Below are positions 1 through 64,000 of a stretch of 64,000 nucleotides of DNA, one piece after another. Both the position numbers and the translations under genes were made by a program. The notes under the pieces were generated by a model. That model was not told the DNA's origin. It made no database searches and saw only the letters and a program-made list of their open reading frames with translations. This stretch comes from Ulota crispa (Eukaryota; Streptophyta; Bryopsida; Orthotrichales; Orthotrichaceae): contig OY987243.1 of assembly GCA_963920765.1 (NCBI GenBank), positions 13,640,001 through 13,704,000 on the forward strand. Reading direction: 5' to 3'. Numbering within the stretch: position 1 is the first letter of the stretch; each line of letters begins with the position of its first letter.

Positions 1-204
1 TAAAGTCAAGTAAAAACATGACCATAATAACAAAAAACTCAACAATTTTTTGTTGATCTACATACTTTTGGACACAACTTCACTAATTCAACAAAATTTT
101 ATATAAAAATTACAACATTTTGTTGTTTTAAATATCAAAATTTCTTTACAAACAAATGTAAATGATGCTCCTCAATTCTTTGAAGAAATCATAAATGTCC
201 CTTA

Positions 205-480
205 AGGATTAAAAGTACCAAAAATATCTTCGTGTTACATGATAACCAAGTGTATAGTTTAATGCAAATTCTTACAAGAAACCAAAGGTGATTTTTACAT
301 TTCAAATAATACAAGGATATATTTAACATTTCAAAATAGAAGAGTTGTTTTATTAATTTTCCAAAATAATAGGAGTATAATTGATATTCCTACAAAAAAT
401 AATGACTACTTTTTGTGTTTCACATATTTTCTGCGTAAACTTGATATTTTGAAAGACTTAAAGGATATTTTTAGTAATTT
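205..480. repeat. Fragment related to repeat family V
   Basis: AT-rich stretch that resembles 32090-32205 (shared phrases such as ATATTTAACATTTCAAA-like and TTGATATTCCTAC). At both places the repeat lies just left of a P-family palindromic element. No termini could be fixed. Bases 1-204 are AT-rich and show nothing recognisable. Confidence 0.35.
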
Positions 481-551
481 TCCTTCTATTACTAACCAAA
501 TGAATTAAAAAAAAACAATCTTACAAAATATTTTTATAAGCTTTAAAAGAT

Positions 552-963
552 GGGAATTGATATGTGTACCACACCCTTCCAATTACTATACCATATCACG
601 GGGTAAATTTTAGATTTCTACCATCAAAAAGCTAAATTTGAAAATTTTGGATTCAGATTTGGGCTTAGAGACCATGATTTAATCTAGAACCATAAAAAAA
701 GTTGCAATTCAACAACACCCAATGAAAAAGTTTAGTTAGGGAGAAAATTGTTAATTTTACTTTCGTTTGTAAAAAAAGATAAGCTTTTTCATTGGGTGTT
801 GTTGAATTGCAACTTTTTTTATGGTCCTAGACAATACCATGGTCTCTAAGTCCAAGTTTGAATTCAAAATTCTCAAACTCAAATTTTTGATGGTAGAAAT
901 CTAAAATTTACCCCAAGGGTGTGGTACAATAGTTCAAAGGGTGTGGTTCACATATTAATGCCC
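552..963. mobile_element. P-family palindromic (foldback) MITE, copy P1
   Basis: The two halves are near-complete inverted repeats: the left begins GGGAATTGATATGTG and the right ends with its complement (CACATATTAATGCCC). The arms continue through GACCATG and CAATTCAACAACACCCA to a short central loop near 745-775. The flanking 9-mers TTAAAAGAT (543-551) and TTACAAAAT (964-972) match at 7 of 9 positions, fitting a worn 9-bp target duplication of Mutator-like type. It has no coding capacity. Four other copies are at 32216, 46024, 47842 and 57507. Confidence 0.75.
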
Positions 964-1454
964 TTACAAAATATCCAAAACTATTCAAAAGTCAATAGAA
1001 TTTTGATTTTATAATTGCAAGGATTTAATTTTGTAACTTTTCACGACTTCATGTTATTTGAAGCTATCAAACTATGGAGGCTATTTTAACAAAATAAGGT
1101 TCTTTTTACAAAAAAACTAGCACTAAATAATAATTATTAATTAATCCAACCTTTGCCTGCAACAATCCTTATGAGATTTGTGAATTCCAAAAAAAAATTA
1201 TAAACAAAATCAAAAGGATGGAAATAAACAATTTATTTAAAATTTCTAAACACCTTCTTTGATTTTAGCTCATAACTTTTGATAAAAAGATTGAAATCCA
1301 AAAAAAATTGTTGGAGGTGAAAGAAAAACACATTTACCAACTATTCTTAGTTCTAAGTTTTTTGAAAAAAAGTCCTGTAATGGGCGGAAATAGCCTCCAA
1401 AGTCTACTGGATGACTAAAGACATGAACATTTAATGTACAAATAGAATTAAGAT
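964..1454. other. AT-rich intergenic DNA
   Basis: No gene, terminal repeat or tandem array was recognised. Confidence 0.4.
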
Positions 1455-1560
1455 ACTAATGTGTGCATGTGCATTTGCACATTCTCTAGTGGTTTTGAGA
1501 ATGTGTTAAGGTTGTGGAGTGTGAGAGGAGAGGTGAGGGGTTCAAATCCCGCTGTCAGCA
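1455..1560 (+). mobile_element. tRNA-like, possible SINE head
   Basis: A pol III A-box-like string (CTCTAGTGGTT near 1493) is followed about 50 bp later by a B-box-like GGTTCAAATCC (about 1538-1550). Spacing and order fit a tRNA-derived SINE head. The segment does not fold as a clear tRNA, so it is not called a tRNA gene. No tail or target duplication was found. Confidence 0.35.
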
Positions 1561-1668
1561 GCTGCCCGGGAGTTCGGGCAGCTGTCCAGGGGCTCGAGCA
1601 GCTGCCCAGAAATTCGGGCACTCCTTAGAAGTTTGGGCACTCCCTAGAAGTTCGGGCAGCTATCCGTT
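1556..1668. repeat. Short degenerate minisatellite, about 20-bp unit
   Basis: About six units of the type CAGCTGCCCGGGAGTTCGGG. Later units are diverged (CACTCCTTAGAAGTTTGGG). CAGCTG in each unit makes the tract locally palindromic. It directly follows the SINE-like head. Confidence 0.7.
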
Positions 1669-2396
1669 CCTTAAAAATTTCACATTTTCATAAAATAAAA
1701 ATAAATTATATAAAAATAATAATTTAAAAATGAAAAGAAATAAAATTGAATAACATAAAATACGTTGTCGGGTTGAGAGGAGCGCGCCTTGGGAACACGC
1801 AGGGTGTCTTGCTGCGATCGTGCGTTGCCGATTGAAAACGTTGTCAATCTTGATCTTCTCTTCAAATCTTCAGTCTTCAGTCTTCCGTTGGCCTATCCTG
1901 TGGCTGGCTCTAAAGATATGAGGGTCAAAGTAGGAATAAGAGCCCACTGGATACGGGACGGGTAGATCGGGACAGCAGACACGAGCTGCCGTCCGTATGA
2001 CGGGATCCTAAAATCAAATTCACGATCTGCTGGCCAAAACTCCAGATCGTGAGAACAAAGCAAGTCTCGACCATGTGGGTGATTAATCCCACTTCGTCAC
2101 CACGACAATAAATGGGGTTAAGTTTGGTTTAACCCAAACTGCCCGCAACAAGGTTTACAAAACAGAATGGAAATGAATTGACAAACGAGCCTCCAAAACC
2201 GGCTCAGAATAACAAAGCCACATCCCACACATACATAAAAAATAAACCCAAAACATTCCTCTGGAAATCTTCATATCTTCATATCTTCAGATCTTCAAGT
2301 CTTCATGTCTTCAAGTCTTCAAGTCTTCATGTTTTAATAAAAACAATGGGGAAAATCACAAATAACAAGTCCTAGAAAAAGCAGCAACCTTTTGTC

Positions 2397-3298
2397 TAAT
2401 GCCACTGATGGCTCAAAGATTCAAATGCTAAGTGTAATAGCAATTTGAAAAGCTCTCCTAACCTTCTAACATCTCTCTAAATTTCAACTCAATCTAAGCT
2501 ACTGTCCAAAAGTTATGCGAGTTCAAAGTAGAGGCTCTTCTTCCTCTTTACAAACTAAACACTGCCTCTAAAAACCTCTATAACTTTTGTTCTATACATC
2601 ACCCATAGAAATGTGATATCAATTTAAAAAGATGATATTACTGGCTTCAACCCATAAAATTTGCACTTCAAAACAAAACTTTGTCCGTAAGCTCTAGTCA
2701 ATCAAAGTGTGGGTCTCAATTTTTTAGAGAGCACCCAAACCCGCAACTTCTACCCACTATAACTTCTTCAATAAAACTCCAAATGAAATGATTAAAGACA
2801 ATTTGAAAAGCTATGACAACAAACTATCACTTCTAAAAATCTGAGAAGAAAATCTCATACTGTCCAAAAGTTGTAGCTCTTCAAAATCTCGGCTTTCTCC
2901 TAACAAAAGGGCAGCCACCTCCAAACCTTCACACTTCCATAACTTTCTCGTCCAAGCTTCAAACCTCAAGTTTAAAGACTTTCTAGAAAGCCAATAATAA
3001 GATAAACACTCTCTCTAAATTTTGTTGCAAAATGATATACAAATCATAAGTTATGGCTTGTCGAAGTCTCAGCCTTTCTTCATAGTTTGGCTTTTGGACT
3101 CTAAAATTCAAACACTCATAACTTTTGCATCACAACTCCAAATCAAACTTGCAAACTCATTTTGGAAAGGTAATCACACAAGGAACAACCTCCTCAAGTT
3201 TCAATTCAAAATCACGTATACACAGAAAAAAATCTCACATCAAAGTTTCGGGATTTTTTTCCTTCTTCTCACCAACACTCATACACTAACTTCCAATA
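2397..3298. repeat. Five degenerate ~180-bp tandem units inside the LTR
   Basis: Each unit opens with an ATAACTTTT-like string, at about 2400 (ACCTTTTG), 2580, 2759, 2939 and 3118, giving spacings of 179-180 bp. Inside each unit the order recurs: CCAAAT-like, AATTTGAAAAGC-like, CTCTAAATTT-like, TGTCCAAAAGTTATG-like, then a CT-rich end. The units are highly diverged but stay in register. The same array recurs in the second LTR copy. Confidence 0.7.
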
Positions 3299-3589
3299 AC
3301 TAAGGGATCTTTCCTCCACAATTTCGACCCTATCTAAGGTAGGGAGGTGGGGCACATCAGCCCATGCCCTCCCTATCCTAACCCCACTATAGACGCCAAA
3401 CCTTTTCTCCTTTCACACCTTTCCTATTGACTTCTAAACCCAAGTATTTTTATTCAAACAAAGACAAAATATATGAGCTTTCTAAAACATCTAGATAAAC
3501 ATATGAAAATGATTAAATTACAAAATAAATGCCATCGTAAAGTGGCCACGTGCCCTTGCGAGCATATAATAGCGTCAAACGCTTGTCTT

Positions 3590-3690
3590 CAGTCGCCAAG
3601 TCGTGAACTTGGTTGGCTGGAGAAGCGGTCATCTCTGGTCGCCCGCCGATCCGAGTTCGAATCCCATCGGACTCGTCGAGCGGTGACGGC
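3590..3690 (+). other. tRNA-like segment within the LTR
   Basis: Contains a B-box-like AGTTCGAATCC (about 3653-3664), preceded by a weak A-box-like TTGGTTGGCTGG. It is also present, diverged, in LTR copy 2 near 42215-42300, so it is part of the repeat rather than a host tRNA gene. Whether it is a captured tRNA/SINE head or chance is open. Confidence 0.3.
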
Positions 3691-3935
3691 GGCTCACGGC
3701 TTGGCAGCTAGTGAGGCAGGAAATTGGCCCAGCCAACCCGCTACCTACTCCCCTGAGCTGTGCATGTGACAAGACGGCGCAGCGCACTGGAATCTATGGC
3801 CGCTGCGCTGTCACCAAACCGTGGTCCTCACCACGACCACCCATTTTGCCTCAACTGTTGATTTATTGAAATCAACACAAACATAAACATATAACGAATA
3901 TCTACATGATGGAGATATCTCCATCAGGACAACGT

Positions 3936-5260
3936 AATAGAAATCAACAGCAAGTTAATAGAAAACTATAAATAATCAACAGAAAATCAACAAAAAAGTA
4001 CCTAAATCAACTTGACCAAATTTACAGAAAAAATCAACAGTTTTTGGTTGAAATTCTGTTGATTTTGTGCTGAATTTTCTACTAGTGAACACACATTTTA
4101 GATCATAGCCTTTTCTTTCCCATATAAAATTTCTATAACAACTCCGGCTATGTTGTGCTATATTCTATTCAATCACTAAGTATGCAATTGGCTATTACCT
4201 TAAGTTCCCAATTACTAAGTTGCTCTCTCTCTAATTATAGCCTTAGCTTTTGTAAACAAATATTAAAACACAGCCATTGCCTGCAGCTCTGCAAGTTAAT
4301 CACCCTTGCTTTGGTTATAGCCTGTTACACTCATTCACTTAGTTTCCAATCGGCTAATGCCTCAAATACAAATGAAAATATCTACTTCAGACTATTGCCT
4401 CGCCTCTCTCAAGTTATAATTAAACAATTACACTTGGGCTATAATTTGGTATGCTTGCTCATTGAGTCACAATTGGCCATCGCCTCAAATCAAAGTTCAG
4501 TGCAATCACATCAGTCATCAACAAATGCATCAATCAATTAAAACATGAATAAACTAGATCACTCAACAACATTGGCCTTGCTTTACACAAGCCAGATAGA
4601 TAAACACAAATAGAATATTGCCTTCCACGATCTTCACTGATCAGGCGCATACATATTATAAAGCATAAAATTGAATACAAAGAAAACAAAGAAAACACCC
4701 CAAGGGAAGAGAGATACTAAAAATCTGCTCCAAAGAAACATCAAGAAGTCCATAGCCTATATACTGAAAGAAAAGATCCCTTCACACCTGTAACTAATTT
4801 TGGCTATGCAACTTCTAACCGTATATAGCCTACTATCCAATTGCTTCAAAAACCACTTACATATTACACTACACTTCTGAACCCAAATGCATTTTAAAAT
4901 CATTCACACTCAAAATTCAAATGCAAACGTAATAATCAAAAAGTAATGTTCACATCTTTCTAAGCCATTTGATGGAAAAGGCGGACAAATAATGGACTAG
5001 GGCAATAATTTAACTACATAGGCATGTGCATTGTATTATTTGTTTTAATTGTCTTAAACTTTGTTAAACTTAAAGGGTATCTACCTTAACACTTGCCAGA
5101 CCCCTCACTTCCCTTGGCAACAATTTGGGCTGCACCGTAAAGAATCTTGTATTTTATAATATGTGCAAAGTTTGGTTATGACTTCTCATTGCAACATCTC
5201 TAATATTTCTAAGTGTACCACCCGCAATTCACAAATTATTGTAGGAATTTTGAGATGGAC
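3936..5260. other. AT-rich intergenic DNA with a CACTA-like right end
   Basis: 3936-4087 is rich in AATCAACAG strings and ends TTTTCTACTAGTG at 4087, the form of a CACTA-element terminus. No matching left end was found, perhaps because the solo LTR inserted beside it. 4088-5260 shows nothing recognisable. Confidence 0.35.
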
Positions 5261-5268
5261 CTCACAAT

Positions 5269-5739
5269 CAGGGTTTTTTTGGGTTTTCCGACCAATGTTT
5301 GTGGGGCATTTTTTGAAAATGGTCTATAGCTTGTGGGCTCCATCCCTATTTTGGTTAGAGCTGAAAGTGGTCCCTATGCATGGATTTTTACAGCATCATG
5401 AGATTTTTTGTAGACAAAAAATACTTATTGATATTTTTTTGAAAATGTCCAAATAACCATTGACATTACTTAATTATTGCATGGAATTGACGTAGGCAAC
5501 ACCTCAAATAATTTTGAAATGATGGCATCAACTTTCAATTTGATAAGAATGTTAGGAAAGCCTAAGTTGCAATGCAATTTTCATTAATCCAATCTGGCAT
5601 TTTTTGAATTTTTTCTGTTCTTATTTTATAAGCTTGAAGTTCACTTTTTTTTTCTTTTTTTTTCTTTTTTTTCTTTTTTTTTCTTTTTTTGTTGTTGTTG
5701 AGGCAATTGGGCCTTAAAATGCCCCCCAAAAAAACCCTG
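5269..5739. mobile_element. Non-autonomous hAT element
   Basis: Terminal inverted repeats CAGGGTTTTTTTGGG at the left and its complement at the right. Both ends are flanked by the identical 8-mer CTCACAAT (5261-5268 and 5740-5747), the hAT-type duplication. Length is 471 bp with no transposase. A poly-T/C tract (about 5646-5688) lies near the right end. The perfect duplication suggests a fairly young insertion. Confidence 0.9.
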
Positions 5740-6036
5740 CTCACAATGACATAGTTCGTGTTCAATTATAACCCTCTGAACTTAGCTTTAAAACAAAAAT
5801 TAATTGCTGTAGTTAGTGTACTAAAAATACTAGCTTTTTTTAAATTATTTAAATAATTTTTTGGACGCGTTGTCATAATAATTGGTTGTAGTTTAGAGAA
5901 TTTGTAATAGTCAAGTACATTAAAAAATTCTAACGCATTTAGCGTTTATATATATGTAAGGCAGATTTATAAGCAATTCAATGTAGCTCATTTTGGAATC
6001 ATAATGGAGAAAACAACGTTGTTGCCATAGAACTTA

Positions 6037-6468
6037 CTCCCTCTGTCCCTCTAAAAACTTTCAAAAAGTTTCCTTGTGAAAGATTAATTGTGTTTTTAGT
6101 CTTTGTGCTAGTGACACATGCATTCTAGAATCAATATATCATCTATCAAATGTATGCAAAATTTTCAACTTTGATGTTGTCATTTGGGCACTCAAATTCC
6201 ATGCAAGAAGTACCATATTTGTGCTTGCTATTAACTCTTTATAATTGATGATTTAAAGATTAGTATCAACAGTGACACCTACACCTCTGATCATATGTGC
6301 AAAGCCAAGCTTACTAGAAGAGGAATGCTCTTTAATTGCTTAACTTGCCCCCTTGAGGTCATTGGACATGACAAATATTTTCTCAACGTTTGAAATTAGC
6401 AAAAGGGAGCCTCTTTTAGTGGTACATAAATGTGTCTGATTTGGAGCTTTTTAGAGGGACTGAGGGAG
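6037..6468. mobile_element. Stowaway-like MITE (Tc1/mariner superfamily)
   Basis: Termini are CTCCCTCTGTCCCTCTAAAA at the left and the complementary GAGGGACTGAGGGAG at the right. TA dinucleotides flank it at 6035-6036 and 6469-6470. The ends match the plant Stowaway consensus. Length is 432 bp and it is non-coding. Confidence 0.85.
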
Positions 6469-6470
6469 TA

Positions 6471-7460
6471 TGATTCAATCGATGTGGCCATTTGAGTTCA
6501 TACAACATTTATGCTTTTCTCTTAGTCACATTAAACCTTAGAAAAAAATAACGTGAAATTTCGTGCAACCTTTTAAGTAAATAACAGCACACATTTCTAC
6601 AACAAAAGGGGATTTATTATGATGCATTACGACATGCAATATCCAGTGTGTGTAACTGCATTTGCATTGTTCATAATGTGTGAATTTAAGGAGAATTTGA
6701 CGTAAAGTGCCTAGTGTATGTTTTTCAAAACCACAAGCATAATAATTCATTGTTTTGATATGTAATTGTAATAAATAAAAAAATTCCCAAAAAACAATGT
6801 ACCCATGGCAATGGGAAAATTGATGTAAATGGCAGTTGCAAAATGTTCATGGTTTGCAATCAAATCCCAATTTTCACAGCAAGGGCATGTTCAAATAAAT
6901 TAGATATACTTAACATGAAATGCATCTAAATCAATGTGCAATGGTCTTGCACTTTTCAGACTCCTGTACTAATCAAAATAACATTTATAATATTATAATA
7001 CTACGCACTGTGTTTTGTAAAAACTAGTTTTCAAGTTTGTGTACTAAAAAAATCCTCATTTCCTCGCCTTTTAAGCTTTGTTTTTGTTTTTTTGGTTTTT
7101 TTGTTTTTTAATCATTTTTATGTGTTATTCCTTCAAGGATTCGAATTATAAACTTTCTAATGAGCGGTTGTAACCTTTATACAAACCCCAGATTTTGAAA
7201 TCCATTTGAAATTGAAACCACTAAATTTTGATTATAAAAGTGTCCATCAAAGAGATAAATTGAGAAGCAATTTTTGGAATTACAATGATCTGGTCAATTT
7301 ATGCACCAGTTCATTTGTGCTTGGAGTTCTCTCATTTCTAAAAGTTTGCACTACTTGCACTACTTGCAACACCAAAGACTTGCCATATTCTTTTTTTGCT
7401 TTTGTAGAGGGGGCGATGACACAATCAAGATACCCCCAAACGGACAACCGGACTGACATT
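6471..7460. other. AT-rich intergenic DNA
   Basis: T-rich runs near 7075-7115. No gene or element ends recognised. Confidence 0.4.
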
Positions 7461-7680
7461 TAGAGCGCCTTTCCATGGGCAATCAGAACTGGAGGTCCAT
7501 TCAGGTTGACCTGGCCAAAAAGACAAAAAAATCTTGAAATTTTCACGTTGGATAGAGTTTAGAGAGCAACCTCCAATTTTGGGTTTAGGTCCTCCAAGGA
7601 TGTAGTTTGACTTTTACAGAATTAGCCGCTAGACATCCAGGCCGGACTCCACCGGCTCCCCCATGGAAAGGTATCTTTAG
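7461..7680. mobile_element. Small TIR element, possibly hAT-like
   Basis: The left end TAGAGCGCCTTTCCATGGG pairs with the right end CCCATGGAAAGGTATCTTTA. The TARAG start resembles hAT termini, but no convincing 8-bp duplication is visible. Non-coding, about 220 bp. Confidence 0.55.
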
Positions 7681-9889
7681 CCTTCCCTAATCCAAAGTTC
7701 TTATATTTGGGGAAAATTTTGAATGTTCAAGTGATGAGGTTATTTCTTTAAGCTCTCATTACTCTATAAAGTTCATTCAAAATTGTTCCCTCCATTACAA
7801 TGATTGTCTTGAGTCCTTTTACACCATACAAGTAATTAGAATCCAAATGTCTCAATCCAGACTTCTTTGGACTTGTAGTTTGTCATGGCTCCACAATATT
7901 AACATTTTAACAATTTGGCAATTTTGATTGTACATGCACCTAGACACAAGTGTATGTGCTTGTTTTTGCCACATGAATAACAAAATTGCAGTTCTTCAAT
8001 ATTTTATAAGGGGTGTACAAAAACCCACTTCAAATTATTGTTTAAATAATCTAGAACAACTTTTTCTAGTGCTTTATGGGCTAATACACTTAACTCCCTT
8101 AAACTAGCATTGTTACTTTGGGCGAGTTTAGGCTATCTAACAACACAAGCAAACAAACAAATTGGACCAAACATGTAGATTGACGTGTCTGCTCTTGTTT
8201 TTTAGGGCTTTTTAAGGGTGTTTGACCTAAAAAGGGAAGAATCAAATCACTATTTTTTATTTTTACAACGTGATATGGCTTTAAATCTGCATTTTGACTT
8301 CTTGTTGGCAACAATGTCACCTACATGCACAAAGGAAGTTTTTTTCATCATTTTTTTTATCATTTTTGGAAGTCAACTATGAGTTGAGTATATCATACAA
8401 ACATGAGCTCAATCAAGCACTTCAGGTGAAAGAGCAACTGAACAGACAGGCAACTGGACAGATGGGCGGTCTAATGTGACAACCATGCCCTAAGGACCAA
8501 GTGTTCGTTCAATAAGCACTTGAGAACTTGGGTAGAATCATATGAAATCAACTTTTATTGGACATTCTCAAAATTGTTACACAAGGTGTAAATATGGATC
8601 CCCTAAGTGGAAATGTAAATGTCTTCCTAATCAGATGTCTAGTTCAAAAGTTATTTTGCCCACAAGAATTTGGGCAGCTCAAGCAATTTGGGCATCTTTG
8701 GAGAATCTTATGCTTAAAACTCTCATCAACTTTTGAAACATGGCAAGTTTGTAACTAAAAATATATGGTATACAATTGTAAAAAAAGAAAGAGCTCCCAA
8801 ATCACATTTTAAGAGGCGTCAAACTTTGTTAACTATGTTTGGGCAATTTCAAGAAAAACAAATTCTTCTAACTTCAAGCCCTATTATCTTGCAATCTATA
8901 AACTCAAAGCTCTTGAAACTTTTTTCACATGTATCAAATGTTTGTCTCTAACCTTTTGTTGTTCATATTCCAAATAAAAAACTTCCTCATTGCAAAAGAA
9001 ATCATGAAAAAATGACCAGTGTATTGCCAATTCACTTAACCTCCTTGCATTGCGCAGTAATTTAGGATGAACTAGATTCTATATTTGCTTTTGAAATTTC
9101 TCACAAGTGAATTTAATATCACATACTTATAAATGATCAAAAACCTTGATTTTTTGTAGAGCAAAAGTTTACTCCAAAAGGGCTCAAAATCTGTTGACCT
9201 TGTTTCAAGAATGAAAAAAAGTTTTTTTTTCACTTCAAAATTTATAATTTTATCATCCATGCGATCAGTTGGTTTATTTTTTTAACACACTTTTGTATGG
9301 TTGGAATTTAGAAAAAGTTTATCTTCAATTTTGAGTAATGCACAAAAAGTTGGGAATTTTTGAGATTTTTTTTCAAAAAACACCCTTTGCCCTTCATGGG
9401 TTAAATACATGGACCATACATATTTAGACAACTATAATTCCATTTTCTCAACTTTATCAAACAAATTTGTAGTTTGGATGAATCCTTTACACTAGTTTGT
9501 TGAAATGGGACAATTCCAAAACTTCTTCCAAAAGGACTCATCTAGATATGACAACATTCCAAAATTTTAAAAATGTTTTGTTTTTTTCTAAACTTCAAGT
9601 ATAAACTTCAAGTATAAGGATGTTATTCTCAAAATGTTAACAACAAAACACTATTCATTAGGACTCAAGAAAGAGGAGTAATTTCATAGGTAAAGCCAGT
9701 AATTAATTAGACAATCATTTTGGGGTATTCTTATTGTGCCATCACCCATTTGAGAAAGTGTCATGCAAATGTTTATGGAAAGATTTGTCATATCATATAC
9801 TAATTGAAACGATATCATTGTCGAAAAAGAGTACTAAATTTGAGTACTTGTTCACTAATCTTGAAGGATATATTGTAACATGGTATTTG
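7681..9889. other. AT-rich intergenic DNA, no gene seen
   Basis: Only short open frames without recognisable motifs. No terminal repeats or tandem arrays stood out. Confidence 0.4.
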
Positions 9890-10824
9890 TTAGTCCCTAA
9901 AAGCCCAAGCCATTAGTTTTGTGAAAACCACTAAAAACTGCCACTTTTGGAGGAATGAGTAGAAAAGTTGGAATTTTTTTTTCTCTTAAAATTTAACCGT
10001 AGGATCTTGCCCTAGACCATGGGAGGTATTCATGGGAAAAAACCAACTCATTCTAGATGTAGACGAGTGAGATATTGGCATCTCAAGTGGCAAAAAAAGT
10101 TTTTTTCCCTGTCGCTCAAAAAATTTAAAAGCCTTTAACCACTCTTATAGCAAAATAATTGCTCTACACAAAGATGAGATTTATATTTTATCCATGTAAA
10201 AGACCAAGTTAGGTATGTGTAGGAGAATTTTTGAATGAATTGGAGGTATATAACATACTTTAAAAAACCTTTGTTTGCTAAAAGGTCTTGAAACTTACAA
10301 GCACATTATGCAAAATTGGAAGATTTATGTAAAATTCAGAAATTTGAATAAATCACATTAATCTAAATTGTGAAAACCAAAGATTCTTAATCTACTACAA
10401 CTTAGGAAAAAAATTAATAAAAAAATAACACTCAAATTGCTCAAAAAAGTAAAGCACCAAATTTTACAATGGGCAAAAGGATGGAGGTTTTGGAAGTCCC
10501 CCAAGATGGGTACCTTCCTCTCCACTCCCCTTTGCCCAAGTGTTCACACCTGTGCCCACAAGGGCTGATCCTCTTTAGAGTCAACACCCACTTACAAAGG
10601 AGAGGTCCTGCCTAAATTGCCCCTTCTCGCTTATTTCAAAAAATTATCGATTACTTCTCCATCAAATGTCATAGTGAAGAAAAAATTAGATGCCCACGTA
10701 GGTTGTGGAATTCCCCACCTTTAATACAAGTTTCAAAAACTCACACAAACTAGATTTGTTATAAGTACATGCCCAAAATCCATTTGTCCCCCAAAGGATA
10801 GTTGGGCCTTTAGTAGGAGGTTAA
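9890..10824 (-). mobile_element. TTAA-flanked element, L/M subfamily
   Basis: Begins TTAGTCCCTAAAAGCCC and ends GGGCCTTTAGTAGGAGGTTAA, a worn version of the TTAACCCC...GGGGTTAA ends. Its interior (CTGCCACTTTT near the left, TCCCCATCTT-like and CAATTTGTCCC-like near the right) matches, in opposite orientation, the elements at 25474 and 50807. About 935 bp, non-coding. Confidence 0.65.
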
Positions 10825-11453
10825 TGTGAGAAAAAGTCTTTCCCAAAATGGACTCTAAAAATCTTGAATTTTACATCAAGTGAAAATATTTTGGTGACTT
10901 AAAGTGAGTTTTGATAGTTCCTTCAAGATATTTCACCACTAATGTAAGGTCTCAAAGAAAATCATCATAAAATTCACTCTAAATTAGCAAAAACTCTTCA
11001 AAATGAAAAATTCAGAAGTCCAGAAATCAGTGCGTTTATCCAAATTAACAAATATTGCATTTAATGTAGACTAAGGTGAAGAACCATTAGAAGTTATTGA
11101 AATTTCTAAACCGTAAAGTCCGTGTTATGTTGATTTGATGTTATTCAAAATTTTAATTTTCTCCTTCAACTCCATTTGGGAATTGAGTCATATTTTGACC
11201 TTCATATGGTGAAGGGGCTAAGCCAAGTTCAATCCTTGACAAGGTTGCAAAGAAATGAGATACTTCTGAATCTAAAAGGAACCAATATTAATACTATAAT
11301 GTGAAGTTTCAAATGTTATGAGGTCTTAACCGACAATAATTATAAATTGTAGGAAACTGACCAATGCGTGATTGAAAACATAAATAAATAGAAGGATTTT
11401 GAAGTAGCCGCCTTGTTGGTGATGTCGTGAAAAAACTGGTTCGATACTTTAAA
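10825..11453. other. AT-rich intergenic DNA
   Basis: Nothing recognised. Confidence 0.4.
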
Positions 11454-12652
11454 ACGTCATATTCATTAACCTCTAAAGGACCATGGCCTTTATTTTGTCA
11501 AAAGACACTCAAAACTGCCACTTTTATGGTAAAGAGTATAAAAGTTTGAAAATCAGGCATTTTGCATATCTGACCGTAGAATTTTGTATTAAACTATTAT
11601 AAGAATGTGTCATACAAAACTCAAGAACTTTGATTGCATAGATTGGAAGATATTAGCATTTAAAAAGTAAAAAACAACTTTTTTTGCACCTTGCTTGATT
11701 AGATTTTTTAACTTTGAACATTTTTATTTTAAAATTTTTGCACCATAGAGTTTGGAATTCTATTTTTGCATGGTGGGAAGTTGAGTTGGGAATCTTGGGA
11801 AAAAATTTCAAAAAAGAATACTTAATTTTCATTCTTTAAAAAAACATTAGGTAGAAGAAGGTATGAGATTGAACAAAAACTTAAATTGCTAATAACCCTG
11901 CAATGGAATTGAAACGCAATAATCCCAATGGCGAGATTGTTCTAGAAAGCAAACTTCACCCTCTCCAACAATTTTTTTTGTAAAATTGTTAAATCTGCAT
12001 TCAAAAATGAAGTTTATAAGTTATTTTTTCAAGAAGATGCTTGAGTTGCCCAAAAAACAAGATTGTCCATAACTTTCTCATAACTAGTCCAAATGGAACA
12101 AATCAAAGCTCCAGAAGTAGATAAAGATATAATCTATGAGAAAAAATAAATAAATTTTTTTTCAAGTTTTTATAAGATTTTTTTTTGCTGCCCCTAGTCC
12201 CCAAATTTGTGCTTATTTGGGCATAACTTTTGCTCCCTTACATCAAATGGAATAAAAATTATATTCTCCAAAAGCTAATGTGTTTTTCTATCTTCAAAAA
12301 AAGTTTCAAAACATCAAGACAAAAATTGAGGCCGTGGGTACTTGCCCAAAATCCCATTTGTCCCCCGAAGGGACAATGGTCCTTTAGGGGTTAAATTGGT
12401 AAAACCAGATTCCCAAGTTGTACTTCTCCTTAAACCCAACATTTCTCCTTAAATTGTTTAAACACCAAATTCAAAGGTATCAAATTTGGTTTGAGCCACT
12501 GAGATTTCGTCCTCGCAAATTCTTCCTCTCAAGTGAAGGCACATGTACCAAAAAAACACTTTTGAAACCTAAAACTTGGTTTTAGGTAATCACCTTAAAC
12601 CTAAGTTATTCCCAAAATGGGTGTTTTTTCCCAAATTAGCAAATATGGCGTT
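11454..12652 (+). mobile_element. Q-family TIR element, split by a TTAA element
   Basis: The left end AACGTCATATTCA and right end CAAATATGGCGTT are inverted copies of the Q terminus (compare ATGCCATATTCGTTAAATTG at 38298). The Q body resumes at 12391 as TTAAATTGGTAAAACCAG and continues through TTTGAGCCACTGAGATTT. The element at 11466-12394 sits at the TTAA of the Q terminus. Confidence 0.75.
11466..12394 (+). mobile_element. TTAA-flanked piggyBac-like element A
   Basis: Starts TTAACCTCTAAAGGACC and ends GGTCCTTTAGGGGTTAA, 929 bp including both TTAA copies. Closely similar elements lie at 30272, 53473 and 58339. The undisturbed Q copy at 38298 carries one TTAA at the equivalent site, so one TTAA became two on insertion. 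TTAA targeting with C-rich termini is the piggyBac hallmark. No transposase is encoded, so assignment rests on ends and target only. Confidence 0.8.
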
Positions 12653-12977
12653 CTAAGGTAGGAACACCCATAAGCGTCAATGTCCCCATAACCGTCACCT
12701 TTGAAATCTTGAAAATTTTGTGGAAGTGAATAGATGTAATGACAAGGGTGTACAACATTTGAACATGAAGTCTTAAAAGACTAGTGGTTAAGGGTGCAAT
12801 GGCAGTTTGCTCTTTAAAAATTCACAACTTATTCTCACAATATCCAAATAATGCATTCGAAAGTGCAAACTCATTTTTTTAATGTTCCTACTAGGATCTT
12901 ATAATTTGCTAGTTGTTTATTAATGGTTTTTGTGTTCAAAACCCTTAGTTTGACGTTTATGGGTGCTCCTACCTTAA
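12653..12977. mobile_element. S-family TIR element, copy 1
   Basis: The left end CTAAGGTAGGAACACCCATA and right end TATGGGTGCTCCTACCTTAA are inverted repeats of about 26 bp. It abuts the Q element on the left. Element H enters at its right-end TTAA. The interior (TTCACAACTTATTCTCACAA) resembles copy S2 at 20497. Confidence 0.6.
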
Positions 12978-13908
12978 CCCCTAAATGCCCAAGGCACTAG
13001 ATTTTGGTGTCCAAAAAATTTTAGGAAACTTTGAAACCCTGTTGAAGGCACAAATTTTATTGTTTTGTGGTTTTTTTTGGAAAACTTGCGCACTGAAGTT
13101 AGCTTCACCGTTCTAATTCAACTTCCTTCATATCTTATTCCATTTGTTTTTGGTGGAAAGTTAACTACAAGCATACATTTTCAATCATGAATAGTGTTGT
13201 GAATAGTGTCATAACTGGTGTTGTGAATAGTGTCACAGAGCCTATGAGAAGTTGCCACATTGAAAAGATGGGCATCAAGTTGAGCAAAAGGTGAAGATTT
13301 CCCTTGGGCACTCCCTTGGGCAATAAGGGCCTTTTTTCTAAAATTTTGATATCTAACAAAATCTAAAAGTGCTTTTGGACTAATTTCACTTGGAATGTCT
13401 TTGTTATAGAAATTAGGATCCTTTCACCATTGAATTTTCTTTCATTCATAATGGTTTTTGGTCAATAATTGAAATTGAAAATTTCTTTGTATTAGACAAT
13501 TGTATTTTGACAGTTGAGTTGCAGGCTCATTTGTGAAATTGTGGTCATGGATTTGGAAGAGGGGCCGTTGGTTTTGAAGTAACAACAATAAACACTGAAG
13601 CATCCTAAGTGGTTGTTTCCCAATTTTATATCCTAAAGTTGCCAATTTGCATTAGAAGTTTTGGGTTTTGGGCAGCTCCAAAAACAGCCAAAAAACCATA
13701 CTCATCATCATTCAATCACAAATATCTTAAAATCCGTGAGATAATTTTGGATTCTTTTTGGGTAGTGCCATCTAGAAACCTTGAAGTTCAAGATTCAACG
13801 GTTACAATTTTGTTTTGATATTTAATAATGATCTTACAAGGACAATTCAAAAACTTCAAAACTACCTTTTGAAAATGAGAAAAACATCCTTGGGCATTTA
13901 AGGGTTAA
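12974..13908 (+). mobile_element. TTAA-flanked element H
   Basis: Begins TTAACCCCTAAATGCCCAAGG and ends CTTGGGCATTTAAGGGTTAA, 935 bp. It belongs to the TGCCC subgroup of the TTAA ends. A small GTGAATAGTGTCA-type tandem lies near 13190-13235. Its right TTAA is shared with the next element. Confidence 0.75.
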
Positions 13909-13984
13909 CCCCTGAATGCCCCAGAGAACTAAAAGTGTCCTCGATTCAGTGTATTTTTGAAAACCCTGGGCGTTCAGCGGTTAA
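13905..13984. mobile_element. 80-bp TTAA micro-element
   Basis: TTAACCCCTGAATGCCC ... GGGCGTTCAGCGGTTAA, exactly 80 bp including both TTAA. Only about the outer 17 bp at each end resemble other TTAA elements. A second 80-bp element with unrelated core is at 53397-53476. Confidence 0.75.
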
Positions 13985-14400
13985 GTGTCAGGGGAAAACT
14001 GGTGTAGCCAAAATTTCTCCCGTAACGTTGCTACGATCTTTACCAATGCAGCCAATCTTCCTCTGTTTATGTGCCAATACCTGACGACGCTTGTGCTCCT
14101 GCTTTTATTATCACCTACATATGTATCAAATATACACAGTCAGCTGTCGCAATAGCTAAAATTTGCCTCATTTGAAATTTCCACACAAAATCACCCTTCA
14201 AAACGCACTGGTTGAGGAGTTTGGTTTCCCAAGTCTTGAACAAACTGAACATTGGCACATCTGCACACTCGTTTATTAGACAGTGGCTTTTCAAAAAAAA
14301 GGTTTACATACACTCAGTATATGCAGTTGATTTTATGGAAAAAATTCCGAAGGCCGGTCATTCCTGCAGTTCTATAACCTGCTCATCATGATAATCCCTT
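13985..14400. other. Intergenic DNA
   Basis: Nothing recognised. Confidence 0.35.
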
Positions 14401-14559
14401 TACAGTAGCTTTATAGTGCTTCACAATGGTGTGGGTGCCCACCCATTACTAGTGTTTCTTAAAGCTACCGTCGTCAGTAGTACAAGTTGTACCTCGTGAC
14501 AATTGCAAGAAGATAACATAGGATCTAAAATACTAGGGGTAGTCACGGTTGGTGTGAGA

Positions 14560-14720
14560 CAGAATTTTTCATGAAGATTGAGAAATGGTTGAGTGAATGT
14601 AGGAGCCAATGGGAGTAATTCTTCATGGAAGGAGGTGTGACACCCTTTTTGTGGGTGATGAAGAATGAAGAATGAAGAATGAAGAATAGAGAATGTTTTA
14701 CTTAGAGGAAGGCAACATGG
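14560..14720. repeat. Dispersed repeat with GAATGAA microsatellite
   Basis: Similar to 29900-30030 (shared AGGAGCCAATGG and GGTGTGACNCCC-type strings). Contains about four GAATGAAGAA-type 8-bp units at 14647-14694. No ends defined. Confidence 0.5.
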
Positions 14721-14841
14721 CCACTGATTGGAGGAGCAGAAAAAGCAAGGGTGAATCAATTCACGAGCAAGTAAACAAGCAAACCACGGTAAGAATTTTC
14801 AAGCAAATTTTTTTCTCATGACTGGGCGCTGATAAAAAAAT

Positions 14842-14926
14842 TTCTCAATCTTCAGAACTGCGCTCGCGCGACTCGACGCGAGTCGAGGATGAGGCGCCAT
14901 GACAGTTTTCCGTGAAGATTGAGAAC
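14842..14926. repeat. Short CpG-rich hairpin
   Basis: TTTCTCAATCTTCAGAACTG pairs with CAGTTTTCCGTGAAGATTGAGAA around a CG-rich core holding the palindrome GACTCGACGCGAGTC. Possibly a tiny MITE. The high CpG is unlike the surrounding repeats. Confidence 0.5.
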
Positions 14927-14989
14927 GCAGAAATACAACTGTGGCTACCCCTGTCTCTGAATCTCCTCATATTTCAAGTTACCCAAAAA

Positions 14990-15160
14990 TGAGTACATTT
15001 GGTGAGGTTGTTTTTAAGCGTCCATGATGGACCATCTATCTTTAATCACTTCTAAACAGAACGGACTGAAAAACAACTTTTTTCCCGTCCTACAGTGCAC
15101 ATTTCTATTATGAAGAGGACGAGAACCGCCCTCTTCGGCAGTTCGGCGTTTAAGAAATAG
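14990..15160 (+). mobile_element. Fragment of a G-family TTAA element
   Basis: TCCATGATGGACCAT, CACTTCTAAACAGA and GAAAAACAACTTTTTTC match the right third of the element at 60746-61112, and TTCGGCGTTTAAG resembles its worn end. The left part is missing. It lies just beyond the 3' end of the oxidase gene. Confidence 0.6.
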
Positions 15161-15474
15161 CCACTAATACGAGAATGAAGATTGATTTATCATTATTCCA
15201 AATCACTATCAAGTAGCAGCTAACCATTCCATCACAAAACTTAGTTACGAAAACAAAGATTATCGGTTTACACGAGACAAATAGAAGCACAAACAATCCA
15301 GTTTTCTACCACAAATGCAAGAGTTCCGAATGTCGAACAGGACAACAGACGCAAGATCATCACCACATACAACGTTGTAAAAAAATTGTACACTTTCACA
15401 TGTAGATTTGCTTATCAGCAAACTACTAATAACGTTACAATCGTTCATCGCCTTCCCAAACTCAGGCAACAAGT

Positions 15475-15480
15475 TTTATT
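15475..15480 (-). terminator. Candidate poly(A) signal of the oxidase gene
   Basis: TTTATT on the plus strand is AATAAA on the gene strand, about 280 bases past the stop codon. The stretch 15160-15756 is otherwise unique and is probably 3' UTR and downstream sequence. Confidence 0.4.
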
Positions 15481-15756
15481 TCCCTCCTACAAAGCTTCAG
15501 CTCCTTTCTAGAGGGCGAACTGGCTCCACCGAGAATCAATAAACTAGCATACAACTCCCATGGTAGGCATCACCGCACGGTAGCAACGGCGACGGAAGAA
15601 TACACCAGTAGTTCTCAAATCCCACACTCATTACCAGCAACTGTACTGTGCAAGGATTTGGGACTACTGATTCGTAAAGAGTGAGAAAGAATCACCTAAT
15701 CTAGCACAATAAACCCCGACAACCACTACAAATCAAACTGAACTTTGTCATAAACC

Positions 15757-18081
15757 TCATCCAATCTTGGTCCAGACAGCAGTGCTGGGAGTGCCCTGGT
15801 TCTCAACGTTGAGCAAGTAATACCCAGCAGGAGCAATAACAGAGCTGGGAGGGGCAACGACAATGGTAGTGTATATGTTCTTCACAGGACCAGTGAGAGA
15901 AGCCTGCTTGAGCACAAGCATGCGCTGATTCTGAGAGTACGTGTGCGTGACGAACGGCGGTGCATACATGCGCACCACAACACCAGCAGGAGCCTGTCCC
16001 ACAGTAAACGTCACCTTAAACGCCACGTTATATTTCAACACCGCCGGGGCGACAGCAATCTTCGGACGTCGGAGATTGTAGCCCTTGTTCAAATAGAACG
16101 GGCTGTACTTCTCGATGCGGAGTTCAGTCGGGTAAGGATACGTCTTTGGCTTAAACTGATAACCAGTATGTGGATTGCTGCCTGCGACCAGAATCCTGCC
16201 GTCAGGAAGAACAACAGCGGTGGAGTGGTAGAGGCGAGGAATTGTTGTAGGTGACCACGTGAAGAAACGGTTGTTGACAGGGCTGTACGTGACAGGAGTG
16301 AACACTGGATCGTACGCTACTTCCCACCCGGCAGCTCCTTTTCGAGCTCCGTTGATGATGAGCACTTCTCCGTTCGGGAGATTCAACATGTCGCCCATCA
16401 CTCGAGGAGTTGGCATGGTCGACATCGTCCACTTGGCAGCAGGAGATGTGATCACCATGCGACCGCAAGAGTTTAATGCCGTCTCGTAGATACCTTTGGC
16501 TGTGTTCGCAGATGCGGTAGTTGTTGTGCCGCCACACACCATGATCTCTACTTGTTTGTATCCGTCTACTCCTGAGAGAGGTAACGCCAGCATTCCAGAT
16601 GATGCAGGGTAGTTCCTCGGTCCACCTGCAATAATATCGGTCCAGTTAGATCCACAACAAACTCTTTGATTTCACTGAGGGGATTTGCAAATGAAACCCC
16701 TCTGCTTTAACGAAGGAATGTGACAGATGGAAAAATCTTAGAAGAAAGACAGACATGTTTTACAACTAACAGGAAAGACGTGAAAACTTTCTGAAACTGG
16801 CAGAGGTAATGTAATAAAAGTTTGCTGTGAATATACAGTTCGATCAATCTCGCTGAAGCGTACATCAGTTCTTCTCCTTGCAAAGCCTTAGAGAGTATGT
16901 AAGAGAGTGGTTTAGCAGTTGAGGGACGCGGTTGCAACGAACCTGGAATTTTGGGATATGTTCGAACCACTGTATTTTTCTTGTAGTTCAAGAGAATGGC
17001 ATCCTGGTTGGCCATGATGAAGACGTTTCCGTCGGGGCAGAGGAAAACCATGGGGTACAGGTTGTTCTCCACTCCGGGCTGAGTGGTTGCTCTCAAAAAG
17101 TCCAGCTTGTATTGGCCTTCGCCCTTCGCCCGAGGGCTGAACTCGTAACTGAAGGCCCGGCGACCTCCGACGATAATGACGCGGTTGTCAGGGAGAATGG
17201 CGTTGGATGCGTACCACCGAGCGGAGACTAAAGCGTTGGGTGCTTTCGGAAACTCTACCCAATCGTCTTTCGGTCCTGCACCGATGGTGCGAATGACAGT
17301 CCCGCCGTCATTCCAACCGCCAGTTGACAGAAGCGAGCCATCCGCCCTCAAGGCACCTGAGATCAAGATTTTCATGACAGAGTAACAAATTAGAATCCAT
17401 AAGGGGGAACTTGAACATCTCCAGCAATCAAAGCATCAACATAATCCACAACCACGGTCATAAACTGGAAGGAAATGTTGACACGTCGACCGATTACAGT
17501 GTTCTACAGCCGCCAAGGTAACACAAATACTTCAATTGGTGAAGAATGGCTGGCACTAAAACCCCGTGTTCTTTTCATGTGAGATTTGGTACAAGTCCGT
17601 TACTAGTATTAACTCACGAAGTGAATAGCAGTGGAAACAATACAAGCGATCATTGAGGAAGTTTCAGGAACTGAATGTGTTGCAAGCTAGACAAAGTACG
17701 GAAGCATATTAAAAACTGTGATTGGTGTTGTAGATATAAACCTGAGGAGCACCACGTGTCGGTGAAGACTTTGAGCGGCTTCACTTTGTTGGTGGTGATG
17801 TCAATAGAAATGGAGTGCGCCGTGCAGTCCGTCGTCAGCTTGAGATCCTTGGGGTCTTTGCGGCAGTAGCCATCAGGGAAAATCAGTGGAGAAGGACCGA
17901 AGTCTGTCCGGTCGTAACATACCACGCGGTTCGTGTGCATCAGCGCGCAGTGCATTGCAACCACTCCCGCATCCGCCACAACGAGCTGCCATGAGTCCGC
18001 CGCCGCTTTTGATTGTGCTGCCCAAATGGCAAGCAAAAGTACAAGTGTGGCACTCACGGACCCTCTCATTGACGCCACCAT
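15757..18081 (-). CDS. Glyoxal/galactose oxidase-like copper radical oxidase
   Basis: Three exons on the minus strand: 18081-17742, 17356-16943 and 16625-15757. Introns of 385 and 317 bp have GT...AG borders and both are phase 1. The joined frame is 540 residues, the usual plant length. Residues 1 to about 27 form a secretion signal (hydrophobic SATLVLLLAIWAA), so it should act in the wall or apoplast, oxidising aldehydes or terminal galactose with release of hydrogen peroxide. A glyoxal-oxidase beta-propeller domain covers about 45-290 and continues through Kelch-like blades. A DUF1929 C-terminal domain covers about 432-540. All five expected copper/radical ligands are visible: Cys111 (DTWCSSG), Tyr162 (RWYASN), Tyr384-His385 (RLYHST) and His479 (FVTHTYS). 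The start is the first ATG, followed at once by the signal peptide. No breaks are seen. Substrate cannot be read from sequence; plant homologues include pollen and seed-mucilage oxidases. Confidence 0.93.
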
Positions 18082-18124
18082 TGTGCAGGTCGGCAGGTCC
18101 AGTTGTCGAACAGCAGTGTGTCTA

Positions 18125-18660
18125 CATAGACAGACAATCTGACATACCTCAAAGCGATACTACTCACATAATACAGACCTGCTTGCCTTACTATCTAGAT
18201 AGCGGCACTTGGAAACCGGAATCCACGCAGACTGGAAGAACAGAGACTCGATCAGAACCTAATCCGGCTGGAGTACCAGAGAAACAGTAGCCAGACAGAC
18301 AAACTGACATACCGCAAAGGGATACTATCTAACTAGGACAGACCTTCTTGCCTAACTGTCTAGACAGTTGCAGCTCTAGAAACCGGAATCCGCAGAGACT
18401 GGAAGGACGGAGACACTCAATCAGAAAGACAGTAATCTGATCCAGAATTCGAGTACCAGCGAGACGGAATCTAGACACTCAGACAAACAGATATACCGCA
18501 AAGTGAGTCTCTAGATTTTAGAGACTGGTTCTGATTGAAGCCGTAGTACCTGCGAGACGGTATCTAGACAGACAAATAGACTTACCGCTGAGAGAAACAA
18601 TCTCTAGACTTCAGAGACTGGTGCTGATTGAGACCTCAGCTCCTGCTCTCGAGCTACTGG
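18125..18660 (-). repeat. Tandem repeat in the oxidase leader/promoter
   Basis: Four units start at about 18131, 18292, 18476 and 18569. The first two are about 160-185 bp and the last two about 92 bp, lacking the middle. On the gene strand each unit carries a splice-donor-like G/GTATGTC or G/GTAAGTC, and the long units also carry an acceptor-like CTTCCAG. The array lies within 50-580 bases upstream of the start codon, so it is probably 5' leader or proximal promoter. The palindromic CTAGATAG and CTCTAGA motifs recur. Confidence 0.7.
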
Positions 18661-18705
18661 AGAAGAAAGTCTGAGGCCTGGGTGGACTGGCGGAGGTATT
18701 GAGTT

Positions 18706-18715
18706 CATATAGTGG
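18706..18715 (-). promoter_or_regulatory. TATA-like box upstream of the oxidase gene
   Basis: The gene strand reads CACTATATGAACTC. It would put transcription start near 18680 and a leader of about 600 bases through the repeat array. A second candidate, CTATATAG, is near 19058. Neither is supported beyond sequence. Confidence 0.3.
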
Positions 18716-18719
18716 CGTG

Positions 18720-19214
18720 ATAGTCAAAGTGGGTGAGACGCTCTTAACATGGCAGAGAATGAACGGAGATGGAACAGTGGGAAGTCGATCGATCGACCCA
18801 GCTGAAGTCCAGGACGCTCGGTCACAGAAGAATTGCTGTGGAGGACAGATTTAGCAGTATTTGCCGCATTTTGGGATACGCATGTTTCATACAATTCTCT
18901 CTATTAAATGCGGAGGGGTTTACCGGGGACAGCAAATCTGCATCTCTGGTCACGTTCGCTCTGGACTCTGTGGCGTTACTAAATTTTGCAATCCGTTCTT
19001 TACGTATCTGGGGTCCACCTTCAGCTTTTGAATTTGGGCTCTTCATGCTAATGAGGCTATATAGGCAACCCAATAATTGTATGATTTCATACTTCGTGCT
19101 TCCAGTTCCTCTATGCAGCTCTGAGAATCTCTATTCCTCTGTAAACTGGGGAATTGTGAAATTCGGTGACTCAGCAAAGTGGATCAATTGTGCACCTCTC
19201 CTTCTCAGCAAATT
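18720..19214. other. Unique upstream region of the oxidase gene
   Basis: Higher GC than the surrounding repeats and no repeat partner found in the window. Probably distal promoter. The short open frames on both strands show no motifs. Confidence 0.4.
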
Positions 19215-19299
19215 TAAACCTTAAATGCGTGAGGCACCAAATTTTAGTGTGTAGAACACCAAAATTTGGAGCCTCAGGCAGTTTAGATGTTAAAACCAA

Positions 19300-19500
19300 G
19301 GTATAATTTGGGACTTTCAGACTCGCCTTCAAACCAAGCTCAAAGTTTTTTTTGCACACGTGTCCTCACCTGTCAAGAGGGATTTGCTAGGGAAAAAATC
19401 TTAGTGGCTCAGACTGAATCTAATACCTTTGAATCTAATTTTTTGGGATTGGGGGAAAACAAAGTGGGACACCCTTTTTTCCCACTTTACCTAATAAGGT
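19300..19500 (-). mobile_element. Q-family element, partial, reverse
   Basis: The string AATCTTAGTGGCTCA followed by AATACCTTTGAATCTAA is the complement of the Q body. The end CCCACTTTACCTAATAAGG is a worn Q terminus. The left part merges into 19215-19299, which holds a small hairpin (CACCAAATTTTAGTG / CACCAAAATTTGG). Confidence 0.6.
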
Positions 19501-19502
19501 AC

Positions 19503-20496
19503 TTAATAAGTACGAACTCTCCATTACTCCTATGTGTGACTGCAGAGTATCAGGTTTAGGATGTCCACAGTTGAAGTAGCTAACAGTAGCATCATCAATA
19601 CAACACTTCAAAAAAATTATTTTGAATCACAATTTCGTGCATATTTTAATTTTCCAGAGATTCAGTACATACTTTGGATTGGCTCCCAGTCACGAAGGAA
19701 ATTTACCGGGCACAAAATCTAGTGTTCAAAACATAATACATTTCCATCTTATAAACACAGGAATCCACGTAAACTTGGTCTTAATGGGGGTGCTTTTGTG
19801 GCTCCCATTTCACTTCGTATGAAAAAATATCAGGTATTCACCTGGTACCTAAGAATCTGAGAAATTTTTAACTAAGGATTTCATCCACTTAGCTTGCTTG
19901 AGTGTCCGGTGCTTTGACCAAGCTGGCATTCTGTGGATGCTCTACACATACAGTACTGCTAAATCTGCAGAACAATTCAAGTTTAACACCCTAGTAGGCT
20001 AGTAATCACATCATAGAAAGCTATAAAGGGATGCAATATTTAGCCGCTTTTGGTGTGAACATTTGTCCTGTACAGAGCTACGCTGTGTACCCAGATCAGG
20101 TGGTCACTGACTCACTGGATTCTCAAAGGGCTTGTTCGCTTCGAAGTTACTATAAGTTACCCAGGAAGTTACCTTTGCTCCAAAATCACTAAAATCAGAT
20201 CAACAGAAGGGAATCACTTTTCCGCATCTGTGCAAAGTTGATAAAGACATCTAGAAATGAGGAATCCCTGCATTTCCCGGAAAACCACATGGAATCCCTC
20301 ATCACAGCTGTTCTGGAAAACTTTAGTTAAAAGATTAGAACGTTGACTTATTGCAATCCAGTTCCCATACCGATGTCGATCACAACGGCCACTTGGCTGC
20401 CAACTTGCTTTTCCACGTCATTATCTGAGCAAATAAAGGTAAAGGTTTTATTTTAAATCAAGGTTATAGAATGGAGAGCAAGACTCTCTAAGGTCT
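19503..20496. other. Intergenic DNA, moderately GC-rich
   Basis: No gene or repeat family recognised. Confidence 0.35.
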
Positions 20497-20932
20497 CTAA
20501 GGTAGGAGCACCCAATTGCAACACTAGCTGTTTTGCAACATCTAAAATTAAACCTAAAGTAGACTCTCATGCACCCAGAGAAAACACACATGCACTCAAA
20601 GAAGACACACATGCACTCAAAGAAGACACACATGCACCCAAATCAAACACGCAAGTTGACATAAGGGAACAGAAATTGTGTAGGTGGCGGTTTATGATTG
20701 GGTGTGACATGCTCTTTTTGTTATCACTTTTTCAAGGGTTTAGTGTCCACAATAGATTAATCTAGGGCCTTCAACAATTCATAATTTATTCACACAATCT
20801 TAGAAAATTATGAAAACAATTTTGCTTGAATTTGTATCCATTTCCTAACAAGCACATGCCATTACATTCTCAAAAGACCCTCCAAATTACCATATCTGAC
20901 GTAAGTGTTGCATTTGGAGGCTTCTACTTTAG
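20497..20932. mobile_element. S-family TIR element, copy 2
   Basis: The left CTAAGGTAGGAGCACCCAAT pairs with the right end CTTCTACTTTAG; the inverted repeat runs about 32 bp and includes GCAACACT. A 21-bp minisatellite of three units (ACACACATGCACTCAAAGAAG) lies at 20577-20640. Interior similarity to S1 at TTATTCACACAA. Confidence 0.6.
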
Positions 20933-20986
20933 TGGCTATGCTTGGTCTCTTTTGTCATCCAAGTTACGTCTTTGAGATTTTGAAAT

Positions 20987-21842
20987 TTAACCCCTACAAG
21001 ACCAAGTCCCCTTGTTTTTAGCAACATAGCAAGTTTGGGCAATTACTTGTGATTAGAGATTTTCATGTTTTAGGTTGAAATTTTAACAAGATGTGAGAAC
21101 GAGGTTTATCTTCAATATGCATTAAATTTCATGACATTTGGAAGAATGAATAAGAAAATATGACCTAATATGTTGATTTTTTCCTTGGACAGGTAGTTTG
21201 GGCAAATTTCAGAAAATCACTTTCTTTAGAAACAAAAATTTAAAATTGGATCAGGAGGATTGTGTAAATGTGGAAAGCTTTGAATCATTAAGTTTTGATC
21301 AATGAGATGAAAGTTATGAGGAGATTTTGTTTGCGGGCAGTTATGGATTCCCTACTCTAAAATTAACTTTGAAGTCCTTTATTTTACTCAATTTTCATTA
21401 TTTTGGAAAAACAACAAAGCCAAAGGATGTAAATTCATTTATTACAACATCACAACTATTATGATTGGCATTTTTCATTTCCATAGTTAAATTCTTAACA
21501 ATTTAATATTGTTTTGAACCATCCTCTAGTCTCTACTTCTGGCTATTTTTTCCTCATATGTTGTATAATTCCAAATGATTTGAAACTTTTTTGACATGTA
21601 CCCTACTTAGACAGAATAAGGAATCTAGAGAAGCACCACCGACATTGCCTTATTTTCTTAAGAATTTTGCTTTTTGAATGATAGTTGCTTGATTTTTGAC
21701 AAAACGTTTTTGAATATTCAAACCATTTTAAATATCTTCCAATCCATGCAGTGGGAAATTTTGATTTTTTTCCAAATCTTTGAAAACTATCAATTTTGGA
21801 GAGCTTTTGGTGAAAACGCTGCTTAGTCCTTTAGGGGGTTAA
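20987..21842 (-). mobile_element. TTAA-flanked element E
   Basis: TTAACCCCTACAAGACCAAG ... GTCCTTTAGGGGGTTAA, 856 bp. The interior matches, in opposite orientation, element F at 59809 and, in the same orientation, the truncated element at 52336. Non-coding. Confidence 0.8.
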
Positions 21843-22129
21843 ATCCCTAGACTCTTGAGAAGGCGTATGTGAGTAAACTCGATTTTACAAGTGCTTGAAG
21901 TTGTTCTTGAGGCTATAAGGCGAAACATTTGGATATAAAAGTTCCAAGTTTGTGATGCCCTTCATTTCTAGTGTCGATTGATCCCACAAACATGAGTCTA
22001 TTGATGGTTGCTTTCAAGGAAGGAGCAAAAATAATAACGGGACTACTGGCCTTTTTTAGGTGTGCCTTGTAAATATTAAAACAAATGAAAAAGGTGATCA
22101 ATAGTAAATTTTGCCGACTCACAATTCTA

Positions 22130-22563
22130 GGAGCATCCCCACCGGTTGAGCAAAGACGAGGTTTGAGTGAGCGAGCAAGTCATTGATCACAATTTTTAGC
22201 TCTACCGGTGACACGCCCCACTTAGATTCTCAAGCGGCCTCGCCAAATAGAGCACCGGGGACAAGGAGCTGCCAAGATTGCAATGTTTTATAGCACATTG
22301 GATTTATGGAGTGGTTTTGTCTCTTTCTACAAACTGCTCACCATTGACTCCTGTCCATGGGCTCTACATGCATGCATGGTAGTGTAAAGCACAGCTTGGT
22401 CATAAATAGAAACTAATTTTTTTGTTGCCTCAATTGTATAATCACATTGCGCGTTGAAATTAGAGTGAACTACTAGACATTGGGATGATTGCCCGGGCAT
22501 GTTTGCCTCCAAGGCAAAATTGCTATGGCGCTTTTGTTTTTCTCCGAACTGGTGGAGATGCTC
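22130..22563. mobile_element. TIR element with GGAGCATCCCCACC ends
   Basis: GGAGCATCCCCACCGG at the left pairs with CTGGTGGAGATGCTC at the right, with TA directly outside both ends. The left half is GC-richer than its surroundings. An open frame crosses it without recognisable domains. Superfamily uncertain. Confidence 0.5.
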
Positions 22564-22626
22564 TAGTGCTGGAAAAGAGAACCCATCAAGAATACCACTC
22601 AATACATACGTTCCATTATTATATAG

Positions 22627-24206
22627 TGACTCACAAAACTGAGTCAGTGTTTGGATGTTTTTCAGTAAATAAACAATATTAGCACGTTGAGTGAACAATT
22701 CAACAAGTAAAAAATTATTTTAGAAAGTAAAAGCTTTATTGATTATTCATATGGAAATCGATAACAAGATACACATAATATGTGGAAGCACTAAAATTCT
22801 GAAATCAAATCCTCACTGACTTAGTTTTGGACTTGTATGTACACACTCAAAAATCAATTTACTTGCCCTTTGCATAACTAATTGCCTGCATTTTTTGTGG
22901 CATATCCTCATAAATTTTCTCACACTCTATGGAAGTGATAGAATAGAAAATCTCAAACCCACATTCTCACAATTTTAAAATACCCTTTAGACGTGTTGGT
23001 TAACATTGAGCTTTTGTTTTAATGTTGCCCGTAGGTGTTTTAGAGGGTTTAGGTTGGGTGATTGAGAATGTTACTTTAAAACATTGAAATTGTATGAATA
23101 ATACCCTTTCATTGTTTTTGTTGTACATTTAGGATTGTTGTCATGTTGAAAAATGACTCTAAATGCATCTATGCCATACTTTGAAAAAATAGCATAGGGA
23201 GATTGATCTCTAATACTTCACAACAAACATACTAATTTATTGTACCTTCTATCTTCCAAAGCAAACCAAGTTTAATTGCACTCATGCAACCCCAAACTAT
23301 TGTAAAACCTTTTCCATATTTCACAAGTTTCTTCTTTGTTCAATCTATAAGACCCTCTCCTTCTAAATCCCAACATTAATAACAACCATTTAAGCAAAAC
23401 TGATTAATTTAAGTCTCATTTGAAATAATCACTTGCTTCCAATTTGCAGTAGTCCAATTTTCATGAGATTTGGCAATATTTAAACAACCTTGAATATTAT
23501 TTTTAGAAAGAAAAAAAAAGTCTCTTCACACAAGCCTTCAAATTTGCAAAACTCAATGCACATTGCATTGTCTGGACACTCATTTCATTGTCAAATTGTT
23601 GCCCAACTAATTTGAATGCTTTTATAGCACTAATAGATCTTCTACTTGTCATTGCTCTTACACATGCCCTCCTTAAGTGGTTTGAAAATTTAGTTGATTG
23701 TCCTTCTATAAATAGTTTGATAAAAAAAAGACGTTTCTTTTTTATTCTCTCAACATTAGATTGACTAACAACAAACTATTTGGCTACATTTTTTGTGATT
23801 CACCCGTTTTGTAGCAATGAAATTACACTATCTTTCTTTTTTTTAAACAATGGCCTTATCATGTTATGGAACAATTAAAAGTGCAATATACTATTAGAGG
23901 AGTAGAAACTTTCTTTCCTACTTACAACACACAACCAAATTAAAATTTATGATGTATTGTTAAATTAAGGAGGAGATGGAGATATACACATGCAAGACCA
24001 AAAGTGAGTTAGTGAGTGACTCTCTTTTGAAATGCAATATCTCAATAACCTTTGCAAATTTTTTATTGAGGTTAACATGTATTAGTAGGTACTTAGATAC
24101 AACTAATCTACTCTTTATGACTCCAAAAAATCTTCATTAATGCAGTTGATATGACAAATTATATTAAACCAAGTAACAATAAACACTGACTCAATTTTGT
24201 GGGTCA
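22627..24206 (-). mobile_element. Tc1-type (DD34E-like) transposon, decayed
   Basis: Inverted ends TGACTCACAAAACTGAGTC (left) and its near complement at the right (GACTCAATTTTGTGGGTCA). Length of 1.58 kb is typical of a full Tc1/mariner element. It encloses a transposase pseudogene on the minus strand. TA duplications are no longer clear. The region between the left end and about 22920 is non-coding. Confidence 0.8.
22930..23890 (-). pseudogene. Tc1-type transposase pseudogene
   Basis: Read on the minus strand, pieces of a Tc1 transposase appear in order across shifting frames. First is a helix-turn-helix region (SVISLLQNG, TKNVAK, VVSQSNVERI). Then comes a GQSTKFS...RACVRAMTSRRSISAIKAFK stretch, followed by WTTANWKQVI before the first catalytic Asp region. 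Next come VWGCMSA-like and VIFQHDNNPKCTTK, which hold the second Asp. The last piece is HSQSPNLNPLKHL, where the catalytic Glu of NPIENLW is replaced by Lys and the preceding Trp codon is a stop. One residue has also been lost from the Asp-Glu spacing. Several frameshifts and stops show it is inactive. The QDNDPKH and SQSPDLNPIENLW signature is Tc1, not plant mariner (DD39D). Motif evidence is strong; exact limits are approximate. Confidence 0.85.
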
Positions 24207-24500
24207 TTGCATTGACAAAAGTGCCACACATCAGTCCTCCTAATGGTTTTTTAAAGCTAGTAGTGGGTGTCAAACTTGGCCATTCTACATTGGGTAATTT
24301 TGGCACAAACCACCCCATAACTCAACCATTTTTGCTAGTTATCAAGTATGATAACTTTATCACCCACCTCTAGAGGTGAGTGACAACTCTAACTAGTTAT
24401 GCCCTCTTTTTATAAAAGTTATCAAGTGATCTTGTAGCTCTCTTCTAGCATGTTAACCTCCTCTCATAACAAAATCCTAAATTCTAATTTATGCATTTTT

Positions 24501-24772
24501 GTGATATTAAAGAGGTAGGATGTGATATTAAAGAGTTAAGGTGCAATATTAAAGACAGAGGGCGTGATATTAAAGAGGGAGGGTGTGGTATTAAAGAGGG
24601 AGGGTGTGATATTAAAGAGAGAGGGTGTGATATTAGAGAGGGAGGGTGTGACATTAAAGAGGGAGGGTGTGACATTAAAGAAGGAGGGTGAGACATTAAA
24701 GAGGGAGGGTGAAACATTAAAGAGGGAAGGTGTGACATTAAAGAGGGAGGGTGTGGTATCAAAGAGATTAGT
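24501..24772 (+). repeat. 21-bp minisatellite, left array
   Basis: About 12.5 units of ATTAAAGAGGGAGGGTGTGAT. Because the period is a multiple of three, all frames stay open and give a heptapeptide repeat, which is an artefact. Confidence 0.9.
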
Positions 24773-24810
24773 GTTACTACTAATCATACTAAAATCTCAA
24801 TGACGTTTGT

Positions 24811-25171
24811 AATATCACATCCTAACCTCTTTAATATCACACCCTCTTTCTCTAATGTCACACCCCTCCCTCTTTAATGTCATACACTCCCTCTGTAATG
24901 TCACACCCTCCCTCTCTAATGTCACACCCTCCCTCTCTAATATCACACCCTCCCTCTAATATCACACCCTCCCTCTTTAATTTCACACCCTCCCTCTTTA
25001 ATATCACACCCTCCCTCTTTAATATCACACCCTCCCTCTCTAATATCACACCCTCCCTCTAATATCACACCCTCCCTCTGTAATATCTCACCCTCCCTCT
25101 CTAATATCACACCCTCCCTCTTTAATATCTCACCCTCCCTCTTTAATATCTCACCCTCCCTCTTTAATATC
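24811..25171 (-). repeat. 21-bp minisatellite, right array, inverted
   Basis: The same unit in reverse orientation (CCCTCTTTAATATCACAC), about 17-18 units, some shortened to 18 bp. Spacer to the left array is under 40 bp. Confidence 0.9.
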
Positions 25172-25473
25172 ATGCATCAATCTTTGTGAGATTATCCCAT
25201 ACATAAGTTATGAAGACTTACTAAAAACTTTATCAAGTAGTTTGCGAAGCTTTGCAAGGGTGATAACTTTGGAGAATTTGGTTCAACCACCACCCCATAA
25301 CTCAAAAAAATATGTAAAGAGTTATCCCAAAATCTTAAAAAATGCCAGGTTTGACACCCACTAGTAGATTGAACCCCGGTACCAACACGTCAACATGTTG
25401 TAAGGAAACAACTTCTATTTTGAATACAAAAAAATTTAAGGAATTTATCCAAAATTTTAAAACTAAATTGAAT

Positions 25474-26420
25474 TTAACCCCTCAAGGCCCAAGTGGTCCT
25501 TTAGGGGCCAAGTGGGGTTTTGGGCATGTACCTACAGCTAAACTACTTTATGTGATTTTCTGAAACTTTTATTGAAGATGGGGAATTCAAAGATCTACGT
25601 GGGCATCTAACTTTTCCTTCATTCCAAAATTTATTGAAGAAGTTATGCATGAGTAACTAAAAAGTAGGGGTGAATGGGCAGCAAAAAAAATTGCATTTTT
25701 CCAAAATTAAAATTTGAAACTATTTCTTTAGATTTTTATGTATTTGGGAAGCTTTGAATCATTCAATTCTAATTAATGAGATGAAAGTTACGAGAAGTTT
25801 TAGTTTGTGGGCAGGTATGGGACTCCCAAACCTCCATTCCTTTTGCCCCTTGTAAAATTTGTTGCTTTACTTTATTGAGCTCTTTGTATATTTGTATTTT
25901 GACTTTTTTTTTCCCAAGTTGTAGTAGACTAAGATTCCTTGGTTCACACCATTTGGATCAAGTAATTCAAATTTCTCAATTTTACATATATTCTCCAATT
26001 TTGACTTGAGTATATGCAAATTTCATGGCCTTATGGCATTGCAAGATTTTACAAAGTATGTTCCACACCTCCAATTCATTTGAAAATTCTCCCACATATA
26101 CCTTACTTGGTCTTCTACATGGGAAAAAATAACCTGAACTTTGCGTAAAGCATTTTTTTTGATATAGGAGCTATCAAAGGCTCCTGTAATTTTTGGGCAA
26201 TGGGGAAAAGAAGTTTTTTTTCCACTTTAGATGTCAATATCTCACTTGTGTACATTTGGAATGAGCTGATTTTTTTCACACAAGTACCTCCCATAATCTA
26301 GGCAAGATCTTATAGTTGAATTTTCAAAAAAACTTTTTTCCTACCTTTCTACTTATTCCCCAAAAAGTGGCAGTTTTCAAAAACTTTCAAAAAAAAAGGG
26401 CTTGGGCCTTTAGGAGTTAA
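25474..26420 (+). mobile_element. TTAA-flanked element L
   Basis: TTAACCCCTCAAGGCCCAAG ... GGGCCTTTAGGAGTTAA, 947 bp. Close relative of element M (50807) and of 9890-10824. An extra CCTTTAGGGG copy lies just inside the left end. Confidence 0.8.
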
Positions 26421-26437
26421 CCAACATCCAACTGTTA

Positions 26438-26878
26438 CATTAACAAAGTTTTGAGCCCTCCAAGAGCCCCTTCCAAAACACCAAAAAGGGTTGCAGGGCA
26501 TGTACTTTTTACAACAAACAAATCGCTAATCCCCTATTTCCACTCACCCTTTGAATTCAATGCAATCATGAAAACTATATCATTATGTTAACCCTATTGG
26601 ACAAAAACTATGGATACAAATGTACAATAGGATTGTAAATTTTGCTTTACTTTATTTGAATAGATAGTGAAGTACTTGGATAGTGAGTAGTGAGTACATT
26701 TACATTTTTTATGAATACAATGCCCATTTTGATTTTTTGGGTTGTGCATGTGGCTTAGGTCCTTCATACAAGGTAGGGATGGGTATGAGTGCCATTTTCT
26801 TATACTCACGCTAGCCAATTAATAGCTTGGGTTGTCAAACCTTAAGGGGCTCATAGAGGGCTCAAAAGTTTGCTAATG
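26438..26878. mobile_element. K-family TIR element, copy 1
   Basis: Left ATTAACAAAGTTTTGAGCCCTCC pairs with right GAGGGCTCAAAAGTTTGCTAAT. It holds a single unit of the CAATCCCCTATTTCC...TTCAATGCAATC sequence that is expanded in K2. Non-coding. Confidence 0.7.
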
Positions 26879-27892
26879 CAATCATTGTAATGTAATGTAC
26901 TGCAATCAAACATTAAGAGCATCCTCAATCTACTTGGATTAATATCTTTGCATCAGACTACATGATATTCATTAATTTGGGAAACGGCAATTCCCAATTT
27001 GTATGCCTCTTTAATCTGAAACTCTCATCTTAATCTTGTTTGGCACACTTGTGAGAAAACAAATGATACTTTACATATGATAAATGTTTAGATCCGAATT
27101 AGATCCAAATTAGTCACAAAGAAGTGGAAATAAAATGGGTGTGGCATGAAATGAAAATGTGGCCAGAAGTCCCAAAATGTGCTAGAATTCCCAAATTAAT
27201 GAATACCACATGCAGTACTCTCACAGTTGAGAATTGCGGTCCAATGCACCTTGTAAATGGCACATGATCTTGAAGGAACAACGAAACCTAGCTCACGCCC
27301 TATAGTTTAAGCATTCTTCAAAAGTCCTTCAAATTGCTCTGTATATTGCTGTTAGAGAGATGATGACTTTTTAGCAAGCCAAAAACAAAGATTCCGTCGG
27401 AAACACTTGACAAAAGTTTGACAAAAACAAAATTTACAGTTTGACTACCTCTACGCGTGTTGGGTCAGAGGAACCAATGTCCCGCATGCATCGGTGGAGG
27501 CCACCCAACGAAGCTTCATAATTGTCTTTAGCCGAGCCCGATGCATGTTCTGGATTGAGGAGTTTGCATATAAAATGCAAATGAGGCTCACAGCAATGAC
27601 AGGCATACACTCAGAAAGGCATTTATCGAGGGCTTTCCACCAAATATACAATGCATTTTATTTGGGCAAAACTCTCACTCTGAGACTCATTTAAAGAAAA
27701 GACTGTCAGCGCGCTTAAGACAACTATGCAACCCTGCATTATTCCGTGCACTTGATTAATTTGGCTCCTTCCACAGTGATCTGTTAATCATGTGATTACC
27801 AATATGGAACAGATCTAGCCACGCTGGTAAAAAGTCGTCTCTCTTTGCCGACCTCACCGGCTATTTTTTCTGCCACTTGAAGCCATGCAATA
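26879..27892. other. Intergenic DNA
   Basis: 27430-27720 is richer in GC and has open frames on both strands, but no domain motif was recognised. A single TAAGAGCATCCTCAATC near 26908 resembles a TIR-element end without a partner. Confidence 0.3.
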
Positions 27893-28129
27893 GGGGGTTT
27901 CAAATATGCTGTTCCGCACCAAAATAGCTCAAGTGAATAAGATTGGTGACAAATGTGGGCAAGTCACTCCCTGAATAAGCCATGACAACCTCTGGGAAGT
28001 TGTCATAACTTATTCACTAGTGAATAAGTCATGATGACCTCCCGGAAATTGTTGTAACTTATTCACTGGTGAATAAAAATTTGTTCACAACCATTCGTTC
28101 ATCATTTTTTTGACATATACAAAACCCCC
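27893..28129. mobile_element. T-family TIR element, copy 1
   Basis: GGGGGTTTCAAATATG at the left pairs with CATATACAAAACCCCC at the right. Two inner TTATTCACTRGTGAATAA-type palindromes. It is flanked by AT on both sides of A...TA (see copy 2). 237 bp, non-coding. Confidence 0.65.
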
Positions 28130-28613
28130 TAATACAATTTCTTGTAAATTGCTGAACAGTTCACAGTTCATATGCAATACAATCATGGAAGTGATGGGAC
28201 CGTCGGAAAGCACTCAATCCATTAGCACTGCTACAAAAGCCCTTTCATTTCTTCTTGCGAACAGAAACTTAATTTAGAAGGAGCCCCCATTTTTGTGCAT
28301 GGGGTTGTGGTCACGTTTACGGTACACCGGAGGGACCGGACTCGACAGTTCACAGTTCATATCCTTTTTATACAATTATAGCTAAGAATTAAGCATTCCT
28401 GGATCGACTGGGCAGTGTGCACAGAGCATGCCAGCATGGATCTAAATTTACTCGGGGGGGTGGGGGGGGTAGGTACGAGTACGGTACAAGTGCTGAGATC
28501 ATGTTTTTCTAATTCTGCATCTCGAAGTCGTTGAGATTTTTTTGGCTTTTCTAGAGCGTGAAACCTCCCGGAAACAACATTCGTTGATACTTGATGGCCA
28601 AAGAGTCACCCCG
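28130..28613. other. Intergenic DNA with a G-tract
   Basis: A short G-rich run (GGGGGGGTGGGGGGGG-like, 28444-28460). Otherwise nothing recognised. Confidence 0.4.
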
Positions 28614-28689
28614 CAATGATTTCGAAAATCCTGAGCCCTCCAGTAACCCCCTCTAAACTCTCAAAAAGATCTCACCATATGTACTTATT

Positions 28690-29600
28690 ACAACAAACAA
28701 ATTACCAATCCCTTATATCCGTTCGCCCGTTGAGTTCAATGCAATCACCAATCTCCTCTATTTGTTTACTCTTTGAGTTCAATGCAATCACTAATCCCAT
28801 GTATTCATTCACCTTTTGAGTTCAATGCAATCTCCAATCCCTTCTATTTACCTTACAAGTTCTATGCAATCACCAATCCCCTATATTCATTCACCTTATG
28901 AGTCCAATAGGGGTTTCAGATATCTCAAAAAAACGGTGAACGAATGGCTGTGAACAAGATTTTGTTCATGGTGAACGTTAAGTCACAAAAGTGAACAAGC
29001 CATGAGGACCTCCAAGAGGTCCTCATTGCTCATTCACGCGTAAACAACATGAAGCCTCTCCCTCCTTGCCTCTCTCACTAGCTCCGCTTGTGTTCTTGTT
29101 GCTCCCGCGTTCAAGCCTGTTTGTGTTGTTGCCCGCCTCTCGGCTCTCGCTCTGCGCCTCTAGCTCTAGCTCCGCGCCTCTAGACAGTTTGGATGCAGAG
29201 TTGATTGCCAGGTCAAGGTCATTCAAGAAATCGCAATGCGCAAGAAGCAATGATGGTGGAGTTGAAGAGATTGATTAGAAGCGGACAATTGTGGAGACGA
29301 AGGGTTCCAAATTAGAAGCAACGATGGTGGAGTTCAAGGAATCCGTACGAGATTGGTGATTGTGGGCAAAGTTGAAAGGGTGGTGAGTAGTTCATTACAA
29401 TTCGGATATTTGAATGGGTGATTGCGAGGAAATGAATAGTGGCTTGACTAACTTGTTCACCAATTTTTTCACGTGAACGAAAATTGCTGGTAAATGGCAC
29501 ATTTGAAACCCCCTCATGCAATCACCAATCCCATATATCCATTCACCCTTTGAGTTCAAGGCAATCACCAATCCCCTAAATCCGTTCATCCTTTGAGTTC
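28690..29600 (+). repeat. 43-bp minisatellite interrupted by an insertion
   Basis: Units of the type CAATCCCCTATATTCATTC followed by ACCTTTTGAGTTCAATGCAATCAC. About five lie left and two right of the T2 insertion. Confidence 0.8.
28910..29513. mobile_element. T-family TIR element, copy 2
   Basis: GGGGTTTCAGATATC at the left and TTTGAAACCCCC at the right. Like T1 it contains GTGAAC/GTTCAC motifs, but it also has a GC-rich middle (29040-29230) with open frames lacking any domain. Comparison with uninterrupted array units suggests a 2-bp AT duplication. Confidence 0.65.
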
Positions 29601-29911
29601 AATGCAATTATGAAAGTTATATTGTTAAGTTTGGAAAAAGATGTGAGTACAATAGAATCACAAATTTTATTTTACTCTATTTGTGTAGATGAATGAAGTA
29701 CTTAGATAGTAACTAGTGAGTTCATTTACATATTTGATCAATGCAACGCCCTTTGTATTGATTTAGATTGTGCATGTGGCTAAGGTCCTTCATACAAGAT
29801 AGCAATAGATATAAGTGATTTTTCTTGTAGTCATGCTAGCTTGCCTAGCTTCCAAATAATAACTTATTTTGTCAAATATATGGGGCTCTTTGAGGGCTCA
29901 CAATTTTTCAC

Positions 29912-30271
29912 AAGTTGTGGAGTGGAAATAGGAGCCAATGGAAGTAATTTGACAAGGAAGAAGGTGTGACTCCCCTTTTTGTGGGAGGTAGAGGATGGAG
30001 AATTGAGAATGAATTTACCTAAAAAATGGTGATATGGTAAGAAAGCAAGTAAGTTACATTTGCGCACTCAACCAAGTTATCCAACTACAAAGAAGGTGAA
30101 AGTTAGAAGAGCAAGATGATAGAGAGACATGCATCAATAAAACTTCATGTGCTAAAACTTCTTCATGTCCATTCTTCTCTTCCAAAGGTGAGGAAAAGCG
30201 CTAATGAAATCCTCAAAGAATGGGACCTTTGCAAATAAAGCAACAAGTGTCACATTTTCATTTTGCAAAGA
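29912..30271. repeat. Dispersed repeat, relative of 14560-14720
   Basis: 29900-30030 shares GGAGCCAATGG, GGTGTGACTCCCC and TTTTTGTGGG with 14600-14660. The rest shows nothing recognised. Confidence 0.45.
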
Positions 30272-31201
30272 TTAATCCCTACAGGACCATAGCCTTTATT
30301 TTGTCAAAAGACACTTGAAATTGCCACCTTTATGGCAAAGAGTAAAAAAGTTTGAAAATTGGTCATTCTTCATATCTAATTGTAGGATCTTGTACTAGAC
30401 CACAATAACAATGTCTCATACAAAACTCAAGAACTTTGACAGCACAAATTGGAAGAAATTTGCATTTAAAGTGTAAAAAATAACATTTTTTGCACCTTGC
30501 CTGACTAGATTATTTGACTTTGAAGTTTGTTAACTTAAAATTTTTGCACCACAAAGTTTGGAACTTTACTTTTTTGTGGTGGGAAGTTGAATTGGGAATC
30601 TAGGGAAAAAAACCAAAACAAAAAATACTTGATTTTCATTCTTAAGAAAAACATTAGGTAGAAGAAGGTATGAAATGAAACAAAACCTTAAATTGTTAAT
30701 AAACATGCAATGGAATTGAAATGCAATAATCCCAATGGTGAGATTGTTCTAGAAAGCTAACTTCACCCTCTCCAACAATTTGTTTTGGAAAAATGGTAAA
30801 CTTATATTCAAAAATGAAGTTTACAAGTTATTTTTTTAAGAAGATGCTTGAATTGCCCAAAAAACAAGATTGTCCATAACTTTCTCATAACTAGTCCAAA
30901 TGGAATGAATCAAAGCTTCAGATGTAGAAAAAGTTAAAATCTATGAGAAAATAAGATAATTTTCTTTTCAAGTTTTTATAAGACTTTATTTGTTGCCCGG
31001 AGTCCCCACATTTGTACTTATTTGGGCATAACTTTTGCTCCCTTGCCATCAATTGGAATAAAAATTGTATTCCCCAAAAGCTAATGTATTTTTATATCTT
31101 CAAAACAAAGTTCCAAAAAATTCGGACAAAAATTGAGGCCGTAGGTACTTGCCCAAAATCCCATTTGTCCCTCGTAGGGACAATGGTCCTTTACAGGTTA
31201 A
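30272..31201 (+). mobile_element. TTAA-flanked element B
   Basis: TTAATCCCTACAGGACC ... GGTCCTTTACAGGTTAA, 930 bp. Close relative of element A over the full length (shared CAAAAGACACT, CTGCCAC-type and CCATAACTTTCTCAT strings). Confidence 0.8.
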
Positions 31202-31255
31202 GAGAATATCTAGGAACGTGGCCATTCCTACAATACCAAATGACCAGTTTATAAA

Positions 31256-31732
31256 AGGCAAAATTTATGGATGCCCTTGAAGTTTGTCATATTTGTATAG
31301 ATACTACTAGTTTTTCAAAAATTGCACAAATATTAGTGGATTATAATTTTTGATGTTTTTTCTATTGTGTATCCACAAGAAAAAATGTCGATTGTGACAA
31401 GTCCAAATTGACTAAAATGTCCAAATTGACAAAAAATTAACAAAAACATGTCCAAACTGATAGAAAAATGTCAAATCAGCGTGACCTAATTGACAATAAT
31501 AGTCCAAATTGATACTCATCCCTTGTAGTGGCGTATGCCACTTTCTTCTCCCTTTGCGTGCACATTGCTTGTTTTTTGTTAAATTGCACTCTTTACTTCA
31601 ACATTGGCCACAAACGCACACAACCAAACAAACACCTAAAAATCATTATCCAAGGATATTTGTGCAATTACTCAAAAATCAAGCGTATCCATACAAATAT
31701 GACAAACTTCAAAGGCATCTATAAAATTTTGA
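31256..31732. mobile_element. W-family palindromic element, copy 1
   Basis: Left GGCAAAATTTATGGATGCCC pairs with right GGCATCTATAAAATTTTG. The arms match W2 and W3. The centre holds extra sequence (about 31375-31520) with repeated GTCCAAATTGAC, probably a later insertion. Confidence 0.6.
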
Positions 31733-32215
31733 AAAAATATCAAAAATATTCTTAAGTTTTTTTCAAAATATCAAATATACCCTTGTATTATTAGAAATAT
31801 TAAAAATACCCCTGACTTTGTGTAGGAATATCAAATATACCCTAGTTATCTTTGAGAATATTATTATTACCCTTTTTTTGAGCCTCTTTACTGCAATTAT
31901 TTTTAAATGTCAAAATTACAACAAAAATTACTATGTAATATTTGCAATGGCTTTTACCACAATAGATTTACATGCAAACACCCTATTAAGAGCTTAAAGA
32001 GCTTGCTTCCAAGATTTGGCTTGCATTCAACTTACATGTAGTTTTTGTACTTTTCATTATCATCCAAGTATTTACAAATATTTGTAGAAAGAAGCACAAG
32101 AGAGTTAGGGATATTTTTTATAATTCAAATTATACAAGGGTATATTTGATGTTTCAATATTAATTGAGAGTTCCAAAGATCTAGGGATATAATTGATATT
32201 CCTACATAAAGCTAC

Positions 32216-33274
32216 GGGAATTGATATGTGTACCACACCTTTTCAATTACTGTACCACACCCCAAAGTAAATTTTAGATTTTTACCATCAAAAAGCTAAA
32301 TTTGAGAATTTGGAATTCAGATTTGGGCTCAGAGACCATGATTTAGTCTAGAACCACAAAAAAAGTTGCAATTCAACAACACCCAATGAAAAAGCTTATC
32401 CTTTTTACAAACAAAAGTAAAAGTATCATTTTTCTCCCTAACTAAACTTTCTCATTGGTGTTGTTGAATTGCAACTTTTTTTACGGTTCTAGACTAAATC
32501 ATGGTCTCTAAGTCCAAATCCGAATTCCAAATTCTCAAATTTAGGTTTTTAACCCCTTAAGGCCCAAGGGGACCAAAATTGTCCCTCCTTGTTTGTAATT
32601 TGGGATGCCTAAACTTTCTTCATGATTAATTACAATGATTATTGTTATTCTTAAATTCTTGTTGAAGTCTTGTTTTAGTATCAAAATCTGATTTTGAAAA
32701 ATGACTAATTATTATTTTTCTATATAAGATTTTGTGCAAGGGTGTCCATTGCAAATCTTCACTTTCTAATGTTGAGAGTTCTTGGAAATGAGCCTAAAGT
32801 ACACTAGAACTTAGAGAAACAGTCTCATTAGAAACTTAATTTAAAAAATTGTAGAGTAAGTTTTAAGAAGCTGTAAATTGATTGGGGTTACACTTGTTGT
32901 ACTTTACATACTTGTATTTTTTTGGTATCCTCAATTTTAAAATTGAGATGTGAAAGAGGATTGAAAGACTTTAAATCACTTTCACAATTTTAACACCCTC
33001 TTCATCAAATGTTATAATCTTTCAATCCGTAAGTGATATTGTTGTGTTTTCTTTTCCAATGTGATCTCTAACATATCTAGTTTGAATTTGTATGGTTACA
33101 TATTTTAAAAATTTGATGCAACTTAGCAAAATGTTGACATTTTGTTCATTCAATAGCACATTTTGAGATACTCGGGAAAGTGCATGGACCTTGAGGGGTT
33201 GAAGGTTGAAATCTAAAATTTACTCTAGGGTGGGGTACAATAATTGAAAGGGTGTGGTACACATATCAACTCCC
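32216..33274. mobile_element. P-family palindromic element, copy P2, split by element J
   Basis: GGGAATTGATATGTG ... CACATATCAACTCCC. Flanking 9-mers TAAAGCTAC (32207-32215) and TAAAGCTAA (33275-33283) differ at one base, indicating a 9-bp duplication. Element J occupies 32549-33202 within the right arm. Confidence 0.8.
32549..33202 (+). mobile_element. TTAA-flanked element J
   Basis: TTAACCCCTTAAGGCCCAAGG ... CCTTGAGGGGTTGA, 654 bp. Same subfamily as element I (33471), with shared CTAATGTTGAGAG-like and TTTTTTGGTANCC strings. Inserted in the P2 arm; removing one TTAA-sized repeat restores the P sequence. Confidence 0.8.
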
Positions 33275-33470
33275 TAAAGCTAAGGGTATTTTTGATATTC
33301 CAAATAATGTAGGGGTATATGAAAGAATTCAAGGGTATTTTTTATGTTTTCCCTGAAAAAGTTCCTTTATCAAATTAACTGAAACTATTGATTTTTAGGT
33401 TACCATAAAGCATAAGTTTTGTACAAATCAACTTGCCGTGGTTGGAGTGTTGGATGAGTGGATGCGCTCT

Positions 33471-34122
33471 TTAACCCCTAAATGCCCAAGTGACCAGATT
33501 TGGGTCGCAATAAAACTTTGAAGATGAATAAAACCTTATCAAATCACTATTTTTAGTTTATTTTGTTCAATATAAGTTGGTTTTGAAGTCTATGTTCAAC
33601 ATCAAAAATCTGATTTTGAAAATGAAAATTGATGATTTTCCTACTCAAGAATTTGTACAAGGGTATCTATTGCAATCTTGAGTTTTCTAGTGTTGAAAGA
33701 TCTTGAAAATGAGCCTCAAATACACTAGAGCTTGGAGAAAAAATCACATTAGAAATCCATTTAAAGAATATATAGGAGTAGATTTTGAAAGCCGTAAATT
33801 GATTAAAGTTAAACATATAATGACCTTAAACCTCATATTTTTTTGGTAACCAACTTTTTAAATTTGACATGTGAAATGAGAATTAGAAAACTATAAGTCA
33901 CTTTTGCAGATTTAACACACTCATGTCCAAACATTATAATTTTTCAAACTATAAATGAAATTGTTGTGTTTTTTTTTTCCATGTAATCTCTAACATGTTT
34001 AATTTAAATTTATACGGCTACAATTGAAAAAAATTGACGAAATTTTTAAAAAGGTTGGTTGATTGTTTTGTTTTATGGAAATTCCAGGAAGCTTAGATGG
34101 GGCTTGGGCATTTAGGGGTTAA
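33471..34122 (+). mobile_element. TTAA-flanked element I
   Basis: TTAACCCCTAAATGCCCAAG ... CTTGGGCATTTAGGGGTTAA, 652 bp. Best-preserved ends of the TGCCC subgroup. Non-coding. Confidence 0.85.
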
Positions 34123-34323
34123 CAGGCTGGCTCTGACAGCCACCAGGTGGTGGTTACCGAAAGGGAGATAGTCAACGGTTCCAGGTGGGGCCAATGGAGG
34201 GGTTGGACGGAGTACAACCAGTAACTTACATTATCGATTTATGTTTTAGCTGGAACAAGAATGGCCGGGGCACTGTCTGGGGAGATTTTGAGCTTCCTCG
34301 GTAAAATTCCTGCATTTCTCATT

Positions 34324-34699
34324 TTAACCCTTGAACGTCAACAAGGACGAAAAATCGTCCCCTGGCCACCAAAAAAAACAAACTGAGTTATAAATAAAAG
34401 TTATTTTTCAGCTAAATTTTTTTTGTAGAAGTGATCTTAAACACATGGTGCACCATTGAAGGCAAAAAACAATTTCAGTAAATGTATTCATATTTTTTGA
34501 TAACCCAAATTGTGAGAAGATTTAGAGACACGGTGTTAGGTTCCATGCTGCCCATTTTGCACTTTTCATGAGGGCATCATGCACTGTTGACTTTTGCAAC
34601 TCTAAGAAACAAAACTTTAATGCGTGGGCACCTGCCACACCATTGTAGAAACCACTATAGAGGGTAGGCACGACCACCCATCTGACATTCAAGGATTAA
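34324..34699 (-). mobile_element. TTAA-flanked element, G family
   Basis: TTAACCCTTGAACGTCAAC ... GACATTCAAGGATTAA, 376 bp. Complement of the element at 60746-61112 (shared GGGCATCATGCACTGTTGAC). Confidence 0.75.
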
Positions 34700-34754
34700 A
34701 TCTTTTTTTTAGTGCATGCATTAGATATTGTCTTTGTATTTTCATTAAGATTAA

Positions 34755-35022
34755 GAGAAGGTTTCATGGATACCTCTGAAGTTTGCCATATTTAAATAGA
34801 TATACTTGGTTTTTCAGAAATTACATAGATACCCTTGGTCCATAATTTTCAGGCATTTGTTTTGTTATGCATGCTACTTTTTTCATGATCAATGTTAAAA
34901 TAAGGAGTGCAATAGAATGGAAAAGAAGCAACATATAGACCAAGGGCATTTGTGTAATTTCTAAAAACCAAGGATATCTATGTAAATATGGCAAACTTTA
35001 AGGGTATCCATGAAATTTTCCC
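34755..35022. mobile_element. W-family palindromic element, copy 2
   Basis: GAGAAGGTTTCATGGATACC pairs with GGGTATCCATGAAATTTTCCC. It represents W without an inserted P element, so it is the empty reference for W3. 268 bp. Confidence 0.7.
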
Positions 35023-35212
35023 TGTAATAAACAAATTCTTGAAAACTAAACCAAATTTTATCTAATTTATTCAAATTTCAATTGATTTTCTTGATATTTC
35101 ATTTGGTTGACTTTCTATTGTTTTTTGGATCTCCTCGTATAATGGGTCTGGATGAATTGACCCTCTTGATGCTCCCCACTACAATGAATGGGGTTGGGGA
35201 TTCCATCTGTTC

Positions 35213-36088
35213 TATAGTACCAGGCAAGCATGAATTGTTCGATGTCTAGCTGCAGTTCAAAGAACTTCCCATAATATATAGCCAAATTGAGATTTTGTTG
35301 TTTTGAATCATATAGATTAATCCTTATGCAATCCCAACCAAGCATACCAAATTTTGATTCCAAAAAACCAAAACCCTATTTTTGGTGAATTATTTTGTAT
35401 TGAATTTGTGATTATACATGAAAATTGATTGAAGAAAGTTGGTGATGAATTTTTTAGATTTGATTGTATGGATATATTGGAAACATCCATACGCACATTT
35501 TCCCTTCTAAAAAGAACCCCCTTAAGTAACAAAATTATGATTGACAAAAAGTTCAATGTGGGTTGTGGTAAGACCAAAATTTGTAAAATAGATGTTTCTT
35601 TATGATAATCAATTTTTGTTATTTGATTCATACATTGTGACTAAATTTGTACCTTTGAACATGATAATGTGTTTACTTAGCCAAAAATCGGTTAAAAAAT
35701 AGAAATATCTACTTACAAATTTGGTCTTACCACAATCCACATTGAACTTTTTGTCGATCATAATTTTGTTACTTAAGGGGGTTCTTTTTAGAAGGGAAAA
35801 TGTGCGTATGGATGTTTCCAATATATCCATACAATCAAATCTAAAAAATTCATCACCAACTTTCTTCAATCAATTTTCATGTATAATCACAAATTCAATA
35901 CAAAATAATTCACCAAAAATAGGGTTTTGGTTTTTTGGAATCAGAATTTGGTATGCTTGGTTGGGATTGCATAAGGATTAATCTATATGATTCAAAACAA
36001 CAAAATCTCAATTTGGCTATATATTATGGGAAGTTCTTTGAATTGTAGCTAGGCATCGGACAATTCATGCTTGCCTGGTACTGTATAT
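35213..36088. repeat. Long near-identical inverted repeat
   Basis: The left arm (about 35213-35600) and right arm (about 35695-36088) are inverted copies with few differences (for example TTTTGGAATC and CATACCAAATT strings match throughout), around a spacer of about 95 bp. Open frames in the arms mirror each other and are artefacts of the repeat. The ends ACCAGGCAAGCATGAATTG show no obvious target duplication. Possibly a large MITE or a hairpin-RNA-type inverted duplication. Confidence 0.8.
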
Positions 36089-36966
36089 AAGGTACGAGGT
36101 TCTAAAATGGAGCATTTAAGGGCTCAAACCAAATTTTGGGAGGTGAAACTTCATGAAACAAAATTCGATAAATTTCCCTTGAAAGATAAGAAGAATTGGC
36201 ATCTAACCCAAGTTGTTTCATATTTTTTGGAACTTTGTGAAATTAGCTATGAAATTTTGAAGTGGAAAGGCCATAGGTCTCTACAATGGTGTACCTCCTC
36301 AAATGTACATGACCTATACATTATTAAAGGGCTATAAAAAATAACATGTACAATGTGAGTACATGTGAAGAAGTGCACCGTTTTAAAGCATGCACCATTT
36401 TAATACCTCCGATCTTAAGTTGTAGTAGGTCCACGCGTGGAAAATCTTAGCTTTATTACAAATTAGAAAAAAACATAAATTTGCTCCTATTTTGAAATTG
36501 GTCAATTTGATAAACTATATCAAGGTTTTTGATCCAAATGGGAATTCAAAATTCTCAGATTTAATCTTCCAATGGTGAAGTTCTAAGTTATTCCATTTTT
36601 TGGTATGTGAAATATCAACCCACAAACTTGTAAAACAATTGATTAAGCCTTTGGCCTCATTCATCCATGTGGAGAGCAACAAGAGGATTATCGTAGTGTG
36701 ACATAGATTTTGTTTTTTATTAACTGAAATTTGTTCAAAATGAATTTCTACAAAATGTCATGAAGCAAACAACAATATTTGTGGAAAATGAGTAAGAGCT
36801 ATGACAAAAAGTTTACTAATAAAACGTGAAAATTGTGAATTGCTGGCCAACATGTCTACATCAGTGTGTTGAAAAAAATAGAAAAATTTACTATAACCCT
36901 TTGGCACTTACTCATATTGTTAAAAGTTAATTCAACCTTGGGTGGATCACTCCTTGTATGTTGGAT
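36089..36966. other. Intergenic DNA with weak R-like similarity
   Basis: 36420-36620 has AATGGGAATTCAAAATTCTC and CCAATGGTGAAGTTCTAA, resembling the R/P families. The rest is unrecognised. Confidence 0.3.
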
Positions 36967-37141
36967 CACTAGAAGAAACCCTTGTTTTTTATAACAGATT
37001 TTTTTGGATGTCTACTTATTTTTATGTTAACAACAACATCAAACATGACATTAAGATGTTAGTTTTAACATTTATTGTAACATAATTCAAGTGGACGTCC
37101 AAAAAAATCCATTATAAAAAAAACAAGGGTTTCTTCTAGTG
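36967..37141. mobile_element. CACTA-type MITE
   Basis: Starts CACTAGAAGAAACCCTTG and ends with its complement (CAAGGGTTTCTTCTAGTG). The 3-bp duplication GAT flanks it at 36964-36966 and 37142-37144. 175 bp, strongly palindromic. Confidence 0.85.
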
Positions 37142-37688
37142 GATACTCCCCGAGTCCCCGTGTGGTGAGGGGATATTTTTTAGGAGGCTATTTACCTATG
37201 AGGAAAAATAAAAGGCCCTAGATAAGCATATAATTTGGCAAAACAACCTAATCTCTATAATTACTTATGCGGCATAGGGAATTCCATTTTCTATCACGCT
37301 ATTTTTTCTTTATAAGAAAAAAAATTGAATTGTTAAGCAAAGTGACAGCAAAATGGTTTGATTTTAGGAATTAGAAGAGGTATGTAGGATTTGATGGGTT
37401 TACTTAAGTATTGTAAGAAAATTAGTTTTCTTCACTATACTCTACTTTATGTTATGACCGAGACTATGACAATTTAGGTGGTGTTAGAGTTTGCTTAATT
37501 TTAGAAACCCAATGTCTCAACCACCTTCAATTGATTTATTCATGACAGAGCACTTTGTCTTGCAATACATGCCAAGCAAGCACCAGCAAAAGGAGCTCTC
37601 TATTGTCCAGATTTTCACTTCAGTCGCCGTGAGCTGCTAACCTTAAAAGCAATCCTCAACCCACTAGGCCACTATAAAGCTGTAATTA
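37142..37688. other. Intergenic DNA
   Basis: 37530-37680 contains a GC-richer patch. Nothing recognised. Confidence 0.35.
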
Positions 37689-37856
37689 CAACTTTAGAAA
37701 ACTACGTTGGAACCACATTTTTCATTAGGAAAAATCTGAGCCCTCCAGAAGGCCCTTAAGAGATGTGCTTATAGAGAAAATTTCTGAACATTTAAGAGGT
37801 CAAATCTGACCTCTGTCACGCAGTCAGATTGTATGACACACTATACTAATCACTAA

Positions 37857-37902
<46 letters not shown>

Positions 37903-38158
37903 GTATATATATATATGTATATATAGTTATTTTTTATCTCCGTTATGTAGCGGGCACGCATTCTAAGGGCCTTCTGGAGGGCTCAAAATTTTGCTAATGA
38001 TATAAGGTAGTTTCTGTTGACTCCTTATTTTCAATGCAAAATTTTGCTAAACAACGCAAAAATTTGCATGGTTCAACAAAGTTTTGTGTTGGAACAGGGA
38101 ACTCAACAAGAATTACCTTATATAAAAAAATGGGTTCCAATGTAGTTTTCTACTAGTG
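37689..38158. mobile_element. CACTA-like TIR element hosting K3
   Basis: The right end GGTTCCAATGTAGTTTTCTACTAGTG is complementary to the left TAGAAAACTACGTTGGAACC. The left-most bases are worn. A K-family hairpin is inserted at 37723-37999. Evidence is terminal similarity only. Confidence 0.6.
37723..37999. mobile_element. K-family hairpin, copy 3, with AT microsatellite centre
   Basis: CATTAGGAAAAATCTGAGCC at the left pairs with GGGCTCAAAATTTTGCTAATG at the right. GCCCTCCAGAAGGCCCTTA is matched at both ends. The centre (37854-37926) is an (AT)n tract with GTAT interruptions, likely to extrude as a cruciform. Confidence 0.7.
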
Positions 38159-38297
38159 AGTAAATCTACAAAACTTCTAGCCCAAACCAAAAAATTCACA
38201 AAATTTAACAAATGGCTCACAAGCCAAAATATAGAATATAGTACTTATCCAAAAGAAACCCCCTCTCAAAGACTTTACAAAACACAAAACATAGTTA

Positions 38298-38574
38298 ATG
38301 CCATATTCGTTAAATTGGGAAAAACAGAGGTACCATTTTGTACTCCACCTCAATCCAAAATATTCACCTCAAACCATATTCAAAAGTATCAGATTCACTG
38401 TGAGCCACTAAGATTTTTTCCCTCACAAATTCCTCCTCTCAAGTGAGGACATGTGTACCGAAAAAAAAACTAGTGCTCGGTTTGGGGCCTGCTTTGGGGT
38501 GATCACCCCAAACCTCCAGAAGTCCCAAAATGACCATTTTGGCCCAATTTAAGGAATATGGCAATAGTTGCAAA
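38298..38574 (+). mobile_element. Q-family TIR element, uninterrupted copy
   Basis: The left ATGCCATATTCGTTAAATTG pairs with right CAATTTAAGGAATATGGCAAT. Body: TGTACTCCACCTCAATCC, then GAGCCACTAAGATTTTTTCC. It serves as the empty-site reference for the TTAA insertions at 11466, 59809 and 60746. Confidence 0.75.
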
Positions 38575-39150
38575 TATTATCCAACATCACAATAAACAAT
38601 TAAAGACTACAAATACGAATTTATTGTATTGCGTTTTTATCTATTCTTTTTCAACATCATTTGTTTGTCAGCTGTAACTTCAAATGCAATTGGAAAATGT
38701 TGAAAAAACAGTCAAATTGAAGTTGGCTTAGACAAAGAGAATGTTTTCAAACAATGTTCTTGGTAATATTTATGCAGTGAAAAAATGCCACCACCTAGAC
38801 GCTATATTGAATGCCATGCTTAAGATTCAAGCACGTAAAATCCTTTGCAAACCATATAAATCCAAAACAAACTTTTCAAATGCTAGCCAATTAGCAACAC
38901 TCCACAATTGTATATTTTGAATAGCACCAATATAAACTTATTGAACGATCTCTTCCCAAAGACAAGTGATCATTTGATCTTCGACCCCAAAGACCTCTAC
39001 AAAGTTCATTGGCAAACTTGTCTTGAGCATTGAACCTCAAAATAGATACATGCAAGAGTCAAGACGCATGTGAAACCAACAATGTACAAAACCCTAAATT
39101 TGACCCCCCCTACTTTAAATGTCACCATGCACTGAGCACCAGATAATTAT
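38575..39150. other. Intergenic DNA
   Basis: Nothing recognised. Confidence 0.35.
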
Positions 39151-39278
39151 CTGGTAGAATTTTCTGTTAGAGTCAACATAAGCGACATGATGTTTTCTTG
39201 CTTTGAACGCAAATTTCTACTTTAAAAACAAGAAAACATCATGTAGTTTATGTTGATTTTAACAAAGTTTTCTACTAG
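39151..39278. mobile_element. Small hairpin MITE with CTAGTAGAA-like ends
   Basis: Left TGGTAGAATTTTCTGTTAGA and ACATGATGTTTTCTTG pair with right CAAGAAAACATCATGT and TTTTCTACTAG. 128 bp. The right end resembles CACTA-like termini seen at 4087 and 38158. Confidence 0.65.
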
Positions 39279-40405
39279 AATAATCTTGTCTAAATCACCA
39301 ACTAAAATTACACACTTTGCACTAGATTTTCACGTAGCCATCACAACAAATATTCTTGCTAACACCGCGACTGGTTTTCTTGTGAACACCGTAGCAATTT
39401 TTCTTCCAAACACAGCACCAAATGTTATCGCAAACACTATGCACATCCAAATTGAAACCCTATGTGAATATGTATAATTACAAATCAAAAATTACAACTA
39501 GATGTACGTAACGTGCAAAAACAATACTGTGAAGAAATCACGCCAAATGCAAGCCAAACCTTGCAATGGTAAACCGCTCAAGCCTTGAAACCCTTATCTA
39601 AACTTGAAAGTCAACAAACATTCATCAACATTTAGTGCTGTCACTTTTCATCCAACATCCTAAATTCTTTGTATACTTATCTGGTTTTCAATATCCATAC
39701 TAAAGATAGTACTAAACAGAGGGTACTTTCAAATATTTGGCCCCTAAATTAGTTGTAAAAAATACTAATACACTACATTTGTAGTGTATATATAGTCAAA
39801 CTTCTTTTATTGCATGGAAACGGTGGAGAGTTTTTTTAGTAGTATACACACAAAGAGGTTCAAGCACATTTTCTATTGGTGACATTGTACTTTGGTGGTC
39901 CTACTCTGACAAAAATAACTCCATCCATGATTATTGGACCACACTTTATGCACATAGAGAGTATGCAATTTAAGAACTCCAAGTAGTTATGCAAATAGGA
40001 AATATGCAATAAGAAAGGCTTGATTGTATATTATTTATATTGAATTCAACATTTTGAATGTTTCCTTCTTTATTTGTAAGTTTTTTATAATTTTTATCTT
40101 GAAAGAATAATACTCTTGCTATATTATGCCGTATATGGTATCTAAAATGCGCTAAGTGATCTCCTTGGAAATTCAACATATGAATCATACCATTTGACAT
40201 ACTCACATTCAAAAATATCAATTTGTTTTAATAAATCCACTGTTTATATACATTGCTTTCTCACAACCGATATATGACAATTGGTGAAATAATTGCATAT
40301 TTGCAAAATCAAAATCATTTTAACTCTATATAAATATAAATAAACCATTTTTGGAATTTTTTTTATTTTTTATTTTTTAATATATCATTTCAAAGGCAAA
40401 ATCCA
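39279..40405. other. AT-rich intergenic DNA
   Basis: Nothing recognised beyond short open frames. Confidence 0.35.
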
Positions 40406-42538
40406 TGTCACACCACGGTATTTGGTTGAGAGAAGCGCGCTTTAGGAACATGCATGGTATCTTACTATGATCGTGCGTCGTTGACTAAAATCGTTGTCGG
40501 TCTTGATTTTCACTTTTCAAATCTTCAATCTTCAGTCTTCCGTTGGCCTATCCTGTAACTGGCTCTAGAGGTATAAGGGTCAAGGTAGGAATAAGAGTCC
40601 ATTGGATACGAGATGGATAGATCAAAACAGCAAACACAAACTGCCGTCCGTATGACAAGATCTTAAAATCAAATTCACAATGTGCTGGCCAAAACTCCAG
40701 ATTGTGAAAACAAAGCAAGGCTTGACTATGTGGGTTATCAATTCCATTTTGTCACTACAATAATAAATGGGATCAAGTTGAGTTTAACCCAAACTGTCCG
40801 CAACAAGGTTTACAAAACAGAATGAAAATGAATTATCAAACGAGCTTCCAAAATCGACTAGGGATAACAAAGCCACATTTCATATATATATAGAAAATAA
40901 ATCCAAAAAATCCCTTTCAAAGCCTTCATATTTTCAAATCTTCAAGTTTTTATGTTTTAATAAAAACAATAGGAAAAATCACAAATAATAAGTCCTAGAA
41001 AAGTTGCAACTTTTTATCTAGTGTCACATATGGATCAAAGATCTAAATGCTAAGTGTGATTAAATTTTGAAAAACTCTTTTAATCTACTAAAATTTTTTC
41101 AAATTTCAATTCAATCTAAGTTACTGTCCAAAAGTTATGCGGGTTCAAAGTAGAAGCTCTTCTTCCTCTTTGCAAACTAACCATTACCTCTATAAACCTC
41201 TATAACTTTTGTTCCACACATCACCCATAAAAATCTGATGTTAATTTGAAAAGATAATAACACTGATTACAATTTTTAAAATTTTCACTTCAAAATAAAA
41301 TTCTGTCCGAAAGTTCTAGCCAATCAAAGTGTGGATCTCAATTTTTTAAAGAGCATCTAAATCCCCAACTTCTACATACTATAACTTCTTCAATAAGATT
41401 TCAAATGGAATAATTAAAGATAGTTCAGAAAGCTATGACAACAAGCTATTATTTCTAAAAATTTGAGAAATAAATTTCATATTGTTTAAAAATTGTAGCT
41501 CTTCAAAGTTTTGGCTTTCTCCTAACAACAGGACAGCCACTTCTAATTCTTCACACCTCTATAACTTTTTCTTTCAAACTTCAAATCTTGAGTTTAAGAA
41601 CTTTCTAAAAAGCTAAGATTAAAATAAACACTCTGTTTAAATTTTGTTGCAAAATGATATACAAATCATAAGTTATGGCTTGTCAATGTCTCAGCCTTTC
41701 TCTATAGTTTGGCTTTTTTATTCCAAAATTCAAACAACCATAACTTTTGCATCACAACTTCAAATCAAACTTGCAAATTTATTTTGAAAAGATAATTATA
41801 TAAAGAACAACTGCTCAAAATTTCATTTCAAAATCATGTATACACAAAAAGTTTTCTCACATCAAAGTTTTGGAATTTCTTCCTTCTACCAACCAACATT
41901 TATACACTAACTTCCAACTTATTAAAGAATTTTTCTTCCTTAATTTTGACCATATCTAAGGTAGGGAGGTGGGGCACATCAGTCCATGCTCCTCTCTATC
42001 ATAACCTCACCATAGATGTCAAACTTTTTTTCCTTTCACACCTTTTCTATTCACTTTTAAATCTTTAGTATTTTTATTTAAACAAAAGCAAAATATATGA
42101 GCCTTCCAAAACATCTAGATAAACATATAAAAAATATTAAGTTACAAAATAAATATCATCGTAAAGTGACCATGTGCACTTGGCAATATAATAAGATCAA
42201 ACGTTTGTCTTCAGTCGCCAAGTGGTGGACTTGATTGGTTAGAGAAATAGTTGTCTCTGGCCACCTGTCAATCTGAGTCTGAATCCCATCAAATTTGTCG
42301 AGCGGTGATGGCGGCCCATGGCTTAGTAGCTAGTGAGGCAGAAAATTGACCCAGCCAACCCGCTACCTATCCTCTTGAACTATGCATGTCGCGCTGGAAT
42401 CTATGGCCGTTACGCTGTCACCAAACGATGATTCTCACCATGATCACCCTTTTTGTCTTGATTGCTGATTTATTGAAATTAACACAAATATAAATAAATA
42501 ACGAGTATCTATATGATGGAGGGATCTCCATCAGGACA
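40406..42538. mobile_element. Second copy of the LTR, more decayed
   Basis: Starts TGTCACACCACGG and ends CATCAGGACA. Collinear with 1766-3931 over its whole 2.13 kb and in the same orientation. No target duplication is evident. It looks older than copy 1, with AT enrichment and mostly transition-type differences, as expected for methylated repeats. No internal retroelement sequence adjoins it. Confidence 0.7.
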
Positions 42539-42674
42539 ACGGTAGTTCAAGATTGGGCTTCTGCACAAATGAAGCATGTATTCAATTAATATAGAATATA
42601 TATAGGCATTGCATTGGTCCATATACACTCTTTGTATAATTTGCAACTTTACATTGATTAAAAATTGAATTTAT

Positions 42675-43075
42675 GTGTTTATGGGGTCAAGGTGAATAAT
42701 CTCAACTTCTTTTACAATCAAGATTGTGACTGATAATCTATCCCCTACTTTGATATTATTTAATTGTATCCTCCTTATTAGAGCATTCTTTGTAACTAAA
42801 TGGAGCAAAATTGCCAACATTCTAATAAAGTTGAACCCGTGTAGGCCGATCACTCCATTTACTATCCAATGCAATGTGGATAATAAAAATATGGCAAAAC
42901 AAAAAATTGCCTTATCCTCTATTATTCCATTCAAAATCAAAGTCTGTGAATTCAATTCAAAATTCCCTATTTTAATCTCTCGATGGTAAATATCTAAACT
43001 GTTATATTTTTCTAGCTGGTGAGAAATCAAAGCTTTTCCACCTTGGCCTCACATTGATATATGTATAGTAAAAGC
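42675..43075. mobile_element. R-family TIR element
   Basis: GGGGTCAAGGTG at the left and AAAGCTTTTCCACCTTGGCC at the right are inverted R termini. ATCTCTCGATGGTAAATATC inside matches other R copies. Limits are approximate. Confidence 0.45.
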
Positions 43076-43473
43076 ACCTGCACCCATAGGCGCACAGGGG
43101 CTCTTGCACGTAGTACTTGGATGTTAAATGCTTAGGGCCCCTCAAAATATTTTCTTGACACTCAAATTGTCATGCATTGGCCTTTGAAATCACTATTCAT
43201 CATAAGTTTAGTGAACTCTATCTTCTACTCCACTTGATTGGTTGGTCGATTGAATAATTTTGTGCTACCAATTGACTATTTGTGGAGCACACTTGAAACG
43301 CAAGGACAAGGATTAAGAATTTTGAGGGCTCTCCAAAAGCAGATGTAAATACTTAGCACATCAGCCGTTGTGTGCAAGGGTTTAGATGCTCTAAACCAAG
43401 CCGTCCGTTCAACCCTGTCCTCAGATACGTGGAGTCAATTGGATTCCAAATTTACTAGACTGGGATGCACATG
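43076..43473. other. Intergenic DNA
   Basis: Nothing recognised. Confidence 0.35.
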
Positions 43474-43796
43474 AGGTAGTGTGCTCTAATTTGGTGTGAT
43501 GTTCTGATTTGGTGCACTTTCAGGAATGGCTGGCATTGTTCCTTCAAATATTTATTGCTGTTATTGACGAGTTAGGTGGACTTAGCAGATTTTGTTAACT
43601 TGCTAAACCCACTTAACTCATCCATGACAATAATAAATATTTGAAAGAACAATGTTAGCCATTCCTAAAAGTGCACCAAATTAGAACATTGCACTGAATT
43701 AGAACACCGCACTAAATTAGAACACCGCACTGAATTAGAACACCGCACTGAATTAGAACACCGCACTACACCGCACTAAATTAGAGCACACTACCT
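43474..43796. mobile_element. Foldback element with unequal 18-bp repeat arms
   Basis: GAGGTAGTGTGCTCTAATTT pairs with AAATTAGAGCACACTACCTT. Inner arms (AAATATTTATTGCTGTTATT region) also pair. The left arm has about two units of the GAACACCGCACTGAATTA 18-mer complement, the right about seven. A diverged inner-arm fragment is at about 44980-45030. Confidence 0.75.
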
Positions 43797-44038
43797 TAGG
43801 CCCAAGTTGGTCGAAAGCGCCCTCTTTTGAAATGCATTTGCAATTATGCAGGGTAACATGGTGACCACTCCAGGTCTGGACTTTGTACACTGCAACAGTG
43901 CAACCTCACCTCTGGGACCGTCCCCTTGGATTCTAAAAATCTTTCTAAATTTTATTGGTAAGCTTTATCAATTAGGTCGAACTAATTTGGTACTGTCCTT
44001 CTCCCCTTTATAGTAGAAACCGAATAGGCTTAGTATTC

Positions 44039-44300
44039 TGCACAGACGTGTTTGTGAGGCTAGAGTGGAAAAGCTTTTATTATTCACATGCCAGATATGC
44101 CAGAAAATATAAGAGTGTAGATACTTGCCATCCGGAGACAGAATTTAGGAAGTTTTAAATTTCATTTGGATCCAGAGACCCTGGTTTAGTTTGGAACGGC
44201 GGAGAAAAATACATGCGAATAACCCAAAATAAATAAAGGGCAGATTGTCACTTTTACCCTCGTTTGCAGAAAATTCCACCCAACGTGCTAAACCAAGCCA
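44039..44300. mobile_element. R-family element cut by the assembly gap
   Basis: GAGTGGAAAAGC at the left, then GAGACCCTGGTTTAGTTTGG and TTTTACCCTCGTTTGCAGAA, collinear with R at 45507-45740. The right end is missing in the gap. Confidence 0.5.
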
Positions 44301-44500
44301 NNNNNNNNNNNNNNNNNNNNNNNNNNNNNNNNNNNNNNNNNNNNNNNNNNNNNNNNNNNNNNNNNNNNNNNNNNNNNNNNNNNNNNNNNNNNNNNNNNNN
44401 NNNNNNNNNNNNNNNNNNNNNNNNNNNNNNNNNNNNNNNNNNNNNNNNNNNNNNNNNNNNNNNNNNNNNNNNNNNNNNNNNNNNNNNNNNNNNNNNNNNN
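44301..44500. other. Assembly gap of 200 N
   Basis: A run of exactly 200 N. Repeat families differ on the two sides (R at the left, Z at the right), so real sequence is missing. The round length is probably a placeholder. Confidence 0.98.
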
Positions 44501-44812
44501 GAGCATGAAATGTGTTTTTTTGTGATTTTTAATGCTAATTTTTTTTATCTAGATAAAAAGATTTGTTGCACCTTTATCATTCTAAGGCTATAATAAAGAA
44601 AAATACGTGTGCTTAAATTTGAAACTAAAATATAGGACTTTTGAGTTATTTAAAGCAAAAATACATTAAAAAATAGTATGGGTGCAATAATATTTCAACA
44701 TAAATTTTCATTTGTCCTATTTTCATTTGAGGAGATGGTCATGTCATGTTTGAATGAATAATGGACCACTTGAATAATTAAAATCATCATTATAAATCAC
44801 ATTTCATGCTCT
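44501..44812. mobile_element. Z-family palindromic element, left end lost in gap
   Basis: GAGCATGAAATGTG and the AAAGATTTGTTGCACCTTTA region match the Z element at 47276. The complementary CACATTTCATGCTC closes it at about 44812. Outer ends are partly missing. Confidence 0.6.
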
Positions 44813-45383
44813 CTCTCTCAAGAAAATAGCAATCCGAATTAGAAGCTTCCCACAAGGCCAACAAATTCACCAAAATTGTAGCAGACATCAAATTTAAGCT
44901 TAAGTGTAGGAGGCTTGAATCCCGCTCAGGTTCTAATTGCATGCGCAGTCTAGGAAAGCATAACATTTCTCTTTGAATATTTATGACTACCATTGATGAG
45001 TTAGGTAGGCTTAGATGGTCAATTTATGGACCTCCTACCTTACGACCCGCGCATCAACTGAAGGCACAATAGTAGGGCCGTGCTCATTCAACTTATACCC
45101 TAAAGGGTGCTGCCTACCAAAAGTGTTGTATGTATTCATGTGAGGACCATTTAGTACTTGCAATGGCTTGGTTTTTGACAAATGTCAAAAATTCCCCAAA
45201 AAATCCCAGTTGACCAACAATATGTTAATGGTTGGCTTGAAAATTACAACTCCAATAAGATTTATGTGCTACCCAAATGTCCCATCTGTGCACAATATGG
45301 GAGTCTGTATACAAAACAATAAGATCCTTTAGGGTGCACTTGAAGCATGAATCTTGTCATGGGTTGTAGACAGAGCTTGCTCA
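44813..45383. other. Intergenic DNA with repeat fragments
   Basis: Contains a fragment of the 43474 foldback element near 44980-45030. Otherwise unrecognised. Confidence 0.35.
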
Positions 45384-45757
45384 ATTTATTGCACATATAT
45401 TGATGTGGAGCCAAGGTGGAAAAGCTCAACATTTTCTACGATCAAGGATAAAATTTATATTTTGTTCCATGTTTTGGGATTGTTTAGGGATTGTTTAGTG
45501 GGGCTAAGTTTACTACACATACGTCAATGTGGGATCAAGGTGGAAAAGCATCACGCGTCTTAAAATGTCAAAATTTAGATATTAACCATCGGGAGATTGA
45601 TTTTGGGAATTTTGAGTTCACATTTAGATTCAAAGTCCTTGCTTTAGTCTCAAACCTTGAGAAGGACACAATTGAACATCAAAAAATTAGGAAGCAAACT
45701 ATTTCTTTTACCCTTGTTTGGAGAAAAATCTGAGCTCTTTCACCTTGGCCCCAACAT
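45384..45757. mobile_element. R-family copies, one partial and one near complete
   Basis: 45384-45435 carries one R left end (GATGTGGAGCCAAGGTGGAA). 45507-45757 is a fuller copy: left CAATGTGGGATCAAGGTGGA, right CTCTTTCACCTTGGCCCCAA. The internal order matches one arm plus loop of the P family. Confidence 0.5.
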
Positions 45758-45814
45758 GCCATTCAGTGGTATCCTCCTTTGTTTTTCTTGATTAAAATAG
45801 GGACTTCAAATTAA

Positions 45815-46540
45815 GGGAAATTTTCATGGATACCCCTGAAGTTTGCAATATTTTCTTAGGCACCATTGCCTTTTCAGAAATTTCACAAATACCCTTGGAC
45901 CAAAGAAATTAGGCATTTGTTTTTTTATGCATGTCACTTCCTACTCCCTTTGTGCGCATACTACTTCCTTTTTGTTATGCGTTTGCACAAAAAAAGAAAG
46001 GTAGTAACATGCACAACAAAACATGGAATTGATATGTGCACACCAGGGGGTTGATATTTGCACACCCCCCCGGGAGGTAAATTATAGATTTCAACCATCA
46101 AAAATTTGAATTTGAGATCTTTGAATTTAGATTTGGACTTAGAGACCATGGTTTAATCTAGAATCATAAAAAAGATTGCAATTGAACAACACCTAGTGAA
46201 ATAACTTTTTTTTTTTTACAAACAAACGTAAAAGTAACACATTTTCCCTAGCTAAGCTTTTTCACTAGGTGTTGTTCAATTGCAACATTTTTTTTATGGT
46301 TCTAGAGTAAATTATGGTCTCTAAATCCAAATCTGAATTCAAAATTCTCAAATTTAGCTTTTAGATGGTAGAAATCTATAATTTATCACACAGGGGTGTG
46401 CAAATATCAACCCCAGTGTGCACATATCAATTCCCCAAAACAAACACCTAATTTTTTTGATCCAAGGGTATTTGTGATATTTCTGAAAAAGCAGTAGTAT
46501 CTATGTAAATACTACAGAGTGATATCCATGAAAATTTCCC
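45815..46540. mobile_element. W-family palindromic element, copy 3, hosting P3
   Basis: GGGAAATTTTCATGGATACC pairs with ATCCATGAAAATTTCCC. 9-mers TCAAATTAA (45806-45814) and TTAAATTAA (46541-46549) differ at one base: a 9-bp duplication. P3 lies in its central region. Confidence 0.8.
46024..46435. mobile_element. P-family palindromic element, copy P3
   Basis: GGAATTGATATGTGCACAC ... GTGTGCACATATCAATTCC. Inside W3, with CAAAACA on both sides. 412 bp, the same length as P1. Confidence 0.75.
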
Positions 46541-47275
46541 TTAAATTAAAACCTGAACACATAATTTCCTAATTCAATCTCCTCATTCTAAATATCTAAA
46601 TTCTTACATTTCCATGACGGGTGAAATACTAGAGCTTTTCCACCCTGTCCCCACATCAACGAATGTGTAGTAAATCGAGCCGATGGAGCTGAGTGCTACT
46701 TACTGTTAATCATGCTGGCAAAAACACCATTCTTGCATTAGGAGTGAGAATGGTTGGATCCAAGTAGACAAATTGACAAGCTTTGTTATACTACTAGCTT
46801 CAATCCTAGCCTATTCCACCGTACCATAATCAAACAAGCTAAATCCAATTTTTTTGAATGAGCTCAATGTGGGTCCGATACATGTTGTTGAAAACCACAT
46901 TGTTTTGTTCCAACCATAGCTACCTCCCAATATAGTTTTCATTGAGGCTGACTACCGTACCTTCAAGTTGGAATTTGTACAACTTAAAATCCTTTAACGT
47001 GTGAGTGTCAACCAAGGTTTATTTTTTCCATATAACTTTGGCAGTGCAGAAAACATATGACAAAGGCACTTCATCTAATAAAATGGGCGCTATATGCAAT
47101 ACATGAACAAAACTTCTTTTTTTTTTTCAAAAAAATCTACATAGAGCCAAAAAAACTATTATCATTTCAATACTGTGGAGTAATTAAGATATTTCAGCCA
47201 TTGAAATGGAATAATGTATTGCATGATTTCCTCTAAAAGAATTGCATTTTAGCTAGAGAGTGCACAATAAAGAAA
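46541..47275. other. Intergenic DNA with an R-family right end
   Basis: 46560-46680 contains CTAGAGCTTTTCCACCCTG and ACATCAACGAATGTG, an R terminus. The rest is unrecognised. Confidence 0.35.
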
Positions 47276-47545
47276 GGGAATTACTAAAGCGACACCCTAA
47301 AATGCTAACGGGACACCCCCTCTGAGCATGAAATTTGATTTTTGCTTTAAGTAACTGAGAAGTCCTATATTTTTGGTTTGAAATTTAAGCACACCTTTTT
47401 TTTTAGTATAGCCTTAGAATGATAAAGGTGAAACAAATCTTTTGATCCAAATGAAAAATTCAGCAAAATCAGCATTAAAAATCACATTTTCATGCTTAGA
47501 GGGGGTGTCCCGTTAGCAATTTAGGGTGTCGCAATAGTAATTCCC
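47276..47545. mobile_element. Z-family palindromic element
   Basis: GGGAATTACTAAAGCGACACC pairs with GGTGTCGCAATAGTAATTCCC. The 8-mer TAAAGAAA flanks both sides (47268-47275, 47546-47553). 270 bp. Terminal GGGAA is shared with P, W and Y. Confidence 0.85.
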
Positions 47546-47772
47546 TAAAGAAAACCCAGTGACAACATCCTCAGTATGGATGGAAAATGGTTTCAAACGC
47601 TTGTTGTATCTAAGTGGAAGAAGTATAGTGGCCTACCAATAAGATTGTTGCCCCCTTCTAACATTTAGCATATTATAAATAAAATTGCCATCATTTGGTA
47701 TTTTATTATTTTGCAAACTTTATATTAAATTCTTAGCAGCTTTGAACTAGCCACCGGTTCTTAGTGGACCTT

Positions 47773-48331
47773 GGGCCTTACCATATATCAAAAGTAGGCC
47801 TTGCAATTAATGAGATCAAAATTTTGTGCATGTTTATTTATGGGAATTGATATATGCACACTTGGGGTTTGATATATGCATACCGGGGTGGGGAGGGAGG
47901 TAAATTTTAAAAATCGATCATCAAAAAACTGAATTTGAAAATTTTGAATTTAGATTTGGATTTAGAGACCTTGATTTTGTTTGGAACCACCATGGAGGTT
48001 ACAACTGAACAATGCTCAATGGAAGAGCTCAACTTTTTTTACAAATGAGGGTAAAAGTAATAATTTTCCCCTTAGATAAGCTTTTCCATTGGGCGTTTCT
48101 CAATTGTAACCTCTGTTGTGGTTCTAAATTAAATCAAAGTCTCTAAACCCAAATTTGAATTCAAATTTTCCAAATTTATTTTTTTGTTCATGAATATTTA
48201 AAATTTACCCCCCCATTCCGGTGTGCATATATCAAACCCTAGCTGTGCATGTATCAATTCCCATAAAATAACATGCACAAAAATTTGATCACGTTAGATG
48301 CAAGGCCTACTTTTGAAATATGATAAGGCCC
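47773..48331. mobile_element. X palindromic element hosting P4
   Basis: GGGCCTTACCATATATCAAA at the left pairs with TTTGAAATATGATAAGGCCC at the right, continuing through AAGTAGGCCTTGCA and CATGTT. The P4 element occupies the exact centre. Confidence 0.65.
47842..48262. mobile_element. P-family palindromic element, copy P4
   Basis: GGGAATTGATATATGCACAC ... GCATGTATCAATTCCC. Located between the two X arms. Confidence 0.75.
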
Positions 48332-48749
48332 ATTTTTGATATTTTTTAATCGTCAGGCCTCAGTTTTTGAAATAAGGCCAATTGTCAAGCCTATTTTCAA
48401 TGTCCCTTATATTAACTCATTTATGTAAGTTCATATTGACATCCTTTCCATAATTGTAAAACAAAAAATATTAACAAAGTTTTTAAAATGCTGAGATAAA
48501 AGGTCAATCAAAGTGGTTTATCTAATAATATTACATCAACATTGGCAGTAAGTGTTTTGTACAAACATTTTGTGTAGAAACATGCTTTCCATGTCTTCAT
48601 TTCATACAATATCTTATTATCCAGATTGTAAAGAGTGTGTTGAAAACATTAAAGAAAACAAGATTGACGGCTGTTGTTTTAACGTACTACCTAGTCCAAG
48701 TGCTTACAAAGTTACAATGTTAGAAACTTAAAGTTGTTTCAAGTAGAAA
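48332..48749. other. AT-rich intergenic DNA
   Basis: Nothing recognised. Confidence 0.35.
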
Positions 48750-49200
48750 TTCTAGCAGTTGCCGGCTACTGTAGGTTGAGAGCAGATTCGGCATAAAATA
48801 ATTCTCCAAAATTTTGCTCAATTATTCCATAAATTATTCTTCCATAAATTATTCTTCAAAAATGTTCAATGTCTAACAAATCCAAAAACTGAAATATCAA
48901 ATATTATGAAAGACATTAAGCTTAGCTAACAATGGAAGATCAAGGTTGATTCCAAGAGGGCTCAACCTACTACAAATTTTATATCAAGGGTTCATTTTAA
49001 AATGTGGAAGATGCTTAGAAATAAACTTAATTCAACTAAAAAATTTGGTTGAATACCAAATAATAACAACTTTTTTTGAAAGTGCCTAATCTTGTTTAAT
49101 TACAAAATTGGAGGCTGAATTGTTTTTTTCTCAAAAAATAATTGATTCGGCACTAGACATGTCGAATCTGCTCTCAACCTATAGTATTTTACTAGATTCT
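48750..49200. mobile_element. TIR element with GGTTGAGAGCAGATTCG ends
   Basis: CTACTGTAGGTTGAGAGCAG at the left pairs with CTGCTCTCAACCTATAGTA at the right, and TTCGGCA/TGCCGAATC nearby. Limits to within about 15 bp. Superfamily unknown. Confidence 0.6.
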
Positions 49201-50806
49201 TTTGGGATAACTCCATTTTTTGTGTAACGTTAATTTACAAAAACCAAACTCAAATCCCTACTTAGCTACTTAGCAATTTGGGCAGTACTTTGCACCAAAA
49301 CTTTTGTGTACATACTAAAGGGTATATTTTTTACATATTTTGTTTGTTAACATTGAAGTTGTCTTGAATTTCCATTGTCTAGGACTTGAATGGATTTGTA
49401 AAATAACTTTAAGGAAGTAGCATAGCACACAAGATGAAAGGCTAGATTGCTTCATATATTTGATTACAAACACATTTTACAGTAATACCATTCATAAATG
49501 ATTTGGAGGATTTTTACTCAATCGCAAACATATGAATAATGGTTTGGAAATCATTTGTAAGGTGGGATTTTAAGCGATTATGTAGGTACCAAGAAGCTAA
49601 TTTATAAATACCTAAATAGTCAAAATTAATTGCTGCTGCTACTTTAATACTTGATACACATTATCCAACAACCATTCTAAATTTGGATCCATAACTTAGA
49701 TCAAATGCATACAGTTAAACACATCATGGCAATCACCAGTACCCACCAATAAATTTTGAAACAAACAATTCACATTTCCATTAAATTTGATATGGATTAA
49801 AGTTAGCTTCATGAAATTAATTTTCTTCTCAACTTACAATCAATTTGTTCTGTAAATTTTTTAAAGATTTTCATCTTACTTGTTTGTGAAACATTTTTGC
49901 TCATTGAGCCACGAAATGCTTGCAAAGGAGATTGTGGGGATTTGTACAACATAGTTGTTTGTCCAACCTAATAACACATAGATGGAAGGAAACATAACCT
50001 TCCATGTGAATGGAACTTGTTAACATTTTACTTTTTTTGTTCACAAGTATTACGTACTTGACGACATGATCTTATTCAATTTTCATTGGTCGAGCTACAA
50101 GTACCCTAGGACCCATGCCTAAAAGGGAAACATGGACAGGTTCATCCATGTGTGCAAGTTTATCCAAGTAAACAATCAATGTTAGCAACTTTCATCCCAA
50201 ACCCATAGCACCCCATGTTTCTTGAAGAGGGTTTTTGCAATGTCATTCATTTCCTCACCGAATTGTTTTAGTGTAAACGGCAGCTAGTTTCAAATTTACT
50301 TAAAATTATGGAAAAATACACCATGAGAAATTCCTTGAACATGATTAGGGGGTTCCAAAGTGAAAGAGGTTTATCACTCAAGGCAAGCATGATTTAACAT
50401 AAGGTTTATTGTTACACAATTAAATTTATCGTGAAATTTTGTTATGATAAGCTTAGTTTTTTCTTGTTCTTGTTATGGAAGTAAAGTTTCAAAGCAATCA
50501 CGAGCCAGTAAGTTTTGGCAAGCAGCTTTTCTCACCTCCCATTACTGTGGGTGAGGAAATCAGACAATAAGATTAGGTCAATCTATGAAGTTTTCTTCTC
50601 ACTTGATAAAAAGAAAAATTTCCTTGATGAAATTTGCATGATACAAGTTCATCTTATCCTAACCTTGAAACGGCTGAGGTCAGATGGTATGCAGTTTTGT
50701 GAGGCCAAAATGGAAAATGCCAAAATTTTCTACAAACAAAGGTAAATGTAATAACTCGCCCATGGTACTGGACTTGATCAAGTTTGTCCTCTTTGCTGAT
50801 TATGTT
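49201..50806. other. AT-rich intergenic DNA, no gene seen
   Basis: 49830-50110 has loosely transposase-like composition, but no motif could be named. 50690-50760 resembles the R family. Confidence 0.3.
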
Positions 50807-51785
50807 TTAACCCCAAAAGGCCCAACTGTGCCCTCGCGAGACAGGTGAGGTTTCAGGCATGTACTAACAACTAAACTATTTTGTGTGATTTTCTGAAATT
50901 TTTATGGAAGATGGGGAATTCAAAAATCTATCTGGGCATTTAAGTATTTCTTCATTTCAACATTTATTAAAGAAGTTATGTATGAATTTTTGGAAAATGT
51001 GGGAAGGCTGGCAACTCAAAAACATTTTAAAAATTGAACTTTTTAAAAATAAAATCTGAAATTGGTTCTTGAGAGAGAGATATATATATATATATAAAAG
51101 TGAGAAGCTTTGAATAATTCAATTCCAATTTATGAGATGAAAGTTATGAGAAGTCTTATTGGTTTGCGGGTAGGTATGGTACTCCCAAACCTCCATTTCT
51201 TTAGCCCCTTGTAAAATTTGGTACTTTACTTTTTTGAGCTCTTTGTGTATTTGTTTTTTGACTTTTTTTTTCCAAGTTGGAGTAGACTAAGATTCCTTGG
51301 TTTTCACTATTTGGATAAAAGTAACTCAAATTTCTGAATTTTACATTAATCCTCCAATTTTGAGTAGTGTATATGCAAATTTTAGGGCATTACGGCATTG
51401 CAAGATTTTACAAAGTATGACTCACACCTCCAATATATTTGAAACTTCTTCCACACTTACCTAACTTGGTCTTCTACATGGAAAAGGTAAACTTCAACTT
51501 TGTGTAGAGCAATCTTTTTGATATAAGAGAGGTCAAAGGCTTTTGAAATTTTTGGGTAGCAAGGAAAATAACTTTTTTTTTTCACTTTAGATGTCAATAT
51601 CTCACTTTCTCCACATCTAGAATGAGCAAATTTTTTTCCCACAAGTACCTCCCATAGTCTAGGGCAAGATGTTACGGTTGGATTTCCAAAAAAAACTTTG
51701 TTTCCTCCCTTTCTTCTCATTCCTCCAAAAGTGGCAATTTTCAATGACTTTCACAAAAAAAGAAGCTTGGGCCTTTAGGGGTTAA
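50807..51785 (+). mobile_element. TTAA-flanked element M
   Basis: TTAACCCCAAAAGGCCCAA ... GGGCCTTTAGGGGTTAA, 979 bp. Close relative of L. Contains a short GA/TA microsatellite at 51074-51098. Shares its right TTAA with element N. Confidence 0.85.
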
Positions 51786-52015
51786 CCCTTAAAGGACCAT
51801 AGGGCATAGTATATACACTGCCGTATAATTAGTATTTGGTACCAATAAGAACTTTTAATTTGAGATCCCAAGTAGCTCACTAGAACCGCTTTGGTCTATT
51901 CTCCAACTTTTTTGTTGATTTCAAATGTAGTAGAGGTGTGGATCCATTCCAAATACAAGAAAATTACCTTGTATTGTATTGGTTGCAGCGGCACACTTAG
52001 TCCTATAGGGGTTGA
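51782..52015 (+). mobile_element. Short TTAA-flanked element N
   Basis: TTAACCCTTAAAGGACCATAG ... GTCCTATAGGGGTTGA, 234 bp. It starts on the TTAA that ends element M. The right flank continues into an R-family body. Confidence 0.7.
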
Positions 52016-52194
52016 AAGAGTCTCTAATTTCAAATGCAAATTCAAAATTTCCAAATTCAATCTCCTAATGGTAAACATCTAGAACTCTTATATTTTTGAC
52101 AGGTGGAATAGTTAAGATTTTTCACCATGACCCCACAATATGGAATGCCATTTATCCCTAGCCCCTCAAAACTCTTAATGATTATTACTTAATT

Positions 52195-53238
52195 TTTAGG
52201 GCTCGGTTTCCTGCACATACGTTGATGTGGGGCTAAGGTGGAAAAGCATTGTTTTTTTGCCGGTCAAAAGATGTGAAAGTTTAGATATTTACCATTGGGA
52301 GGTTGAATTTGGGAATTTTGAATTCACATTTGGATTTAACCCCCAAAGGACCAAGCCCCCTTTTTTTTAGCAATAGAGCAATTTTGGGACTTGTCATTGG
52401 AGATCTTCATATTTTAGGCTGAAATTTAATAGAATGTGGGAACAAGGTTTATCTTTCATATGCACTAAATTTCATGACATCTGAAAGTATGAATAAGAAG
52501 ATATGGCCTGATATGTTGTTTTTTCACTCGATGGGCAGCGTAGGCAGATTTTAAAAAGTCATTTCTTTCAAAAAAAGAATTTTGAAATTGGTTTAGGAGA
52601 TTTATGTGAATGTGGAAAGCTTTGAATCATTCCATATTTATCAATGAAATGAAAGTTATGAGGAGTTTTTGTCTGCGGGCAATTATGAAATTTCTACTCT
52701 AAAATAAACTTCAAAATCCTTTATTTTACTCAATTCTCAATATTTTGGAAAAATAAAAAAATCAAAGGATGTAAATTATTAATTACAACATTACAACCTC
52801 TAAGATTGTTATTTTTCATTTCAAAAATTAAAATCTAACAATTTAGTTTTTTGAATCATTTTTTACTTCTTTTTACTTACTGTTTTTTTACCATATATTG
52901 TATAATTCCAAATGATTTGATTTTTTTTGGCATGTACTCTACTTAGCCATAATAAGAAATCTAAAAAAGCCCCACCCACACGGCCTTTTTTCTTTATAAA
53001 TTTCACCTTCTAAAGGGTAGCTGCCCGGTCTTTCATAACACATTTTTTAATATTCAAACCATTGTATCTTCCAATCCACCTAGTGAAAAATTCTGAATTT
53101 TTTCCCAAATCTTCCCAAACTTTCCTACTACAAGATCCTATGGTTACACAAGCATAAAAATGTTTTTATTTTCAAATTTGGTTGATGCTCTCAAAATGGC
53201 AGGTTTGGAGAGTTTTTGTTGAAAACATTGCTTGGTCG
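52195..53238 (-). mobile_element. Truncated E-type TTAA element inside an R copy
   Basis: An R left end (GATGTGGGGCTAAGGTGGAA) runs to 52335. TTAACCCCCAAAGGACCAAG then opens an E-type element at 52336, collinear with 20987-21842. It stops near 53238 after GAAAACATTGCTTGGTC, so the GGGGTTAA end and the remaining R are missing. Confidence 0.7.
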
Positions 53239-53396
53239 CTCACCCATCCCCGTCATGTCTCCATGGGTGTTACCTGACATTGTCAGGGACTAACAAGTGT
53301 AAATCAAATGGTTATGAGTAATTAAGTGCTAGTTATGGGTGACAGAGTGATGGTTGTGAGTGACTCACATGACAGTTTTGAGTACCCATCTCACTA

Positions 53397-53476
53397 TTGA
53401 ACCCCTAAATGCCCAAGGCACTAGAATTTGGTGGTTTTCACACCAAAATTTGGTATCGTGGACATTCAGGGGTTAA
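53397..53476. mobile_element. 80-bp TTAA micro-element
   Basis: TTGAACCCCTAAATGCCCAAG ... GACATTCAGGGGTTAA, 80 bp. The core forms a hairpin (AATTTGGTG / CACCAAAATT). Shares its right TTAA with element C. Confidence 0.75.
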
Positions 53477-54384
53477 CCCTAAAAGGACCAAGGCCTTTAT
53501 TTTGTCAAAAGACACTCAAAACTGCCACTTCTATGGCAAAGAGTAAAAAAGTTTGAAAATTAATCTTTTTGCATATTTGACTATAGGATCTTGTACTAGA
53601 CTAGTATAGGAGTGTGTCATACAAAACTCAAGAACTTGACCACATAGATTGCAAGATATTTGCTTTTAAAGTATAAAAAACACCTTTTTTTGCACCTTGC
53701 CTAACAAGATTATTTGACTTTGAACTTTTTTAACTTAAAATTTTTGCATCACAAAATTTGGAATTCTATTTTTGCATGGTGGGAAGTTGAGTTGGTAATC
53801 TCGGGAAAAAAAATAACAAAAAATAATTAATTTTCATTCTGTAAGAAAAACATTAGGCAGAAGAAAGTATGAGATTGAACAAAAACTTAAATTGCTAATA
53901 ACCCTACAATGGAATTGAAACTCAATAATCCCAATGGTGAGATTATTCTGGAAAGCAAACTTCACCCTCTCCAATAGTTTGTTTTGGAAAAATACTAAAA
54001 TTGCATTCAAAAATGAAGTTTATAAGTTATTTTTTTCAAGAGGATGCTTGAATTGCCCAAAAAACAAGATTCTCCATATCTTTCTCATAACTAATCCAAA
54101 TGGAATTAATCAAAGCTTCAAATGTAGACAAAGGTATAATCTATAAGCAAAAAAGAATTCAAGTTTTTATAAGAATTTTTTTGTTGCCAAGAGTCCCCAA
54201 ATTTGTGCTTATTTGGGCATAACTTTTGCCCCTTGGCATTGATTGGAATAAAAATTAGATTCCCCAAAAGCTAATGTGTTTTTATATCTTCAAAAAAGTT
54301 TCAAAAATCCAAGACAAAATTGAGGCGTACCTGCCCAAAATCCCATTTGTCTATTGAACAGATAAGTGGTCCTTTAGGGGTTAA
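53473..54384 (+). mobile_element. TTAA-flanked element C
   Basis: TTAACCCTAAAAGGACCAAGG ... GGTCCTTTAGGGGTTAA, 912 bp. Full-length relative of A, B and D. Confidence 0.85.
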
Positions 54385-55563
54385 GAACCAACAAGCCTTG
54401 TTTTTAGCATCTCTTACACATGGTTCTTACAATTTCAGTGATTTTTGACTTTGAATTTTTTTGTGAACAAATGCTTACAATTGGAACCTTGAAATTGATG
54501 CCAATATTTTTGGTTTCCACTTCCTAAATATCAATAAATTTTTCAAAGTTAATCAATTGTTTTACCTACTCCAAAACCCTTATTTCCATGCTAATGGATG
54601 CGCCTACCTTAGGGATTAAAAACCTTGCTTTAGGCCCCCTTTACACTAGGGGAGAGAAGCTGTGGAGAGAAAATTTCAGCCAATGAGAACCTCAGAAATT
54701 GAGAAGACCAAGGAACTCCACTTTAGACGGGAATTTTTTTTCCAAGGGACAAGGACAGGAGAAAACGAGGTCGACAACACTTTTGTCCTCTGTGGCAATG
54801 AAAAAGCACAAGGTTGGGGTCTCCGGAATTATAGTCAAGCCCACCTAAAGAGGTGGACCTAACTAGAATTCTGGGGATCCTTGCCAAAAATAGCTATTTT
54901 CAGAAAAAAAATTAATTAACAAAATTTTAATTAAAAAATTTATTTAAAAAAAAAAGGATTTGAAAGAACTATGTATTTTTACATTATGACCTCTTCTCAC
55001 TTTGCATTACAATGAGAAGCCTCGACTTCCAAAGGAAGGCCTCTCAAAGGAAGGCCATAGCCCATGAAGGGTTTTCTCCACGACTTCTTTAAAGGGGGCC
55101 TAAGTCTTGAACTTTGGAGGAAAATACAATTGAAAAACAAAAAAATAGGGACAAATTATTACTATTACACTTGGTTGGAAAAAAACCTGAGCTTTTCTGC
55201 CCTGGCCCCGCATCGAAGTATGTGCAGAAAACTCGGCCACTTTTTAGGTGACGAGAATGAGAAATTTAGTGCAGTATTCAATCCAAAACTGGAATCCTGG
55301 ATGACAGCTGCGATTCTCATGATTTCCTCCAAAGCCTCTAATGGCTAAAAATCAATGATAATTAAGCTAAAATTTTCCCCTAATTCGACAGTTTTATTCT
55401 CCTTTTCTAGCCACTTAAGCTACTTAATTATTTCGTATTAGTATCCCCTCATTCCAGGCTTTGGCAATATCGAGGTGTCCACATATTCGAGGGGTTGACT
55501 TTTATGACTTGACCTTCCAGCACAGGGCCAGCTGTATTGTAAATTTGTAACACAAAGTCAGCA
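54385..55563. other. Intergenic DNA with repeat ends
   Basis: 54590-54613 (GGATGCGCCTACCTTAG) is an S-family right end. 55160-55235 carries an R-family right end (GAGCTTTTCTGCCCTGGCCC). An open frame at 54662-54862 has no recognisable motif. Confidence 0.35.
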
Positions 55564-56906
55564 TTAACCCCTCATCGCCCAAGGGCATCTCCTGCAGCAT
55601 GTCAAACAAAACAGCTCTGCGTTCTCTAGTCGTAACTGTTTTCGCTTGTCAAGTCTCCAATAGCATTCAATGCGTCCCTGTGTAGGTCGCGGGGCTTTCA
55701 GATTGTGCCTTGTTCCTGTCAAATTCAAGCTTTCTCCAAGCCCTCTTCACGGTCCCTCCCAAGCACTGTTCACACACTGGTCACGCACTACCCCACTCCA
55801 TAGCCAGGTGTACCTATGCGATTTGTTGTAACTTGTAATGCGGGTGCAGGTCCAGAAGGTCTCAGTACTGCAAGAGAACTTCAAGCCTCGCCATGACGGT
55901 TTGCGTCATTCTCCCTGTCAAACCTCATTTTTCAAGGGCTTGGAAAGCGTGCTGCAAGAGATGCCCTAAGGGGACCAAAAGTGTTCTCTCTTTGTCTAGC
56001 CAACTGCAATTTGAAATGCTATAACTTTTGCATATAATATTCAAATCCAATAAATTTTGTTGTTGAAGTTGGGCATTCTAGTCTAGTTTCTATGCAAGAA
56101 ATTTCAAATCATTCTAAGTCATGTTGAGTTTGTGATAGTCATTCAAAGTTCACAGGGTCAATTTGAGTTCACCATATTGCATTGTGATGGCTTCAAGTTT
56201 GGAGGCTTGTATCTTTTTCATCAAATATTTTTTTTCATTATCTTTGTTGGGTTTTGTTCCCCTTAAAATCTAGTAATTGTGGTAGAATTTTCATGTCAAT
56301 CCAAGGTTCTTTGAATGCTTGGGAGCAACTCAAAGTTCAAAATCCACACATTCTTGCATTACAGTGAAATTTGGCGGCTTATGAATTCTTTATACAAAGT
56401 CTTTTTTCAATAATTTTTGTTGCAAAAGTTGCATATACTAGTCTAGTTATTGCCTTACAAATTCCATATCAATCCAAGAAGTTATGGGAGAATGAGAAGC
56501 ATTTTACTAGGGGGAGGTATAGCCATAGATGTGATTATTTGCTACTTTTTTCACTGTTTTTGGACATTTCAAAACAATTTTATAGACACAATGAGTCTTT
56601 TGAATGATATTTTTCTTCACCAATGTGCTTGTATACTAGTTTTGAATCACTCTACATTTTCAATATTTTCATTTGAGTAGGTTTAGATATCAAATTTCAC
56701 CCCAAACGTGTTTTTAGGAAAATGTTAGCATAATCTTCCAATCTATGTAGTCAAATAACCCCAAATTTGATCCACATCATTTGCAACATACATACTACAA
56801 GATTGTACTATTTAGATTTTCATACTTTACTTACATTTAGACTTACATCACTTGAAAAGCAAAGATGCGTTTGGGCCTCTTTGAACTTTAGGCAATGAAG
56901 GATTAA
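55564..56906 (+). mobile_element. TTAA-flanked element hosting a GC-richer insert
   Basis: TTAACCCCTCATCGCCCAAGG at the left and GGCAATGAAGGATTAA at the right are inverted (TCATYGCCY). The left end continues after the insert as GGGACCAAAAGTGT, as in element J. The insert is at 55586-55963. Confidence 0.65.
55586..55963. mobile_element. TIR element nested in the TTAA element
   Basis: CATCTCCTGCAGCATG pairs with CGTGCTGCAAGAGATG. Flanking GCCCAAGGG (55577-55585) and CCCTAAGGG (55964-55972) match 7 of 9, a probable 9-bp duplication. It is GC-richer than its host and non-coding. Confidence 0.65.
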
Positions 56907-57189
56907 AGTACCTCGGCATTGAGATAGTAAACTTGAAGGTAGCATTAGCCTCAAGGCTGGGTGGTAAACTGGTGTTTTGTAGAAAACAGGTGGTGGTTTT
57001 TACTTATGTATGGAAAAGCAAATTCTTTGATTTTTTTACTTGCATTTTTTTTGTCTATTCAAAACTAAAGTTTTGGAGAATTCACAACCGGGTGTCTCAA
57101 ACCTCCTGCCTTACTATGGTGGAGAAGTTATTTTTAGAAGAACAATAGATGAAACCTTGAAAAAGTGATCGTCTCCTAGTTTTTCAAAA

Positions 57190-58246
57190 GGGAACTGCTA
57201 AATCCACCCCACTTTCTGCTAAATCCACCACAAGCCCCACCGCACACCCCACCCCACACCACTGGTCCCACCGAGCATTACAAGCCCCACCTCAAACTCA
57301 AAGCTGCTTCTTTTGCAAAATCCTACATTTCTCAATTTCACCCTGCTTTTTAATCCATGCACCAAAAATTAAAAATTAATAATGGTTTTTAACTTATTAA
57401 TTTCAATTTCACTTTATTTTTTTCACATTTCATTTGACCAACTATCAATTGCTTTTGGGCTCTCCCCAATCCCCATATATAATCTAGAAGTTCCCTAAAA
57501 AAAAAAGTGAATTGATATGGGCACACATGGGGTTTGATATGCACACCCCTTGGGGGTAAATTTTAGAATTTACCAAAAAAAGTGGAACTTGAAAACTCGA
57601 ATTTAAATTTGAGATTAGAGACCTTGATTTATTCTACAGCCATGAAGGAGATTACAATTGAACATCACCCAATGAAAAAGCTTACTTTTTTTAAACAAAC
57701 AAAAGTAAAACTAATACTTTCCCCACTAGCTAAGATTTTTTATTGGGTATTGTTCAACTGTAGTCTCCTTCATGGCTCTAGAATAAATCAAGATCTCTAA
57801 GCCCAAATCTAAATTCAAGTTTTCAAGTTCCACTTTTTGATGGTAAAAATCTGAAATTTACCCCCAAGGGGTGTGCATATCAAACCCCAGGTGTGCCCAT
57901 ATCAATTCACTTTTTTTTAGGGAACTTCTAGATTATATATGGGGATTGGGGAGAGCCCAAAAGCAATTGATAGTTGGTCAAATGAAATATGAAAAAAACA
58001 AAGTGAAATTGAAATCAATAGGTTAAAAACCAATTTAAAATTTTAATTTTTGGAGCATGGATTAAAAAGCAGGGTGAAAATAAGAAATGTAGGATTTTGC
58101 AGAAGAAGCAACTCTCAGTTTGGGGTGGGGCCTGTGATGCTTGGTGGGGCCAATGGTGTGGGGTGGGGTGTGCGGTAGGGCATGTGGTGGATTTAGCAGA
58201 AAGTGGGCTGGATTTAGCAGAAAGTGGGGTGGATTTAGCAGTTTCC
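57190..58246. mobile_element. Y palindromic element hosting P5
   Basis: GGGAACTGCTAAATCC pairs with GGATTTAGCAGTTTCC. The arms are about 315 and 336 bp and nearly complementary throughout. 9-mers TTTTCAAAA (57181-57189) and TATTCAAAA (58247-58255) differ at one base. The right end has one extra GGATTTAGCAGAAAGTGGG unit. P5 sits in the oligo-A/oligo-T centre. Confidence 0.85.
57507..57910. mobile_element. P-family palindromic element, copy P5
   Basis: GTGAATTGATATGGGCACAC ... GTGCCCATATCAATTCAC, 404 bp. Flanked by the oligo-A and oligo-T inner ends of Y. Confidence 0.75.
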
Positions 58247-58338
58247 TATTCAAAAATACAAGTTACTTCCTCATCCATTTCAAACCAACTATTTTGGCAT
58301 GTGTGGCCCTAACATCAGCCTCTTGGTTTGGAGAGAAT

Positions 58339-59263
58339 TTAACCCCTAAAGGACCAAGGCCTTCATTTTGTCAAAAGACACTCAAAATTGCCACTTCTAT
58401 GGCAAAGAGTAAAAAAGTTTGAAAACTAGTCTTCTTGCATAATTGACCATAGGATCTTCTACTAGACTTGTATAAGAATGTGTCATTCAAAACTTAAAAA
58501 CTTTACTAGCACAGATTGCAAGATATTTGAGTTTAAAGTATAAAAAACAAGTTTTTTTGCACCTTGCACGACTAGATTATTTGACTTAAACTTTTTTAAC
58601 TTAAATTTTTTGCACCATGGAGTTTGAGGTTTATTTTTGTATGCTAGGGAATTGAGTTGAGAATCTTTGGAAAAAAACCAAAACAAAAAATACTTAATTT
58701 TCATTTTAAAAAAACATTAGGTAGAAGAAGGTATGAGATTGAACAAAAACTTAAATTGCTAATAACCTTGCAATGGAATTGAAACTCAATAATCCCAATG
58801 GTGAGGTTGTTCTAGAAAGAAAACTTCACCCTCTCCAATAATTTTTTTTGAAAAATGTTAAGTTTCCATTCCAAAATGAACTATAAAAGTTATTTTTTCA
58901 AGAGGATGTTCGAATTGCCCGAAAAACAAGATTGTCCATAACTTTCTCATAACTAGTCCAAATGGAATGAATAAAAGCTTCAGATGTAAACAAAGATATA
59001 ATCTACAAGGGGAATTTTTTTTAAAAAAAAATCAAGTTTTTGTAAACTCATTTTTGTTGCCCGGACCTCCCAAATTTTTGCTTATTTGAGCATAACTTTT
59101 GCTCCTTGGCATTGATTGGAATAAAAATTATATTCCCTCAAAGCTAATGTGTTTTCCTATCCTCAAAAAAAATTTCAAAAAATCAAGACAAAAATTGAGG
59201 CCATAGGTACCTGTCCAAAATTCCATTTGTTCCTTGAACGGACAATGATCTTTTAGGGGTTAA
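58339..59263 (+). mobile_element. TTAA-flanked element D
   Basis: TTAACCCCTAAAGGACCAAGG ... GATCTTTTAGGGGTTAA, 925 bp. Full-length relative of A, B and C. Confidence 0.85.
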
Positions 59264-59756
59264 GATAATTGGACTCCAGGTCAAGCCACATTATAAGAAA
59301 CCGGCGTTTCAAAAAGACATTTTGTAAAAAACAAGTGATGGAAAAATAAATGGCAACATTTGCTTCTTTTTGAAAATATGGATCGTTTGAATTTACTCTC
59401 TTTATTTTTTGACTTGTTTCAAACATGTGATTTTGAGTCTCGTCTATAACCTCTTGCTCTTGAATGGTGGAGAGGGCATCTTTAGTAAAGCAATGCTCGA
59501 AATTTGAAGAAAAGTGGTTGATTGTCCTTCAATTCTTGAAAAATACAATTTATTTTTTCTTCCTTTCCAAACCGGCTGCTTTAGCTTGTGTGGCCCTTGC
59601 ATGAGGAATGAGGGGAGGAGACGAAGTACAACAAAGCTTGGTACATCCATGTCAAGATTATCCATTCTAACAAAGTAAAAATAACATGTGCTATCACAGA
59701 ATAGATATATTCAACTGTGCGCTGCCGTACTCAACAAGCTCAGGTTCAATGTTTGG
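59264..59756. other. Intergenic DNA
   Basis: 59560-59600 (GCTTGTGTGGCCCTTGC) resembles 58290-58310. Otherwise nothing recognised. Confidence 0.35.
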
Positions 59757-59808
59757 AACACCATATTCGTAATTTGAGAAAAACAGGTGTCCTACTTTGT
59801 ACTCCACC

Positions 59809-60730
59809 TTAACCTCTAAAGGGCCAAGCAAAGTTTTCACCGAAAACTCTTCAAAACTGCCATTTTTAGAGCATTAACCAAATTTGAAAACAAAAACATT
59901 TTTATACATATATGATCGTAGAATCTTGTAGAAGAATGGTTTTAGAAGATGTGGAAAAAAACTCAGAGTTTTCCACCACGTGGATTGGAAGTTTGAATGG
60001 TTTGAATATTCAAAAATGTCTTGTGAAAAACCAGACAGCTACCCTTCAGAAGGTGAAATTCCTAAGGAAAAAAGGCCATGTGGGTGGTGCTTCTCTAAAT
60101 TCCTTATTCCACTTAAGTAAAGTACATGTTAAAAAAGTTTCAAATCATTTGGAGTTGTATAACATATGGAAAAAAATTAGTAAGTAAAAAGAAATAGAGA
60201 ATGATTCAAAACTCTAAATTGTTAAGAATTTCATTATGGAAATGAAAAATGCCAATCCCAATGGTTATGATGTTGTCATAAACAATTTACATCCTTTGGT
60301 TTTGTTTTTTTTCCAAAATGTTGAAAATTGAGTAAAATAAAGGATTTCAAAGTTTATTTTGGAGTAGAGAATCCATAACTGCCTGCAAACAAAAAATCCT
60401 CATAACTTTCATCTTGTTGATCAAAATAGAACGAGTCAAAGCTTCCTACTTGCACATAAATCTCCTAAACCAGTTTCAAATTTTTGTTTTTGAAAAAAGT
60501 GATTTTAAAAAATCTGCCCAGGTCGCCAGATGAACGTAAAAAGCAAGATATTAGGCCATAACTTTTTACTCATAATTCAAAATGTCATGAAATTTAGTGC
60601 ATATGAAAGACAAAACTTGTCCCCACATTCTATGAAAATTTCAGCCTAAAATATGAAAAGCTCCAATCACGGATACCTACCCAAAATTGCTATGTTTCTA
60701 AAAAAGGGGGTTTGGTCCTTTAGGAATTAA
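59809..60730 (+). mobile_element. TTAA-flanked element F
   Basis: TTAACCTCTAAAGGGCCAAG ... TGGTCCTTTAGGAATTAA, 922 bp. Complement of element E (20987). Enters Q at CACCTTAA. Confidence 0.85.
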
Positions 60731-60745
60731 ACCCAAAAAGTTACC

Positions 60746-61112
60746 TTAACCCTTAAAGGACGGATGGATCATTGTGGCTTGCCCTGCCCGTAGCACTCTA
60801 TAGTGTTTTGCACATGGGCTCTAGTAGTATTGCTTCAAAATGTTGGAAAAGTCAATAGTGCATGGTGCCCTCATGAAAATTGCAAGAAGGGTAGCTTGGG
60901 AGCTAACACCATGTTTTTGATTCTTATCACAATTTGGTTTACAAAAAAAATGAATGCATCTCAAGAGGTAATTTTTTGTCTTCCATGATGGACCATGTGT
61001 TTCTGGTCACTTCTGAAAAGAAATCAGATGAAAAACAACTTTTTTCTGAATCTTAAAATATTTTTTCAGGGTCGAAGGACATTTTTTGTCCTCCTCAACG
61101 TTCAGGGGTTAA
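60746..61112 (+). mobile_element. TTAA-flanked element G
   Basis: TTAACCCTTAAAGGACGGATG ... GTTCAGGGGTTAA, 367 bp. Complement of 34324-34699. Only 15 bp from element F, in the same Q copy. Confidence 0.8.
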
Positions 61113-61302
61113 ACCAGATTTGAAGGTATCAGATTTATTTTGAGCCACTAAGATTTTTTCCCTCGCATTTTCCTCCTCTCAAATGAGGACACATGTACAA
61201 AAAAATTGTTGAGCTTGGTTTTAGGAGGCCACCTAAAACCTTCATATCAAAATTTGAAAGTCCCAAAATGTACCATTTTTCCCAAATTAACAAATATGAC
61301 AT

Positions 61303-62104
61303 TTTGGGAGAAATTTTAGCTTCACCGGCTGAAATCTAGCATTTCCATGTTTCAACTAGATTTTCACTAACATGCAAAGGTTATTTTCTATTAAATTTCT
61401 AAATTTCTTCTATGAATATACTATATTTGGAATTTTTGGAGAAAATGACTAGTTTTTTTATCCCATAATTTGAGGCTTCAAGCCTTCAATTGGATTTTTT
61501 GCACTTTCAAGGTTTCAACCGGCTACAAATACACTAATCGCTAATTATCCCCAAACCCTGCTCATGTTACTCTGCAAGATTGTACTTGGCAACAACTAGT
61601 ACTGAGGGTGGCTTCACATTATGGCCGCCCAAATCAAGAGGCCATGGGATTGAGTGGCCAAAGAAGTGGGCTAAAATAGGTAATAAAATATTGTTTTTGA
61701 AACCTTTGGTCGCTTTTTGTGTGAAGCCTCAGAAAGTCTAATCCAAAGTCCAAATTCATAACCTTTATTGGATTTATCAAATCTAAAAACCAAGATATTG
61801 TCGGTTCTTAATTACTTTATGAAAAAAATTGACGGCATCTCAAGTCTTAATTCTCAACCATAGTTTGGGTTTCCATTTTTTCTTGACCCAAACTTCTTTC
61901 AAGAGGTTGTTATTTTGGATGAAAAAGTGATATCATGTATTCATGTAGGATTATAAGATGAGGGACTTTGAACTTTGGCCTCTAATGTGAGATCAAAAAA
62001 CCAAAATCTTAGTTTCTTGCAATTTGACTGGTCCACGGCCTCTCGACCTTTGGCATGGTGTGAAGTGGCCTTGACGATGAGTCCCATCTATTGTAGTCGC
62101 TGCG
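61303..62104. other. Intergenic DNA
   Basis: Nothing recognised. Confidence 0.35.
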
Positions 62105-62398
62105 GACAGTAACTCGGACACAAGACCGTGAACTTGGACATAAGACCGTGAACTCGGACACAAGACCGTGAACTTGGACACAAGACTGTGAACTCGGACA
62201 CAAGACCGTGAACTCGGACATAAGACCGTGAACTCGGACACAAGACCGTGAACTCGGACATAAGACCGTGAACTCGAACACAAGACTGTGAACTCGGACA
62301 CAAGACCATGAACCGTGAACTTGGACACAAGACCGTGAACTCGGACACAAGACCGTGAACTCGGACACAAGACCGTGAACTCGGACACAAGACCGTGA
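62105..62398. repeat. 20-bp minisatellite
   Basis: About 14-15 units of GACCGTGAACTCGGACACAA with few substitutions (ACACAA/ACATAA variants). One unit is irregular near 62308. High uniformity suggests recent expansion. Confidence 0.95.
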
Positions 62399-62443
62399 AG
62401 ATGGTACAATTATGCACATCAAAAGACAACAACAACTGTTGTT

Positions 62444-62585
62444 TGTATTCATTAAATTGGGAAAATTTGGATTTTGGGACTCTTGAGTTTTTACATCTTT
62501 AGTGAAGTATTTATTGAATATTCTTTCACTTAAATTTCAAAAGTCCCAAAATCAGATTTTTCTCAAAATTAATGAACACCATGTT
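62444..62585. mobile_element. Small Q-related hairpin
   Basis: GTATTCATTAAATTGGGAAA at the left pairs with TTCTCAAAATTAATGAACACC at the right. GATTTTGGGACTC and AAGTCCCAAAATC also pair. A short derivative of Q. Confidence 0.5.
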
Positions 62586-62612
62586 GGCAACTTTGTTGCT
62601 ACTTACTAGGTC

Positions 62613-62838
62613 ATATAAAGTAGACAAACCCAATGCCATTTGTCCCCTCAATACTGCTCAAATGTACAATAGTAGTTCTTTTTAGAGCTGAAATCCAGGC
62701 ACCTCATAGATGCCCTATTTTAGGTCCTAAAAATAGGGCATCTATGAGGTGCCTAGATTTCAGCTCTAAAAAGAACTACTATTGCACATTTGAGCAATAT
62801 TGAGGGGACAAATGGCATTGGGTTTGTTTACCTTATAT
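62613..62838. repeat. Near-perfect palindrome
   Basis: Arms of about 108 bp (GACAAACCCAATGCCATTTG / its complement) around the loop TTTAGGTCCTAAA, with only a few mismatches. Likely a young hairpin MITE. Flanking duplication is not clear. Confidence 0.85.
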
Positions 62839-62896
62839 TTCATGGCCTGATCCAGCTAGTGTACAAATTGGCGCAGTTTTGATAGTGAAGCCAGAA

Positions 62897-63393
62897 TGCT
62901 GCTTGGAGCATCATCAATGCAACACTAGCACTTGGGCAAGGCTTGGGACAGCAATTTACACAGCTATTTTTTGATTAGTGTATAATTAGAAAATGAGATT
63001 ACTATCATTGGAAGCGTATACAAAAACTCATCAAACAAGTAAAATGACATATGGTATTGGAAATTGGACAAACAAACAAACGCCCATTGAAAAAATAACT
63101 AAAGGACAAACAATACAGCAAACCATGCCTAATAAAGAATAATTAGATAGTGACACTCCAAATTTTCAGAATTTGGAGTGTCACTATTTAATTATTCTTT
63201 ATTAGGCATGGTTTGCGGTGTTGTTTATCCTTTAACTATTTTTTTAATGGACGTTAGTTTGTTTGTCCAATTTCCAGTACCATATGTCATTTTACTTGTT
63301 TGACGAATTATACACTAGTCAGAAAATAACTGTGTTTTTGCCGTCCCAGGCACAGCCCAAATGCCCGTGCTGCATTGATGATGCCCAAAGTAC
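62897..63393. repeat. Large palindrome
   Basis: The inner arms (63033-63165 / 63172-63302) are nearly perfect. Outer arms (GCATCATCAATGCAACAC at the left, TGCATTGATGATGC at the right) are more worn. The left arm has an extra segment at about 62990-63032. Total about 0.5 kb. Confidence 0.8.
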
Positions 63394-63576
63394 GAGTCCA
63401 GGAGTTCTCGATCCAGAGTTCTCCCATGCCATCATCTTAAATTTGCGGTTGCACATTATTTCACAACCATCTTAAACAAACAGAAACTTCTGCATGCTTC
63501 ATGACTTCAGAAGATCTCAAATGAGAAAGGAAACTAGCAAATGTAACGAACGTCACAAGGACTTTGAAGAAGACAC

Positions 63577-63816
63577 TCAGACCTCTAAACCTTTGCTGGT
63601 CGTTGCAAACTTGTGATCGAACTGGCCAGAAGGAACAGCATAAGATTTTTCTGCATGTTGGTGAAACAGCTGCAAGCCTGCAAAGATGAAATCCTGGCAC
63701 ATCTCAATAGAGATTCTTTCTTGGCGGCGTCGAATGATGGCCTCCAGTCCAGCATCGCCGGCCAATAAGTCGGCCACATGCGAGGAGCTTGCCAGCCTGG
63801 TATTCACAACAGCATC
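63577..63816 (-). CDS. Probable terminal exon of an unidentified gene, partial
   Basis: On the minus strand an open frame of about 79 codons runs from an acceptor-like CCTCGTAG to a TGA stop at 63577-63579. It includes SSHVADLLAGDAGLEAIIRR and HQHAEKSYAVPSGQFDHK. Balanced amino-acid composition and higher GC than the surrounding repeats look coding. No family is recognised. An in-frame stop just upstream of the acceptor means the start must lie in another exon, beyond 64000 or across the Q insertion. Alternatively the exon ends at the donor-like AAAG/GTTTAG near 63591 and continues elsewhere. Homology or transcript data would decide. Confidence 0.35.
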   Translation of the reverse strand, partial: DAVVNTRLASSSHVADLLAGDAGLEAIIRRRQERISIEMCQDFIFAGLQLFHQHAEKSYAVPSGQFDHKFATTSKGLEV

Positions 63817-63852
63817 CTACGAGGCGTCTACTAAGCAGCTTACGAAGTTCAC

Positions 63853-64000
63853 GTGGAACACCATATTAGGTAAAGTGGGCAGAAGAGCACATTTTGGGAC
63901 TTTTGAAGGGTTCCTTGAAGGTTTGAGGTGATCACCTCAAACTGAGCTCCAGTATTTTTTTGGCACAAGGAGAAATTTTAGAGGGAAAAAATTATAGTGG
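63853..64000 (-). mobile_element. Q-family element running off the window
   Basis: ACACCATATTAGGTAAAGTG and GATCACCTCAAACTGAGC correspond to the complement of Q (38298-38574, which has GGTGATCACC). The element is cut by the window edge. Confidence 0.65.

Follow-up and report, generated by a model that had tools for sequence, protein, structure and literature searches.

Miniature elements in the genome of a plant, probably a moss, are very probably non-autonomous piggyBac transposons

Introduction

Research on piggyBac, best known from insects, has mostly treated it as an animal transposon and as a genetic tool. According to the parts of PMC7351741 that deal with the transposon ends of piggyBac from Trichoplusia ni, a palindrome at bp 17–33, with its axis near bp 25, is the binding site of the cysteine-rich domains. 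A left end of 35 bp suffices for certain activities, and the LE35/LE35 pair shows no activity in cells with the wild-type transposase and weak activity with hyPBase. As far as it is described there, that system is matched here in the TTAA target, the CCC-rich ends, the palindrome axis near bp 25 and the cysteine-rich domain, and the transposase is alike in sequence, with three D motifs in register in the copy L042. The present case differs from it in the plant host and in the 8.3–8.8 kb elements with inserts. Symmetric elements of 79 bp have also multiplied here, in contrast to the inactive LE35/LE35.

The sections of PMC2872659 on coral CMITEs define piggyBac by a CC[C/T]T terminal motif and a TIR of 12–19 bp. 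The CMITEs are presented as short piggyBac MITEs of nearly constant length that are flanked by TTAA duplications, end in CC[C/T]T, occur as neighbours in tandem and share their TIR with a partner, AmiPB1. The elements of this study resemble them in these features. However, the CMITEs are 96–108 bp long with an estimated 18–737 copies per family, whereas the smallest elements here are mostly 79 bp and the genome holds 134 exact-ended micro-elements besides ~0.9-kb families in the thousands.

piggyBac in plants is already in print (PMC10004981, PMC10813416, PMC6890710). It is named among seven angiosperm MITE superfamilies in PMC10004981, in a passage that gives neither copy numbers nor partners for piggyBac. 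As here, piggyBac has been annotated in a seedless plant, the fern Ceratopteris richardii; the entry in PMC6890710 is 1,230 fragments, 122,417 bases and 0.00%, compared with an estimated 4–9% of the genome in this case. No large plant piggyBac radiation was found in the titles, abstract openings and passages retrieved from the open-licence literature on mosses, bryophytes, plant MITEs and superfamily distribution, which is weak evidence. We regard the present elements as a new and large addition to an already known group.

Results

Inventory of the window

The window, which is the whole 64-kb stretch of DNA analysed, contains 18 bounded elements of 79–979 bp. Strands below are relative to the transposase-bearing elements described later.

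9890..10824, minus strand: E9890, ~0.93-kb piggyBac MITE; left TTAA mutated to TTAG; resembles the ends of the transposase elements
11466..12394, minus strand: A, 929-bp piggyBac MITE, identified by its ends, self-BLAST and match to the transposase-element ends
12974..13908, unstranded: 935-bp element with AAATGCCC ends (end scan)
13905..13984, unstranded: 80-bp micro-element, one TTAA in common with its left neighbour
20987..21842, plus strand (inferred): L, 856-bp element
25474..26420, plus strand: I, 947-bp MITE corresponding to ~209 bp at the left and ~605 bp at the right end of a transposase-bearing element
30272..31201, minus strand: B, 930-bp MITE
32549..33202, unstranded: 654-bp element inside a copy of another repeat, flanks TTAA/TTGA
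33471..34122, unstranded: 652-bp element with AAATGCCC ends
34324..34620, unstranded: Q34326, partial copy of the 60746 family with a single end; right bound provisional
50807..51785, plus strand: J, 979-bp MITE corresponding to ~201 bp at the left and ~611 bp at the right end of a transposase-bearing element
51782..52015, unstranded: 234-bp element, one TTAA in common with J; right flank TTGA
52336..53257, plus strand (inferred): M, ~0.92-kb element; right bound provisional
53398..53476, unstranded: 79-bp micro-element
53473..54384, minus strand: C, 912-bp MITE, one TTAA in common with micro-element 53398..53476
58339..59263, minus strand: D, 925-bp MITE
59809..60730, minus strand (inferred): N59809, 922-bp element
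60746..61112, unstranded: 367-bp element

Together they occupy 12,540 of the 63,800 called bases (19.7%), in agreement with the original prediction that about a fifth of the window consists of such elements. Twelve are 0.65–0.98 kb long, mostly ~0.93 kb, and the others are of 367, 297, 234, 80 or 79 bp or have provisional bounds. The predicted number of about 19 and the predominant size were thus nearly reproduced, but the upper size of 1.3 kb was not: the 1.3-kb candidate at 52336–53476 was resolved into a ~0.92-kb element, an unassigned stretch and a 79-bp element. A fuzzy scan for element ends (TTAA exact, at most 3 substitutions in 13 bp) detected 27 ends in the window, versus 6 with the reversed motif. 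The end at 55564, which has no partner end, was excluded from the 18, and no second end was recognisable in Q34326. Both flanking TTAAs are intact in 12 of the 18 elements as bounded; E9890 and Q34326, two of the other six, are bounded 1–2 bases off.

The elements fall into families despite strong divergence, as had been proposed. By self-BLAST of the window, A, B, C and D are mutually 82–87% alike over 932–959 columns, I and J 81% over 985 columns, and L, M and N59809 79–81% over 807–916 columns, and E9890 in reverse is 76–77% alike to I and J over 614–635 columns. The common internal order of motifs that had been suggested applies only in part. CATAACTTT occurs twice in A, B, D and N59809, but once in C and once, reversed, in L, J and M, and CTGCCA[C/A]TTTT is limited to A and E9890 and, in reverse orientation, to I. 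No open reading frame of at least 130 aa lies inside any window element, so that the elements, with 4,176 candidate places for D, are short, non-coding and of high copy number, as MITEs are.

Target site and terminal repeats

TTAA targets and C-rich termini had been named as the hallmark of piggyBac, and both were found throughout the genome. TTAA precedes 10,100 of 11,954 CCCCTAAAGGNCCA sites, and the ends CCCCTAAAGGNCC/CCCCTAAATGCCC have the terminal motif and the TIR length of the piggyBac definition. The ends are true repeats, since the exact 14-mer TTAACCCCTAAAGG has 15,411 copies (7,719 + 7,692) in the 275-Mb genome and its backwards control has 1 (1 + 0).

One paralogous empty site could be compared. 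Self-BLAST showed that element 32549–33202 interrupts a copy of the repeat at 552–963. Three uninterrupted copies carry a single tetramer at this site: two have TTGA, the third has TAGA, and none has TTAA itself. Because the flanks are TTAA/TTGA and the uninterrupted copies have TTGA or TAGA, this comparison appears compatible with a 4-bp target, although the fit is fair rather than clean. A TA duplication within a TTAA target would look identical, and it is the transposase that decides.

Genome-wide abundance

TTAACCCYTNAANGNCC has 24,790 copies genome-wide (90/Mb; control 2) and 13 in the window (203/Mb), about 2.25 times the genome mean. Because of this difference the window's fifth does not extrapolate to the genome, and the genome share of a fifth that the original prediction implied was not borne out. 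Scaling the window's 19.7% by the end density gives a share of ~9%. In a sample of five 7-kb stretches at round coordinates, which detects only families of this window, 1,528 of 35,005 bases (4.4%), located in two of the five stretches, resemble window elements, and the reversed control gave 0 matches. As a rough estimate, piggyBac MITEs make up 4–9% of the genome.

For the D family, 40 of the 4,176 candidates were scored. These are D itself and 39 further places at 87–93%, each over at least 889 genome bases, so the family is not very recent. Abutting elements with one common TTAA were observed at 253 places genome-wide. By a rough hand estimate this is about the order expected from random use of TTAA, and therefore no targeting was concluded.

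Subterminal palindrome

Among 42 distinct ends, drawn from all stretches analysed, the best dyad is centred at bp 25.0, with a score of 0.446 against a maximum of 0.354 in 20 shuffles. The same dyad is best in the 12 AAATG ends (0.531 versus 0.429). Among the 23 AAAGG ends, by contrast, it ranks only fourth, after 14.5, 15.0 and 28.5, with 0.424 barely exceeding the 0.404 of the shuffles, and the six best dyads of the 7 other ends do not include it.

The ~79-bp micro-elements

A palindromic pattern of 68–98 bp with exact AATG-type ends was found at 134 places genome-wide (control 0), and 39 of 50 listed micro-elements are exactly 79 bp by hand count. Their layout is TTAA, 35 bp, 1 bp, 35 bp, TTAA, and 35 bp is also the length of the sufficient T. 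ni left end. Across 23 hand-picked elements of these 39, similarity over the inner 45 bp averages 69%, with a minimum of 44%. Within a half-element, the best dyads of the same 23 lie at 14.0 (score 0.51) and at 25.0 (score 0.50, against at most 0.315 at this position in 200 shuffles). We infer that a piggyBac transposase multiplied the 79-bp elements.

Transposase genes in the genome

A genome search with the piggyBac transposase profile PF13843 gave 120 matches, all above the cut-off (528 candidates, 116 scored), some of which are parts of one copy. Ten of the 120 have no internal stop. None of the 14 control genomes had a match, a control that says little. L042, which represents one copy together with L019, could be aligned with the solved transposases of piggyBat (2.5e-20) and piggyBac (7.2e-19), and the three D motifs, with the putative catalytic residues, are in register. 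L043 has no stop, and N replaces the D of its third motif. Among 30 loci compared, all three D motifs were found by pattern in six, including the partner locus L025, and a cysteine-rich motif follows the domain in 14, compared with 0 of 30 in antisense.

The tree of the 30 loci has several deep clades. L025, L026, L034 and L038 form one of the clades (support 98/96), with L011 as sister (100/99). The transposases of these four partner loci all contain stops and none is intact. In a search against a small database, relics of the cysteine motif were detected behind the domain in all four, two clear and two weak (E values of 4e-6, 2e-5, 0.003 and 0.017), and none of the four passes the strict motif. 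A second piggyBac family is represented by L039 and L040, which are 5.03 kb long, 90% alike and have ends TTAACCCCTCATCGCC and TTAACCCTTCATTGCC. This family was rejected as the source of the AAAGG MITEs.

Transposase-bearing elements with MITE ends

The original prediction had suggested searching the genome for a piggyBac transposase enclosed by these ends, and such loci exist. The right end is present in four of four clade loci, as TTAACCCCTAAAGG in three and as TTAACCCCTAAAAG (AAAAG) in X46, and the left end TTAACCCCTAAAGGACC(A/G)TTGTC in three of four; no left end was found in X47, the wider stretch around the remaining clade locus. The full elements measure 8,255 bp (X45, 1830–10084), 8,829 bp (X46, 1327–10155) and 8,530 bp (X48, 1612–10141), and X45 and X46 contain copies of another repeat. 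Homology among these three loci on three chromosomes begins and ends at the TTAAs. In each, the left end is followed by an internal block, then by the transposase and finally by the right end, so that a transposase of the DDE_Tnp_1_7 type lies within the MITE-type ends. No TIRs held up in a search within 1.5 kb of the transposase domain, in which 13 loci on the other strand were not fully allowed for, because the elements are longer than that. L044, considered as a 6.6-kb element with matching ends, was rejected, as a nested MITE supplies its right end.

Bases 1–209 of I match the left end of the clade loci (73–81%) and bases 343–947 the right end (69–74%). For J, bases 1–211 match the left end (72–78%) and bases 369–979 the right end (69–74%). 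The right side of A–D carries left-end sequence (62–79%, three loci at most), and their left side carries right-end sequence weakly (60–65%). Judged from these alignments, MITEs and 8.3–8.8 kb elements have the target, the terminal repeat and long terminal sequence (~200 bp at the left, ~600 bp at the right) in common, and I and J have the make-up of internal-deletion derivatives of the transposase-bearing elements. Such a derivation from an autonomous-type element is supported for I and J and is not extended to the AAATGCCC or 79-bp families.

Discussion

The piggyBac-like reading of the miniature elements, made in the original prediction from the window, gained support from the 120 PF13843 matches and from transposase loci with the same ends and long terminal sequence. 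Very probably the elements are MITEs of the piggyBac superfamily, non-autonomous transposons that a piggyBac transposase amplified in a plant which is probably a moss. The transposase would have bound the 13-bp terminal repeat, and its cysteine-rich domain may have bound the palindrome centred ~25 bp from the tip. It would then have excised the element and inserted it at TTAA. Short derivatives would thereby have been amplified, down to the ~79-bp elements, which contain little beyond two back-to-back ends.

MITEs of another superfamily could resemble piggyBac without belonging to it, since Kolobok, Sola3, Tc1/mariner and Harbinger elements use TTAA, TA or TTA targets and a TA duplication within TTAA cannot be told apart from a TTAA duplication. 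We consider this extremely improbable, because the same ends enclose piggyBac transposase genes and have long terminal sequence in common with them, and the bp-25 palindrome is like that of T. ni piggyBac. It could also be argued that the 8-kb elements are transposase relics caught by chance between two independent MITE insertions. Nested MITEs do occur beside transposases, as the right end in L044 shows, and in X45 a further left-type end lies 80 bp beyond the left end of the element. Nevertheless, three loci on three chromosomes with homology bounded by TTAAs and the same internal order, and right ends at similar distances in four loci, make such chance flanking very unlikely.

A different question is which piggyBac clade was involved. 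The AAAGG families may come from the clade found, while the AAATGCCC and 79-bp families arose through another piggyBac clade or were cross-mobilised. This is quite possible, if somewhat short of probable, and it is compatible with amplification by a piggyBac transposase as the main explanation. The deep transposase clades and the second family with TTAACCCCTCATCGCC ends (L039, L040) point in this direction. No partner of the AAATGCCC families was found either, but few clades were examined beyond ±1.5 kb, and across all these families the ends vary at few bases.

The symmetric 79-bp elements are the least expected part of the finding. Each might consist of two end modules back to back, with a 13-bp TIR, a short spacer and the bp-25 palindrome, in more than one sequence subfamily. 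We propose tentatively, with doubt still outweighing confidence, that the piggyBac transposases of this plant accept symmetric end pairs and that the 79-bp elements multiplied in more than one subfamily. If this is true, the LE35/RE63 asymmetry needed by wild-type T. ni piggyBac in cells is not a rule of the superfamily, and, together with the ~930-bp families, this would rank among the largest radiations of piggyBac that a land plant carries. The 79-bp elements point to a natural substrate of very small size and open end asymmetry to direct testing. With 120 transposase matches, several deep clades among the 30 loci compared and 24,790 ends, the genome would be a source of plant-native piggyBac systems and would give a name to repeats that might otherwise be annotated as unknown.

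Regarding the host, the genome contains a PsaD gene with a leader, which supports a photosynthetic eukaryote, a plant. Its top-scoring PDB chain is 9vfj, and 8htu, 7ksq and 6l35, presumably Physcomitrium (moss) photosystems, are among the nearest. A galactose-oxidase-like gene was also observed in the window.

Micro-elements and adjoining insertions

Very short elements with piggyBac ends of the AATG type, mostly exactly 79 bp in length, were also observed, and micro-elements with exact ends of this type occur at 134 places genome-wide. At 253 places in the genome, a single TTAA is common to two adjoining elements. The window contains both arrangements:

13905-13984, micro-element with AATG-type piggyBac ends
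53398-53476, micro-element with AATG-type piggyBac ends
13905-13908, TTAA common to two adjoining elements
51782-51785, TTAA common to two adjoining elements
53473-53476, TTAA common to two adjoining elements

A second transposase-bearing piggyBac family

Two loci from the transposase search, L039 and L040, represent a second piggyBac family with a transposase. Its copies are 90% alike, and their ends are TTAACCCCTCATCGCC and TTAACCCTTCATTGCC:

L039:763-5789, copy of 5.03 kb
L040:997-6023, copy of 5.03 kb

An isolated TTAACCCCTCATCGCC end, which resembles the end of the L039 family, lies at window position 55564, and no partner was found for it.

Other repeats and coding fragments

The remaining features are listed below (window coordinates unless a locus is named). 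The first ORF of the minus-strand set contains a galactose-oxidase-like domain.

15757-18081, minus strand, ORFs of at least one gene
1771-3934 and 40424-42541, 2.1-kb direct repeat, copies 82% alike
24479-25235, 21-bp tandem repeat arrays, two blocks in opposite orientation
62071-62437, tandem array, unit of about 20 bp
35213-36085, inverted repeat, arms of 369 nt, 98% complementary, spacing 135 nt
552-963, 46025-46434, 47844-48260 and 57509-57908, palindromic repeat family of about 410 bp
L046:6256-6705, minus strand, reverse-transcriptase-like fragment (RVT_1), sub-threshold (26.0 bits, cut-off 29.6)

The RVT_1-like fragment at locus L046 is located immediately outside a piggyBac element. 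The palindromic family is itself an element insertion site, at window 32216-33275.
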